Below are positions 1 to 64,000 of a stretch of 64,000 bases of DNA, in pieces. Made by a program: the position numbers and the translations under genes. The notes below the pieces were generated by a model, which saw only the letters and a list, made by a program, of their open reading frames with translations, had not been told where the DNA came from and did not search any database. The stretch is taken from positions 62,001-126,000 of the forward strand of contig JAQQWL010000017.1 in NCBI GenBank assembly GCA_038363925.1. Direction: 5' to 3'. Each line of letters opens with the position of its first letter. Within the stretch, counting starts at the first letter, position 1. This DNA is from Apiospora phragmitis (taxonomy: Eukaryota; Ascomycota; Sordariomycetes; Amphisphaeriales; Apiosporaceae).

Positions 1-1866
1 CAAATATTTGAAACGAAATGGTACATACAACGGATTGATCAGAATATTATCTGATCCCTTATTTTTGCAAGGATGCTATAACGAAATAAAAAGAAAACCG
101 GGTAATATGACCAAAGGTACTAACAACGATACTCTTGATGGAATAAATAAGAAGTGATTCGAAAATATTTCCAAAGAGATTCTCAAAGGAAAATTCAAAT
201 TCTCCCCAGCAAGAAGGGTCATGATACCCAAACCAGGAAAAAAAGAGCTTAGACCTCTAAGTATCGCAAATCCTAGAGAAAAAATCGTACAAAAAGGTAT
301 AGCAATCATTCTAGAAGCTATTTGAGAAAGAACATTCTCCGAGAGCTCATATGGATTCAGACCGGAAACTTCCTTACATCAGGCATTATACCAGATATAT
401 AGAAATGGTTCTAGTTATCAATGGGTGATCCAAGGAGACATTTCCAAATGTTTCGACATGATACCACACAAAGTTATAGATAACATACTAGGTAAGAAAA
501 TAGTGTGTGACAAGACAATGCAATTAATTCGTAAATCACTGACGGCAGGATATATTGAACAAGAGACAGGAAAACACATTGTACCTAATATAGGTACTCC
601 GCAAGGAAGTGTGGTAAGTCCTCTTCTTGCCAACATTGTACTAAATGAACTAGATATGTACATGAAGGATGTCAAAGAAAATTTTGAAACAGGAAAGAAG
701 AGAGCGACAAACAAAGAGTACAACTCCTTAACATCCAAAATTCAAAATCTGGAAAAATTCCAACCGGGATCCCCGGAGATCAAGAAAATGGCTCTACTAA
801 GAAGAAGAACACCCAGTTTGATGTTTAACGATCCAAACTTCAAAAGATTAATGTATCTAAGATACGCCGATGACTTCATAGTACTAATATCCGGTTCATC
901 TAATGATGCAAAACTAATAAAAAACCGTATAAACGATATCTTAGCCAAGAGATGTGGTCTCGAACTAAATAAGGACAAGTCCATTATTACAGCAACCAAA
1001 GACGGTTTTAACTTATTGGGTGCCTACTGCATCAAACCTTCTGCGGTAAAAGCCGGGATGTTCACATCCAAGAATGGAAACCCGGGTAAATACAGAATGA
1101 TAATGAGAGTAATGATTCCCGTGAAAGACCTTATCAAGAAATTGGCCATCTATAAATTTATATTAATGAACAAATCTGGACTACCTGTAGCCACAGCTAG
1201 AAAAGACCTGGTAAACTTCGAACATCATGAGATAATTACCTTTTACAATCATCGTATCCAAGGACTGGCAAATTTCTACAGCTTCGCTAGTAATCTAAAT
1301 AGTCTGAGAAAGATAAATATGTTCTTGCAACTATCATGTGCCCTTACCTTAACTCTGAAACTTAAACTTAGAACTAAGAAACAGGTATTTAATAAGTTCG
1401 GACCAAAGTTGACCGACCCTGACACGGGAATAGCATTAACACTACCTGACAACCTAAAAGTGAAACATAGTTTCTCAGGAGGAAAATCCAAGAAGGTAGA
1501 GGATATTTTGAAAATGTCTTGATTCCAAAAATTAACCAAATCAAGTCTAAACAAGAAATGTTTAATTTGTCAAACATCTAATAATATCGAGATGCACCAT
1601 ATTAGAGAAGTCAAAGATGTTAAGAACAAAATCAAAAATGGAAGCAGTACATACCAACAATGAGTGGGATCATTCTACAGAAAACAAGTCCCTCTATGTG
1701 CTTATCACCACGATTTATACCATAGCGGTGACCTTAATTATTCAGATATGACCAAAATCCGTAAATACACCTAAAAGTTTCAACAAATATTAGGCAGTCA
1801 CCGATGGAAAGCTGTATGATGGGAAACTATCACGTACAGTTTGGAGGGCAGAATACCTGACCCTAC
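1..1866 (+). mobile_element. Group II intron in nad2, 3' part
   Basis: The intron begins before the window. It carries a reverse transcriptase ORF, then a domain V hairpin at about 1808-1842 (GCTGTATGATGGGAAAC pairing with a CACGTACAG arm), and ends in the group II pattern GACCCTAC at 1866. The next base continues the nad2 frame. It is close to the two other RT-bearing group II introns of this gene in its domain V and 3' end. Confidence 0.8.
2..1774 (+). CDS. Group II intron reverse transcriptase/maturase with HNH domain (5' incomplete)
   Basis: This is an intron-encoded protein that would help its intron fold and move by retrohoming in the mitochondrial matrix. The frame is open from base 2 to the TAA at 1772-1774 only if TGA is Trp. 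Visible in order are the RT fingers (LRPLSIANPREKIVQ, YGFRP), the palm with QGDISKCFD, TPQGSVVSPLLANIVL and the catalytic YADD box (about 860-875), a maturase (domain X) region, and a C-terminal zinc-binding HNH module (CLICQ, MHHI, CAYHHDLYH). All catalytic residues checked by eye are present, so it may be active. The start codon lies outside the window, possibly as an in-frame fusion to the upstream exon. Confidence 0.85.
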
Positions 1867-4800
1867 TATATTTATTAAGTACTATCTATAGAAACTCAGA
1901 ATTAGCTACTACAGGTGGTTTAATCGTGCGCCGTTTCGCTTTAATTTACCATGGTCTTTAAAGAGACTGCGTGTGGTGACACCACGCTAAAACAACCAAC
2001 TTATCAAAACCTGAAAGGGGGAGAAAACATAGCATGTTGGTAAAGGATGTAACTGAGCCCATTGCTATCAAGTATCTACTTGAGGCTCTTGGAATACATC
2101 CGAGTTATTTATCTATGGTCCGTTCCAACTTTTGATTAGAGTTTGCCACCGCTCCCTTAGTAGCAATAAAAAACTAAGGAATCATCGAATTCCGAGTCAG
2201 GATTAAGCTCAGGACAGTCACCAGATGATTTAATCAGTACAACAAGTACAAAGAAAGAGGACCTAAGGATAAGAAAGGAAAATTCAAAGAAATGCGGGAT
2301 CGCCTAAGGGTAGCAATACCTATGGAGACGGAGCCTTCGTAGTAATACGCCATCCGAGAAAACTTTAGAGATGGTGTACTGAAGGGGGGCAGCTGGGGAA
2401 TCCGGAGTTGATATATTCAACTTAACGGCAGTGAGGTTAAGCGATATGTGCTAGTCAATATTGGCAGTGCATAATCAAATTACCGGCTTAGGACTGACTT
2501 TGGAGGTCAGTAACGTACGAGGTGAATAGACACCTCGGTCTCTAAAAGAACTAAGTGAGACACTACAGTGGAGAGCCGTATGCTGGGAAACTCGCACGTA
2601 CGGTTCGGTGGGAGCGTTCTGGTGGCCCTCGTGGTGCTGGTCTGCGACCCAACTATTTCTTATTAGGTGCCAGGGGGATTGGGACCCCCCCCATATTTGT
2701 GCCTACTATTGCCAAACTCCGGGGAACTCTTAAAGCTTATGATACTAAGCAATGTTTGAAAAAGCATTTGTGGCTGAACTAATTACTCAGATATAGTAAC
2801 AAGTCATAAGATGATGGAAACTGAAATAGGTAATCGCGGATCTAAGTCAAGTGATAATAAAATATTACTTGTAAAAGAGCAACGAGTAAATGGTAATAAG
2901 TTTGATTATCTAATGATGTCAAATTTTAGATGTATTCTAATGGGTTTCGAAAGAAACTATCTAACCGAAGTCCTTTCTAAAAGAAAAACCCCCTCGTCAA
3001 GGTTTTATTATTCTACTATACAAGCTGCTTCCAATAATATTGTAAATGAGCATTTAAGTAGTAATATTTCACCAAAAACCTTTAATCCTAGATTTATCAC
3101 AGGGTTTATAGACGGGGAAGGATACTTTTCTATAGGTATTTCTAAAAATAAAAATAAAGTAGGTTGACAAGTAAAATTAGAATTTGGTATATCATTACAT
3201 GAAAAAGACAGAGCTCTTTTAGAGGATATCCAAAAGTACTTATCAGCTTCTCGGCCCAGGCCTAAGGACCAGGTCCTAGGCCGAAGGGCAGGTGATATTT
3301 TTATACATCCAACTCAAAAAATTATTAAGTATCGTGTCCTTTTTAAAGATCTAGAAAAAATTATTAAACACTTTGATCAATATCCTTTAATGACTCAAAA
3401 GCTAGCTGACTTCGAGCTTTTTAGGTTAGCATATAAATTAGTTTTAAATAAAGAACATTTAAAGTTAGAAGGGTTAAAAAAAAATAGTAGCATTAAAAAC
3501 TACAATGAATAAAGGTTTATCTGATCAATTGCAAGCTGCCTTCCAAGATCTTGTACCTATATCTAGACCTTAGTCGAAAATAAGTGTATACCGGGTTCAG
3601 GTTGAATTGCAGGATTTGCAACGGCAGAATGTTGTTTTTTTGTAAATATTCAAAAATCTGCAACAACTAAGTCTGGAGTGAATATTCAATTAGAATTTAA
3701 TATATCTCAACATAAAAGAGATGAACAGTTAGTAGCGAACTTAGTTAAATTTTTAGGTTGTGGTAATACTTATATTAAAGGTAATATTTGTAGATTTAGA
3801 GTTACAAATCTTACAAATATAATTGTAAAAATACTCCCTTTTTTTAAAGTAAATTTTATCCAAGGTGAAAAACTCAAAGATTTTGAGGATTTTTGTAAAG
3901 TAGCTCAAATAGTGAAAGACAAAAATCACTTAACTCAGAAAGGGTTAGAAAAAATTCGTGAAATAAAAGCTCGAATGAACACTGGAAGAAACTAAACATA
4001 AATTTACTTTTTTTTATGCTGTATCCCCCACCTCTGGTGATGGAGGCAGAAAAAAATAACGAACTATAAATTAAATATTTATTGTGTCTATTTTTAATAT
4101 ATTTTCCATGTGGTTTTTAGCAAGATAAATTCGGCAGCCTTGGGTTTAAGTTCATGTTTTATTTTATTAGGTACAAGTTTATTATATGCTAATTCTGGTA
4201 CAACAAATATGGATGGTTTATACGTAATTACTAGTATAAGTGATAGTATAGGAGGTGCTTCTTCTTGATATCAACCTTATTATATAAATTTCTCTTTACT
4301 GATTTTTAGTATAGGATTTTTATTTAAAGTAAGTGCTGCACCATTCCATTTTTGATCTCCTAAAAAAGGACTTGGGAAATCCTTATCAACAAACGTTGGG
4401 AGTAAACTATCAAATTCCGGGGTACCCCTAAAGCTTCTGGTACTAAACCATATATGAAAATATATGAGTGGCTGAAGTAATTACTCAGGTATAGTAATAA
4501 GTCAGAAGATGAGTAAAAACGAAATGGGCAATCGCGGATCTAAGTCAGTAATATATTTGACCAAACAGTCGAGTATTATTGTAAAAGAGCAACGAGTAGA
4601 TGATAGTTGACGTAGTATTAATTTACTGCGTTTAAGATATACTCTACTGGGCTTCGAAAGAAGTTATCAAGTTAAATTCCCTTCTAATCAAATTATTCAA
4701 AGACAACTTTATTCTACTGTGTCTAAGTTAGACAATAGCAAACTACCTCTAGACCCCTGATTTATATCAGGATTCTCTGATGCAGAAGGATGCTTTCTTG

Positions 4801-7800
4801 TTTTAATTCGTAAATCATCAAAAAACCTACTAGGTTGACAATTAGAGGTTAATTTCACAATTAACCTTCATGCTAGAGACTTAGATCTTTTAAATATTAT
4901 TAAAGCCTATTTTGGAGTAGGAAGAATAAGTAAAGAAAGAAATGGTTGTTGTGATTTTACAATAGGTTCTTTAGATCAAATTATAACAAAAGTAATACCT
5001 CATTTTGATAAATATCCCCTAAAAACTAATAAATATTCTGATTATTTATTATTTAAAAAAGTAGTCATTATGATGCAACGTGGGGAACATTTAAAAGCTG
5101 AAGGTTTACAAAAAATAATTAATATTAGAGCTTCTTTAAATAGAGGATTAACTCCTTTACTATTAGAAGCCTTTCCTAATACTGTTGCTTTAGCAAGACC
5201 ATTATTACCACTTAGTGTAAAATTAGACCCTCAATGGATAGCTGGTTTTACAAGTGGTGATGGTTGTTTTAAAATTAGTATTAGAGAATCTAAATTACAT
5301 AAAACAGGAAGTCGTGTAGTATTACTTTTTGTAGTAACTCAACACATTAGAGATGAATTACTATTGAAAAGTTTAGTAGATTTCTTTGGATGTGGTCAAA
5401 CTTATTCGTATAAAGATTATACTGAGTTTAGATGTCAATCATTCAAGGATAATTATGAAAAGATTTTACCTTATTTCAATAAATACCCTATTATTGGCGT
5501 TAAATCTAAGGATTTTGAAGATTGAGCTAAAGTAGCAAAAATGATACAAACAAAAGATCATTTAACTAACGAAGGTTTCGATCAAATTCGTCAAATAAGA
5601 ACAGGAATGAATAAAGGTAGATATCTATAATAACTACTTTAATTCATTACCCTTATCTGAAAGATTTGGGTGAGAGTAGTATGATTATATAAAGTTGTTC
5701 TTTTCTTTAATTTGGACGATAAATTTAACCGTCATCATGTGGACGTTTATGATGCTATACCAACAATTGTTACAACATTTGTAGCTATTATAGCCAAAAT
5801 ATCTATATTTATACTATTATTAGAAATAGTGTATTTTACAAGTAATTACTTTTCAGAAACAAGTTCATCTCTTAACTGAACATTTGGTTTATTAATGAGT
5901 TCTTTCCTTTCTTTAATAATAGGTACAGTGGTAGGTCTAACACAATTTAGAATTAAAAGATTATTTGCTTATAGTACAATAAGTCACGTAGGTTTTATAT
6001 TATTAGCTTTAAGTATAACTTCTATAGAATCTATTCAAGCATTTATATTTTATTTAATGCAATACTCTATAAGTAATCTAAATGTATTTATTATATTAGT
6101 TATTATGGGATTCTCTTTCGTGCGCCGTTTTGCTTATATTATGTTCGCCAAAATCTTGGCCGAAGTCGTAGACATACTTCGTAAATCAACTAGCTTACCA
6201 AAAACCGAAATGGTGGAGGGACCAAAGCATGCTAGTAAAGCGGATATTGGAGTTGGGCCTATGACACTCTATAGTTATCTGCGAGACAGTATTTCTCATG
6301 GTATCGTTTGCCGTCCTAGATGAGCTTGAATCCACTCCGATAGTGGCCCTAAAACTATCGTATCCAATTTTGATGGGTCAGGGAAGAGCCCTACAAAGTC
6401 TACCTTGGATAATCAATGCCAAACAATGGTAATAGGAGTGATACCTAAAAGAAATGAGATAAACATAATACAAAGAAATACGGGATCACCTAAGGGAGGT
6501 AACTCCTACTGGTGACGGAGCCTCAATAGTAGTTTGAAAATCCGAGACCAAGTAATGATACCTGGACAGAGTTTTCATATCGAAGTGAGGCAGCAAGGAT
6601 ATTCGACGGCGGCTGGTGCTAGTCAAGATGGCAGTGCCAATTCAAAGTTGAACCTGATCGAACTTGACGACAACAAGTTTACCGGACTATATAAAATGAT
6701 AGCGGACCAAAAAACTCTTACCTTAGCGTACAATAATATCAAATCTAATCCCGGAAACATGACCGAAGGAGTGAATTCAGAAACTCTAGATGGAGTCTCC
6801 AATGATTTCCTAGAAAGGCTTTCCAAACAACTTTTGGACGGAAGCTTCCAGTTCAATCCTGCTAGAAGGGTTTACATCCCCAAAGCTAACGGTAGCACTA
6901 GACCCCTAGCAATAGCGTCACCAAGGGATAAGATAGTTCAAGAAGCGATGAGGATGATCCTAGAAACCATATTCGAACCTAAATTCTCGGACCTTAGCCA
7001 TGGATTCCGCCCGGGTAGAAGCTGTCATTCAGCCCTTAAGAGGATCTCTACTTGGAACGGTATCACTTGAGCTATTGAAGGGGACATAAAAGGTTTCTTC
7101 GATAACGTGGATCATCACATACTCGAGAGTCTGCTGAGAAGAAGAATTCGTGACCAGAGGTTCATTGACCTGTACTGAAAACTTGTGAAAACGGGCTATT
7201 TAGAAAGAGGAGTAGCCACGAAACCCGTCATTGGGGTCCCACAAGGGTCGCTAATCTCGCCTTTACTATCTAACATATTCCTCCACGAACTGGACACATA
7301 TATGGAAAATCTAATCGGAGAGTTATCTAGCGGAGAATCGCAGATTTCCAAGCCCAATAGTGAATGGAAGAGTATCACATATCAGATAAGTAAACGGGTG
7401 AAGAAATACGATGAGGAAAAGGACCCGAGCGTACTTAGTGAAATAAGAAAACTGAGGGCCCAGCGTAGGACGGTCAAGTCCCGTATCCGAATCCATAACA
7501 GAGTTTACTATGTTAGATATGCAGACGACTGAATAATTGGTGTTACAGGTAGTCATGAATTCGCAGTAAAGTTCAAAAACCGTATTGCAGAATTCCTGGA
7601 GAAGGAGCTTAAACTAACCTTATCAGAGGAAAAAACTAAAATTACTCATATGAACCGGGATCGAGCCCTATTCCTAGGGTTTAGATTATGAGTTCGAAAA
7701 TCCCTCCTGGCTCCAGTATCTAACCATTATAATCCTCGGGCTAACAAACGTATTGCCCAGAAGATCAACCAGGTCAGAATATGATTTGCCGCTCCTATCT

Positions 7801-10800
7801 CGGAGATAATGAAAGATCTGGAAAAACAAGGTTTTGTTAAAAGATATAGACACAACCCCCATCGACTAGTACCCAACGCAATACCTAAGTTCATTTTCCT
7901 GGATCATAAATCCATTGTGGAAAGGTACAACGCGATTATCAGGGGTTATCTTAACTACTACTCTCCAGCTGACAACTACTTCAAGTTCGGCTCAATTGTC
8001 GGGCATATTCTCAGACATTCGTGTGCTAAAACACTAGCCAGAAAATTCAGACTTAAATCTAGAGCCGGAGCATTCCAAAAATTCGGAAAGAATCTAGGAA
8101 TCTCGGTCACAAAAGGGAAAGACACAAAAGTATATGAGCTAGCCATCCCTCAAAGCTTCCGAAATGTGAGAGTCTTTAAGGTTTCCGGGGGGGTTTCCAA
8201 AAAGACCCCCTTATGACCCTTAATTACAAAATCCATACCCAAACCAAACTAGATGAAATCTGCGCAGTGTGTGGCTCTTCCGATCGAGTCGAAATGCACC
8301 ATGTCAAACACGTACGTAAGGCAGGACTAGCGGTATCCGGCTTCACTAAGCTTATGTCAAGCTTGAACCGTAAACAATTACCCGTGTGTTTCCCCTGTCA
8401 TAGAGAGATTCATAAAGGAAATTACAACGGACTTAGTCTGAATGAGCTTTGAATCAAGGCACATGAAAGTAAGGAAGAGGACTAAACTAAGTGAACACTT
8501 GGATACCCGGTACTGACCAAGGAGCTGAACCCCCCCCCAACATCATTTTAAAACTATAGACTGGTTCTCAGGCATATATCCGAGTGGAGAGCTGTATGCA
8601 TTGAAAGGTGCACGTACAGTTCGGTGGGAGCGTTCTTGAGGCCAAGGGAGTAATATAAGCTCGCCATTCTAACTAGAATCTACCGATTATAATATTCACC
8701 TGGCACAGGTCTGCGACCCAACTATTTTTATGTTACTGAAAATAAAGAACATAAAGAACTTTTAGATAAAAATAATTCTCCTGCCTTGAGGTGTAGGAAA
8801 CCTCTTCAATGGGAGCTATGGCCAAACTCCGGGGACATCCATAATTTTCTGATACCAAGCTTTAATCGAAAGATTTTAAGTGGATGAATTAATCATTCAT
8901 GTATGGTAATAACTCGGATTATGATCGAAAGATTAATGGGTTACCGCGGATCTAAATCAGATTTTTTTAAATCTGTAAAAGAGCAACGAGTAGACGGTCA
9001 TAAATGTGTTAGTTTAATACATTTAAGGTATGCTCTAATGGGTTTTGAGAGAAACTATCCAATCAGAATCCTTTCTAAGCATTTAATTACATCAACAAGA
9101 TCATACACTTCTTCTACAAATTTATCACGTAATTTACCTAATAATCTAAATCCCTGATACTTAACTGGTTTTTCAGAGGGGGAGTCTAACTTTACAGTAA
9201 GAATCTTTCAAAGTAATTTGGTTAAAGTAGGTTGAATTGTTCAACCTGTTTTTCAAATAGGTCTACATAAAAAAGATTTGAGCTTATTAGAGAATATAAA
9301 AACATATTTAGGTGTAGGAGAAATTTATTATAAAGAAACCTCTTGTAACTATATGGTACAATCTTTAAGAGACTTGGTTGTAGTAGTAAATCATTTTGAA
9401 AAATATCCCCTTTTAACTAAAAAACTTGAAGATTTTAAGTTATTTTCTCAAATTGTTACTTTAGTTAATAGAAAAGAACATTTGACAGTTTCAGGTTTAC
9501 AAACAATTATATCTCTTAAAGCTTCTATGAATTTAGGTCTACCTACGGCACTAAAAGTTGCTTTTCCTGATCTTACTCCAGCTATAAGACCTATACGTTC
9601 TAATGAACAAATATTAAACTCTAATATCGATCCATATTGAATGGTAGGTTTTACAGCAGCAGAGGGGTGTTTTAGTATTAGAATTACTAAGTCTTTAACC
9701 ACAAAAACTGGATATCAAGTACAATTAAGATATCAAATTACTCAACATTATATTGATAAGGTATTTATGCATACCTTGGATAAATTTTGAGGCTGCGGTA
9801 AAGTGTTTTTTAGGTTTAGAGAGAATAAAGTAGATTTTCAAATATTAAAATTTAGAGACCTGTGTGAAAAAGTTATTCCTTTATTTCAAAGTATAGATTT
9901 ACAAGGTGTAAAATCTTTAGATTTTGCAGATTTTTGTAAAGCAATAGAGATAATAAAAAAAAAAGAACATTTAACTGCCGAAGGGTTAGATAAATTACGT
10001 GTATTAAAACAAGGTATGAATAGAGGTAGATTATAAAAACAAAACTTCAAGAGATTTAAGTTAAGTCTTTAAGCGTAAGTTCTTGTTTTTCATTCTGTAT
10101 GTAATTATTTGTATGATAAATCTGGCCGCCATGATTCAATTAATAAGTCAACTAAGAGGATATTTTTATATTAATCCTTTTTTAGCTTTAAGTTTTGCGA
10201 TTACAATATTTTCATTTGTAGGTATACTGGAATGCCTACGTTTAGGTTAATATATATATGTATAATTATTACTACGAGTTTGTGGGTTACCTCAACTCAG
10301 CGTAATAAATAAGCAAGCTATAGCAAGGTTACTGGCTTATGCAGCTAGGCCGCGCCGTATATTATAACCAAAAAAAAAATATCACTATATGCTGGAAACT
10401 TCTAATGCTCTGAATACTAATGTTATATATTAGTAAAAATTTTAGAGCGTATTAATGAACAATCAGCAGAAAACTACTCATAAAAAGATTTATATAGCTT
10501 TTTGTAGGATTCTCAGAGACTACACGTGATACATTGGGCTGTATGTAAGCCTAGTGAAGATATAGTCCAAATTAATTTTTAGATTCCATACTTTTTATCT
10601 AAGTTAAATCTTTCGTATGTTTTGCTTTTTTTCCTTCTCGCCAAGCATCCCAGGTCCAAGGCCCTGTGTCTGGACCGAAGGGCAGAGCTAGGTCGAGTGT
10701 CAGCCATAGGGTTTAACCTACCTAATAAAAGATACTATTCAATTAATAGTACACCAGTTAATTCTAATAATGGACAATTAGGTCCATACTTAGCGGGTTT

Positions 10801-13800
10801 AATCGAGGGTGACGGCCATATTTATGTATCTTCAGTTGGGAACTTATCAACCAAAAAAACATGACCATCTTATATTGAAATAGCTTTTGATATTAAAGAT
10901 TTACAACTCTTTACAAAAATAAAGGAAAATTTAAAGGGTGGTTATATAACTATTAGACCTAATGGTCAAAGTGGTAGATTAACTATTAAAAAACGTGATA
11001 TTTTAATAAACCTGGTAAAATTAATTAACGGTCATTTTCGTACACCGAAAATTGAAGCTTTACACCGTTTAATTGAAAATTTAAATAAATATAGTAATGA
11101 ATCAATCCCTTTACTCGGTTTAGATAAAAAGCCTTTAGGAGAATCTGCTTGATTATCTGGGTTTTTAGAGGCAGATGGTTATTTTTATTTAAATTGGAAG
11201 TTAAATAAAAAGGATTTACCTGTCGGAATAACTTATTATTTATATATTAGTCAGAAACAGAATTATGAAAGAAAAGTCGATTATTCTGTAAATGAAAGTA
11301 ATTTTTCTCATATGGAGGATATAGCTAAACTACTTAATAGTAAAGTAATATCCATCGAAAGAAAAAGAACTAACTGTATTGAAAAGCTATATGTTGTAAG
11401 AACAGATAAAAAAGATTCTAAGGTTATTATTTTTGAGTATTTAAATAAATTTCCCTTGTTTGGTTATAAATCTTTTGCTCAAAAAAATTTGCAAAAAATT
11501 CATGGTTTAGTTTTAAGCAGAAAGCATAAAGAGCTAGATGGTAAAATTAAGTTGGATAAGTATACTGTAAATATGAAAAAAGATGTACGCGAGATAGAGT
11601 TCACACATTTAGATAAATTCTATCAAAATTAAAAAAGGTTCCACCTCTTGTAGGGTTCTTTGCTAAACAGATGGTATTAAGTGCTGCTTTAGATAGTGGT
11701 TATGTTTTCTTATCTTTAGTTGCTATATTAACTAGTGTAATTGGTGGAGTATATGTGCGCCCTTTAATTGATATAACGCCCGGGTCATTAAACCCTCTCT
11801 CTGAAACGCTGAGAGATAAACCTATCAACTTATCCGATTTCGAAATGAATAGGGGAGTGCAGCATGTTGATAAAGGCTCAAAAAGTCTTAACTATATAGA
11901 TTTCCGCCAAGCCGAGGTAATTCTTTCTCATGTAAAATTTAACCATCAAGCCAACCACACACCAGTTAAATCGAAAATAGTTGATACGATTTTACAGAAG
12001 ATATGTCTAAAAAATATACTTATACATATTGTTTCCTTCTGTAGGCTAGAGACAACATGTCTAACGATGTTTGCTAAAAGAAAGATATCAGACGTTATAT
12101 TAAGAACTGGGGATCTCCTAAGGAAAGTGATTTCTAAATTAAGTTTTAGACTTATTTCTTTGATTAATATCAAAGGGAGACGGAGTTTTCGTAGTATCAA
12201 CGGCCTTCATAAGTTGAGTCGTAGAGAAGGGAAACAGAATCTAGTCGATAAATTTAGTACAGTCGTTGTAAAATACCCCGTATTTTACACTACATACTTA
12301 AGATCGATCATAGTACGAACAGAGGAGTCGATGGTTAAGTTGACTCAAGATCAATTTAGATTTATTTTTAATAAAGAACAAAAAAGATTTATTGCGACCC
12401 TTCGCTATAAAAAAGAACCGGACATAGTTATAAATCCTACTTATACTTTAAATCCTTGATTTTTAACAGGCTTCACGGATGCTGAAGGAACATTTAGTAT
12501 TAGCCTTAGAAAATCATCTAGTTCTCGTTCAGGTTTTATAATTCACCCTCTTTTTCAAATAGGACTTCATATAAAAGATACTGAGCTCTTAAAAGAGATA
12601 CAAGCTAATTTTAAGGGAATAGGTCGTATATCTAATAAAGAAAACTCTGTATATTTCAGGGTACAATCTTTGGAAGAAATTTTGAATGTAATAATTCCTC
12701 ATTTCGATAAATATTCTTTGATTACTCAAAAGCTAGCTGATTATCTTTTGTTCAGAAAAATTGTTATTAAGATGAAGGATGGAGAACATCTAACTAAGGA
12801 AGGTCTTCAGGCAATTGTTAATATACGAGCTACAATTAATTTAGGTTTATCCGAAGATTTAAAGGCAGCTTTTCCTAATACAATTCCGGAACCTCGGCCA
12901 TTAATAGAGAATCTTAAAATTACAGATCCAGAATGGATTGCAGGGTTTGTCTCTGGTGAAGGTTGTTTCTACATTGGTTTATGAAAAGCAATAGATAGAA
13001 AGTATGGAGTTAGAATTAGAGTAGATTTTATTATCACTCAGCATTCTCGTGATGAGCTATTATTAAGAAGTTTCGTTGATTATTTTAAATGTGGGTCTTA
13101 TTCTAAAAAAGCGAGAAGTGGCGAATTTATAGTGAAAAATTTTACGGATATAATTGCCAAAATCCTACCTTTTTTTCAAAAGTATAAAATTAGAGGTGTG
13201 AAATCTTTGGATTATCAGGATTGATATCGAGTGGCCGAAATAATGCAAGCCAATAAATATTTAACTCCGGAGGTTATAGACGAAATTCGTCAAATAAAAG
13301 GGGGTATGAATAAAGGTAGGAAATAAAAGGGACTGATGGAAGGAAGCACATAATGTTTTAAGTGAGGTCCAAAGTATGAAAGGTATCTCTTGAGTAATAG
13401 TAGGGGATCTAGAGCTGATAAATTTTAGTATACGATATGTTGAACAATCATCCGGGTTGGTCAATCTTTTCTTGATACTCTTTGATGAATATATGAACAA
13501 ATTAAGTAAAGAAAATTTAGCCCAGAACCATATGCCGCCGATAAGAGTAGAAGGTAAAATCAGATATACTCGGTGTGCAGATAAATTCTTAGTAGGAGTT
13601 GCCGGTAGTTATAAGGATGTAAAACTTATCAGACATTTACTTAAAGATTTATTAGAAAAAGAACAGGGTTTTATGTCTATCTTCCGGATTAGGCACGAAG
13701 TGGATAACCTAAAAATAATACATTTAGGCAGTAACTATGCTGAATTTTTAGGTTATTATATTAAAGTTCCCTCTTATTCTCAACTATTAGGAAGTCGTGA

Positions 13801-16511
13801 TAACTCTACCTCAGGTTTACAGGACGTAAGCGCGAAAAATCTTCCACTTTCTACTAGAATACCTAAATTAATTGTTTCTAAAGATGTAATTAAAAAATGA
13901 CTTATAAAAAAAGGATTTTCCAATCAAGAAGGTAAACCTAAATATGTCGGAGAATGAATCTACCTGTCTGATGCTAAAATTATTTACCGTTTTAATAATA
14001 TCATATTAGGTCTAATTATGTATTACAAAATGGGAGAAAATAGATGGGATCTTCATGAGAGTATTTATATTCTTAAATATTCTCTTCTTCATACGTTAGC
14101 GGCAAAACATAGAATTAGCTTAAAACAAGTCCTAAAAAAATATACTTTGAAGAAAGTTAATAAATTAGGTGTAAATGTTGATAAAGGGAAGATAGTTACC
14201 TTTGATGAACCTAAATCTCTTTCGGCCGCTTACCTTTACGAAAATTATTATCTAACAAACTACTCACCCTTTATTGATTCTTTTTTGTCTGAATTAGTCT
14301 TCAAGAGGTAGGTGATAAGTTATTTAGGCCCTAGGCCCCCGGCCAAGTTCCAGTCGTCTTTTAGAGACTTATAAAAAAAAATATATATTTTTTTTTATTC
14401 AGCCCGGAACTAATAAATAATCTTAATTGTTCGTAGGATGATAATCCTATATATAAAATAAATCAAATTAAATAAAACCTGTTCTATTTAGATTTGGAGA
14501 GCCGTATGCGGGGAAACTTGCACGTACGGTTCGGAGGGAGCGTACTTTAATTAAGATAGAATTAATCTTTAATGATGATGAGTCTACCTTAATTCTCAGG
14601 TGCTAGTACGCGACCCTACTACCTTAACGTTGTAAAAGAAATTTTCTTTTATAAACCTGAATATAAGCTAAATTCTATATTAAAAGATCGTAAATTAATA
14701 AGTTATATTTATAACAGAGATAATCTTTTAGTAAGAAATTTAGGGTTCGAATATAATAATATTATGATGACTAGTCCTATTTCTATTACAATATCTAGTA
14801 TCACATTATTAATAATATTATTTATATTTATGAATAAAGAATGATTAAGTATGGGTACCATTAACCTCCTATTCTTTTTATGTGCTAAGGGGCATTATTT
14901 TGCTCATAATTTATTAATGCTATTAAATATAAATCGTATTTCATCAGATGCTTATCTAACAAACTCTCGTTATCATCTCTTTAGTATGTACAATCTATTG
15001 TCAGAGACTCGTTTTTCGATTGCCTCAGTTAAAAATAGTTTTAAACGTACTAAATATAATACTCTATTCTCTTCTATCACTCCAGTACAAATGTTAGGTT
15101 ACTCAACTTTTAATCATAACAAGATTCACCCTATTTCACCTTGATTTATATCAGGTTATTCTGATGCAGAAGGTTGTTTCAAAGTTAGTCTTCAAAAAAA
15201 TCCGAATGGTAAATATTATGTACGACCTTCATTCCAGATAAAAGTACACTCAAGAGATAAATTATTATTAATGCGTATTAAACATTATTTTGGAGATATA
15301 GGAAAAATTTATCTAACTAATGAAGATTCAAAATTCATTGTAAGATCTTTAGACGAAATCTTAAAAATAATTTCGCATTTTGATAATTACCCTTTAATAA
15401 CTCAAAAAAAGGGAGATTTCATATTATTTAAGGAAATAATCCTTAAAGTAGTTAAAGGGGAACATTTATCAGTAAAGGGATTACAAGAGATTGTAAATAT
15501 TCGTGCATCGATAAATTTGGGCTTATCGGATTCTTTGAAGACTGTTTTTCCTAATACTGTGCCTGTCGATAGACCTTTGATAAAAGACATCTATAACCCT
15601 GATCCTGATTGAATGGCAGGGTTTGTTTCAGGTGAGGGATGCTTTTTAGTTCAAATAGCTAAATATGGTAAAGGTAAATTAGATGGTGTTTCATTAAGTT
15701 TTAAGGTCTCTCAACATTTGAGAGATGAGTTGTTGTTAAGATCTTTTATTTCTTTTTTTGGATGTGGTCTATTCAATTACCACCGTGGAAAAAGTAAGTC
15801 AGTAGGGTCAGGGGTATTTATTGTTAGAAAGTTTTCGGATATTTCAGATAAAATATTACCCTTTTTTAAAGATCATACGGTAGAAGGTGTTAAAAGAGAG
15901 GATTATGAAGATTGATTGAGAGTAGCCGAACTAATAACATGTAAGGCTCATTTAACCGAAGAGGGGTTAGATAAAATACGTAAAATAAAATCAGGTATGA
16001 ATACGCTAAGATAATTTAGCTTTTTTTTTTATATTTCTAGTACTTAGCCGAGATGCAATAGGTAGCCCGCTAAATTTTCTACTATTAATTAGTTTCGGCC
16101 GCCAGCACAGGTGGCTGAAACTTGGGCGGAGGCCGAGGGAAAATTTAAAACTATAGGATAAATTGCAAAGACATCAACACCCCGACGTTTGATTGAGAAT
16201 TTGCAGCGAAGTTTATCTCAGTATTATTATTATTAGAGTAGAGATCTCTACATACGCTCCGCGCAAGAGTCCTCTCTAAAGATGTGAGATAAAAACGTTC
16301 AACGACTATTAGGTGAGTAATACTAACAATAATCCGATATTAAAATCCAATATTTACTTATGTATTAAATACTAAGTAGATAAAGACATAGTCTGAACAA
16401 TATAGCAATATATTGATAAATTAATTCAAGTTAAGATGAAATGAAATTTCATCAACTAATTAATTGCTAACACCCTTGACCATATTGGTACAAATTTTAT
16501 TTAATACTTAA
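1867..16511 (+). CDS. nad2: NADH dehydrogenase subunit 2 (nine exons seen, 5' end outside window)
   Basis: Nad2 is a proton-pumping membrane subunit of respiratory complex I. Exons inferred: 1867-1925, 2654-2668, 4143-4361, 5742-6119, 8723-8782, 10134-10223, 11638-11754, 14620-14856 and 16479-16511. Joined, they read the known fungal Nad2 series ([90 protein letters not shown]) and end [10 protein letters not shown] with TAA directly before the nad3 ATG. Group II boundaries start GTGCGCC and end in AC. Group I sites are backed by P1 pairing, for example GTAGGT (10218-10223) with GCCTAC (10234-10239). The 15-nt exon 2654-2668 encodes only YFLLG. At 11638 the usual Ile of GIPP reads Val. The upstream part of the protein is missing from the window. 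Confidence 0.9.
1926..2653 (+). mobile_element. Small ORF-less group II intron in nad2
   Basis: It starts GTGCGCC directly after the GGLI codons and ends CGACCCAAC before the YFLLG exon. A domain I stretch resembling the RT-bearing introns lies near 2297-2340, and domain V is at 2571-2608 (GAGCCGTATGC, GAAA, GCACGTACGG). No ORF was seen, so it probably depends on a maturase encoded elsewhere, such as those of the neighbouring introns. Confidence 0.82.
2811..3995 (+). pseudogene. Frameshifted LAGLIDADG endonuclease
   Basis: This is a two-motif homing endonuclease remnant. The N-terminal part overlaps the ribozyme core in the same frame, then RFYYST (3000-3017), then motif 1 ([14 protein letters not shown]). 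A family C GC element (3250-3290) sits in frame. Frame is lost in the A-run near 3480, where one A too many shifts LEGLKK, and is shifted again at about 3570, where a T seems missing. The second motif region ([14 protein letters not shown]) lies between the second shift and the final frame that ends at TAA 3993-3995. The Glu-Cys in place of Glu-Gly also suggests decay. Homopolymer sequencing error cannot be excluded. Confidence 0.75.
3250..3290. repeat. GC-rich palindromic element, family C
   Basis: TCGGCCCAGGCC and its near-complement CCTAGGCCGAAGG flank an inner AGGACCAGGTCCT palindrome. It is inserted in frame in the LAGLIDADG remnant. Confidence 0.7.
4362..5741 (+). mobile_element. Group I intron in nad2 (ID-like core)
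   Basis: It splits Nad2 between HFWSP and DVYDA. P1 pairs exon TCCT with GGGA at 4374-4377. The core at about 4410-4660 repeats that of the intron at 2669. The intron carries an intact LAGLIDADG ORF. Confidence 0.82.
4509..5630 (+). CDS. LAGLIDADG homing endonuclease, intact
   Basis: This double-stranded DNA endonuclease would cut intron-free nad2 alleles. From the ATG at 4509 it is about 373 residues, open with TGA as Trp. The first 55 residues overlap the ribozyme core in frame ([19 protein letters not shown]). Then comes RQLYST (4701-4718), then motif 1 [13 protein letters not shown] (residue 84 on) and motif 2 [12 protein letters not shown] (residue 243 on). Both acidic catalytic positions are kept. 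It ends KGRYL just before the 3' end of the intron. The true start may lie further upstream as a fusion to the nad2 exon. The paralogue in the preceding intron is decayed while this one is intact. Confidence 0.85.
6120..8722 (+). mobile_element. Group II intron in nad2 with RT/HNH ORF
   Basis: It starts GTGCGCCG after GFSF and ends CGACCCAAC. A domain I landmark is visible near 6482-6525, domain V at about 8586-8623 (GAGCTGTATGC, GCACGTACAG). The ORF fills domain IV. The 3' part shares its layout with the intron ending at 2653. Confidence 0.85.
6534..8485 (+). CDS. Group II intron RT/maturase, with HNH domain in a shifted frame
   Basis: RT motifs follow in order: fingers ([25 protein letters not shown]), [35 protein letters not shown], the YVRYADDW catalytic box at about 7510-7530, then a domain X-like region rich in basic residues. 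The RT frame runs through [10 protein letters not shown] and in its own frame stops at about 8257. The expected HNH module (CAVCGSS, MEMHHVKH-like, [11 protein letters not shown]) is in another frame from 8213, ending TAA 8483-8485. The shift falls in the CCCCCTTATGACC stretch near 8206-8216. It could be a real indel, a sequencing error at the C-run, or a natural frameshift. The RT part looks intact, so loss would hit only the DNA-cleaving domain. Confidence 0.8.
8783..10133 (+). mobile_element. Group I intron in nad2 (ID-like core)
   Basis: P1 pairs exon CTCCT with GGGAG at 8811-8815. The core at about 8820-9050 is of the same class as at 2709, and the 3' end reads GATAAATCTGGCCGCCATG. Its ORF runs in frame from the nad2 exon through the core. 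Confidence 0.82.
8903..10036 (+). CDS. LAGLIDADG homing endonuclease, intact frame
   Basis: The frame is open from nad2 exon 5 through the ribozyme core to TAA 10034-10036; the first convenient ATG is 8903 (about 377 residues). Core-derived peptide ([20 protein letters not shown]) is followed by RSYTSS (9098-9115). Motif 1 reads [12 protein letters not shown], with Ser where Gly is usual, and motif 2 [14 protein letters not shown] with Ala before Glu. Catalytic acids appear partly altered (ES in place of DG or EG), so cleavage activity is doubtful even though no frame is broken. It might persist as a maturase. Confidence 0.8.
10622..11632 (+). CDS. LAGLIDADG homing endonuclease ([12 protein letters not shown] type)
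   Basis: The ORF is about 336 residues, open with TGA as Trp, ending TAA 11630-11632 five bases before the exon. A family C GC element (10636-10690) forms part of the N-terminus, so the start is uncertain. RYYS follows at 10730-10741. Motif 1 reads [14 protein letters not shown] (about residue 58), motif 2 [14 protein letters not shown] (near 11151). The motif spelling places it in another branch than the ID-intron endonucleases nearby. No broken codons were found. Confidence 0.82.
10636..10690. repeat. GC-rich element, family C
   Basis: CCCAGGTCCAAGGCC and GGACCGAAGGGCAG arms; it forms the start of the LAGLIDADG ORF. Confidence 0.55.
11755..13326 (+). CDS. LAGLIDADG endonuclease inside a group II intron, fused in frame to nad2
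   Basis: One frame runs from nad2 exon 7 (11638) through group II domain I to TAA 13324-13326. The first 220 codons of intron translate ribozyme sequence and show no domain. The endonuclease starts near 12420: motif 1 [15 protein letters not shown], motif 2 [14 protein letters not shown] near 12943, and the usual C-terminal block ending GGMNKGRK. Catalytic acids are present. LAGLIDADG proteins normally live in group I introns; examples in group II introns are known mainly from fungal rRNA genes. Here it lies just ahead of the RT remnant, so it may have replaced the RT as the mobility protein. Confidence 0.82.
13376..14311 (+). pseudogene. Truncated group II reverse transcriptase
   Basis: The frame is open from ATG 13376 to TAG 14309-14311 with TGA as Trp, but the protein is a deletion product. 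GISWVIVGDLE (RT palm start) runs within about 20 residues into [16 protein letters not shown], the relic of [21 protein letters not shown], so the palm block between is missing. The YADD box reads RCADKF, losing a catalytic Asp. The maturase part (WLIKKGF to NKLGVNV) survives better, and no HNH module is left. It cannot be an active RT; some splicing role of domain X is conceivable. Confidence 0.78.
14326..14362. repeat. GC-rich element, family C/A hybrid
   Basis: AGGCCCTAGGCCCCCGGCCAAG then TTCCAGTCGTC: a family C start joined to a family A middle. It sits between the RT remnant and domain V. Confidence 0.5.
14857..16014 (+). CDS. LAGLIDADG homing endonuclease fused in frame to nad2 exon 8
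   Basis: The reading frame continues from nad2 (ATGGGT at 14851) to TAA 16012-16014, about 385 intron codons. An 85-residue linker ends [10 protein letters not shown]. Motif 1 is [15 protein letters not shown] (15142 on) and motif 2 [14 protein letters not shown] (15610 on). The C-terminal block ends SGMNTLR. All key acids are present and no frame is broken. The ORF lies wholly 5' of the core, so the ribozyme is made of a short 5' end and a long 3' part. Confidence 0.84.
16092..16138. repeat. GC-rich element, family A (inverted orientation)
   Basis: GTTTCGGCCGCC, GGTGGCTGAAACTTGG and GGAGGCCGAGG arms; placed between the ORF and the core of the last nad2 intron. Confidence 0.7.
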
Positions 16512-17591
16512 ATGAGCAGTCTTACTTTTTTCTTTTTATTCGTTTCTATATTAGCTTTAGTTTTCTTAGTGGTAAATTTACTTCTTGCACCGCACAATCC
16601 TTATCAAGAAAAATATAGTATTTTTGAATGTGGTTTCCACAGTTTTTTAGGACAAAATAGAACACAGTTTGGTGTAAAATTCTTTATTTTCGCATTAGTT
16701 TATTTGTTATTAGATTTAGAAATTCTTTTAACTTTCCCTTTTGCACTTAGTGCATATGTGAATAATATTTATGGATTAATAGTAGCATTATTATTTATAG
16801 GTATTATTACTATAGGTTTTGTATTTGAATTAGGTAAAAGTGCGTTAAAAATTGATAGTAGACAAGTGATAACTCTATTAAACGTAAAATCATCTAATGT
16901 TACAGAATTAATAGGTAAAACAACCGAAAATAAACCATATAATGTTAAGAAGCCTTTACAAGCAGGAATTTTTAATGTAGATAGTTTAGTACATTTCAAT
17001 TTTAAAAATATACTAAAAGGTATATTTTTAATTTCAGCTATTTACTTGATAAAGACATATTTTTCAGGGATACTTATGGACGGAGTATCCATTACTTTCT
17101 TGGAAGAATTTAAGGTGATAATACCTCCATATATATTACAACGTATTCTAGCTATACTAGCTAGTTTAGGTTTTTTAGACTTAATTAAAGTCTTATTTGA
17201 ATCATTCCCACCTACTTCTCCTAATGGAGCAACTATAGGTGAAAACCCTTCAGATGGTGCTAATGTACCTTCTTCAGGTGAACAAAGTATATTACTAGTT
17301 GAAAATGGAGGAGAACGTCCTGGTCATTATTCTGAACTAGACATCGATCCTGCAACAGGTGAAGAAGAACATGGTTTTAATCAAAATTTAACAGATAAAA
17401 GCCAAACATGACTGGATACTCATAAAGGAGTTTGTGTTAGTGAGATAGAAAGAAGTAACGCGGAAGCACAAAATCCTGAAACTTCAGAAGCAGATAGAAA
17501 AGATGCTGAGGAAACTGCTGAAGCTTATGAAGATGAGTTAGATAGAGTTAGAGTTGAATTGAGTAAAAGAAATTCATCTAATAATAATTAG
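16512..17591 (+). CDS. nad3: NADH dehydrogenase subunit 3 with long C-terminal extension
   Basis: Nad3 is a complex I membrane subunit. The ATG follows the nad2 TAA with no gap, typical of co-transcribed nad2-nad3. The first 135 residues are ordinary Nad3 (NPYQEKYSIFECGF, QFGVKFFIFALVYLLLDLEI, ALKIDSRQV). The frame does not stop there but runs to TAG-free TAA 17589-17591, giving about 359 residues where about 115-140 is usual. The extra 220 residues contain two or three hydrophobic segments (GIFLISAIYLI, ILQRILAILASLGFLDLI), then a Pro/Gly/Ser stretch and an acidic tail with Glu/Asp runs ending SSNNN. A duplicated nad3 end downstream may show the gene before the extension. Whether the tail stays on the mature subunit is unknown. 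Confidence 0.88.
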
Positions 17592-17690
17592 ATTATTCTT
17601 TTTTTTTCTTTTTTAAAGTTGTGGGTTTTTCTAGTAAAACTTTTTAGAATCCTCATGCTTTTCTATTCATCCTCACACAAATTAAAAATA

Positions 17691-17979
17691 TTCTTTTTAG
17701 GGCAAAATAGTACACAGTTTGGTGTAAAATTCTTTATTTTCGCATTAGTTTATTTGTTATTAGAATTTCTAAATTCTTTTAACTTTCCCTTTTGCACTTA
17801 GTGCATATGTGAATAATATTTATGGATTAATAGTAGCATTATTATTTATAGGTATTATTACTATAGGTTTTGTATTCGAATTAGGTAAGAGTGCGTTAAA
17901 AATTGATAGTAGACAAGTGATAACTTTATTAAACGTAAAATCATCTAATGTTACAGAACTTATAAGTAAAACAGATTAA
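17691..17979 (+). pseudogene. Duplicated 3' part of nad3
   Basis: It is nearly identical to nad3 from QNRTQFGVKFF to TELI, but lacks the 5' third. Near 17765 a few bases differ (ATTTCTAAATTC for ATTTAGAAATTC), which breaks the frame. It ends SKTD then TAA at 17977-17979 exactly where the full nad3 turns into its foreign extension (AAAACA then differs), so it probably keeps an older 3' end. Confidence 0.85.
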
Positions 17980-20334
<2,355 letters not shown>

Positions 20335-20342
20335 TAGGAGTA

Positions 20343-21583
20343 TTAAAGTGTTACTTCCTGTTAGGCAACAACTTTTTTATAATTATTAGTTTATGCATAG
20401 GTATACTTTTAGGTCTATGTTCTACTCTAAACATAAGAACAGTATATTTTTGCATATTCAAATCAATTAGTCAAGGGTACTTAGAATGAGCTTTAAGTAG
20501 CCCACCAAAACCTCACGCTTTTATTACAACAACTTTAAGTAGTAATGTTTTAATTTCAAGAGTTTTCACTTGAAAAACCTTGTGAGAGGTATTTCAGCTG
20601 CATTAAGTGCAATTATTATTAGATTTGGGATTAAATATTTTTTAGATTTAGATATTTTAGCTTATCTAATAAATAATCCTAGTGATTTATCTGCTTACAT
20701 CTTAAGCAGTTGATATTTTATTTTTAATTTTTTTTCTGGTTTATCTGTAGCAGAGTGATTTGATTTAAGATTAAATAATATTGTTAACAAAGATAGTAAA
20801 TGAAGTAATATTGTAAAAAAAGGTCGCAAATTTTTAGGTATAGATTTAGGTATTTCTATACCAATAAAAAATCAATATCTTACTTTTGATGGTGCAGATC
20901 CTAAAGGGTTTACATCTAATATAAAAGAGGTAAATCCACCTACTATTTGTCCAATGGATAATGGAAATTCATCAGGAGGATCAAGTTCATCAGAAAGATC
21001 TGGTTCAGTGTCTAGTATAGGTTCTAATAATTATAGACCTCTGCCACGTTTAACTTCAGGTGAAAATGTTCTGATTGGTCCTTGAGCATGTAGACCTGAA
21101 ATTTTTTCTAACCCTAACCTTAGTAGTGTTATTGGTCCAGAAGCAACACATGTGATAGATTACTTAATAATTCAATTAAGAGACAATCATCCTTCTAATC
21201 TTAATAATACTTCTTTTGTTTTCCCGGGTCAAATCACTAATAGACCATTGGATAGATTATTTGTAGTTACATCTCCATGGTATACTTGATTACAATGTAC
21301 ATCTATAAATCAGATGGACAAACATACAGCTTTATGTGTTTTAAATAGATTGGATGCACTTATAAATAGTGAAGATGTAGGAGGTTATAGAGAATCACGT
21401 CCCAGAATGATGGAATTTGCTTTAGAATTTAGAAATGAAATCTATAATCATATAGTTAATTTAGATAGATCTAGTGCTAATACTCTTAATACAGTCGAAA
21501 GAAGTAGATCTAGTTCTCCTATACTTAATGCAGTAGAAAGAAGTAGATCTAGTTCTAGTTCTTCTAATTCTAATAATACTTAA
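20343..21583 (+). CDS. Orphan membrane ORF directly behind atp9 (one frameshift)
   Basis: Not recognised. A first frame from just after the atp9 stop encodes a hydrophobic segment (FFIIISLCIGILLGLC) and ends at about 20607. A second frame, open from 20546, takes over near 20580 and runs to TAA 21581-21583: hydrophobic segments ISAALSAIIIRFGIKYF and YILSSWYFIFNFF, a polar middle, Gly/Ser runs (SSGGSSSSERSGSVSS), then a helical region and a Ser-rich tail with two copies of VERSRSSS. TGA is used as Trp. The arrangement (hydrophobic start, Ser/Gly linker, polar tail) and the segment NLVRGISAALSAIIIR resemble the nad3 extension (NILKGIFLISAIYLI). It may be a member of the same family. Confidence 0.6.
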
Positions 21584-22242
21584 CTTATTTAATTCTAGCT
21601 ATATATAGGTAAAATTAAATGTATGTTTATAAATTATATATATAATATAAGTGGGTATACTTATAATTTTATAATTTGAATTATTTAAATGTAAGTTATT
21701 ATTTAATTAAACCACCTAAATAAGAAAATATCTATTTAATAATAGTTATTTTTAATATTTAGATCCTCGTATAAGAATATTAAGGATAATCATTTTTAAT
21801 TGCCTTTGGTCTCTCTTTACCACGAAGTGATAAAAAGGGGGGAAACAAGAGAATTACGGAGAAGATATTTTTGTCTTTCTGATACCAGTATAGATAAAAA
21901 TAATAAAGCCGTAAAAAAAAAATAAGGAACCAGATATAAAGTAAATAAAAATAACATTTTAGTGCCTAGTCACTCGGCCTCCGCCCAAGTTTCATTGTTT
22001 TTTCTTGCCCCGAGGGCATGAAAAAACACAGCAGACGCCCGAAACTAAAAAAGAGATATTTATTTTAAAATTAGCTTAAAAACTAAAATTATATCATATG
22101 AACCACACATTAATCTTTAACTCTATAATTAATTATGTAATAAATTATTTTATTGCCCTGATCCCTTTCCATCCTTACAGGAAAAGGAAAAGGGCACGAA
22201 AAAGAATAGTTTTATAGAGATATTTCTAAAAAAAAGTAAATT
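21584..22242. other. Spacer between the atp9-linked ORF and cox2
   Basis: AT-rich. It holds hairpins near 21800-21870 and 22151-22196 (TGCCCTGATCCC paired with GGAAAAGGGCA) and a family A element at 21974-22047. No tRNA or ORF was recognised. Confidence 0.6.
21974..22047. repeat. GC-rich element, family A
   Basis: TCGGCCTCCGCCCAAGTTTC, a TTTTTTCTTGCCC / GGGCATGAAAAAA hairpin and GACGCCCGAAACTA. Confidence 0.78.
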
Positions 22243-25200
22243 ATGTTATTTATTCAAAATATTTTTAATCTAAATTTTGATGTACCTACTCCTTGAGGTA
22301 TATATTTCCAAGATAGTGCTACTCCTCAGATGGAAGGATTAGTAGAATTACACGATAACATTATGTATTATCTTGTGATAATATTATTCGCAGTATCATG
22401 AGTATTATTATCTATTATCAGAAATTACGTCGAAACTAAGTCACCTATATCTCATAAATACTTAAATCACGGTATAATTAGCTCAATATCGATAGCGTGC
22501 CAGCTCAAAAGTGTTCGCAGATATATACTCCAGATTTTTAACAAAATATATTTATCTCTATTACCACTCACTCTAAATCCTTATGCAGTAGTTTTGTTGT
22601 TAGAAAGCTGAGTAAAGAAAAACCAATTTCTTCAAAACTCTTTGAAGAAAATTGTAATTTACTGTTTTTATTTTTCTATCTTTTTCGAGATAAAACCATA
22701 TCATATATTCGTTAACAAAGAAGTTCCCTCGGTGGCCTATGGACGCAGAGTCGTTTCACTAAGAAACTATAGTTCAAAAGTACTACCTAACATATCCCAA
22801 CCAGTTAAAAGTAGTGAGGATGGTAACCAGGATACAAAATATTTCTATGAATGATTATGTGGACTAACCGATGGTGAAGGTACATTTTACATTTTAAGAA
22901 AAAATGATAGAGGTTCTTTTGAATTTAATTTTTTAATAGGTCTTCACATAGACGATGTTAATATGTTACGTTTTATTAGAGAAGTTTTAGGAACTGGTAA
23001 AGTAGTTACCAGCGGTAAAGTTGCTCGTTTTTCTATTACTTCTATTAAAGGGATAGCCAAAATTATAGATATTTTAACTGAATATCCCTTAAAAACAACT
23101 AAACTTCTTAATTTTTTGGCCTTTAAAAAAGCATATGAGCTATACACAAGTTCTAAATCTAAAGAAGATGTAGCTCAATTTATTAATGAACTAAAAAATA
23201 GCATGAACAATAAAAGAACCGATTTTAATATGCCAACGGATTACAAACCTAGAATAACATCTTACTGATTACTAGGATTTGTTGAAGGTGAAGGTTCATT
23301 TTTTGTTAAAAAAAGTGACTATAAATTGAATTTTACCCTATCACAATCTATTAAAGATTTAGCTTTAATGGAGTCAATTAAAGATTTCTTGTGTAACTTA
23401 CCAGGAATAGCTAACAATTTACGTAAAGATTTTACAACTAGTATAAGAGTTACTACTCAGGATTCTGCAAGTAATACTACTATAGTCCGTTTAACTATTA
23501 GCCAAACTGATTTAATCAAATCCGTAATTATTCCTTTATTTAGTAGTATGACTTGACGTAGTAAAAAAGAATGGGATTTTCAAGACTGAGTGGCTACATT
23601 TGAACTTAAAGAAAGAGGTCACCATTACCAAGAAGAAGGTAAAAATGTCTTAAATCTAATTATTAGTCAAATGAATAATAATAGACTATCATCTAATCAA
23701 GATGAAAATTTCCCTGTAATTGACAGGGAACAATTATATCTTAAAATTAACCAGTTATTAAATGGACCTTCTAATATCGAAGTTAAGGAAGATGGAAGAC
23801 TATTTATAAAGTCCTTAAATCGATTTTACACAGGAAGTGGTAAAACTGAAGTACAAATTATAAGTGACAAAGGATTAGTTTTAAAAACATTTACTTCTCT
23901 TAGTGATTGTGCTAAATTTTTAGGATTAACACAACCCACGGTTAAGAATAGATTAATTAAAAACCAGGCTTTTTTATTTGAAGATAATCCTTGTTACTTA
24001 AAAAGGGTTATTAATGACGATAGTGATTTTTCAGTTTCCTGAGGAACGCCCTCAGAGGTCAAAAGCCCAAAGGTAAAAAGCTTAAACCTAGAAGTAAAAA
24101 GTTTCAACACAGAAATAGAATTAAAGAATAGAATAAGCGCAACACCTAGGGGGCAGGAAAACCTGTTAATGTATATGAAAAAGTAGACTCCTCAGGCTTT
24201 AAATTAATTGGTAGTTTTGTGTCTGCTCGAACGGCAGGTAAATTTATAGGAATAAGTGGTAGTACTGTGATAAGATATGTGCAATCTGGTCAAATTTATA
24301 ATGAAAGATATAAATTCTCATCAAAGTAAGTTATTATTTTGATGCAGATATAAATTCTTTTCAAAGATAAGTTTATAATAGCGAACACTTTTAGATCACC
24401 TAAGGGAATATTGTTAATATTTAAATATAGGTGTTATTTCACAATATTGTTAACCCTAGGTGATAGTAGAGGAGGCTGCTTTCTAATTATCTGCTCCCTC
24501 AGATGCTTCGAAGCATCTGAGGGAGCTTAGCTATTAGTGTGCCTGCTCAAAAGTGTTCTAATTTTAGTAAATATAATCAGTTTTTAAATTCTTGCCAATT
24601 TGATGTATATAATTCTTGAAAAGTACGTGTTTATTCTACCTCTAGTCTAAAAGATAAAGATGAATCTAGTGATGATCAATTTATTCCTGCTGCAATCTAT
24701 GAAGATGCCTCTTATATGCAAAAGGGAATCTTAAAAGATAATGCAGGTAAAGCTGGTATTTATATGTTAACCAATAAACTCACTGGAGATATCTACGTAG
24801 GACAATCTATTGACTTACGTAAAAGATTTCTTAACTATTTTAACTTAAGTTATTTAAATAGACGTAATGAACTCATAATTTGTAGAGCTATAATAAAATA
24901 TGGCTATTCTAAATTTTCGGTAACTATTTTAGAGTATTGTGATAAATGTGACTTAGATATCCGAGAACAACATTATTTTGATACTCTTAACCCTAAATAC
25001 AATATCCAGAAAATAGCTGGTGGTAGCTCTAAAGGTTTAATATTATCTGAGGAAACCAAAAATAAGATCAGTAAAGCTTTAAAGGGAATTTATGTAGGGG
25101 AAAAAGCTTACTGATATGGGCGTACTATGAGCGATGCAACCAAAGAAATTATGAGTTCAAACCGAAAGGGGGAGCTTAATCCTTTATACGGTAAATCTCA

Positions 25201-28200
25201 TAGTGAAGAGACTAAAGAGCTAATGAGACAAAAAGCGTTAGGTAGAAAATACTCCGAAGAGACTAAATTATTAATGAGTTCGAAACGTGGAAATCCTGTG
25301 AATATTTACGAAAAGTGTTCATCAGAAGGGTATAAATTAATAGGTAGTTTTGTTTCCGCGAGAAGAGCTGGTAAATTTTTAGGTATTAGCGGTAGTACTA
25401 TTCTAAGTTATATGAAATCGGGTATGGTCTTTAAAGATAGATATAAATTTTCATCCAAATAATGATAAATAGCTTTAGAATAACTATGAGTATAATTTCA
25501 CTGTATGCGGGAAACTCCTAAAGCCTTTGATACTAATAATCATATAAAAGAAAATATTAAAAGATTATGAGTGAAAACTCAAAGGATGTTACAATGGATA
25601 ATCATGCAGGAAACCAAAATAATATTTCTTTATATTATGAGTAGGTAATCCCCAGAGACTAAACGTGAAACTATGAGTTATGTAGTTTTCCTGGTATTAT
25701 GTATCCAGGAAAATCTTAACTGGTAGATTATATAGTCCAATTTTATATGAAAGTATAAAAAATTTTGACACTGATAGAATTAATATGAACTATTACACCT
25801 CTCCTGCGGCGTTGGTTGCCGTTTTTAAGCGGGGAAAGATTACCAAACTCCGGGGACCCCCTAAAATATCTGATACCAAGCCTCTTATGAAAATGAGTAG
25901 GTGGCTGAACTAATCATTCAGGTATGGTAACAAGTCAGAAGATATTTGAAAGATTAATGGGATATCGCGGATCTAAATCAGCAATATCTGAAAGTATTGC
26001 TGTAAAAGAGCAACGAGTGGAAGGTAGTCAACACATTTATTTAACTAACTCTAATATAATGTGTTTAAGGTGCACTCTAATGGGTTTCGAAATAAATTAT
26101 CAAGCCAAAAACCATTCTAAGCAAATATTACAAATAAGACAATTTTCTTATAGTAGATCTTTAGCGAATTTTTCACATACTCTTGCTATTCAGTCATCTG
26201 CCGCCAGTCTGCCTGAGCTTTTTTCATCTCTTAAGCCATGATTTATAACTGGATTTGTTGATGCTGAAGGATCTTTCACAGTTAGTGTTTTAAGAAGTTC
26301 TAGTGTTCGTACTGGTTGACAAGTGGGGGCTAGATTTAAATTAACTCTCCATTTAAAAGATTTACCTTTAATGAGAGAAATTCAAGCCTTTTTTGGTGGA
26401 AAAGGTAAGATAGTTTTATCTCGGCCTCCGGCCAAGTTTCAGTCGAAGACGCCCGAAACTAAAGATTATTGTACTTTTAGAGTGGATTCTCTGAAAGATA
26501 TTTTAAAGGTAATAATACCACACTTTAATGTATATCTTCCTGTTACTCAAAAGTTAGCTGATTACTTTCTTTTTAGAGATATAGTCATAATGATGAGTAA
26601 TAAAGAGCATCTAACAGCTGAAGGTTTAAATAAAATTATTTCTAGTAAAGCTTCTTTAAATCATGGTTTATCTAAGGAATTAAGAGCGATTTTTCATGAA
26701 GTTAAACCTGCATTAAGACCCTCAGTTGTAAACCAAGTAATACCTCATCCTGATTGGATGGCAGGTTTTGTTTCCGGGGATGGAAGTTTTTATCTTACTA
26801 TAAGAAAATCTCACGAACTAAAAGCTGGGTACAGAGCAGAGATAGGATTTGGAATTACTCAACATTCTCGTGATCAGGTTTTTATGGAAAGTTTTATTCC
26901 TTATTTTAATTGCGGTAAATTAAAAAAGGACGCTAGACATTCAGTTTTATATTTTACGGTCAGTAACTTTACGCATCTTATTGAAAAAATAATTCCTTTT
27001 TTTCAAGAGCATAAAATATTAGGTATTAAGTCTCTAGATTTTGAAGATTGATGCCAGGCTGCTGAAATTATTAAAGCAAAAGCTCATCTTACTACGGAAG
27101 GTGTAAATGAGCTTCGTGAACTTCATAATAGTATGAATAGTAAGAGATTGTCGATTAATTCTAATAAAGACTTAGATTAGCTTTTTATAGTTTAATCAAG
27201 TTTTATTTTGTATATTTTTGTATGATAAATTTGGTCGCAATGGCAGTAATATTAATATTAATAGCATTCCCTTCATTTAAATTATTATACTTAATGGATA
27301 AAAATTAAAGTCCACTTACAATCGTAAGATTGAAAGGTTCAAGAGGATGAATTTCAAGAATAGCTGAGGCGTTTTTCAGCCAACTTGAAGCGAAGCTTGT
27401 GGTTTAAGTAAATCTTCAGCAAATGCTGATGACAAACAAGAACGTTCAACGACTAGAAGATAAAATTTATTTACGAGAATAATCTTCCTACGCTTTTAGC
27501 ACAACATACGACTAAAAAATAATAAAGTTATGTAAGGTTGCGTCCCTTGCGTCCCTTCCCCTTTTAAGGGGTGTGTATGCATCCCAGCTAAGTCGGGATG
27601 TTAGCTAGAGTATCCTCCGTTAATTAGATTAGTTTTCTTGGTAAAGCCTTTTATAAGGACAATGAGAAAACTACTAATGTGACGAAGACATAGTCTGAAC
27701 CATATCGTGAGATATGGAATTAAAGAATAAATCTTTAATTAACATTATTGAATGTTAATAAGAGCTCTACAATGTCAGCTTTCCCTAAAGATTGTTTGAA
27801 TGGTAGACCTAAATTATTATTGTTTATACAATATACTTGCTCAAATATAAAAAGGCAAATCAACCAAAATATATCACAGTTATTATGAATAAGGGCTACA
27901 CTAAATATTACACGGACTGGTTTTATTCAATTGGAGAGTAATACTCTCTTTATGTCTTTACCTTCTTTTTTGAAAAAAAAAGAGGGTGTAAGAGGATTTA
28001 GTACGTTATCGGTAGGAAGAGCTGATGAGAACGGATCAGGAGCCGCCGCCGACGTGGTGTTACAACAAAGAGATATGAGTAATTTTTATGAATGATTTAG
28101 TGGTTTTACCGACGCAGAAGGATCTTTCTATATTGTTATTAGCCAGAGTTGTGCCTTTAGGTTTCAAATAAATTTACATAAGGATGATATAGACGTATTA

Positions 28201-31200
28201 TATTATATTCATAAAACACTAGGTTTTGGAGAAGTTAGATCCTACAAGAATTATTCATCTTTTACTGTAACAAGACTTAAAGATATGGCTCAATTACTCA
28301 ATATTTTTGCTCAATATCCACTTCAGGGTTCAAAATGACTTAATTATAAAGACTTTTCCAAAGCTTTTGAGCTCTATACTAGTAATGGTAAAGGCCCTAA
28401 TACATTAAAAGAAATATTATTAATTAAAAAGGGTATGAATAGCTTAAGATCTGATTTTAAATTCCCAAAAGATAAAGAAATTAGTATAACTCCTTACTGA
28501 TTATTAGGGTTTATTGAAGGAGAAGGTTGTTTTAGTATCAATAAAGGTAACAATTTTAGATTAGATTTTAGTATATCTCAGTCTTCTACTAACCTTGAAT
28601 TAATGCAAAAGATTAAGATTTATCTTTATAATCTTCCGGGTATTGATGGTAATTATGTAGGCGCTGTAGGTATCTCTAAGGTTATATCTAATAATATTAA
28701 TCATCAGTCTACTACTAGAATTGAGACTACTCGTATCCCGTTTATTACTGATGTTTTAATTCCTTTCTTAGAAAGTCTTGTTTGACAAAGTAAAAAGAGA
28801 TTTGATTTTGAAGATTGAAAGAATATCTTAATGTTAAAAGAACAAGGTCATCATTTGTCAGAACAAGGTGTCAAATTAATAAATCTTATTTTAAGTCAAA
28901 TGAATAACAACAGACTTACCACGAATTCTAGTCAGCCAGCTGTAGATAGAGCGCTTTTACTAGTTGAAGTTAACCAGTTACTTAGTGGACCTTCAAACTT
29001 CGAGATAAGGAATAATAGAAAATGAGTAATTTCGTTGAATAAATATTATCATTCTTCTCGTAAAAACATTAGTGTGGTCATAAAAGATGAAAACGGTAAT
29101 AATCTACATTCGTTTTACTCCCTAGTGGACTGTGCTAATTATTTAGATGTGGACCCTAGTACTGTATCTAAGAGAATAGATAAAGGTATATCATTTTTAT
29201 TAGAAAATAAACGTGTTTATGTTAAAAAAGAGGAAGTTAAGAGTTAGTTTCGTACCGAATATTCCTAAGTATTCCCTCCGAAGGAGGGAATCCTTTTTTT
29301 ATCTCTTTTTAGGCGCAAGCTCGTGCTCTTTATTTTAGTTCTGCATATAGATACAGTTTAGAAAATAATACTTGATATAAATTGGTTGTTTTAGCCGTTA
29401 CCAGGTGACGGCATCCGGCGCCAGCGCCCGGACGCTTAATATGTAATGTATAAGTTATTACATATAATATATAAATGACAGTTAACATATTAACTTATTT
29501 TATAAGTTATAACATAATTGGAAGTAAATGATTCTTCAATGTCAGTTTTAGCAGAGGGTTCATTAAAAGGTGGCCCTAAATCATATATAATAAATAAAAG
29601 AGAAGATACCTATTATACATCTTTAATAGGTCAAAAAAACAAAGTTAAATTAGTTAAAGCATGGAATAGGTTTGAAAATAATTTGATACATTATCCACGA
29701 TGTTCTATGTTTCATACTCTAGTTAGGGCTAAAAATAGAATAGGTCCCCATAATCAGGATATAATATCAGTATTAATCGGTTCATTGTTAGGAGATAGTT
29801 ATGCTAGTAATAGATCGGGGGAAGGAACTAGATCGGGGGAAGGAACTAGATTTTGCTATAGACAAAGTGAAATACATAGTGCTTATATATTCTGATTATA
29901 TGATTTTTTTCATAGTAGAGGTTATTGTTCTAATTTAAAGCCTAGAAAATACACTAGAAAAATCCGTAAAGGATCTAAATTATACTACGGTTATGAATTT
30001 AATACTTTCACATTTAGAAGTTTTAATTGAATACATAAAATGTTTTACAAAAGAGGAATAAAATATATTAATAAGGAAATTGAACAATACTTAACTCCAT
30101 TAGCTTTAGCTATTTTAATTTTATCTAAACCGGCTCAACCCAGAACGTCCTTGGACTTTGTTTTTTCTTATCCTTCGGATAAGAAAAAACATAGAAGGGC
30201 TAAAGGTTATGAATAATTCAATTTATATACTGGGTTACGTAGAGAGGAAGATATTAACAAATTAATCCTTATATTAAAAAATCGTTATGGTTTTATTTGT
30301 TATAGCATTAAAGATCAAAATTCTTTTTACGGAATAAGTATAGCTAATGAATCTAAAGATTCATTTATAGCTCTTGTACAACCTTATTTATATAATATTG
30401 AAAAGTCGATTTATGCGCAAGAAAGCGTTAAACCTTGTATTAATTTAACTTTAAATGCCAACTTAGCCTTGGGGAATAAATTAGTAAAGGGTAATAGATA
30501 TTCTTCAACTAAAAGTAGCTCTTTACCTGCTGCATCCTATTATAATCCTATTAATTTAAAATCAGTTATTTACAAAGAAAACCGAAAAAAGCCTGGAATA
30601 TATCGTTGAACAAACATAATAAGTGGAAAAATCTATATAGGTAGCTCATCTAATTTAGCCAAAAGATTTTCAGGTTATTTTTCTACTTATTTTTTAACTA
30701 AATAATCTTTAAAAACCAAAAGTCTTATATATTCTGCTTTATTAAAATATGGTTATAATGATATGAAATTAGATGTTTTAGAATATTGCGATCCTAAAGA
30801 ACTTTTAGTTCGAGAACAATACTATTTAGATTTATATTCTCCCCCCCCCCTCGGTCCAGAATCAGAGGCCCTGGCCCTGGGTCGAAGGATGAATATAATA
30901 TTTTAACGAAAGCTGGTTCTAATTTAGGGTTTAAACATTCAGATGAAACATTGTTTAAATTTAAACTTCGAAAATTCACTAAAGAACAGCTTGAATTATT
31001 ACGTAAAATATCTTCGGCTAATTTAATTGAATTTAATAAAAATAAACGTTTAAAAGTGGTTATACACGATTTTAATACTGATATAACTACTACTTATGAT
31101 TCAATAAATGAAGCTTCCAAAGCTATAAAGGTAGATATTAAAGCTTTTTGAACTCAGGAAAAATCTGAGCAAATAAATAATTATGTAATTCCTTATCAAG

Positions 31201-34200
31201 GTAGGTATGTTATGACTATTTTAAGAGAGGGTATAACTAATATAGATCACGTTAAAAGAGTAGAGCTAGCTAGAGTTAATATACCTAAAGGTCTAACTAA
31301 TTGAAATAAAGCCAAAGGTACTGTTATAGTTGTTACTAATATTATGACAATGGAAACAGTATATTATGATTCGATTAGTGAAGCAGCTAGAGCCTTAAAT
31401 GTAAATAGATTTACAATAAGTAGGCGTATAAAAGATCAAAAGATTTTAAAAGGTTTATATAAATTTTCTTATTTATAGTATTATTTCCAAGGATGATGGA
31501 GGATGAGCTAACCCGGGGTTAGAATAGCTACAAATTCTTTTACAATTGAAGAAGTAAATTTATTGATTAGTATATTAGAAAAAAAAATTTAAATTGAATT
31601 GTACAATTCAATATTTAAAAAATGTAGATAAATATTCTATATATATATTAGGTTCATCAATTTCTACTTTAAAGGATCTAATTTTGCCCTATTTACACCC
31701 TTCTATGTATCCTAAATTAAATATTTTGCCTCCGGCATCAAAAAATAATTTAGATATTAGCTAATTTAACCAAAAGTTCTTCTTAAATTCCCCCCCCATC
31801 CTATATATGATAGTCAATAAATAAATAATTAAATTTAATTGTTTATTTATAAGTTTCCGACGGGATTCTTAGAAAATTCAATATTTTCTGGCGACATGAG
31901 TGAAAACAGTTAAAATCTTATCATTTTTGATGAGACAAGACTGTCGGTAAATATTTTGTTTTTTTTTTATTTTATCGCCACAGACTGGGTCACTTGTGGG
32001 TGTCAATTTATTTGATGCTTAATGTACAGTCGAAATAATATACATAAAATTTAAATTTATATTTGCACCAATGATATTGAAGCTATCAATACCCTGATTT
32101 ATTAAATTCAGATGATGCTAATAATATGGAATTTGATTCATACATAGTGTATGAATCAGAATTAATAAGCGACGGTATTTTACTTGCAGTTGGTGATACT
32201 ATACCCCAGCGTATAGCTACACCTCTGCCTAACTTCTCTGAAGCTACCCAAACAGATCGTTTACAGGAGGCTTTAGACTTTCAACGTAGACAATCTGGTG
32301 TTTGTAAAGATGTCTACTCGCCATATTGAGATGGAACGGGTGGGTTTTTAACTAGATCCTTAAGAGATGACTTGGCTAGTCGTATTCGTAATTCAGATAA
32401 AAGCCATAATTTTTTTTAAGGGCTATAGCGATGACAATTGCGGGCCTAATGATGGTGAGATTAAGGTTTTTCATAATAAACCTAGGAAACTTCTTCATAG
32501 TACCACTACCATTAGAGAGATTGTTAGTAAGAGTACTAATTAAGTTTTTATTATTCATATGTATATTTGCACCAATGATATTGAAGCTATCAATACCCTG
32601 ATTTCTTAAATACCGATGAAGAGTTTATAGAATTTGATTCATATTTAGTGCCAGAATCGGATTTAGAAGACGGAGCTTTAAGAATGTTAGAAGTTGATAA
32701 TAGAGGGGGAAAGGCCTTAAGCAAGCCTTATTTAACTCTAAAGTAGCCAAACTCCGGGTAAATCCTAATAGCTCAGAATACTAACTTCTAACCTAAAAGG
32801 GTAAGGTAAGGGCCAGGCTAATTACCTCCTTGTGAAAGGATTTAATTAAAATACAAATCAAAAAAAAATTTTTTTTTTTATTAAATGGGTACAGTAATAA
32901 GTTCTGTAGATTTGACGAAAGTCAAAATGGATGTTCGCGGATCTAAATCACCTCTTAACAATGTGTAAAAGAGCAACGAGTAGACGGTTACTCGCCATAT
33001 ATTAGGTTAAACCTCGAATACCTCTTGAATACAAAGTGAGGATAGATATATGGTGTAAGGTGTATTCTAATAGCCTATTATTTTATTGGTCGGTTTCTTT
33101 GTAATTTATAAGTATACACTTCTAGTTCCCTCGACTCCCTCGGTTCCCTCGACTCCCTCGAAGAGGGAACCGAGGGACCTTGTCCCTTGGAGAGCGGAAC
33201 AAGTTCCGCCTTAAAAAAAATCGACGATTTTTTTTAAGGCGGGACTAGTTTAATCTCTTTAAAGTAGAAGCCTTTTACCTCCACTTCACGTCGGATAAGA
33301 GTTAGGTACAATTTCGACGTATCAAACCAATCTAAACAAGTTATAGAAGATAGAAAAAAATATAAAATATCGGAAACGAGGCGTTATGTCCTTAGCTTAT
33401 ACTTAAAGGTAGAAGAGGACCAGGACATGTTATCCTTCCTGAACTAACACATGTTAGATTCATCATCACTTCAGGTGATGTTATACATTCTTTTTCTGTT
33501 AATGCTTTAGGTATAAAATGTGATGCATAAAAAAATAATGGATGTAGGCTATTCGTTATGTGTGCTAAAGAGCTAAACTCCGGGGAAGCCCTAAAGCTTT
33601 AGTAACCAAAGATAAAAAGGAAACTTTTTAACCGGCCTGATTAATGACTCAGGGTAAGGTAGTATCACTAAAGATGATGGTAACTGAAATGGGCGATCGC
33701 GGATCTAAATCAGTAATATATTTCTTTTTACCCCCAGATCCCCCCCCCCCGATATCTCTTCGAGATAAGGGGGGGGAAGTGGTTATGCAGCACGGGATAG
33801 AATTAGGTTATTACTGTAAAAGAGCAACGAGTAGACAGTTCTTCAATCAAGTTTATATATGTTACATAGATGACTATTTTTTTGATTGTAAGGTGTACTC
33901 TAGTTGCCGGGAAATCCGGTTCTAGGATCAAATAAAACGAGATAGTATTTACTATTCTGAATATAACCCTAGATTAAAGTTACTACAACGGCCTGACCTT
34001 TTTACTAGGTTTAAGTTGTTATGCGGTTTATTTAATAGTTCTAGCCTTCTTTTCCTTTTAATTTCATTAAGGAATAAAGGGAAAAGGCTATGAAAAGTTG
34101 ATGGATTAATGCTGAGATTTATTCCAGGTAAAATAAAATCTAATACCGTGAAATTAGAATTTCCAAATAGAGCTAGTTTAATTGGCTTTAATAAGCGTCC

Positions 34201-37200
34201 TCGGCCTCCGGCCAAGTTTCATTGTTTTTTCTTGCCCCGAGGGCAAGAAAAAACACAGAAGACGCCCGAAACTAATGTTAATTTATTCAATAATAAATGA
34301 TCATGTACCCTTCGGCCTAGGCCCAAGGACCTAGTCCTGGGCCGAAAGGAGGATAAATTTAAATTCTTATATAGATTTGAATCTGGATTAACACTATCTG
34401 GTTCCCCGAAGGGGAAAGAGAAGGACTATCGTCCTAATACTATAGCTTTAGAACATATTAATAGCGGTAATCCCACAACAAGTGAAGTTATTAATAGTGT
34501 GTTGCTTAATCAAAATGTTTCTATAACTCAGAAAGAATTAGACGATCTTTTATCTCTTCCTAAAGTTAATTTTGATTTACCTATTACAGATCAAACATAT
34601 CCTGCTTTAGTAGGATTAATAGGAAAACCGGGTTCTAGGCGTAGTAAAGCAGGAGTATATATTTTTTCTCATAAGTATTCTGATAAAAAATATGTAGGAT
34701 CAAGCAATGATTTAGCAAGAAGATTTAAACAATATTTTGAAAAGAATACTCTATTTTCTCGGCCTTCGGCCAAGTTTCAGTCGTCTCTAAAGACGACGCC
34801 CGAAACTAACAAAGATACAGGTATTTTGTTACCGGCTCCGCTGCCCAGTACGTCCTTAGACTTTGTTTTTTCTTATCCTTCGGATAAGAAAAAACATAGA
34901 AGGGCTATGATAGAAAAGGAAGATTTAAAGGCGTTTACTCTAGAGGTTGCCGTTATACCTTCTGCTTTTTATAAATATTCTCATTGTTTTTTAGAACAGT
35001 GTTTTTTATTAGATAAGAGATTTAATCTTAATACTCATAAGATAGTGAATTTCAGAGTTAATCAAGGGTTTAAAATATATTTATACGATAAGGACTGTAA
35101 AACTTTATATTATTCTAGTATCTCATTAAATGCTTTTTGTGCTGATTTAGGTATACATCATACTTCTTATAAAAAACATGTAAACAAGAATGAACTTTTT
35201 TTAGATCATTTTATTATCTCTAATAACCTTATTTCAGAAGCAGTACCTACAGATTTAACAGAATTACAGGTTCGTGCGCTTATTAATAAACAAAGAATAA
35301 ATAGTTTAGGTAAATTGCACAAATCTTCTGGTAGCTCAGTAGAGGTTTTTGATACAGATACAAATACTACTATATTATTTGATTCAGTAGCAAAAGCAGC
35401 ATCTAAATTCGGTATTAGTAGATCATCTGTAAGAAATTACATATCTAACGGAAAGCCATACAAACATCGTTATATGTTTAAGTTTGTTTCTCTTTAACCG
35501 TTCCATTTTCCCTCCGGGAATAGAAGGGGATGAAGATGGTTAAAGAAAATTCTGAAAGCCGGTATTTTTTTTTTAGGTCGAAGTTGTAGCACGACCCTGG
35601 TAGAACTGGGATTGAGAACCCCCTTTAAATAAATATGCCAGGCTGTGGGGGGGAGAATCTTTTTATTATCTCTCTCACAATAAATCGTCAAATTGCGGGA
35701 AAGCCTTAAAGCTATTTCAACCAAGTAAGAGTGGTAACACATCTTATGGCTCACGTAATGAATTGAGGTAAGGTAAAATCGAAATAGATGCACGTAAGGA
35801 AATAGGTAATCCGCAGCCAAGCTCCTAATATTTTAATTATAAGTATAGGTGTGCAGTTCATCGACTAAACGGCGGTTGGTTTTAGCATTATATATTAAAT
35901 ATTTGCTAAGAACTTAAGATATAGTCAAACCCTATCCGAAAGGATACAGGATAATCTTTCTATTATTCCTAAGCTTACCCTGTGTGGGGCTTTAAAATCC
36001 GCTTGCTAATAAAAAGTACGTATTACAATAGACTCTCTAGCTATCTTTAGCTTACAAGTGAAAAATAAACCCGCGGCAAGATTTAGAAAAATATAATTGG
36101 TTACCCGTTAATAGGATAAAGGGTGCTGCTACCTTATTTTACGCACTCTTTATTTATGGGAAAGTATTCTAACTCGTCCCTATATATATTTTTATAGGGC
36201 AAAAGGATATATTTGAAATTAGATCAACCATCTAAACGGAACGTTCTCAAGGTAGCCGACATTGTCAGTACCCAGAGGGTTTATATTTACATAAAAAGTG
36301 TTTTGCTGGCTAAAAGTATTAACCGCTACGTAGATACTCCTATTTTACCTTTAATTAATAAAAGGTGTCTTGCCCTGGCTAGGCCAGGCTTTTCGCCTTT
36401 TTTTTCACGGAAGTTTAGCACATCCACACTTAGACAGCAAAATGTGTCAAAATTGGTTAGTCTTTTGGATTCTTTTCCTTCATTGTCTGAAAATCTACGT
36501 TTGTATATTATTAGCCCACAGCAACCTAATATCAAAGAATGTCATCAAGTATTCCTAAAAGTGTATAACAGTCTTACCGATCCTACTGTAAAACTATTTA
36601 TACAAAATAATTGTTCACATTTAATTTCCTTGGATAAATTTGATAAGGAAATAATTAAAAAAGATTTTTTAGATTATAGGATAGAAGGTCAGGATAAACA
36701 AGGACATCCTAGTTTGTATGCAGGTAAGTCAGGTTGCTATGCTTTTTTGTGTTTAAAGACGGGTGATTATTACGTAGGATCGGCTATTTGTTTATATACT
36801 CGTTATAAAACACATAAGGTTAGAAGTAGCAGACCTGAAAAGGGTGGTACTACTTCTTTATATCTTTCAATTCGGAAACACGGATGACATAATTTTGTTT
36901 GAAGACCTCTTATACTTACCAATAACTATATAAACAACTTTACTCAAAAAAATCCTGAGTATGAGTTAAGTTTAGAATCATTGTTTATACTGAGATCCAT
37001 CACACAATTTGAGGTTAGATTGTACGAACAATTCTGGCTTACTCAATTTAGACCTAAATTAAATAGTAATTATGGTGTAGGATTTCCTTTTAGTAGCGGG
37101 GATATAAGCACTTATCATACATATGATAGTTCTAAACCCATAGAAGTAAGAGCGGAGGAGAATACCCAATTTTCAATGAAATTTTCATCAAAGAACAGAG

Positions 37201-40200
37201 CAGCTGTTTCATTAGGAATACCTAAAACTACTTTAGAAAGATACATTAACTTGAAAAATTTCACAATATATAGCCCTGTTTTAGAGATGAATGTTTACTT
37301 GATAGACCCTTCTAAGCCTTTGTCTGAAGATTCTCCTAGTTATACTACTACTGATGGAGTCATGGCTATAACAGATGTAGATTTAGATGCTTTGGCTAAA
37401 GGTAAGCTTTTGGCTCTTTTATTGGATAAAAAATCTCTATATGGTGTTTACGAAAATCCAAGTCAAGCTGCCAAGATACTGGACGGTAAATCTGATAGTA
37501 GATATATTAGTAGATATATTAATCTTGAACGGCCAGTATCAGTGGGGCAAGATAAAACACCAGTCTATTTTGTCATGAATCCTTCTTGAAAATCGGATAT
37601 AATAGGACGAATAGCTGCTAGACCTAGTGAACGAAAAAAATCTAGTCTATCTAGATCTATTGTTTTAGTAGATGTATTAAATCAAAGCGCTTTAGTTTTT
37701 AATACAGTCTCTGATATGTCAAGGTATTTAGGTAGAAACGCTCTTACGGATACAGGGTATGTAAAAAAATACATGAACCCTACTAAGTTATATAAAGGTC
37801 GTTACGAGTTTCATTACCGTAATGAGTTTACAGGGACTATTACTGGTAAGGGTCCATCATCGTCAACATAGTCATCCTCATTTACGAATTGATAAGGATC
37901 TAACCTTATGCAAGCTCTCCTTTAGGAGGCAGGTAATCACCTTCCTCCTCGCTCAGGGGGAATACCACCCTTCTGATACGATATTAGGAATATAAAAATT
38001 ATAAAATAAATACACAAGGTGTAGATAGAAGTTATCTGTTAAATGAATAATGTTATTAATTTAGCTTTATTTAGGAGGTAAGGACCCTAACTCGTCCCTC
38101 AAAAATACACACAGAGGGCAAGGGGGTAGATTTGAGATTAAACCAAGTATCTGTTTTTGTAAATAGAGAAGGGGTTTTTTATGGTCTTTAACATTGGCCA
38201 AAACTGTAGTGAACCTATGGTTAAAAATCATCAAATTGCGGGAAACCCCTAAAGGAATCTTAACTAAGTAAGTATGGTAACATAACTTATGGCACAGGTA
38301 ATGACTCGTGATACAGTAAAATCAAGATTTATTATTCAATGGGCAATCCGCAGCCAAGTACCAAGTATAAAATATTAGGTATGCAGTTCATCGACTAGAC
38401 GGTGGTTGGTATTATTAGTTTTAATAATGCTTAAGATATAGTCAAGCCCCTCCTGAAAAGGTGTAGAAAAATATGAATAGTTTAGTGTCATACTTCCTCA
38501 TCCCCTCGGGGGAAAGGAAGAGGCCCCACATATTTTTTGCCTCTCTCGGGCTCCCGGCCAAGTTTCAGCACCGCTTAAAAAAATCTCCGATTTTTTTTAG
38601 CCTTTCGCCCAGGACTAGCTGGGCTAGTTTTTTCAAACAGGTTTGGAAAAACAAGTTTCCCCAAACTAGTTTCTGCCGCCACCCTTGGTGGCTGAAACTT
38701 GGCCTTCGGCCTAGGCCGAAGGGTTAATTATATATTAATTCGTTAATTATTTTTAGGGATCTCTACAATAGTTTGCTAAACTTATTTTTTAATATAAAAA
38801 TAAAATTTTCATTATTCTCAAAGGACATAAAGCTTTTGTCCTTTTAGCCCTCACACACTTACGCTGCAAAGCTGCTCAAGGAGTGTGTGGGGCAACGAAG
38901 TAGGGTTAGGCGTAAATACTATAGTAGTTTTTGCAATGTGCAATTAAGAGAAGTGTTTTTAATAATCACTTAAAATTAGGTAAACGCTTAGGATTAGGTT
39001 TTATACCTGCTCTAACATTAACTAGATCTTTTAGATCAGTTAGATCTTTGGAGGCGCAGCGTAATCCCGAGTCTTTAGCGTTAGAACACATCAAAAGTGA
39101 AAAACCTACTACTTCATCAGTAATCAATCAAATATTATTAAATCAAAATTTATCAGTTAATGACTCAAAATTAGTAGAATTATTAAAAGTTAAAGGTGTT
39201 GAAATGGATCTTCCTATTTATACACCGGAAAAAAAGAAACTTTTAGATGATTTAACAGGTAAATCTCAATATAAGGGTTTCTCTGGTGTATACATATTTA
39301 TACATAAAAATAGAGGTGATAAATATGTAGGTTCATCTAATTTATTGAGGCGTAGAATGGATTACTATTTTAAAGGAGATTTTCCTTTAGCTGGTAAATT
39401 TATACCTTTACTTCACCAAGAAGGACTAGAAGCTTTTAAATTAATAATATTTAAATTAGATAGTAGTAAATTTAGTAATCAAGACGCATTAATTTTAGAA
39501 CAATATTATTTATTAAATAAAGAATTTAACTTGAATACTTTAAGAGTTGTTAATGCAGGATCTTCAAAAGGAGATGCTGTATATGTTTATGATCTAACAT
39601 GTAGCACTCTTTATTACAAAGCTAAATCTAAAATTGAGTTAAAAAGAGTCTTAAAAATACATACTGAAACTAGTAAAAAGTTTGTAGATTCTAAAATACC
39701 CTATCTTAACAATTTTTTATTATTAAGCTATCCTATTCCTACTGCTTTAATTAGCAATATTTCTGTAGAAGAGTTAGTGAGTATAATGCAAAAAGAAAGA
39801 CAAAATACGTATACATTAGGAACTCGTCGAAGTATTCTTGTGGAGTTAGAAATTAAAGAAGGAAATAAATTTATAGATTCTTGAGGTCATACTTTAAATT
39901 TTGATTCTTTAACATCTTGTGTTGAGTATTTAAGAGAATTAGGTTTAATTATAAAAAGAGACACCCTTACTAAATATATAAAAAATGCAAAAGTGTTTCA
40001 TCATTTCTTATGTAAATACTCAGATAAAATTTTACCTGATAATTTTGAACAAGTTGGATTAATTATTGATGAATATAAAAAATTAAAAATAAATACTGAC
40101 TTATTAAAAGTCAATAAAAAAAAAATAAACCTTTATTAGCCCTTCGTCCGTCCAAGGACGTACTGGGCAGCGAAGCCGTAAAAGGAGAAAATTTAGAAAA

Positions 40201-40601
40201 ATAATTTGAAAGTATTAAGGATACAATTAAATACTTTCAAACTCTAAACATCTCATTAGATAGAAAGACTTTATATACTCGTTTAAAAGACGGAAAAATT
40301 TATAAAGATTATTATTTTACTTATAAATAATTAGATTTAAGCTGATATTTTCAGGTTAATGCTACCTTACGAAGTAAGTGTACTCGGCCTCCGCCCAAGT
40401 TTCATTGTTTTTTCTTGCCCCTCGGGGCAAGAAAAAACACAGAAGACGCCCGAAACTAATCTAAGTTTATTAATTATATTAAATTACAGTAGAGATAATT
40501 TGCAATGTTCTGAAATTTGTGGAATTTTGCACAGTTCAATGCCAATAGTGGTTGAGGCGGTAAGTTTAGAGAAATTTTTAACATGACTAGAAGAACAGTA
40601 A
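22243..40601 (+). CDS. cox2: Cytochrome c oxidase subunit 2, nine exons over 18 kb
   Basis: Cox2 carries the CuA centre of complex IV. Exons: 22243-22473, 25768-25800, 27243-27299, 29521-29559, 32570-32701, about 33426-33528, 35594-35601, 38135-38185 and 40503-40601. Joined, they give two membrane helices ([36 protein letters not shown]), [45 protein letters not shown] and the CuA motif [13 protein letters not shown]1 pairings support several ends: ATGGA(T) with GTCCA 27310-27314, AGGGT with GCCCT 29573-29577, CCTGGT with GCCAGG 35637-35642, TGGT with GCCA 38197-38200. Exon 35594-35601 is only 8 nt and completes Tyr-Pro-Gly. The exon 5/6 junction (DN-H/R-VILP) is uncertain. Duplicates of exons 5 and 8 lie upstream of the real ones. 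Confidence 0.92.
22474..24186 (+). CDS. LAGLIDADG endonuclease with NUMOD1-like tail, fused in frame to cox2 exon 1
   Basis: The frame continues from cox2 to TAG 24184-24186, 570 codons past the exon. A linker with a hydrophobic stretch ends RNYSSK (22762-22779). Motif 1 is [14 protein letters not shown] (22855 on), motif 2 [14 protein letters not shown] (23266 on). After the usual MNNNRL block comes a helix-turn-helix NUMOD1-like unit ([27 protein letters not shown]), a module commoner in GIY-YIG proteins. The last 45 residues after SVSW are low-complexity Lys/Glu repeats and look added. The same architecture recurs at 27772 and 53361. Confidence 0.83.
24162..24329 (+). pseudogene. Detached NUMOD1 tail of a GIY-YIG gene
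   Basis: In a frame different from the LAGLIDADG ORF it reads [20 protein letters not shown] to YKFSSK and TAA 24327-24329. This is the same end as the GIY-YIG ORF finishing at 25462, with a handful of substitutions. It is the stump of an older GIY-YIG copy. Confidence 0.8.
24330..24541. other. Hairpin-rich segment inside cox2 intron 1
   Basis: A long imperfect palindrome spans 24392-24464 (TCACCTAAGGG facing CCCTAGGTGA, with ATATTGTTAA repeats between). A perfect hairpin GCTCCCTCAGATGCTTC with its complement is at 24490-24524. The latter lies just before the second 5' intron copy. Confidence 0.7.
24503..25462 (+). CDS. GIY-YIG homing endonuclease with NUMOD repeats
   Basis: A Cox2-unrelated ORF; the frame is open from ATG 24503 (inside a hairpin) and certain from 24716. 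RVYSTS (24626-24643) precedes the catalytic module: [20 protein letters not shown] of [25 protein letters not shown] with the catalytic Glu. Three NUMOD3-like repeats ([36 protein letters not shown]) and a NUMOD1 tail ([19 protein letters not shown]) follow, ending TAA 25460-25462. It looks complete and is followed by the group I core. It probably mobilises the intron or an insertion in it. Confidence 0.86.
25924..27180 (+). CDS. LAGLIDADG homing endonuclease with an in-frame GC element
   Basis: From the ATG at 25924 the frame runs to TAG 27178-27180 (about 418 residues, TGA as Trp). It starts in the ribozyme core ([13 protein letters not shown]). RQFSYS is at 26137-26154, motif 1 [15 protein letters not shown] near 26239, motif 2 [14 protein letters not shown] near 26755. 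A family A GC element (26421-26461) is read through as [15 protein letters not shown] between the motifs, in the loop after strand 2 of domain 1. Frame and catalytic acids survive this insertion, so the element behaves as a tolerated linker. Confidence 0.85.
26421..26461. repeat. GC-rich element, family A, short form
   Basis: TCGGCCTCCGGCCAAGTTTC, GTCGAAGAC and GCCCGAAACT; read in frame by the LAGLIDADG ORF. Confidence 0.78.
27300..29520 (+). mobile_element. Group I intron in cox2
   Basis: P1 pairs exon TGGAT with GTCCA at 27310-27314. The core (27315-27720) precedes the ORF: CAACTTGAAGCGAAGC, GTTCAACGACTAG, AGACATAGTCTGAA. Behind the ORF are a hairpin ATTCCCTCCGAAGGAGGGAA (29271-29290) and a GC cluster near 29412-29436. 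Confidence 0.82.
27772..29247 (+). CDS. LAGLIDADG endonuclease with NUMOD1-like tail
   Basis: ATG 27772 to TAG 29245-29247, 491 residues with TGA as Trp. RGFSTLS (27991-28011) stands before the domain; motif 1 [14 protein letters not shown] near 28096, motif 2 [14 protein letters not shown] near 28498. The C-terminal unit ([28 protein letters not shown]) is NUMOD1-like. It matches the cox2 intron 1 protein domain by domain, including the MNNNRL block. It is a free-standing ORF because the core separates it from the exon. Confidence 0.85.
29560..30216 (+). pseudogene. LAGLIDADG_2-type endonuclease, N-terminal half
   Basis: Fused in frame to cox2 exon 4 ([13 protein letters not shown]). It shows [15 protein letters not shown] with a duplicated RSGEGT unit, the [16 protein letters not shown] block and [20 protein letters not shown], ending LTPLALAI. 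There the expected second motif (WFMDDGG) is missing and other sequence follows. A family B GC element (30132-30201) is read in frame, then TAA 30214-30216. The true second half appears to be at 31490. Confidence 0.75.
30132..30201. repeat. GC-rich element, family B
   Basis: CCCAGAACGTCCTTGGAC, then TTTTTTCTTATCC / GGATAAGAAAAAA hairpin, then ATAGAAGGGCT. Confidence 0.78.
30217..31478 (+). pseudogene. Nested unit: LAGLIDADG_2 C-terminal piece, GIY-YIG domain and two NUMOD1-like repeats
   Basis: The frame directly behind the TAA at 30214 reads a LAGLIDADG_2 C-terminal piece ([24 protein letters not shown]), then NRYSST, then a GIY-YIG module: [20 protein letters not shown], a TAA at about 30703 where the module reads LTK-stop-SLKTKS, then [22 protein letters not shown] family C GC element (30841-30893) shifts the frame. 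The last frame (30895-31478) gives [20 protein letters not shown]3-like and two NUMOD1-like units ([26 protein letters not shown]). It is not translatable as one protein now. Confidence 0.72.
30841..30893. repeat. GC-rich element, family C variant
   Basis: It starts with a C-run, then CTCGGTCCAGAATC and CCTGGGTCGAAGG; disrupts the GIY-YIG frame. Confidence 0.55.
31490..31760 (+). pseudogene. LAGLIDADG_2-type endonuclease, C-terminal half
   Basis: Reads DDGGWANPG, one frameshift, [20 protein letters not shown], a further shift in an A-run, then [20 protein letters not shown] and [15 protein letters not shown]. This is the expected continuation of the half that ends LTPLALAI near 30120, so about 1.4 kb separates the two halves. 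Confidence 0.75.
32066..32419 (+). pseudogene. Duplicate of cox2 exon 5 running into a foreign tail
   Basis: It starts like the real exon ([28 protein letters not shown]) and is preceded by the same intron end TATATTTG. After about 40 codons it leaves Cox2 and reads a hydrophilic tail of some 75 residues ([47 protein letters not shown]) to TAA 32417-32419. Splicing to it would make a Cox2 lacking CuA. The tail was not recognised. Confidence 0.75.
32702..33425 (+). mobile_element. ORF-less group I intron in cox2 (ID-like core)
   Basis: Core at about 32742-33075 (CCAAACTCCGGGTA, CGCGGATCTAAATCA, GTAAAAGAGCAACGAGTAGACGG). The 3' boundary is unusual: no in-phase acceptor follows a G. A nested palindrome fills 33126-33250. 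Confidence 0.68.
33126..33250. repeat. Nested GC-rich palindromes
   Basis: Tandem CCCTCG-rich units (TTCCCTCGACTCCCTCGG twice) face GAGGGAACCGAGGGA. A second hairpin, AAGTTCCGCCTT with an AT arm and AAGGCGGGACTAG, follows. Confidence 0.65.
34109..35497 (+). CDS. GIY-YIG endonuclease carrying four in-frame GC elements
   Basis: Open from at least ATG 34109 to TAA 35495-35497 (462 residues). The catalytic module reads [21 protein letters not shown] of ARRFKQYF, and [20 protein letters not shown]. It ends with NUMOD1-like units ([35 protein letters not shown]). Four GC-rich elements are read through without a stop: 34201-34275 (A), 34309-34349 (C), 34758-34809 (A) and 34835-34906 (B). Two of them fall inside the catalytic region, between KQYF and the Glu helix, where an inserted loop may disturb folding. 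All frames are nonetheless kept. Confidence 0.8.
34201..34275. repeat. GC-rich element, family A, full form
   Basis: TCGGCCTCCGGCCAAGTTTC, CTTGCCCCGAGGGCAAG hairpin with T/A arms, GACGCCCGAAACTA. Confidence 0.8.
34309..34349. repeat. GC-rich element, family C
   Basis: CTTCGGCCTAGGCCCAAGG and its complement TCCTGGGCCGAAAGG. Confidence 0.75.
34758..34809. repeat. GC-rich element, family A, short form
   Basis: TCGGCCTTCGGCCAAGTTTC, GTCGTCTCTAAAGACGAC hairpin, GCCCGAAACTA. Confidence 0.78.
34835..34906. repeat. GC-rich element, family B
   Basis: GCTCCGCTGCCCAGTACGTC, TCTTATCCTTCGGATAAGA hairpin, ATAGAAGGGCT. Confidence 0.78.
35602..38134 (+). mobile_element. Group I intron in cox2 with duplicated 3' junction and GIY-YIG ORF
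   Basis: P1 pairs the 8-nt exon's CCTGGT with GCCAGG at 35637-35642. Core at 35690-35940 (AAATTGCGGGAAAGCC, ATCCGCAGCCAAGC, GTTCATCGACTAAACGG, AAGATATAGTC). A 3' junction (CTAACTCGTCCCT, AGGGCAAAAGG, ATTTG) occurs before 36213 and again before 38135; only the latter joins true Cox2. Confidence 0.8.
36213..37871 (+). CDS. GIY-YIG endonuclease starting in a copy of cox2 exon 8
   Basis: The first codons KLDQPS correspond to RLNQVS of the real exon 8 and are in phase with the preceding exon, so splicing at 36212 would give a Cox2-endonuclease fusion. RKFSTST (36408-36428) comes next. The catalytic region reads [20 protein letters not shown] of YTRY, and [18 protein letters not shown] with the Glu. 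Then come long C-terminal regions with NUMOD1-like repeats ([45 protein letters not shown]), ending TAG 37869-37871; 552 codons with TGA as Trp. It looks complete. Confidence 0.83.
38546..38722. repeat. Compound GC-rich element (families A and C nested)
   Basis: Family A start (TCCCGGCCAAGTTTCAG), an AAAAAAATC...GATTTTTTTT hairpin, a family C piece (CGCCCAGGACTAGCTGGGC), a GTTTGGAAAAACAAGTTTCC stretch, then an inverted family A end (GGTGGCTGAAACTTGGCC). It seems to be several insertions into each other. Confidence 0.6.
38931..40139 (+). CDS. GIY-YIG endonuclease with tail cut by a GC element
   Basis: From ATG 38931 to TAG 40137-40139, 402 residues (TGA as Trp). The N-terminal half is shared with the ORF at 34109 ([25 protein letters not shown]). 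Catalytic module: [21 protein letters not shown] of [26 protein letters not shown]. After two degenerate NUMOD1-like units the frame ends at a reversed family B element (40139-40182). Behind it, out of phase, lies a last tail piece ([20 protein letters not shown]) to about 40330. The catalytic half is intact; the tail is shortened. The lysine-rich start codon region is not certain. Confidence 0.8.
40139..40182. repeat. GC-rich element, family B, inverted and without its hairpin
   Basis: GCCCTTCGTCCGTCCAAGG and ACGTACTGGGCAGCG. Confidence 0.65.
40384..40459. repeat. GC-rich element, family A, full form
   Basis: TCGGCCTCCGCCCAAGTTTC, TTGCCCCTCGGGGCAA hairpin, GACGCCCGAAACTA; 43 bases before cox2 exon 9. 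Confidence 0.8.
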
Positions 40602-42510
40602 AATTTAATCCTTTATTAGCTTATCTGAGGTGATTGTTTGCTTTGGTATTGAGCTCAGCATATTTATTTATTAGTACTCATAATCTTAATGTCGAAACAT
40701 ATGTTATTTTTTCGATTTTTTTTATAATAGGTATTTTGGTTTATTTTATTTGTAATTACTACCCTCATATATTAGTTCCTTTCCTTGGACCTGATAAGGA
40801 GGGGACCGGATTGTCTAATAACAATGAATTAAAAATAACTTTAAAAAATTTCTATATTTTTAAGTGAAAAAGTGTAACTACCCTTATAATTAGTTATGGT
40901 TTAATATGACTATATATTCTTTATTCAATAAGTAGTTTGTGTACAGGAGATATTATAATTTCCGTAGACTTTTCAGAGTTAAAATGAATATCTTTATTTT
41001 TATTAAGTTACAATTTATGTAAAAAAGGTCTTGTGGATACATTTGATCGTGTACATGAAATTCTTCTTTTATTTGTTAATATTTTTATTTTTATTGCTTT
41101 TTTTATATTTTTCTTTTTATTTATTCTTGATATAAACTTGGATTATTCTATTTTAGATATTATTAAAGTATATCAAGAAAATTTAGATATTATAATTACA
41201 GTTAGATCCTTGTTTATTTCAACTGTTATATTTATACTGGTATTAAAATATGGTGTATATAACAATACAATATTATATAATATAATTATAAATCTAAGCA
41301 TATCTATTTTGATTATTTCTTTTTTTTTATCTGTATTAGGTACTGTGTCTATAGATTTAATAAATATCGCCGCTTTTTTACTAATATTGGCTGGTGGAGA
41401 TAACGGTTCAGGAGGTAGAGGTAGTGGAGGTAGTGGAGGTAGTGGAGGTTCAGGTGGTGAAGGTAGTGGAGGTTCAGGCGGTGAGGGAGGAGGTGGACCA
41501 CCTCATAATCCAGACGAGTTGGCACTAATAGCTAGAAAAGCGTTAGAGGATTTATCTGGAAGAGAAAGAAGATCTCCATCTTCTACATCTAATTCTGATT
41601 CATCTAATACACCCACTTCTACTGAACCCACGTCAACCTCAGTTACATCTGCATCTACTATGGTAGCAACAACTAGTCCCTTATCTCCTTCCCCATTTAT
41701 TCCAATGCTACCTGCTTCCCCCATCCCTACGGAAGGATGCGGGGGATCCAAGGGATCAGGTCAGGGAAGCGGGATGTCAAGGGGGACTAAGAGGCTATGA
41801 GACGGGACCTTTTTAGAGAACCAGGAACAAGGATCCTCTTATCCCCCTAGGAGGGGAGCGGGGATCCAGGTACCAAGAGACTCTTCCCAGTTCCCCACTT
41901 ATCACAAAGTGATATTAGGGGAACTGGGGGGCCAGCACAAAGTGATATTAGGGGAACTGGGGGGCCAGCAGTTCCTGTGGGAACTAGACCGGGATTGATT
42001 TCCACTAGTCCCTTATCTCCTTTCCCCTCTCAAGGGATCCGGAATCAGTTCCCCATGGGAACTAGCAGACTTGAATCTAGTTCTCCAGCTAGACCTCAGT
42101 TAGCTACTCCAACTAGATCTCAGTTAACTTCAACTGAAGCTCCAGCTAGACCCCTGTTAGCTTCTTCAGTTGGAGGTTCAGCTAGACCTCAGTTTGCTGC
42201 TCCAGCTATAGCTCCGTTAGCTTATTCAATGGGAGTTCCTGCTAGACCTCAGTTAGCTTCTTCAATAGAATCTCCAGCTAGACCAATATTACCTTTAATT
42301 GGTGGTCCTGCTAGAGCTCTTGTTCCATTACAGGGATTACCCTTTGATCCACCTAGAACTCAAGTGGGATTATCCTCTTATGCATCTAGAGTTCAATCGA
42401 CATCGTATGGGCCTTCGGCTTTACCTGTACAAGTAGTAGATGGTAGATATTATCAATATGAGCCTAGAAATAGGAGATGAACAGAAATCAATCGATACCG
42501 TGATTTATAG
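40583..42510 (+). CDS. Orphan polytopic membrane ORF overlapping the cox2 3' end
   Basis: Not recognised. The ATG at 40583 overlaps the last 19 bases of cox2 in another frame. The first 280 residues hold about seven hydrophobic segments (WLFALVLSSAYLFI, VIFSIFFIIGILVYFICN, ILLLFVNIFIFIAFFIFFF, LSISILIISFFLSVLG). Then comes a pure Gly/Ser/Glu linker (GGSGG repeats, 41401-41500) and a Ser/Thr/Pro region. This frame stops at TAG 42101-42103. A second frame from about 41977 to TAG 42508-42510 carries a more regular tail of repeated (A/S)PARPQL-like units, so a frameshift in the GC-rich tandem copies at 41895-41970 probably split the tail. Its position suggests co-expression with cox2. Confidence 0.65.
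41895..41970. repeat. GC-rich tandem repeat in the orphan ORF
   Basis: Two copies of a roughly 36-bp unit containing CACAAAGTGATATTAGGGG and GAACTGGGGGGCCAG. Confidence 0.75.
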
Positions 42511-42617
42511 TTTTCCTTTTTCTATATTACCTGGTCACCTCAGCTTAAAAATTTAATAACTTATTATTAAATTTTTAAGTAGTATATTATATGATAAATG
42601 TTACATTTATTTTATAA

Positions 42618-42688
42618 AGTGTGTTAGTTTAATGGTAAAACAAAGTATTACGGCTACTTTGATATAAGTTCGAGTCCTATACACACTT
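42618..42688 (+). tRNA. trnR: tRNA-Arg (ACG), copy 1
   Basis: Cloverleaf: acceptor AGTGTGT/ACACACT, D arm GTTT/AAAC with GG in the loop, anticodon stem AAGTA/TACTT with loop TTACGGC (anticodon ACG), T arm ATAAG/CCTAT with loop TTCGAGT and one A-C mismatch. Confidence 0.88.
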
Positions 42689-42708
42689 AAAGATTGCTTT
42701 AATTCTTT

Positions 42709-42830
42709 CCCTTCGAATTGCACATCGGTATCTTAACAAGAACTATCCCGTACTTAACAAGGCATTTAAACATTACCTCATCACAGAAGATAACCGAAAG
42801 GTGGTATTTGACGCATGTGGAGGTGCTGTT
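42709..42830 (+). pseudogene. Decayed N-terminal fragment of a class III aminotransferase
   Basis: In one frame it reads RYLNKN, then HYLITEDNRKVVFDACGGAV. This lines up with YYLITKDGRKVFDAASGAAV of the intact gene at 44677, and the DNA also agrees (ATTACCTCATCACA). It is followed by TTCTATGAACAG, also found in the intact gene at about 45031, then by a stop. The substitutions suggest an old or different copy rather than a fresh duplicate. Confidence 0.7.
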
Positions 42831-43156
42831 TTCTATGAACAGGTTTCAGGATAAAGGGTACCAGGTTAGAGCGATCTTAAAAAAAATATTATTACAATTA
42901 TATATTTAGGTATGTTTTTAATTTATTAAGATAGATAGATAGGCAATGGCTCAATTAGTTAGAAGTAATTTTCGAAATCACCCTCTCCCTTTTGCAGTTA
43001 GCCACCGGAATAATGCCATTTTTAATAAAAGTAGTCTTTTTTTTTTTTTAGGTCAAACTTCACCCTTTTCAACTTCTGCTTTGAAAAATACACCACTCTC
43101 TAGATTAAAACAACAAGAATTAGAGAGAGATATGGCTGAATACAATAAACAGCATC

Positions 43157-43200
43157 CACCCTTTCGCCCAGGACTAGCCTCTGGGCTAGGCCGGAGGGCG
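43157..43200. repeat. GC-rich element, family C
   Basis: CACCCTTTCGCCCAGGACTA and CTGGGCTAGGCCGGAGGG. Confidence 0.7.
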
Positions 43201-43225
43201 GCTGATATAAATCTTTGATTTATAA

Positions 43226-43293
43226 AGCAGCCCAGTACGTCCTGGGACTTTGTTTTTTCTTATCCTTCGGATAAGAAAAAACATAGAAGGGCT
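43226..43293. repeat. GC-rich element, family B
   Basis: GCAGCCCAGTACGTCCTGGG, TCTTATCCTTCGGATAAGA hairpin, ATAGAAGGGCT. Confidence 0.78.
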
Positions 43294-43908
43294 AAAGAAT
43301 TTAAAAATCCAGGCTATCCTGATTTTTAAGAGATAGCTAAATCAAGTAAAAACCGTGAAGAATATGACAAATCTACGGAGAAGTTTATGGATAAACATAG
43401 TGTAGAGGATGAAGTAAAGCGTCATGGAGAAGCAGCTAAAAAGGACATAGCTGATGATTGAAAAACTAAATAGCCTAATATAGATTCAAGGGAAGTCTTG
43501 GATCATATATCCAAAAAACAGGATGAGAGATTTGATCATGATTTTCACGATGAAGCTTGAGATGGTAAATTTGGTATTGATGAAAGTAAATGACGAGAAA
43601 AAGTGTCAGATAAAGCTTTTAATCATGGGGAAGATTTACCTGTTAAAAGCTGATTTGATAAGGAGCCAAATCCAGCTACTCCTCCCATAGCTTTTACTCC
43701 TTCTCCTAAATCATCTACATCATCTTCTGATTCTGAGGGTGAGGTTTGATTTGATAGTCCTCCTGTAGGTTCTTCTACTCAAGGAAATAAAAGAGATCGT
43801 TCTTATAGTGAAACTGAATCAGAAAATCCCAATAAAAGAGTAAAGCAAGATTCTAGTTATATTAATTCTGAAGGAGAATTGTTAGATTTCTCTGACCCTG
43901 ATGGGTAA

Positions 43909-44116
43909 ACTTCAAGTTTATCTTTGTTTTTCTATTCTTCTGTGTGGCTCCTCACTTTATCTAGATTTTTTAGTGTTTTATTTAAATACTTAGTTAACTA
44001 AGTATGTTGTATTTATCTTTCGGTCATATATAATTATAGTTTATATTAAAAAAAATTTTTTTTTAGATTAATTATACTTTAATTTTTTATATATAATATC
44101 TAGATATTATATATAA
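43909..44116. other. AT-rich spacer before trnR copy 2
   Basis: Long A- and T-runs (44048-44065) and TATATAATATCTAGATATTATATA palindromes near 44088-44114 (shown only in part); nothing coding was seen. Confidence 0.6.
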
Positions 44117-44187
44117 AGTGTGTTAGTTTAAAGGTAAAACAAAGTATTACGGCTACTTTGATATAAGTTCGAATCTTGTACACACTT
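44117..44187 (+). tRNA. trnR: tRNA-Arg (ACG), copy 2
   Basis: Same sequence as copy 1 except in the D loop (AAAGG) and T arm; here the T stem ATAAG/CTTGT is fully paired. Loop TTACGGC gives anticodon ACG. Two copies of one tRNA in 1.5 kb point to a duplication. Confidence 0.88.
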
Positions 44188-44210
44188 TTGTTTGTAAAAT
44201 CCTTAGAAAG

Positions 44211-44255
44211 CTAGTTAGTTAATTAATTATTTATTTAGTTAGTTAGTTAACGAAT
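44211..44255. repeat. TTAG/TTAA short tandem repeat
   Basis: AGTTAGTTAATTAATTA and TTAGTTAGTTAGTTAAC, four-base steps. Confidence 0.7.
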
Positions 44256-44340
44256 TTTATATAAATAATTATTCTAAACTTTTTAGGGTATAAACGAATA
44301 TATCTTCCACTAGCTATAAACAATTCATAGTGAGATAAGT

Positions 44341-44413
44341 AATAGATTAGTTTATTGGTAAAACAATTATTGGTACAACGGTAATTATAAAAGTTCGACT
44401 CTTTTATTTATTT
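44341..44413 (+). tRNA. tRNA-like structure with enlarged anticodon loop
   Basis: Acceptor AATAGAT/ATTTATT (one G-U), D arm GTTT/AAAC with ATTGGTA loop, T arm AAAAG/CTTTT with loop TTCGACT. The anticodon stem AATTA/TAATT closes a 12-base loop TTGGTACAACGG instead of 7. Removing AACGG would give a normal loop with anticodon GGT. It may be a tRNA with an insertion, or a degenerate one. Confidence 0.4.
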
Positions 44414-44676
44414 GTGGTAGTTGGCTTTGTGTTATATTAAGCTTTCTACCCGTCTCACCTACCCACCCTCTACTTCTACAACTAGCTCTCGGCTGGGTTT
44501 TGTTTTGCTTTTGCAACTAGCTCTCGCCTCAATTTTGCCTCTGCGATCGCCACGATTTTGCCTCGGCTTTTGCCCTCTTTATCTGCTCAAATCTTTTGCA
44601 GATAAAAACGCTTTGAATCATCACTTCGAATCATTTACCATTAAGTCATCAAATCTTTTACCACCTATACATCATC
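44414..44676 (+). promoter_or_regulatory. Pyrimidine-rich leader of the aminotransferase gene
   Basis: Unlike the mitochondrial flanks this stretch is rich in C and CT (CTACCCGTCTCACCTACCCA) and repeats CAACTAGCTCTCG. It ends ACATCATC before the ATG, a context like fungal nuclear genes. It was probably carried along with the gene. Whether it acts in mitochondria is unknown. Confidence 0.5.
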
Positions 44677-46026
44677 ATGGAGCCCGCAGATTACACATTT
44701 GATCGGAATCTTCTCGGGAGCTCTCCCAAAATCAAGAAGGGATCTGGTTATTACCTCATCACAAAAGATGGCCGCAAGGTGTTTGACGCAGCTTCAGGTG
44801 CAGCTGTCTCTTGTCTTGGTCACGGGAAGATAAAAGTTCAGCTAGCCCTGGTTAAGCAAATATTCACAGGGATTACCTATCTTGCTTCTTCATTTTGGGC
44901 CAACGATATCGTCAATGACTTGTGCGCGGAACTCATCCAAGGTACAAATAACCAAATGGGTAGAGTCTACTTGACAGGGTCAGGTTCTGAAGCAATGGAG
45001 GCTGCGCTCAAGCTATCTCGCCAATATTTCTATGAACAGAACTCGGAAACCACTCGAGTAAATTTTATTTCTCGAGAACGTTCCTACCACGGGAACACTA
45101 TCGGTGCTTTGAGTGTCTCAGGATTTAAGGCTCGCACAAAACCTTATGAGCCACTCCTTATGAAAAACGTTTCCTTCATTCCCCCATGTTACCAATATCG
45201 TCAACAAGGGGCTGATGAATCGGACCAAGATTTTGTGTATCGAAAGGTCCTGGAACTTGAGGATAAGTTCCAACAGTTACCCCACGAGAGTGTGATAGCC
45301 TTCATTGCTGAACCTGTCGTTGGGGCTGCGCTAGGGTGTGTCCCTTCTCCTCCAGGCTATCTTAAAGGAATTCGAGAGGTATGCGATAAACATGGCGCTC
45401 TTCTTATTCTGGATGAAGTCATGTCCGGAATGGGACGAACTGGTACTTTGCATGCATGGCAACAAGATAATGTAGTACCTGACATCCAAACCGTGGCTAA
45501 AGCACTGGGAGGTGGATATGTACCTGTTGGAGCCGTGTTGGTGTCAAATAACATCTACGATGTTATAAAGAAAATAAGTGGAGTATTTGTCCATGGACAA
45601 ACTTATCAATCTATGCCATTGCAGGCAGCTGCTGCTCTGAGTGTTCAACGAATCATCCGGAAAAAAAACTTGGTGGAGAATGTAGCTATACAGGGCAGGT
45701 ATTTAGGAGATCAGCTACATGACAAGTTAAGCGAGCACACTAATGTGGGAAATATTCGTGGAAAGGGTCTTTTTTGGGGTATAGAATTTGTCGAGAACAA
45801 AGATACCTCAGAACCCTTCGCCTCTGCGCTTGAGGTTGCTACAAAAATTGTGAAGTTAGGCATTTCCGAGTTCGATATTGCAGTCTATCCAAGTACAGGC
45901 TGCGCGGATGGTGCTAGGGGGGGGCGCGACCATATTATGATCGCCCCCGCGTACACGGTCACGAAAAAGGATGTTGACTACATAGTTTCTAAGGTAAACC
46001 TTCTGGTAACCACATTTTTTTTCTAG
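44677..46026 (+). CDS. Nuclear-type class III (PLP) aminotransferase, intact
   Basis: The family moves amino groups from omega-amino acids or similar substrates to an oxo acid; the substrate cannot be told from sequence. The ORF has 449 residues and no intron. PLP signatures are present: phosphate-binding GSGSEA (101-106), YHG (137-139), LILDEVMSGMGRTG with Asp246, the Schiff-base lysine in AKALGGGY (Lys275), and HGQTYQ (306-311). Its three Trp are all TGG and there is no internal TGA, so it reads the same in both codes. Codon use is plainly GC-richer than its neighbours. It sits among mitochondrial tRNAs and GC elements, with mitochondrial genes on both sides. I infer transfer from a nuclear genome; an assembly chimera is the alternative. 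A decayed relative lies at 42709. Confidence 0.88.
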   Translation: MEPADYTFDRNLLGSSPKIKKGSGYYLITKDGRKVFDAASGAAVSCLGHGKIKVQLALVKQIFTGITYLASSFWANDIVNDLCAELIQGTNNQMGRVYLTGSGSEAMEAALKLSRQYFYEQNSETTRVNFISRERSYHGNTIGALSVSGFKARTKPYEPLLMKNVSFIPPCYQYRQQGADESDQDFVYRKVLELEDKFQQLPHESVIAFIAEPVVGAALGCVPSPPGYLKGIREVCDKHGALLILDEVMSGMGRTGTLHAWQQDNVVPDIQTVAKALGGGYVPVGAVLVSNNIYDVIKKISGVFVHGQTYQSMPLQAAAALSVQRIIRKKNLVENVAIQGRYLGDQLHDKLSEHTNVGNIRGKGLFWGIEFVENKDTSEPFASALEVATKIVKLGISEFDIAVYPSTGCADGARGGRDHIMIAPAYTVTKKDVDYIVSKVNLLVTTFFF

Positions 46027-46323
46027 ATTGGCCCCATCATAACCCTGATGAGTAGTCTAGGCAAAAAAAAAGAATAAAAAACGGATAAATATAAAAAAAG
46101 TTCAAAAACGAATAAACATAAAAAAAATTAAGCTCTATTTTCTTCATAGTGTTGTTTGAACAAGGTTTTTCTCACGGGTTTCTTATTATAGTTTGTATTG
46201 GGTGCGGGCTTTTCTTTTGATTTATTTTTTCAATTTTAGATCCAAAATGTTAGTATTTTTAGGGGAGGATTGGAAAAAAAGTTCAAACTAAAAACTAAAA
46301 AAAAAAAGGAGTGTAATTTATTC

Positions 46324-46397
46324 TCGGCCTCCGGCCAAGTTTCATGGTTTTTCTTGCCCCGAGGGGAAGAAAAAAACACAGCAGACGCCCGAAACTA
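46324..46397. repeat. GC-rich element, family A, full form
   Basis: TCGGCCTCCGGCCAAGTTTC, TTCTTGCCCCGAGGGGAAGA hairpin, GACGCCCGAAACTA. Confidence 0.78.
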
Positions 46398-46431
46398 AAA
46401 AAAAAATAAACTTTCAAAAAAAAAAACAAAA

Positions 46432-46508
46432 AGTATGTTTGTCTAAAGATAAGACCTTAGTATATTATCTTTAATATTAAGATATTGGTTCGAGTCCAAT
46501 ACATATTT
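46432..46508 (+). tRNA. tRNA-like structure with enlarged anticodon arm
   Basis: Acceptor AGTATGT/ACATATT (one G-U), D arm GTCT/AGAC, perfect T arm ATTGG/CCAAT with loop TTCGAGT. The central arm CTTAGTAT/ATATTAAG closes a 10-base loop ATTATCTTTA, too long for a standard anticodon arm, and the D loop lacks GG. No anticodon can be assigned with confidence. Confidence 0.35.
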
Positions 46509-46572
46509 ATTATTTGTTAGAATACATAACAAATATTTTTATTACAATAATTTAATTTTTTGAATATATATA

Positions 46573-49165
46573 ATGAATATTACTTTAATACTTTTTTTAA
46601 TAGGGATCCTAGGATTTGTGTTGAATAGAAAAAATATTATATTAATGCTTATTTCTATAGAAATAATGCTATTATCTATAACATTTTTAATATTGGTAAG
46701 TTCACTTAACATTGACGATATAATAGGACAAACTTATGCTATTTATATAATAGCAGTAGCAGGTGCAGAATCTGCTATAGGTTTGGGTATTCTAGTTGCT
46801 TTTTACAGATTAAAGTCCTCCCTTGAATTACATCCTTATTTTATAGCTCCATTATTTCCCCTCATCCCTTTTCTTTATGATGCCTTCGGGATCCCCCGGA
46901 TATCTCATTATCTCGATGAGATAAGAGATAAGAGGGGGAATAAAGAAGAGATACCGGAAAGGGCACGAAATATATACCCTAATTTTTTATTGGGGCACGA
47001 AAAAGTTCGATTTTTTTCTACAAATGCTAAACAAATGCGTAAAATAAATTCGTCCCTTATGTCAAATAAATTAGATTCTTCATTTATTACGGGTTTAATT
47101 GATGCAGAGGGTTCTTTTGTTGTAACTCGGCCTCCGCCCAAGTTTCATTGTTTTTTCTTGCCCCTCGGGGCAAGAAAAAACACAGAAGACGCCCGAAACT
47201 AAATATAATAATTATATTTATTTTAAAGAAGCTGCCTTTATCATTAAAAATAAAGAGCACCTTACAAATGAAGGTATGGATAGAATCATAGAACTAAAAG
47301 CTATAATTAATAAGGAATAATTTAAGGTTTTGATCAAAAAAGATAAAGTAAACCTTTATCTAGTTATAGTTCTACCTATAGCTAAACTTTCAAATTGCGG
47401 GAAGGTCTTAAAGACAAATCTACCAAATTAACATAGTAATATAGTTAATGGCATAGGTAATGACTCATGGTATGGTAAAAACGGTTTGTATATATAGATA
47501 ATCTGCAGCCAAGCACCTACTCCGTTGCCCCCACACGAGCAGCAAAGCTGCGTAAGTGTGTGAGGGCTAGTATTCTAAGGAATAATGGTGTGCAGTTCAT
47601 CGACTAAATGGAAGTTGGTTTATTTTTAATAAGCTTAAGATATAGTCAGTTTCAATATGAAAGTATTGGAGTAAAACGAAGAGGAAGTCATTTTGCTCAT
47701 CTAATATATATGGACTATATTTATATTCTATCTCGTCTAACCCTTTTTAACCAGAGTCATCTTGCAACAGCCGCAATAAACACAGCAAATAACAATAATA
47801 ATCACCCAGAAATAGTACGAACCTCTCGTCCTATGAGTCACAAAAGCCTTAGATATTTATCTTCAAGTTCGCAGAACAACAACGTACTACCTTCAGTAGG
47901 AAAAATCTCAACTAATACGGAGGCTCACGAAGGGTTGGTAGAAGAGAGCTTACATAGCTGATTTATCACAGGGTTTACCGATGCTGAGGGTTGTTTTAGA
48001 ATAAGTTTGGTTAAAGACCTTCGTAATCGTTTGGGTTGAAAGATACAAGCTTTTTTTTTAATCAACCTTCATTTAAAAGATCTAGATCTCTTAAAGCAAA
48101 TTCAGGTGTATTTTGGAGGTATAGGTGCGGTTACATGCTCAAAAGATAAATGTCATTATGTAGTAAGTTCTTTGTCTCAAATATCTAATACAATTATCCC
48201 TCACTTTGATAAATATCCTTTAATATCTCAAAAACAAGGAGATTACCTCTTGTTCAAAGATGTGGTATCAAGGATGTTAAATAAAGAACATTTAACTCGA
48301 GAAGGTTTAAGGCAAATAGTTGCAATAAAGGCTTCTTTAAATTTAGGGTTGCCAGAAAAAATAAAACAGGCTTTTCCTTTAGTTATTCCTGTTCAAAGGC
48401 CTACAACTTTAAAACCGGTAATCCCGCATGCTAAATGAATGCAAGGGTTTATTACAGGTGAAGGCTGTTTTTTTGTGAATATCTTTAAATCTTCACACCA
48501 TAAGTTAGGTTTCCAGGTGAGGGTAGAATTCGAGCTGGCTCAACACATTCGTGATAGTTTATTAATAGAGAGTATTAAAGATTATTTCTGTTGTGGAATT
48601 GTTAGTAGTTATTCTAAAGGTATGGTGAAGTTTAAATGTATAAGTTTTTTAGATATATCTTCTATAATCATTCCTTTTTTCAAAGAGCATTTCCCTCTGG
48701 GTAATAAACGTTGAGATTTTGTGGATTTTTGTATAGTTGTTAAATTAATGGAAGATAAAGCTCACTTATCAAAGGAAGGACTAAAGCAAATCCATAGTGT
48801 AAAAGCCAGCATGAATACCAAAAGAGTCAAAGAATAGTAAATCTTTTGGTTACAATTAATTGCAATTGCTGCTTCTTATTATTTAAAAGCAGGTAGATAG
48901 GTGCTATTGTGGTGATGCAGTATATTCCTTTCCATCGCATAATATTGCGTCACAAATAGGCAGGTGGCGGGTGGTGTATGACCGGTAAAGGGGCCGGTCC
49001 TTGTAAAGGTACCCTAGTAAGAAACTATGTAGAATCTTTCTAGGGCTCCCTTACAGTAGATAAAAGATAGATGATAGAAGATAGAAACAAACCATGTTAA
49101 TATTAGGGCGAATGTCCGGAATGTCTTCGTTACGAAGAGGAAGTATTGCCATAGAATATAAATAA
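46573..49165 (+). CDS. nad4L: NADH dehydrogenase subunit 4L, two exons
   Basis: Nad4L is a small complex I membrane subunit. Exons 46573-46811 and 49135-49165 join to 89 residues: [32 protein letters not shown], then the conserved [18 protein letters not shown], completed by [10 protein letters not shown]. The TAA overlaps the nad5 ATG by one base (TAATG), the usual fungal coupling. The split codon (TT + A) and the G before the second exon support the boundary. Two decayed or captured nad4L copies occur downstream in nad5 intron 1. Confidence 0.93.
46812..47320 (+). pseudogene. LAGLIDADG endonuclease reduced to its ends
   Basis: In frame with nad4L exon 1. A linker ends RFFSTNAKQ (47008-47034), then motif 1 [16 protein letters not shown] family A element (47127-47201) follows at once and the frame stops at TAA 47200-47202. 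Behind it only the last 35 residues of a LAGLIDADG protein remain ([20 protein letters not shown]) to TAA near 47320. The whole middle, including motif 2, is gone. Confidence 0.78.
47127..47201. repeat. GC-rich element, family A, full form
   Basis: TCGGCCTCCGCCCAAGTTTC, TTGCCCCTCGGGGCAA hairpin, GACGCCCGAAACTA; sits at the deletion point of the LAGLIDADG remnant. Confidence 0.8.
47608..48837 (+). CDS. LAGLIDADG homing endonuclease
   Basis: ATG 47608 lies inside the end of the ribozyme core; TAG at 48835-48837; 409 residues, with TGA as Trp. RYLSSS is at 47851-47868. Motif 1 is [15 protein letters not shown] (47960 on), motif 2 [14 protein letters not shown] (48436 on), with the typical C-terminal ASMNTKR. 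It is intact and probably the active mobility gene of this intron, having taken over from the truncated one upstream. Confidence 0.84.
48838..49134. other. 3' end region of the nad4L intron
   Basis: Contains a GACCGGTAAAGGGGCCGGTC hairpin (48979-48998). No coding sequence was recognised. Confidence 0.5.
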
Positions 49166-52100
49166 TGTATTTAAGTATAATAATTTTACCTTTATTAGGA
49201 TCTATAGTTGCTGGCTTTTTTGGTAGAAAAGTTGGAGTTAGCGGTGCACAGTTTATTACATGTTTTAGTGTAATTACAACTACAATATTAGCAATCATAG
49301 CTTTTTTTGAAGTAGGTTTTAATAATATACCAGTTTCAATTGAATTATTTAGATGAATAGATAGTGAATGATTTAACATTGTATGAGGTTTTGAGTTCGA
49401 TAGTTTAACAGTTTCTATGTTAATACCTGTTTTAATTATTAGTTCTTTAGTTCATATTTACTCTATAAGTTACATGAGTAACGATCCTCACATACAAAGA
49501 TTCTTTAGTTATTTAAGCTTATTCACATTTATGATGATTATATTAGTTACAGCTAATAATTACTTATTAATGTTTGTAGGTTGAGAAGGTTACCCTAATA
49601 GCCTTAGATGACTATATTTATACAAAGATAAATATTTCAGCCTTTCGGTCGGGACTAGTCCCCTCGCGGGGACTTGTCCACGCCTTGGGGACAAGGCTCT
49701 CCCTGCGAAGCAGGGAGGGACTAGTTTGAAGAATAAAACAAGTTTTATTCTTCAAAACCGGAAAGGTAAAAATATTAGATATATAACAAGTAATAATAAT
49801 AATAATAATGATTGTTTAATAGTAGGATCTTTATTGGGTAATTCTTATATGGAGAAGAATGAAAAAGGAGTAAGAATAGTCTTTATAAAATGTAGTGATA
49901 ATATAGAATATTTAATGCAATATTATAGCTATTTAATTAATATGGGTTATTGTAAATTAAAAAAACCTGTTTTAAATAAATTAATCTCTAAAAAAAATAA
50001 AATTTTATATTATTATAAAATAGAAAGTTATTATTTAACTGAATTTGAAAGATTCTTTCAAATATTTTATAAAAATAATCTTAAAATTATACCTTTAAAT
50101 TTAAATGAGTGTTTAACACCCTTATCTTTAAGTATATGATATTTAGATAATAACCCTAAGTTCTATATTTCAGATAATCAAAGCTATTATTTAAATAATA
50201 ATGACTTAGATTTTATATCTCAAAATTTAAAATCTAAATTTGATATAAATACAAAATATAAATTAGAAAAAGGTCTAGTTGCTTTTTATATTGAAAAGGC
50301 AAATTTAAAGAATTTTAGTACTTTAATAAAACCACATATTTCTCCTTCTTTACAATATAAATTAAATGATTCATATAATAAATTTATTATATGAAATAGT
50401 ATTAAATCTCCATTAAGAAAAAATTCTAATCCGTTATTGCATAATAGCCTAAGAAATTACACTACTAATGCAAATAATTTGAAATATTCTGCCCTTCGGC
50501 CTAGGCCCTGGACTAGGTCCTTAGTGCCTAGGCCTGTTTATTTTTTTTATTTTTATTTTTTTTTTACTGATCTACAACCATAAATTGTAATATAATAAAA
50601 AAAAAAATAAAAAAAAAAAAAAATATAGTTTCGGCCGCCACTTAAGGTGGCTGAAACTTGGCCGGAGGCCGAGAGAGGTTAAATATAAAAAAGAATATGT
50701 ATTAAGCAATATTCAAAAAGAGGCATTAATAGGTATAATACTAGGTGATGGTTTTATTGAAAGACTTAAACCGAATCATAATGCAAGACTTAGAATAGAA
50801 CAATCTTATCCTGAAAAAAGTGAATATTGAAACTTTTTATATGAATTATTAGAACCTTTAACTGCAATGGAACCTACGTTATTAACAACCTCCTTTATTT
50901 TTTTTAATCTTTTTTATTATATTACAATCTTTAATTGTGTTAATGTTAAAAAGATTAAAAAAATATACAGGACTCGCTGCGCAGTATCTGTGCCGAGGCC
51001 GAGGGGGGGAGAATATAAAAAAAAGAGGTGTTACTACTAAATCATTATATTTTAGAACATTAGCAATGCCTTGTTTAAATTATTTTTACGAATTATTTTA
51101 TAAACATGGTATAAAAATAATACCAAGAAATTTAGAAGAATTATTGACAGCTCGAATCCCCTATTACCCCCTACGGGGGTACACGGGGATATGGTTTAGC
51201 TTTTTTTCCCTCCTCCACCGTCTATGTGTTATTCGCTTTTCTAGTGTATTATTATTGGTATATCCTTTAAATAATTATATAGGAAACTTTCTTTTAATTG
51301 TATTATATATTCATCTTATTTCTTATGTTATAAGTTTAAGTAGTGGCACCCCAGGTTTAACCCTTTCTTCTTATGTAGCAAGCCAAAGTTAGGTTAGTAT
51401 TTTTAATCTCAATATAATTAAACATTAGTTATAAGTGGTCATCCAACTATGTTTTGCTAGTGATGGTATAAAAATTGACAGGTGGTGGTACAAAAATTTT
51501 AAGGTGATGGTGGAAAAAGTTTGTCTATTTTATTTAGATAGGTTGCGATTTCCATACATCCCTGCGTTATGAAATTAACGTAGAATTTTACAATAATTTA
51601 AGTAAGTTTATAAATATACAATGTTAATTACACTGATACTTTTTATACTTGGAATTTTATGTTCCAAGTTATATAGAAAAATTATTATATTAATACTCCT
51701 CTCGGTAGAGATGATGCTATTATCTATAGCATACCTAATAATAGTAAGTTTAAAAAACATGGAAGAAGGCCAAATCTGAGCGATCTACATTATTGCTTTT
51801 CCGGTTGTTGAATTTGTAACAGGAGGTTTGGGTATTTTAGCTGCTTTTTATATACGAAGTTTGAATCTAGAATATAAACCATTTTATTTAAATAAAAAAA
51901 CTTTACCTTTTTTAGGATCTATAGTTGCTGGCTTTTTTGGTAGAAAAGTCAGGGTAAACGGAGCACAGCTTATTACATGTTTTAGTGTAATTACAACTAC
52001 AATATTAGCAGCTATAGCGTTTTTTGAAGTAAGATTTAATAATAAAGATGGTTTTAAACTTAACAGTCTTGGTGCTAATCGAAATATAAATTATATATTA

Positions 52101-55100
52101 AATAATAAGGTTTATTTTTCAACAAGTAGTAGAAATTTAGGAGATAGCCAAAATCTAAATTGTGTAGTTTACTTAAATGCAGATATGGATAAAGAAAAAA
52201 TAGTTAAAGAAAATAGAAATAAATCTGGAGTTTATCAATGAACTAATTTAAATTCAGGATTAATATATATAGGAAGTAGCGTAAATCTGGGGAAAAGATT
52301 TAAAGATTACTTTAGTTATTCTTATCTTATTGATAAAAAGATGGTCATATATAAAGCTATTTTAAAATAAGGTTATGCTAATTTTAAAGTAGAAATTTTA
52401 GAATATTGCGCTCCAGAAGAATGTATTAAAAGAGAACAGTATTATTTAGATACTTTGAAGCCTGAATATAATATATTAAAAGTTGCAGGTTCAAGTTTAG
52501 GTTATATACATACAGAAGAAACCTTGGCCAAATTTAAAGAAAGAAAATTCACACCTGATCATTTGAAAAAAATAAGAACTCATTTAATTAGCTTAAATCA
52601 AACCGAAGAGCAAAGATTGCGTGCAAGGGGGCGAATGTTAAAATTAAATAAGGCCAAAGGTATGAAGGTTGAAGTAACTGATATTAGAACATCTGAAACT
52701 ACAATATATAATTCTATACGATCAGCTGCCAAAGCTTTAAGTACAGATTTTAAAGCAATGCAATATAATGAAAAGTTACAAGAAGAAAAGGGGGTGTATC
52801 TGTACCATTTAAAAAACATTTTTATCTAAAAATCAAAAGATAATAAATACCGATGGCGACATGGATGACGGCGGTAAATCTGTTCATAATCAAACTATTC
52901 TTCATACTAGATCTTTTAGCCCTTCTATGTTTTTTCTTATCCTTCGGATAAGAAAAAACAAAGTCCTAGGACGTACTGGGCTGCGGAGCCGTAAACAAGA
53001 TGTAGAATATCTTGGATTAGTATTAAATAAGAATTTCGGTTTAAGAACCAGGTTAGAAGAAAAAAAAAAACCTAATCAATGAGTTATATATATACCTGTT
53101 CGTCAAAACTCTAAAAAAAAATTAAAGGATATCGTAGGTCCATTCTTTAAACTTTATAAATATGATTAGTGGTGGAACAATAAAACCCTTACTCTTTGAT
53201 GCAGGTAAGGAGGACAAAAAGCTGTTAGTGATGGAGGGAATTCATGTGCTAAAATTAAATTATATTTATTTAATCTTAGTCTAAGAGTCCGTCATCATCT
53301 ACCATATACTTGGTGTACGGTAGTTCATTTTTACAATAATTTAGATTTTAAATAGATACAATGAATATTACACTAATACTTTTTTTAATAGGAATTTTTG
53401 GTTTCATATTAAATAGAAAAAATATTATATCACATTCTATAAAACTATTCAAATTGGAAAGTTATAAAAGTGTAGACTTAATAGGTCCTGCCTTCAACTC
53501 ATTGAGTGAAGGTTTTTTGAGATTAACCCTAGCTTTCATATTTTTAAGGTTTATAGTTGCTTGCTTCTTTGGTAGAGAAGTCGGATTTAGCCGGGCGCAG
53601 TTAATTAAACTTTTATATGCAATAACCGTACAGATAATATGAAACGCTGCCTTAGTTTTTTATTTTCCTTCACCCTGAGGGGAAATAAAAATCTTTAACA
53701 CTATCTCGGATTTAAAGGTATTATACAGGGAATTAATCAGTAGAGTATTGAATATTAGGAAGGAGCCGGTTAAATTTGGAGTTAAACGACCTAATATTAA
53801 TTATGGCTGCGCCTTAAATAAGAAGGTTTATTTTTCAACAAGTTGCTGTGTACAAGGCGACAACAATAACCAAAAATCAACCGTGGTTTCCTACGGCGAA
53901 AATGGTAGCTCTCTCCATATCGTGAATAAAGAGGAAGAACAATTTACCGTGGTATTAAATAAAAGTGAAAAGCTTAAATTAGATGCAAGAGAGCGAATGT
54001 TAAAATTAAATGAAGCAAAAGGTATAAAGGTAAAAGTTACAGATTTAAGGACAAATGAAACTACAGTATACAATTCACTACGTTTAGCAGCTAAAGCTTT
54101 AAGTACAGATTTAAAATCAATATATTACAACGAAAAGATACAAAAAGAAAGAGGTACACTTGTTCCTTTTAAAAATCATTATTCTTTAAATATAGAAAGA
54201 GTAGTAGCTGATAGTAAGGATGTATTATGTATATCCGATAATATAACTGACTCCTCTTACACAGAAAAATTTGTACTTTCTCAAGACTTTATAGAGTGAT
54301 TTAGAGGATTTGTGGATGCTGAAGGTTGTTTCTACCTAAACAGAGATCAGGGCTCTAGTTACAAATTTAGATTTAAGATCGTTCTTCACATAGATGATAA
54401 AGAAGTGTTAGACTTTATCCAAAGCACACTTAAAATAGGTAAAGTAAGTACTAGTAATTCTCAAGCCACTTTAACTGTATCTGCGAAAAAAGATCTTGAT
54501 CTAGTTATATATATTTTTTCTTCTGTATGTAACTTAAATACTACCAAACATTTGAATTTCCTAGCTTTTAAGGAGGCATTTGAACTTTATTGAAACATTA
54601 CGCCGCAAACAGCCAGAATCTCAAGACAAACAGTCGTAGACACCTCTAAGACTCAGGCGGCTCCTTGTGATGAGTTGGTTAAAGATATTTCTTTTCCGAA
54701 TAAGGACCTAATATCCTTAAAAATAGATGCTATAAAAAACAGTATGAATAGTAAAAGAAGTAATTATGAAATGCTTAAAGACCATGAAATCCGTATAACT
54801 CCTTACTGATTACTGGGATTTGTTGAAGGTGACGGATCATTCTTTGTTAGCGGTACCGGAGTTTTAACTTTTACTATAAAACAAAAAGGTAATTTAGCTG
54901 TAATGAAAGCAATACAAAACTTCTTTAATAAGCTATTAATTAGCAATACACCTTTTATTGCATCAAATAGTACCCTAATTCAGAAAGGTACGCAGGCTTT
55001 GGAAGATAGCTCTTCTTCTACTGCAGCTTTAAATCTAAATGAATACGGATCAAAGGAAAATGGCACGCTTAATGTGGCTTATTTGAATACAAGTAAACAA

Positions 55101-58100
55101 AAGGAAGTGGAGGTGAATTCTTTAAGCATAAGCCGAGGAGGTATTATAAAAGCTGTGTTAATTCCTTTGTTTGACTCTTTAACCTGGTATACTAAGAAGG
55201 AAAAGGATTATATTGATTGAAAAACAGTTTTTCAATTAAAAAATTTAGGTCTAGATCGCGGAAAAGGGTTAGAAATAATCAAACTTATTGCAGGTCAAAT
55301 GAACAATAATAGACTTTCTACAGCCGGCTTGGAGCCTTTAGATAGAACCTGGTTAGTATCTGAGGTAGATAAGTTGTTAAAAAGGGAGGCTGCAGTGCGA
55401 AATCTTTCACAATCGGAGGGAGAAAATACTCTTGATGTTGAAGCAACTATAGATGAGTATACAAGAAAAAGACTTTGAAGTAATAAAGCCGTAATTGTTC
55501 ATTTAATAGAGGTTTCATCAGAGTCTCAAGAGTTTTCTTCTACCAATATTATTAATACCTTTAAATCCCTGGCTGATTGCGCCAAATATTTCAATATTTC
55601 AACTTCAGGGGTACAATATAAACTACGAAAAGATAAACCTTTTGAGTTTAATGGTAAATTAGTTAAAATTATAAGAATGTAGAGTATAAGTTAAGGTTAT
55701 TATATCTTTTTTATATTTACTATAGTTTTATGTAACTAAATAAGTCTAAAGTCCCTCCACCTCTGAGTGGGTGAAGTGTTACAAGAAAGATTACAAGGCG
55801 GTACATAAATATTATATTACGCGGTTAGCATGAAAGTATGTTATATAAAGTATAAGTTAGTTATAGTTAGTATTAAGAATATATTAACTAATAATATAAT
55901 CAAAAATATAATTTAAACATATATATTAATATTAGTATACATGTTTAACTTATTACTAGCAATATCGTTGAAAACGATCAAATAAATAGAGTTAATTTAA
56001 AGATCGTCGGTTACATATATATGATCGCGACAGACTAGTTCAACGGTGGGTGGCTGAAATGCTGCTTAATGCATAGTCGGAATCTTTATATTTAATATAA
56101 ATTAAATATACCAGGGCTTTATGTAAATCCGGACAGGTTATAAAGTACAGGGGGTAAATATTAACTCTTATATGTATTTATTCTAAAGATTTGGTAGGAG
56201 TTTGTTCTTATTTATTAGTAAGTTTCTGATTTACTAGAATAGCAGCAAATCAAAGTTCTATATCTGCATTTTTAACTAATAGAGTTGGTGATTGTTTCTT
56301 AACAGTTGGAATGTTTGCTATTCTATGAAGCCTAGGTAATTTAGATTATGCCACAGTATTTTCATTAGCTCCATACATAAACGAAAATGTGGTAACTATT
56401 ATAGGTATATGTTTATTAATAGGTGCAATGGCCAAAAGTTCTCAAGTTGGTCTAGTGAAGGCCCTAGAAAAATTATGATGTGATTCATTTTTTTCTTGAA
56501 CTTCGATATATGCTGGAAACGTTTCAAATGCTCTAAAGTCCGTAGGTCCAGATTTTGTATCTGATCCGGAAAAATCTTTGAGACAAGTAACCAATCAGCA
56601 GGGAACAAATAAAAAACAATTTAATAAAGACTTTATTGAATGATTTATAGGCTTCTCAGAAGGAGATGGTAGTTTTTATATTACAAGAGGTAAATCGATT
56701 TTTTCTATTCATCTACACATAGTGGATCTTCCTCTACTGGTGGAAATTAAAACTCAATTAAATATGGGGTCTATATTTATTGGTAATAAATCTTGTTTAT
56801 TTACGATAAAAGCCAATGAAGAAATAAATACCTTAATTAATTTATTTAATGGAAAAATTTATCTTTGCAAACGTAAAAAACAATTCATACAATGAGCCAA
56901 AAACTTTGATAATAAATATAAAATGGGATTTGAGGCAAAAGCTGAGATATTTGTACCCTGTCTAAAACACAATTGATTAGCGGGGTTTATAGACGCTGAA
57001 GGTTCGTTTATTGTTACAGTTACCAAACGAAAAACGCGTGAGGGAATGCTAATTGGTCAGCGAATAGTCTTAGGGCAAAAAGATGCAGAACAAGAGTTTA
57101 ACTACTTGTCTAACATGTTAGACGGTTATACTGAAAAATTGAAAGGGCATGATCGTTTAGTAATAAATTATTCTAACTCAGACAAAATTTTGCACTACTT
57201 AAGTCACCATAGTCTCTATTCGGTTAAAGCTAAATCATACAGTAAATGGTTAGAGATATATAATATTAGAAAGAATAAAAAGTTTTTGGAGCCAGCTGAT
57301 TTTATTTCAATAGAGAAAAAAGCTAGTTTAATTAATTGTTTGCGAAAAATTATTTCAGCTGAAGATCCATCTTCAGCCGCGTAGAATAAAAAAAGTATAT
57401 TTTTTTTTACTAAAGTTCGTCCCTATTTGTAAAACCCTCAGAGACTACACTCGAAGTATATAGTATTAATTACTGTATAAAGATATAGTCCAAAATTTTG
57501 CTTCACGTTTGACTACCTATGGCGATTCCCTTAAAAGTCGCAAATGGTCAATGAACAGTAATTATTAAAATATATTTATGGTAAGGTTCGACCATAGAAC
57601 CATATTAGAAGTATAGCAAGGATTAAACCAAAAATACTTTAAAGATGTATGGAAAATCCAAACACTTTTGGACTTAAACGCTACTGAGGTGAAAACGGTC
57701 AAGATGTTTCGTAGTCAAGACCGTCGGTATTTTAATGTATCGCTACAGACTGGGTCACCACGGGGTGGCTGAAATGCTGCTGAATGTACAGTCGGAAGCT
57801 CTATTAATTTGACAGGTATATACGAAGTATTTTTTATTCTTAATCAATACATATGCCGTGAGCTTTGGGAGGGTAAGAAAAAAATTGTAAGCTTAATTCA
57901 AGATATTTACATAAGCATATTACATAAATATTTTAACATTATTACATATAATACATATAACTATAACAAGGCAAAAGTTAATTACAGTCTATTTAAAGCA
58001 AATAAAAGAGGTATTCATACAAACAGAAAATCTTTTATATGAGTATATGATCTAACTAATTTAGATGAAAAAGCTCAAGTAGAAAGTTGTTTAGTTAACT

Positions 58101-61100
58101 CTGCTCCTTTTAAAACAAAAACGGAGTGTGCTAATACTTTAAAAATTACTCGTAAAACTGTTAGATCTTATTTAGACAGTGAAAAGATCTTAAATAATAA
58201 ATTAATTTTTAGTTCAATTGAACTTTCTAAAGAAGAATTATTTAAATTTTTAATACCTAATACAGTTTGAGAAGTAATTACTGGAGAATTATTGGGAGAT
58301 GGATATATTTCTTGCGATCCTATAAATAAACCTTTAATTAATGGTAGGTTGGAGTTTACATTTGCAGCTACAATTTTACATTATGTTAATTATTTAAAAT
58401 TTAATGTATTAGGTCCTATTTGTACTACATCTAACCCTACTCCTTGGCCTAATGCGGTTAAAGGTCAACAACCTCTTCAGTATTGATTTTCAACTAAACG
58501 TTTATCGGCTATAACTATTTTACATTCACTTTGATATAAAGAAATAGAAGGTAAATACATAAAAGTTTTACCTAATAATATTGAAGATTTATTAACTCCA
58601 ATTGGATTAGCTCACTGAATTATGGGAGATGGTTATTTTACTAATGGTAGTACTAAATTATGTACAGATAATTTCACTAAACAAGAAGTACTAAGATTAA
58701 TTGATATATTCGAAAAAAAATTTTATATTAAAGCTACTATAAATAAACGAACTAACCCGGATGGCGCTATAAAATGACGTATTAATATAAGTAAATTAAG
58801 TATGGACACTTTAATATCTTTAGTTCAATCGTATGTTATACCTGAAATGTTTTATAAATTAGGATTAAAAAAATATGACAAGGATAAACAACATTTTTTG
58901 CCAGATTAGACGATAACATTACCGCCTTTCGCAACCCCCCCAAAGGGGGTACAGGACTAGGACAAGCTAGTCGGTTGCTAGGCCGAAGGGATGGTAATGT
59001 TATAAATGATAATGTTATAAATAATAATATATGTAAAGATTCTTTTAAAGAATTAAGCAACAAATCTAGTAGGGCTCTCCTTAAACTTCACTATAAGCGG
59101 GAATATCCTGTTTTAAATTCTTGGTCCTCTGTGACTGAAGTCAACTTCGGAAAAATCCAAGAAGAGGGGCAATCCGCGGGAAACTTTATATTAGATAAAG
59201 GTTCCCCAGAGACTATACGTGAAGCAATAAAAATTGATAATACATTTAAGTGATGATTTATAGGTTTTGCAGAAGGAGATGGATCTTTTATTTTAAATAA
59301 AGATGGATATTTAGAATTCAAAGTAACACAATCTAGTGTTGATGCTCAAATATTATTTTATATTAAGAAAAATTTCGGTTTTGGGTCTGTCTCAGTGCAA
59401 GATAAAAAGAATAAAACCCATCATTTTAGAGTTAGAGATAAAAATAACATATTAAAATTAATTCAAATATTTAATGGTAATATTTTAACTAAATACAAGA
59501 TTAATCAATTTAAAGTGTGGGTTGATGGTTTTAATAAAAAATATAATATGAATATTAAACTGTTAGAATGTAATCAGAAGGTAAAGTTAGATAACCCTTG
59601 GCTGTCTGGTTTTACAGATGCAGAAGGTTGTTTTAGTTCTTCTGTATTGACTTCTTCTAAAACAGGTAAAACAATAGTTACTGTAAGATATTTTATATCC
59701 CAAAAAGATGATATAGAATTTAATAAACAGGTAGCAACTTTGCTTGATGGTTATATAGTTCATATTAAAAGTTATAATGGATATAATACAGTAGTTAATT
59801 TTAGTAAATTAGGTAAAATCCTTAATTATTTAGATAAATATCCTTTAAAAACTAAGAAACTTATTTCATATAGAAGATGATTAAAAATCCATGCATTAGT
59901 TAAAAATAAAAAGCATTTTACTGTTGAAGGATTAATAATTATAAAATTACTAGCTAAATGTATTAATTCATAGTATTATTGAAGATATAGTCCGAACAAT
60001 AATGTAAATTATTGAGTATTTCTGCCGTATTTGTACGATGACGGTTAGTCGTCGTATATAGTGGAAATCAACATATTTAGCCTACTCCAGTTTCTGCTTT
60101 AATACACGCTGCTACAATGGTAAAATGTTGCCGTTGATTAACGTGAGTTAATCAATTATGATATCGCTATGTGCTGGGACTGCCTTACATCAAGTTTATT
60201 TATATTTTAAGTTTCTTAAATAAGATAAATAAGAAAATCTTGTGTTTTATAGTAGAAAAAAAACTCTTTATTATAAAAGGGGTTAATCAGCAGGAAACTT
60301 TATTATCTAATCTACTAGGGTTTCCTACGCATCCTCGTATGGGATTAGAAGGGTATAATACTAGTTATAGTAATAGTAAAGGATCTTCAGAGACTACATG
60401 CGATATAACTTATAATTTTGAAGAATATTCTAATTTAATACCTCAACAAAAAAAGAAGATAAATAAAAACTTCTTAGAATGATTCATAGGATTTACAGAG
60501 GGTGATGGTTCTTTTATCGTATCTAAAAATAAAGTTTATTTTGATATAACTCAAAACATTAATGATGTACAAGTTCTTTATTATATAAAAAAAGAGTTAG
60601 GCTTTGGTAAAGTGTTACTTAGAAGTGAAAAAGATCGAAATGTAGCAGTTTTTTATGTTACTTCAAAAGAAAATTTTACTAGACTAGTGACTATTTTTAA
60701 TGGAAATCTTTCCACTAAGTACAAAAAAGAACAATTTAGAGCATGACTATCTACATATAATAAACAGTATGGTATGAACATTCTTTTTAAAGACAAATTA
60801 GTTAAACCTAGTTTATTTTCAGGTTGAATATCTGGATTTAGTGATGCTGAAGGTTGTTTTTATGGTAGAGTAAAATCTTGTTTAACATCTAGACTTAGAA
60901 GAGCTCCACATTTAACTTTTCAAGTATCTCAAAAAGAAATCTATATAATTAAGATAATACGTGATATATTTTTAGTGTCTGAAGGACTAGTAGCTCAAAA
61001 TAACTCGGATTTAAAAAATATTAAGTATGATAAAGGTTGAGATGGTTGAACGTTTCATTGTTCTTCTTTTACTAAGCTTAAAGTAATTAGAAATTACTTT

Positions 61101-61514
61101 TCTAGATATAAATTAAAGACACAAAAATCTCTTGCATTTAAAAAATGATGTAAAATACATGATATGGTTTTAAATAAAGAGCATCTTAAATTAGAAGGTC
61201 TGAATAAAATAGATCTCTTAACAAAAGATATAAATAAGTTTATAAGTTAAAGATATAGTCCGATCCATTTTGAAAAATATGGCGTGCTATTCCTTTTTTG
61301 TTTAATATAATCATGTTTTATTAGGGAATAGCCAACATAAATGTACAGCGGGTGTATACCTATTAATTCGTTCATCTCCTTTAATAGAATATAGTTCTAC
61401 TATATTATTAATATGTTTATGATTAGGTGCAATTACTACTGTATTTAGTTCTCTTATAGGATTATTCCAACAAGATATAAAAAAAGTTATAGCTTATTCT
61501 ACAATGAGTCAATT
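49165..61514 (+). CDS. nad5: NADH dehydrogenase subunit 5, six exons seen, 3' end outside window
   Basis: Nad5 is the large proton-pumping antiporter-like subunit of complex I. Exons: 49165-49590, 56194-56451, 57501-57526, 57868-57874, 60081-60121, 61344-61514 and further ones beyond 64000. They read [101 protein letters not shown] and [14 protein letters not shown]. The four middle junctions have P1 support: GCGAT with GTCGC 57537-57541, GGAGGGT with GCTCTCC 59074-59080, CAATGGT with GCCGTTG 60130-60136, and AAGGT with GCCTT 49601-49605 for exon 1. Exon 4 is 7 nt long. Confidence 0.92.
49591..50583 (+). CDS. LAGLIDADG_2-type endonuclease fused in frame to nad5 exon 1
   Basis: The frame continues from nad5 through a family C compound element (49636-49725) to TAA 50581-50583. 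It shows [14 protein letters not shown], the MGYCKLKKP block, [31 protein letters not shown] (motif 2, Asn for Gly and Asp-Asp changed to Asp-Asn), and [14 protein letters not shown]. The second motif has lost its usual DDGG, so activity is doubtful. A family C element (50490-50536) and a Phe/Tyr-rich stretch form the end. Confidence 0.75.
49636..49725. repeat. Compound GC-rich element, family C
   Basis: GCCTTTCGGTCGGGACTAGT, CCCCTCGCGGGG, CCTTGGGGACAAGG and CCCTGCGAAGCAGGG palindromes in a row; read in frame. Confidence 0.65.
50490..50536. repeat. GC-rich element, family C
   Basis: GCCCTTCGGCCTAGGCCC, AGGTCCTTAG, TGCCTAGGCC. Confidence 0.68.
50630..50674. repeat. GC-rich element, family A (inverted)
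   Basis: TTTCGGCCGCC, GGTGGCTGAAACTTGGCC, GGAGGCCGAG. Confidence 0.75.
50675..51392 (+). pseudogene. Second LAGLIDADG_2-type endonuclease, broken N-terminal half
   Basis: Reads [39 protein letters not shown], then an inserted hydrophobic stretch with a GC-rich piece, a frameshift, and [37 protein letters not shown]. There the second motif should start but the frame passes into unrelated hydrophobic sequence ([18 protein letters not shown]) to TAG 51390-51392. The missing half is at 52855. Confidence 0.75.
51393..51620. other. Spacer inside nad5 intron 1
   Basis: AT-rich with GGTGGTG/GGTGATGG repeats near 51455-51520. The last 40 bases (ATTTTACAATAATTTAAG) recur before the third nad4L start at 53361. 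Confidence 0.5.
51621..52829 (+). pseudogene. Captured nad4L-nad5 start fused to a GIY-YIG endonuclease
   Basis: ATG 51621 opens a strongly diverged Nad4L ([43 protein letters not shown]). The stop/start junction has been lost and the frame runs into Nad5 sequence ([33 protein letters not shown]), much less diverged. After VYFSTSS (about 52109) follows [26 protein letters not shown], then TAA 52368-52370 where Tyr is expected (KAILK-stop-GYANF), [14 protein letters not shown], and a NUMOD1-like tail ([15 protein letters not shown]) to about 52829. The single stop makes it a probable pseudogene. Confidence 0.78.
52855..53168 (+). pseudogene. LAGLIDADG_2-type endonuclease, C-terminal half with family B element
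   Basis: [20 protein letters not shown], an inverted family B element (52918-52992), then [30 protein letters not shown] and [16 protein letters not shown] to TAG. This matches what is missing from the gene broken at 51160, so about 1.7 kb lies between the two halves. Confidence 0.75.
52918..52992. repeat. GC-rich element, family B (inverted)
   Basis: AGCCCTTCTATG, TCTTATCCTTCGGATAAGA hairpin, GTCCTAGGACGTACTGGGC. Confidence 0.78.
53361..55682 (+). CDS. Composite ORF: nad4L start, nad5 remnant, NUMOD1-like repeats and LAGLIDADG endonuclease
   Basis: One frame of 773 codons (TGA as Trp) from ATG 53361 to TAG 55680-55682. It starts as Nad4L ([20 protein letters not shown]), jumps to an altered Nad5 piece ([28 protein letters not shown]), then KKVYFSTSC (53821 on), a NUMOD1-like unit related to the tail at 52700 ([15 protein letters not shown]), LAGLIDADG motif 1 [14 protein letters not shown] (54298 on), motif 2 [14 protein letters not shown] (54808 on), MNNNRL and a final NUMOD1-like unit ([15 protein letters not shown]). 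The endonuclease part is intact and follows the plan of the ORFs at 22474 and 27772. The initiation region is nad4L sequence duplicated with its start codon, which may supply translation signals. Confidence 0.83.
55683..56193. other. 3' catalytic part of nad5 intron 1
   Basis: Ribozyme sequence with AAAGATCGTCGG, GCGACAGACTAG and GCATAGTCGG, then about 100 bases to the G before exon 2. Nothing coding. Confidence 0.65.
56452..57384 (+). CDS. LAGLIDADG endonuclease fused in frame to nad5 exon 2
   Basis: The frame passes from exon 2 through the first core pieces to TAG 57382-57384 (310 intron codons). Motif 1 [14 protein letters not shown] (56641 on), motif 2 [14 protein letters not shown] (56974 on). 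It has the short, compact form seen also at 58975 and 60122, without the RxYST-type linker. Three Trp are TGA. Intact. Confidence 0.85.
56452..57500 (+). mobile_element. Group I intron in nad5 (IB-like core)
   Basis: Core pieces flank and include the ORF: GCTGGAAACGTTTCAAATGC (56512), ATCAGCAGGGAAC (56592), TCAGAGACTACACTCG (57439) and GATATAGTCC (57482). P1 for this intron was not convincing. Confidence 0.78.
57527..57867 (+). mobile_element. ORF-less 341-nt group I intron in nad5
   Basis: P1 pairs exon GCGAT with GTCGC 57537-57541. The core shows TACAGACTGGGTCACC (57726) and GAATGTACAGTCGGAAG (57783). It is flanked by exons of 26 and 7 nt. Confidence 0.82.
57875..58909 (+). CDS. LAGLIDADG_2-type endonuclease in the P1 loop
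   Basis: In frame with the 7-nt exon; no own start is needed if translated as a fusion. 344 codons to TAG 58907-58909. An N-terminal NUMOD1-like unit ([19 protein letters not shown]) is followed by [64 protein letters not shown] with motif 2, and [14 protein letters not shown]. Both motifs keep their acids and no frame is broken. NUMOD1 at the N-terminus is unusual, since it is normally C-terminal. Confidence 0.82.
58918..58996. repeat. GC-rich element, family C variant
   Basis: CCGCCTTTCGCAACC, CCCCCCCAAAGGGGG, CTAGTCGGTTGCTAGGCCGA; separates the two endonuclease genes. Confidence 0.6.
58975..59973 (+). CDS. LAGLIDADG homing endonuclease
   Basis: The frame is open from ATG 58975, within a GC element, to TAG 59971-59973 (332 residues). 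It reads through the guide and core pieces. Motif 1 [15 protein letters not shown] (59250 on), motif 2 [14 protein letters not shown] (59600 on), end [13 protein letters not shown]. The true start may be elsewhere. It is a sister of the ORFs at 56452 and 60122 and probably the resident endonuclease of this intron. Confidence 0.84.
60122..61250 (+). CDS. LAGLIDADG endonuclease fused in frame to nad5 exon 5
   Basis: The frame continues from the exon (codon GT+A) to TAA 61248-61250. Motif 1 [14 protein letters not shown] (60480 on), motif 2 [14 protein letters not shown] (60825 on). At least eight Trp are TGA. Catalytic acids are present. The protein is intact; it has no RxYST-type linker, like its two sisters in this gene. 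Confidence 0.85.
60122..61343 (+). mobile_element. Group I intron in nad5
   Basis: Perfect 7-bp P1: exon CAATGGT with GCCGTTG 60130-60136. Core pieces ATCAGCAGGAAAC (60285), TCAGAGACTACATGCG (60386), GATATAGTCCGATCC (61253). The 3' end AAATG restores the split Val codon. Confidence 0.86.
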
Positions 61515-61763
61515 GGCTCGAGAGTATACTTCTCATTCAAGTATATTCAGGCATCAAACTATATGCGCAGAGGCTATTAATATAATAATTATTATAGCTA
61601 ATTCGCAGATAACCAAAGCTCGTGATTATTTTGAAAATAATCACTATAATTTCAAGTTTTTTAATTCATCTACCATTATAAGGTTATTTCAGCAATTTAT
61701 GTCTGTGTTAATAAGATGAAAATTTGAGATTATTATCTTAATAAATTATTTAATACATTATGT

Positions 61764-61810
61764 CTCGGCCTCCGGCCGTGTTTCAGTCGTCTCTGACGAC
61801 GCCAGAAACT
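61764..61810. repeat. GC-rich element, family A, short form
   Basis: TCGGCCTCCGGCCGTGTTTC, GTCGTCTCTGACGAC hairpin, GCCAGAAACT; read in frame with nad5. Confidence 0.75.
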
Positions 61811-61934
61811 TTTGTAATTATACATCTGAGGGTTTAATATGTGATGCAAAATCAAGTATTTCAACTCCATATACCCTAAAGGGTCTAGGATTTTGTACCT
61901 TAGTTGATCCTATGGACGTAGCTTCGCCTTCTAA

Positions 61935-63659
61935 TCCGGGGGGGATAGGCAAAAGATATTTGGGGGCGAAGCCCTCCCTAATCAAATAAATCCATATTTC
62001 ATAACAGGATTTACTGATGCTGAGGGTTGTTTCCTTATTAATGTAAGACCTAACTCTAAAATGAAAATAGGTTATTCTGTAGAGTTAGTTTTTAAGATAG
62101 CTTTACATGTAAAGGATAAAGTATTAGTTGAAAATATACGTAATTATTTTAATGTAGGTACAGTAGTTACATATAGAGGATCAGATTGTATTCAATATTG
62201 AGTTGGTTCTTTAAAAGATCTACAAGTTATTGTTCATCACTTTGATAATTATCCTTTGATTTCGCAGAAATGGTCAGACTATCAGTTATTTAAACAAGTG
62301 GTGGATTTAATGAAAGGTAGAGAGCATTTAACTCAAGAAGGTTTACAAAAAATAGTCTCAAGAAAAGCTGTATTAAATAATAGTTTACCAAAGGAGTTAA
62401 AAATAGCTTTTCCTGATACTGTCCCAGTTATAAGACCTCAGCTAAGTAATCAAATAATACCAGATCCACATTGAATATCGGGGTTCGTAGACGGTGAAGG
62501 TTGTTTTTTTATAGCCCTTAACTCTTCATCTAATAAGGTAGGTGGAACAGTACAATTAAATTTTTTAGTTGCACAACATTCTAGGGATACTTTATTATTA
62601 AAAAGTTTTGTGAATTATTTTAATTGTGGAAACTATTATTTTAAACATTCAGGAGAGGCGGTAGAATTTGTTTCAAAATTTAAAGATATACATGAAAAAA
62701 TTCTACCATTCTTTGAAAAGTATTCTCTTATAGGATCTAAATCTATAGATTTTACTGATTTTTATAAAGCAGCGCAACTAATTAAAAGTAAAGTTCATTT
62801 GGAATTGGAAGGGTTAGAGAAAATTAAACAAATCAAACGAACTATGAACAAAAGTAGAGAGGTAAAAATAGGATCTTCAACTACTATTATGTCAAAAGTA
62901 AATAAAAGATCTTATTCTACTGTCCGTGATTTTAATAACCAGATGGAGGAGCTGGCGCCCCCCAAAATTTTTCAAGAGTGATTAGGGGGATATATTGATG
63001 CAAATGGTCAATTTATTTTAACCAAAAAAGGTTCTCCTAGTTTAAAATTAGTTGCTACGATAAAAGACAAATCAGCATTGTATAAAATAAAACATAAATA
63101 TGGGGGATCTATAAAGTCTATCTCGGGATCTAAAGCGTTAAAATATAAATTACAAAATAAAAAAGCTTTAATTAGTTTAGTCGAAGATGTTAATGGGTCT
63201 ATTAGAAATCCCACAAGAATGCTCCAATTGAATAAAATATGTGTAAAATATAATATTAAACTTAAAGAACCTTTATCTTTAACTTTTAGTAATGGTTGAT
63301 TTAGTGGTTTTCTAGACGGAGATGGATCTATTCATATAGATGAAAATTCAGGTCAATTAATTATTAGTGTTACTCAAAAGAATAAATATTTACTAAATCC
63401 GTTACAAATTTTGTATGGTGGAAGAATCACCATACTTAGTAGCAAAGAAGCGTTTCAATATACTATTTCTAGAAAAAAAGAAATATTAAATTTAGTAAAT
63501 AATTATTTTCAAATTTATCCATTGAGATCTTGCAAAGCAGCTAGACTTAATTTAATTAATACCTATTATCTTTATTGTGACCATCGATTTTTGAATGTTA
63601 ATCAACTCGAAAAATTCAATCAGTGGATAGAATTTCAAAATCAATGAGACAAATTATAA
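61935..63659 (+). CDS. Double homing endonuclease with four LAGLIDADG motifs
   Basis: One frame from the last upstream stop (61932) to TAA 63657-63659, about 574 codons with TGA as Trp. Endonuclease 1: [14 protein letters not shown] (62001 on) and WISGFVDGEGCFFI (62472 on). A linker with RSYSTV (62907-62924) follows. Endonuclease 2, of another branch: WLGGYIDANGQFIL (62979 on, Asn at the acid-adjacent site) and WFSGFLDGDGSIHI (63297 on). The part upstream, in frame with nad5 from 61515, is shifted from this frame at a G-run near 61938-61944 and stops at TAA 61987-61989. If the G-run is read one base differently, the whole is a single Nad5 fusion. Confidence 0.82.
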
Positions 63660-63966
63660 ATAATACTTTAGGATGGCTACGCCCCCCCTGTCTTTTATCG
63701 TTTGATGTATTAAATAATTCTTAATTAATGAGTTAGTAGGAATCTCAGAGGCCATACGTTTGATATTAGTCTTTATTGAATTAAATTTAATTAATTCAAT
63801 ATCAAAATTATCTATCTTAGAAAAACATGTCTTCCATTAATTTTTTTTTTTATTATTATTTATAATAATAAAAAAATCAGCAAACTATTAAAATCCCTGT
63901 TCTATCGCTATTAAAATCTACAAACCCTAAATATTGCTTAATGCTTAGTAGAAAAATGTCCACAAC
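63660..63966. other. Intron sequence behind the double endonuclease
   Basis: AT-rich with a TTTTATTATTATTTATAATA palindromic run near 63845-63876; partial ribozyme core. No ORF. Confidence 0.5.
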
Positions 63967-64000
63967 TGCTCCGCAGCCCAGTACGTCCTTAGACTTTGTT
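63967..64000. repeat. GC-rich element, family B, cut by window end
   Basis: GCTCCGCAGCCCAGTACGTC then CTTAGACTTTGTT as in the other family B copies. Confidence 0.7.

Follow-up and report, generated by a model that had tools for sequence, protein, structure and literature searches.

The window analysed here is a stretch of 64,000 nucleotides of an Apiospora phragmitis mitochondrial contig. It contains a series of open reading frames (ORFs, named below by their first nucleotide) for LAGLIDADG and GIY-YIG endonucleases of introns, some fused to nad, cox2 or nad4L exons, and a short peptide motif recurs in their linkers (Table 1). The LAGLIDADG_1 ORFs score above the Pfam PF00961 cut-off, and ORF 47608, the one for which a PDB alignment was made, also aligns to solved I-OnuI-type enzymes; ORFs 19300, 24470, 30217, 33926, 38928 and 51606 score above the cut-off of Pfam PF01541 (GIY-YIG).

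Table 1. Endonuclease ORFs and motif sites in the window (aa, amino acids)
Feature	Position	Strand	Pfam assignment and motif site
LAGLIDADG_1 intron ORF (first half)	2667..3512	+	Pfam; RFYYST 3000-3017, ~30 aa ahead of domain
nad exon-fused double-motif LAGLIDADG_1 ORF	4098..5630	+	Pfam Proton_antipo_M and LAGLIDADG_1; RQLYST 4701-4718
LAGLIDADG_1 ORF	8693..10036	+	Pfam; RSYTSS 9098-9115, 21 aa ahead of domain 1
LAGLIDADG_1 ORF	10583..11632	+	Pfam; RYYS 10730-10741, 20 aa ahead of domain 1
GIY-YIG ORF	19300..20022	+	Pfam; RFYS 19534-19545, 20 aa ahead of domain
cox2 exon-fused LAGLIDADG_1 ORF	22240..24186	+	Pfam COX2_TM and LAGLIDADG_1; RNYSS 22762-22776, 31 aa ahead of domain 1
GIY-YIG/NUMOD3 ORF	24470..25462	+	Pfam; RVYSTS 24626-24643 (residue 53)
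LAGLIDADG_1 ORF	25759..27180	+	Pfam; RQFSYS 26137-26154
LAGLIDADG_1 ORF	27739..29247	+	Pfam; RGFST 27991-28005, 35 aa ahead of domain 1
ORF with NUMOD1 and GIY-like stretch (by eye)	36198..37871	+	RKFSTS 36408-36425, far upstream of GIY-like stretch
nad4L exon-fused ORF	46453..47202	+	Pfam, nad4L part only; RFFST 47008-47022
LAGLIDADG_1 ORF	47608..48837	+	Pfam; RYLSSS 47851-47868 (residue 82), 38 aa ahead of domain 1
RNYTT junction site	50452..50466	+	After LAGLIDADG_2 unit of ORF 49162-50583
Double ORF, two folded LAGLIDADG units	61935..63659	+	RSYST 62907..62921 (residues 325-329) in linker

The first-pass annotation had listed thirteen such peptides (all sites in Table 1 except RNYTT) as a recurring R-x-[FY]-[ST]-[ST] motif, lying before the endonuclease domain in otherwise dissimilar linkers of both LAGLIDADG and GIY-YIG genes. 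All thirteen are present, in frame (translation table 4); the full pattern R-x-[FY]-[ST]-[ST] fits seven and not the remaining six, and the core R-x-[FYL]-[ST] fits eleven, while RFYYST and RQLYST match only in a different register. The motif does occur ahead of both LAGLIDADG_1 and GIY-YIG domains, except that RKFSTS lies about 100 residues ahead of a GIY-like stretch recognized by eye, for which there was no Pfam GIY-YIG call at E ≤ 1e-3, NUMOD1 being the only assignment in ORF 36198. The linkers of ORFs 2667, 4098, 8693 and 25759 are visibly related rather than dissimilar, so the sites in these four are not independent. By eye, an interrupted LAGLIDADG stretch follows RFFST in ORF 46453, and RNYTT is followed by a broken LAGLIDADG_2 frame with matches at 50720-50890 and 51018-51152 of the window.

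The motif is real, enriched, conserved and a feature of the protein sequence. Linkers were taken as the 80 amino acids ahead of endonuclease domain 1; the contig has 78 such ORFs, and the shuffle test kept 75 linkers after the three shorter than 20 amino acids were left out. The full pattern occurs in 4 of the 25 window linkers (0.21 when shuffled) and in 8 of the 50 linkers from the contig beyond the window (0.33 when shuffled), a count that 0 of 5000 shuffles reached; the core pattern occurs in 15 of these 50 against 4.27, again with no shuffle of 5000 as high. Within-linker shuffles, reversed linkers and swapped linkers served as controls. The density of the full pattern is 2.31 per 1000 residues in the out-of-window linkers versus 0.27 downstream in the same ORFs, and the wider R-x-[FYL]-[ST]-[ST] has a density of 0.24-0.37 per 1000 when the contig is read in other frames. 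The enrichment over composition-matched linkers on which the earlier proposal had staked itself is strong in sequence that its author had not seen. Many ORFs are without the motif, which in its strict form is present in 12 of the 75 contig linkers and in an extended form in 21 of 65 usable ones. In those 65 (13 of the 78 ORFs are omitted, having an endonuclease domain in the 400 bases before them or a linker under 25 amino acids), arginine is favoured before [FY][ST][ST] (12 cases versus 1.68 expected) and lysine is not (2 versus 3.41).

An unguided search, which scored four-position patterns found in at least five linkers, ranked the motif first in the out-of-window linkers (8/46, expected 0.27) and in two homologue sets, LAGLIDADG (24/55, expected 0.55; from the best 120 of 2088 matches) and GIY-YIG (22/28, expected 0.22; from the best 120 of 754), with p-values that are affected by homology, as conserved enzyme motifs are also picked up: H[LIVM][ST]..G ranked second in the out-of-window linkers, and conserved patterns headed the C-terminal control. 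Of these best 120 matches, 107 and 113, respectively, were kept, the rest having no recognized domain start or fewer than 25 amino acids before the domain. After deduplication the motif is present in 19 of 27 GIY-YIG homologues (0.15 expected) and in 25 of 62 LAGLIDADG homologues (0.62 expected). Among the matches listed, the cox2-family GIY-YIG proteins share a conserved island with R in 39/40, Y/F in 40/40, S/T in 39/40 and T/S in 37/40, and many homologues of ORF 24470 also carry the COX2_TM exon domain. The full pattern is missing in 16 of the 113 GIY-YIG homologues; ten of the 16 retain R-x-Y, three (P0172, P0173 and P0178) have no arginine and three more have no site. The three without arginine lie outside our alignment A2, which compares the window protein with 37 homologues hand-picked from the 120, mostly by length (alignment A1 compares the window protein with 34 homologues hand-picked from 118). 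We considered and rejected the idea that the motif is a piece of the endonuclease fold: residues 1-69 of ORF 24470 are predicted to be disordered, with pLDDT ~26 in the motif segment, and near-full-length PDB relatives of ORF 47608 align from residues 111-117 onward, beyond RYLSSS at residue 82.

The motif is also found where two endonucleases share one chain. The predicted structure of the double ORF has folded units at residues 16-306 and 341-574, and the linker between them (307-340, pLDDT < 50) is its sole internal disordered stretch; RSYST was correctly placed there by the first-pass annotation. As modelled, the protein would be laid out like a tandem precursor that is processed internally, an unstructured stretch carrying the site between its two folded units. 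Five of five downstream motif matches in the 78 ORFs of the contig fall between endonuclease units, and in the homologues with downstream matches (those listed) nine of nine GIY-YIG and three of five LAGLIDADG proteins have them there. Among the best 120 of 566 database matches to the double ORF, 42 of 71 homologues with a recognizable second unit have the motif at the junction, versus 0.58 when shuffled (47 of 118 without a recognizable start of the second unit are not counted), and K-x-[FY]-[ST]-[ST] is enriched at these junctions as well (11/71 versus 1.42). Junctions with the motif include those of LAGLIDADG_2 units.

What might act at such sites? The consensus R-x-[FYL]-[SA] that the first-pass annotation gave for MPP and Icp55 agrees with the literature on MPP, which gives R-X↓[FYL]-[SA] (arrow, cut), with FST and FHT as the best P1'-P3' residues; the Neurospora Su9 MPP site lies in KRAYSS. 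In our pattern, likewise, Arg stands at position -2 relative to the MPP cut, P1' is [FYL] and P2' is [SAT]. The flanks resemble presequences, being basic and acid-poor upstream with an asymmetry of charge: D/E make up 3.1% and K/R 15.5% of residues upstream of 79 sites, versus 7.2% and 12.7% upstream of 84 controls (D/E difference, p = 1e-7). A second, more distal upstream arginine was found important in engineered MPP linkers (PMC10450427). Another arginine lies within 10 residues upstream at 39 of 132 sites, and R or K at 116 of 132, most with lysine. The A. phragmitis genome encodes Icp55 (6a9v_A, E 9.2e-112) and MPP-alpha (1hr6_A, E 9.6e-107) and has an MPP-beta exon (8ab6_A, E 1.3e-96; 8q1b_A, E 1.7e-88); nuclear-encoded mitochondrial proteins of the species have motif-like sites near their N-termini, and Icp55 itself has RSYST there. 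Group II RT ORFs, examined as a third class, count the other way: R-x-[FYL]-[ST]-[ST] is absent from the 170 residues ahead of the RT domain in all seven. Two of these ORFs (C19:62224 and C19:193348) carry RRRSFHS and a third (C19:1986) carries RSYTH, both of which resemble presequence ends. In yeast, the cox1 aI2 protein may have R-Y-F-S-T ahead of its RT domain.

We consider it probable that the motif is a portable MPP/Icp55 cleavage site, which frees endonucleases from their exon fusions and splits tandem endonucleases. A chain of exon and endonuclease, or of two endonucleases, would be translated by mitochondrial ribosomes, MPP would cut it at R-x↓[FY] within the disordered linker, and Icp55 would then take off the exposed aromatic residue, leaving a stabilizing S/T N-terminus in front of the folded enzyme; the exon-encoded part and the peptide derived from the ribozyme would be thrown away, and tandem endonucleases would be separated in the manner of a polyprotein. 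In the double ORF the predicted MPP cut is at R-S↓Y, and removal of Y by Icp55 would make S-T the new N-terminus of the second enzyme. The earlier proposal that matrix proteases release exon-fused endonucleases is supported by the enrichment, the conservation, the junction copies, the charge asymmetry and the motif-like sites of nuclear-encoded mitochondrial proteins; that the motif is cut, and by MPP and Icp55, we infer from sequence. 

It is unlikely that the linkers are instead cut at or near the motif by another mitochondrial protease, such as m-AAA, Pim1/Lon, Oct1 or an unknown one. Yeast Pim1 mutants have altered expression of intron-containing genes, which counts for such a protease, and a literature search for a link between maturases and Pim1 found nothing relevant. 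The literature accepts that exon-fused intron proteins are processed and calls the machinery little known, and a passage in PMC5714876 (citing Arlt et al. 1998) places maturases under proteolytic control by the m-AAA protease; this passage weighs against MPP and Icp55 and for another protease. The m-AAA control could, however, be indirect, or could follow or run beside MPP, and the site is sequence-specific, agrees position by position with the MPP/Icp55 consensus and has presequence-like charges beside it. We know of no need of ATP-dependent quality-control proteases for R-x-[FY]-S-T. Quite unlikely, too, is a short linear motif with some other function, in binding to nucleic acid, to membrane or to a partner protein. 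Any such motif could show an Arg and a Tyr conserved together where disorder is predicted, but this one precedes both LAGLIDADG_1 and GIY-YIG domains, recurs at junctions including those of LAGLIDADG_2, lies outside the solved fold and is identical to a published protease consensus.

That the enrichment merely reflects linker composition or shared ancestry seems very improbable to us. S, Y, K and N abound in the linkers, some of which are kin (2667, 4098, 8693, 25759), and homology enters the p-values of the pattern enumeration, which also finds conserved enzyme motifs; against this stand the within-linker shuffles, the reversed and swapped controls, the deduplicated homologues and the presence of the motif before and between nucleases of unrelated families. 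Chance with composition was rejected on the shuffles, the deduplicated homologues, the preference for arginine and the pattern ranking. A constraint on RNA or DNA (ribozyme core, splice or recombination element) rather than on protein has next to no probability: the ORFs, by eye, presumably overlap in part with ribozyme core sequence, but synonymous codons differ among 19 sites (AGA/CGA/CGT, TAT/TAC/TTT/TTC/TTA and TCT/AGT/TCA/ACT), on which ground this candidate was rejected, and the same peptide is retained in unrelated nuclease families.

The proposed cleavage by MPP and Icp55 has relatives among known systems. Like presequence cleavage (R-2 to R-3) it would use R-x-[FYL]-[SA/T]-[ST] after a basic, acid-poor stretch, but the present substrates are both encoded and made by the mitochondria themselves, and the cut would fall within the chain, behind an exon peptide or a preceding enzyme. 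Yeast Arg5,6, as described in a passage of PMC8847149 (citing Friedl et al. 2020), is also a single chain, which MPP divides internally into two enzymes; it is nuclear-encoded and imported, whereas the present proteins are endonucleases of mobile elements and are synthesized in the matrix. In synthetic polyproteins a 10-residue linker, RGGGRRAFHT, was cut internally in E. coli with yeast MPP, and the version selected for yeast mitochondria had this linker in double copy (PMC10450427); these too have an MPP site working inside a polyprotein, but are engineered with extra upstream arginine, whereas ours are natural with mostly lysine upstream. Exon-fused intron proteins are known to mature by proteolysis (Guo et al. 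1995 and Pellenz et al. 2002, cited in PMC7487136), and passages in PMC7487136 and PMC5714876 similarly describe proteins that are fused to the upstream exon and then lose their N-terminal portion; those passages name no cleavage site and neither MPP nor Icp55, where we offer a candidate site and proteases. PMC10448965 reports the fusion of a LAGLIDADG gene with a resident GIY-YIG ORF and the cox1 exon, again two endonucleases sharing one frame, and the available portion of its text has no wording on proteolysis, processing or polyproteins. The folded parts match I-OnuI-type LAGLIDADG and I-TevI-type GIY-YIG homing endonucleases, but the motif lies upstream of the region covered by solved structures. 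Viral contigs scanned with ORF 27739 gave 22 pattern stretches and no relative, a plasmid search gave only partial matches (one Peribacillus and one Proteus record), and our literature search found no paper crediting MPP or Icp55 with the processing of intron endonucleases.

More broadly, and with less assurance, we lean towards the view that the mobile introns of fungal mitochondria bring an MPP/Icp55 site along within the endonuclease cassette, so that a nuclear-encoded import protease of the host matures a selfish element and allows safe fusion to host exons and the stacking of several endonucleases in a polyprotein that processes itself, MPP being the missing maturation protease of organellar intron proteins. 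The motif supplies a named pair of proteases, exact predicted cut positions and simple mutants. If the proposal is true, a site like those cut by the import proteases explains how intron endonucleases are released from the fused protein, the substrates of MPP and Icp55 include proteins synthesized within the organelle, and tandem endonuclease ORFs represent polyproteins that occur naturally in mitochondria. The sites would then also offer a principled choice of start point when new homing endonucleases are cloned as genome-editing tools, and host nuclear genes would govern both the mobility of mitochondrial introns and their supply of maturase.

The window covers bases 62,001-126,000 of the 224,601-base contig C19, a large mitochondrial genome (the fungal genome as a whole is 52.7 Mb in 19 contigs) on which 90 LAGLIDADG_1 and 20 GIY-YIG matches were listed, and Rfam matches in the window comprise four group I and four group II introns. 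Domain starts were set mechanically by Pfam searches, which gave 78 contig ORFs, 75 of them with a linker (the stretch before the first endonuclease domain) of at least 20 aa. The first-pass annotation had described thirteen window peptides as cases of R-x-[FY]-[ST]-[ST] and expected this motif to be enriched before domain 1. All 13 peptides are in frame where it placed them; the core R-x-[FYL]-[ST] fits 11 of the 13, but the full motif only 7. The earlier reader saw the window only, which makes the remainder of the contig independent data, and there the enrichment was borne out: in the 80 aa before domain 1 the full motif is present in 8 of 50 linkers against a shuffled mean of 0.33 (8 or more in 0 of 5000 shuffles), the core in 15 of 50 against 4.27 (0 of 5000), and the plant ICP55 consensus R-x-[FYIL]-[SA]-[ST], taken from a review, in 8 (n = 50) against 0.81.

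Across all 75 linkers the full motif occurs in 12, its reversal in 1 and two swapped patterns in none; replacing R by K, D/E or N gives 3, 2 and 2, and altered spacings give 0 to 5, the 5 coming from R[FY]x[ST][ST], a pattern in partial overlap with the motif (RFYST is an example). When patterns with four specified positions within six residues were enumerated blindly in a reduced alphabet and scored if present in at least five linkers, R-x-[FY]-[ST]-[ST] ranked 1st of 231 in the out-of-window linkers (8/46, expected 0.27) and also 1st among LAGLIDADG (24/55, expected 0.55) and GIY-YIG homologues (22/28, expected 0.22); this procedure removes kinship only partly: motifs conserved among the enzymes score too, and they come first in a control made of C-terminal tails. 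Two places before [FY][ST][ST], in 65 contig linkers, Arg was found 12 times (1.68 expected) and Lys twice (3.41 expected). Arg is thus strongly preferred without being absolute, because the Lys form is also enriched at the junctions of double-ORF homologues (11/71 against 1.42). A lysine version, KVYFSTS, stands in two window linkers and is possibly a decayed or weaker site.

For GIY-YIG ORF 24470, 113 of the best 120 homologues were usable, and 97 carry the full motif before the domain (shuffled 0.52; 19/27 after deduplication, shuffled 0.15); of the other 16, ten keep R-x-Y (e.g. RTYCT, RYYSN), three lack the Arg (LAYST, LFYST) and three lack a site. The nearest named homologue among the best 120 is from Diaporthe. 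Most homologues of this ORF, of ORF 47608 and of the double ORF are database proteins without a name, and the few named ones listed (Fusarium, Juglanconis, Chrysoporthe, Hypomyces, Diaporthe, Monilinia, Dematophora) are ascomycetes. For LAGLIDADG ORF 47608 the figures are 40/107 (shuffled 1.03) and, deduplicated, 25/62 (0.62). A script picked 40 GIY-YIG proteins with divergent linkers, and in these the motif stands out as an island of conservation, with R in 39, Y/F in 40, S/T in 39 and T/S in 37 (4.4, 3.4, 2.6 and 3.5 bits, adjoining aligned columns having about 0.7 to 2.3); further upstream the cox2 exon and intron start are also conserved. Of the columns ahead of residue 77 in a hand-picked 38-protein alignment only R53 is invariant; Y55 reaches at least 90% conservation. 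Synonymous codon choice varied at the 19 R-x-[FYL]-[ST]-[ST] sites of the 78 ORFs, so the constraint acts on the protein.

In these two ORFs the motif lies outside the predicted or solved fold. AlphaFold2 gives residues 1-69 of ORF 24470 a pLDDT below 50 (block means 26-34), its fold begins after about residue 70 and I-TevI aligns from residue 94, the motif being at 53; near-full-length PDB relatives of ORF 47608 align from residues 111-117 on, the motif being at 82. A conserved Arg in a tail predicted to be disordered looks like a short linear motif, for example a protease site.

Of the 19 R-x-[FYL]-[ST]-[ST] sites only 5 follow a first domain, and all 5 are between endonuclease units (Table). 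RSYST had been placed between the two endonucleases of the double ORF 61935-63659, and AlphaFold2 agrees: the one internal stretch with pLDDT below 50 (307-340) separates well-folded units 16-306 and 341-574 and contains RSYST at 325-329. A second unit was recognisable in 71 of 118 new homologues of this ORF, and 42 of these have the full motif in the 60-residue stretch ahead of that unit (mean over shuffles 0.58, maximum 4; deduplicated 22/44, shuffled 0.38). Where homologues of ORF 24470 have a downstream match, it precedes a second GIY-YIG domain in 9 of 9; for ORF 47608 it is at a unit boundary in 3 of 5, the off-boundary cases being proteins P0063 (C-terminus) and P0119 (C-terminal stretch).

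Table. Motif sites at endonuclease junctions and other features of contig C19
Feature	Position	Context
RSYST	window 62907	between LAGLIDADG pair and LAGLIDADG unit
RRYST		between LAGLIDADG_1 and LAGLIDADG_2
RNFST		between LAGLIDADG_1 pair and LAGLIDADG_2
RSFST		between GIY-YIG and LAGLIDADG_1; LAGLIDADG_1 frame with stop
RNYTT	window 50452	between LAGLIDADG_2 and following broken LAGLIDADG_2 frame
KVYFSTS linkers	window 51606-52370; 53352-55682	before GIY-YIG and NUMOD1/LAGLIDADG regions
RRRSFHS	RT domain at C19:62224; C19:193348	presequence-like, upstream of RT domain
RSYTH (presequence-like)	RT domain at C19:1986	upstream of RT domain
Class-III aminotransferase ORF	window 44521-46026 (ATG form 44674-46023)	PF00202, E 4e-79
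Further aminotransferase pieces	C19:202050-203343; C19:204873-205298	
tRNA-Arg (two)	window 42617-42689; 44116-44188	anticodon ACG, 1.5 kb apart
Long ORFs (two)	window 40499-42103; 20546-21583	neither matches Pfam at E<=1e-3; Gly/Ser-rich repeats in one

The nuclear contigs match the aminotransferase ORF at 52-53% identity where the matches are longest, and at 57% and (in a stretch of 44 aa) 73% in shorter ones; other fragments of it are found elsewhere on C19. It therefore does not look like a recent copy of a nuclear gene. Many reverse-transcriptase matches listed in the nuclear contigs hold several TAA/TAG stops, as expected from repeat-induced point mutation. None of 7 group II RT ORFs in C19 has the full motif within the 170 residues leading up to its RT domain.

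The surroundings of the motif resemble a presequence end in part. The 20 residues upstream of 79 non-redundant sites have 3.1% D/E and 15.5% K/R (downstream 11.2% and 9.4%), compared with 7.2% and 12.7% (downstream 7.7% and 13.5%) at 84 control Arg sites from linkers without the motif (upstream D/E, p=1e-7, Fisher's test on residues). A basic residue directly precedes the motif Arg in 27% of 132 sites, versus 9-19% at neighbouring positions; another Arg lies within 10 residues upstream in only 39/132, and R or K in 116/132. A polyprotein-engineering paper (PMC10450427) names FHT and FST as optimal at P1'-P3', places the second cleavage site of Neurospora Su9 in KRAYSS and reports that an Arg further upstream also matters for MPP cutting. 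In E. coli ten residues were enough for MPP to cut internally, and for yeast mitochondria its authors chose two copies of the site. According to a review of mitochondrial processing (PMC8847149), MPP/Icp55 sites are R-X|X or R-X-[FYL]|[AS]-X with Icp55 taking off Y, L or F, the plant ICP55 consensus is RX(F/Y/I/L)|(S/A)(S/T), and the tandem Arg5,6 precursor is cut internally by MPP. Icp55, MPP-alpha and MPP-beta are all encoded in the genome. Five mitochondrial proteins among 19 nuclear loci had an N-terminal exon readable by eye, and all have motif-type sites close to where the presequence presumably ends: RSYAE in Atp1, RSYAT in an isocitrate-dehydrogenase-family protein, RRSYSTS in Icp55, RGFAT in MPP-beta and RGLSS or RALAS in MPP-alpha; this is an illustration, not a test, as the pattern was looked for and the ends are presumed.

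That organellar intron ORFs are often made as exon fusions needing proteolysis, with the mechanism an obvious gap, is stated in a passage of a 2011 review (PMC3073962), and such maturation is stated again in part of PMC7487136. The passages seen of PMC7272585 and PMC11528492 do not link intron-encoded endonucleases to the processing peptidase, and the other papers listed that mention both bear titles on unrelated subjects. No paper assigning this processing to MPP/Icp55 was found in the open-licence literature searched for homing endonucleases and LAGLIDADG proteins, in some searches among the top matches listed. The best-documented rival protease is the m-AAA protease, which, in the passage seen of PMC5714876, exerts proteolytic control over maturase-dependent splicing. 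The full motif is present in 12/75 linkers and an extended form in 21/65; therefore a large share of the ORFs must rely on a different route or a weaker site, or do without. In the mechanism proposed for those that carry the motif, the chain of exon and endonuclease would be synthesised in the matrix, where its linker is probably exposed; MPP would make a cut at R-x|[FY] that freeing the enzyme probably requires, and Icp55 would then trim the aromatic residue, giving an endonuclease that begins with S/T. Cutting by MPP/Icp55 in this way may likewise release the second enzyme of tandem ORFs.
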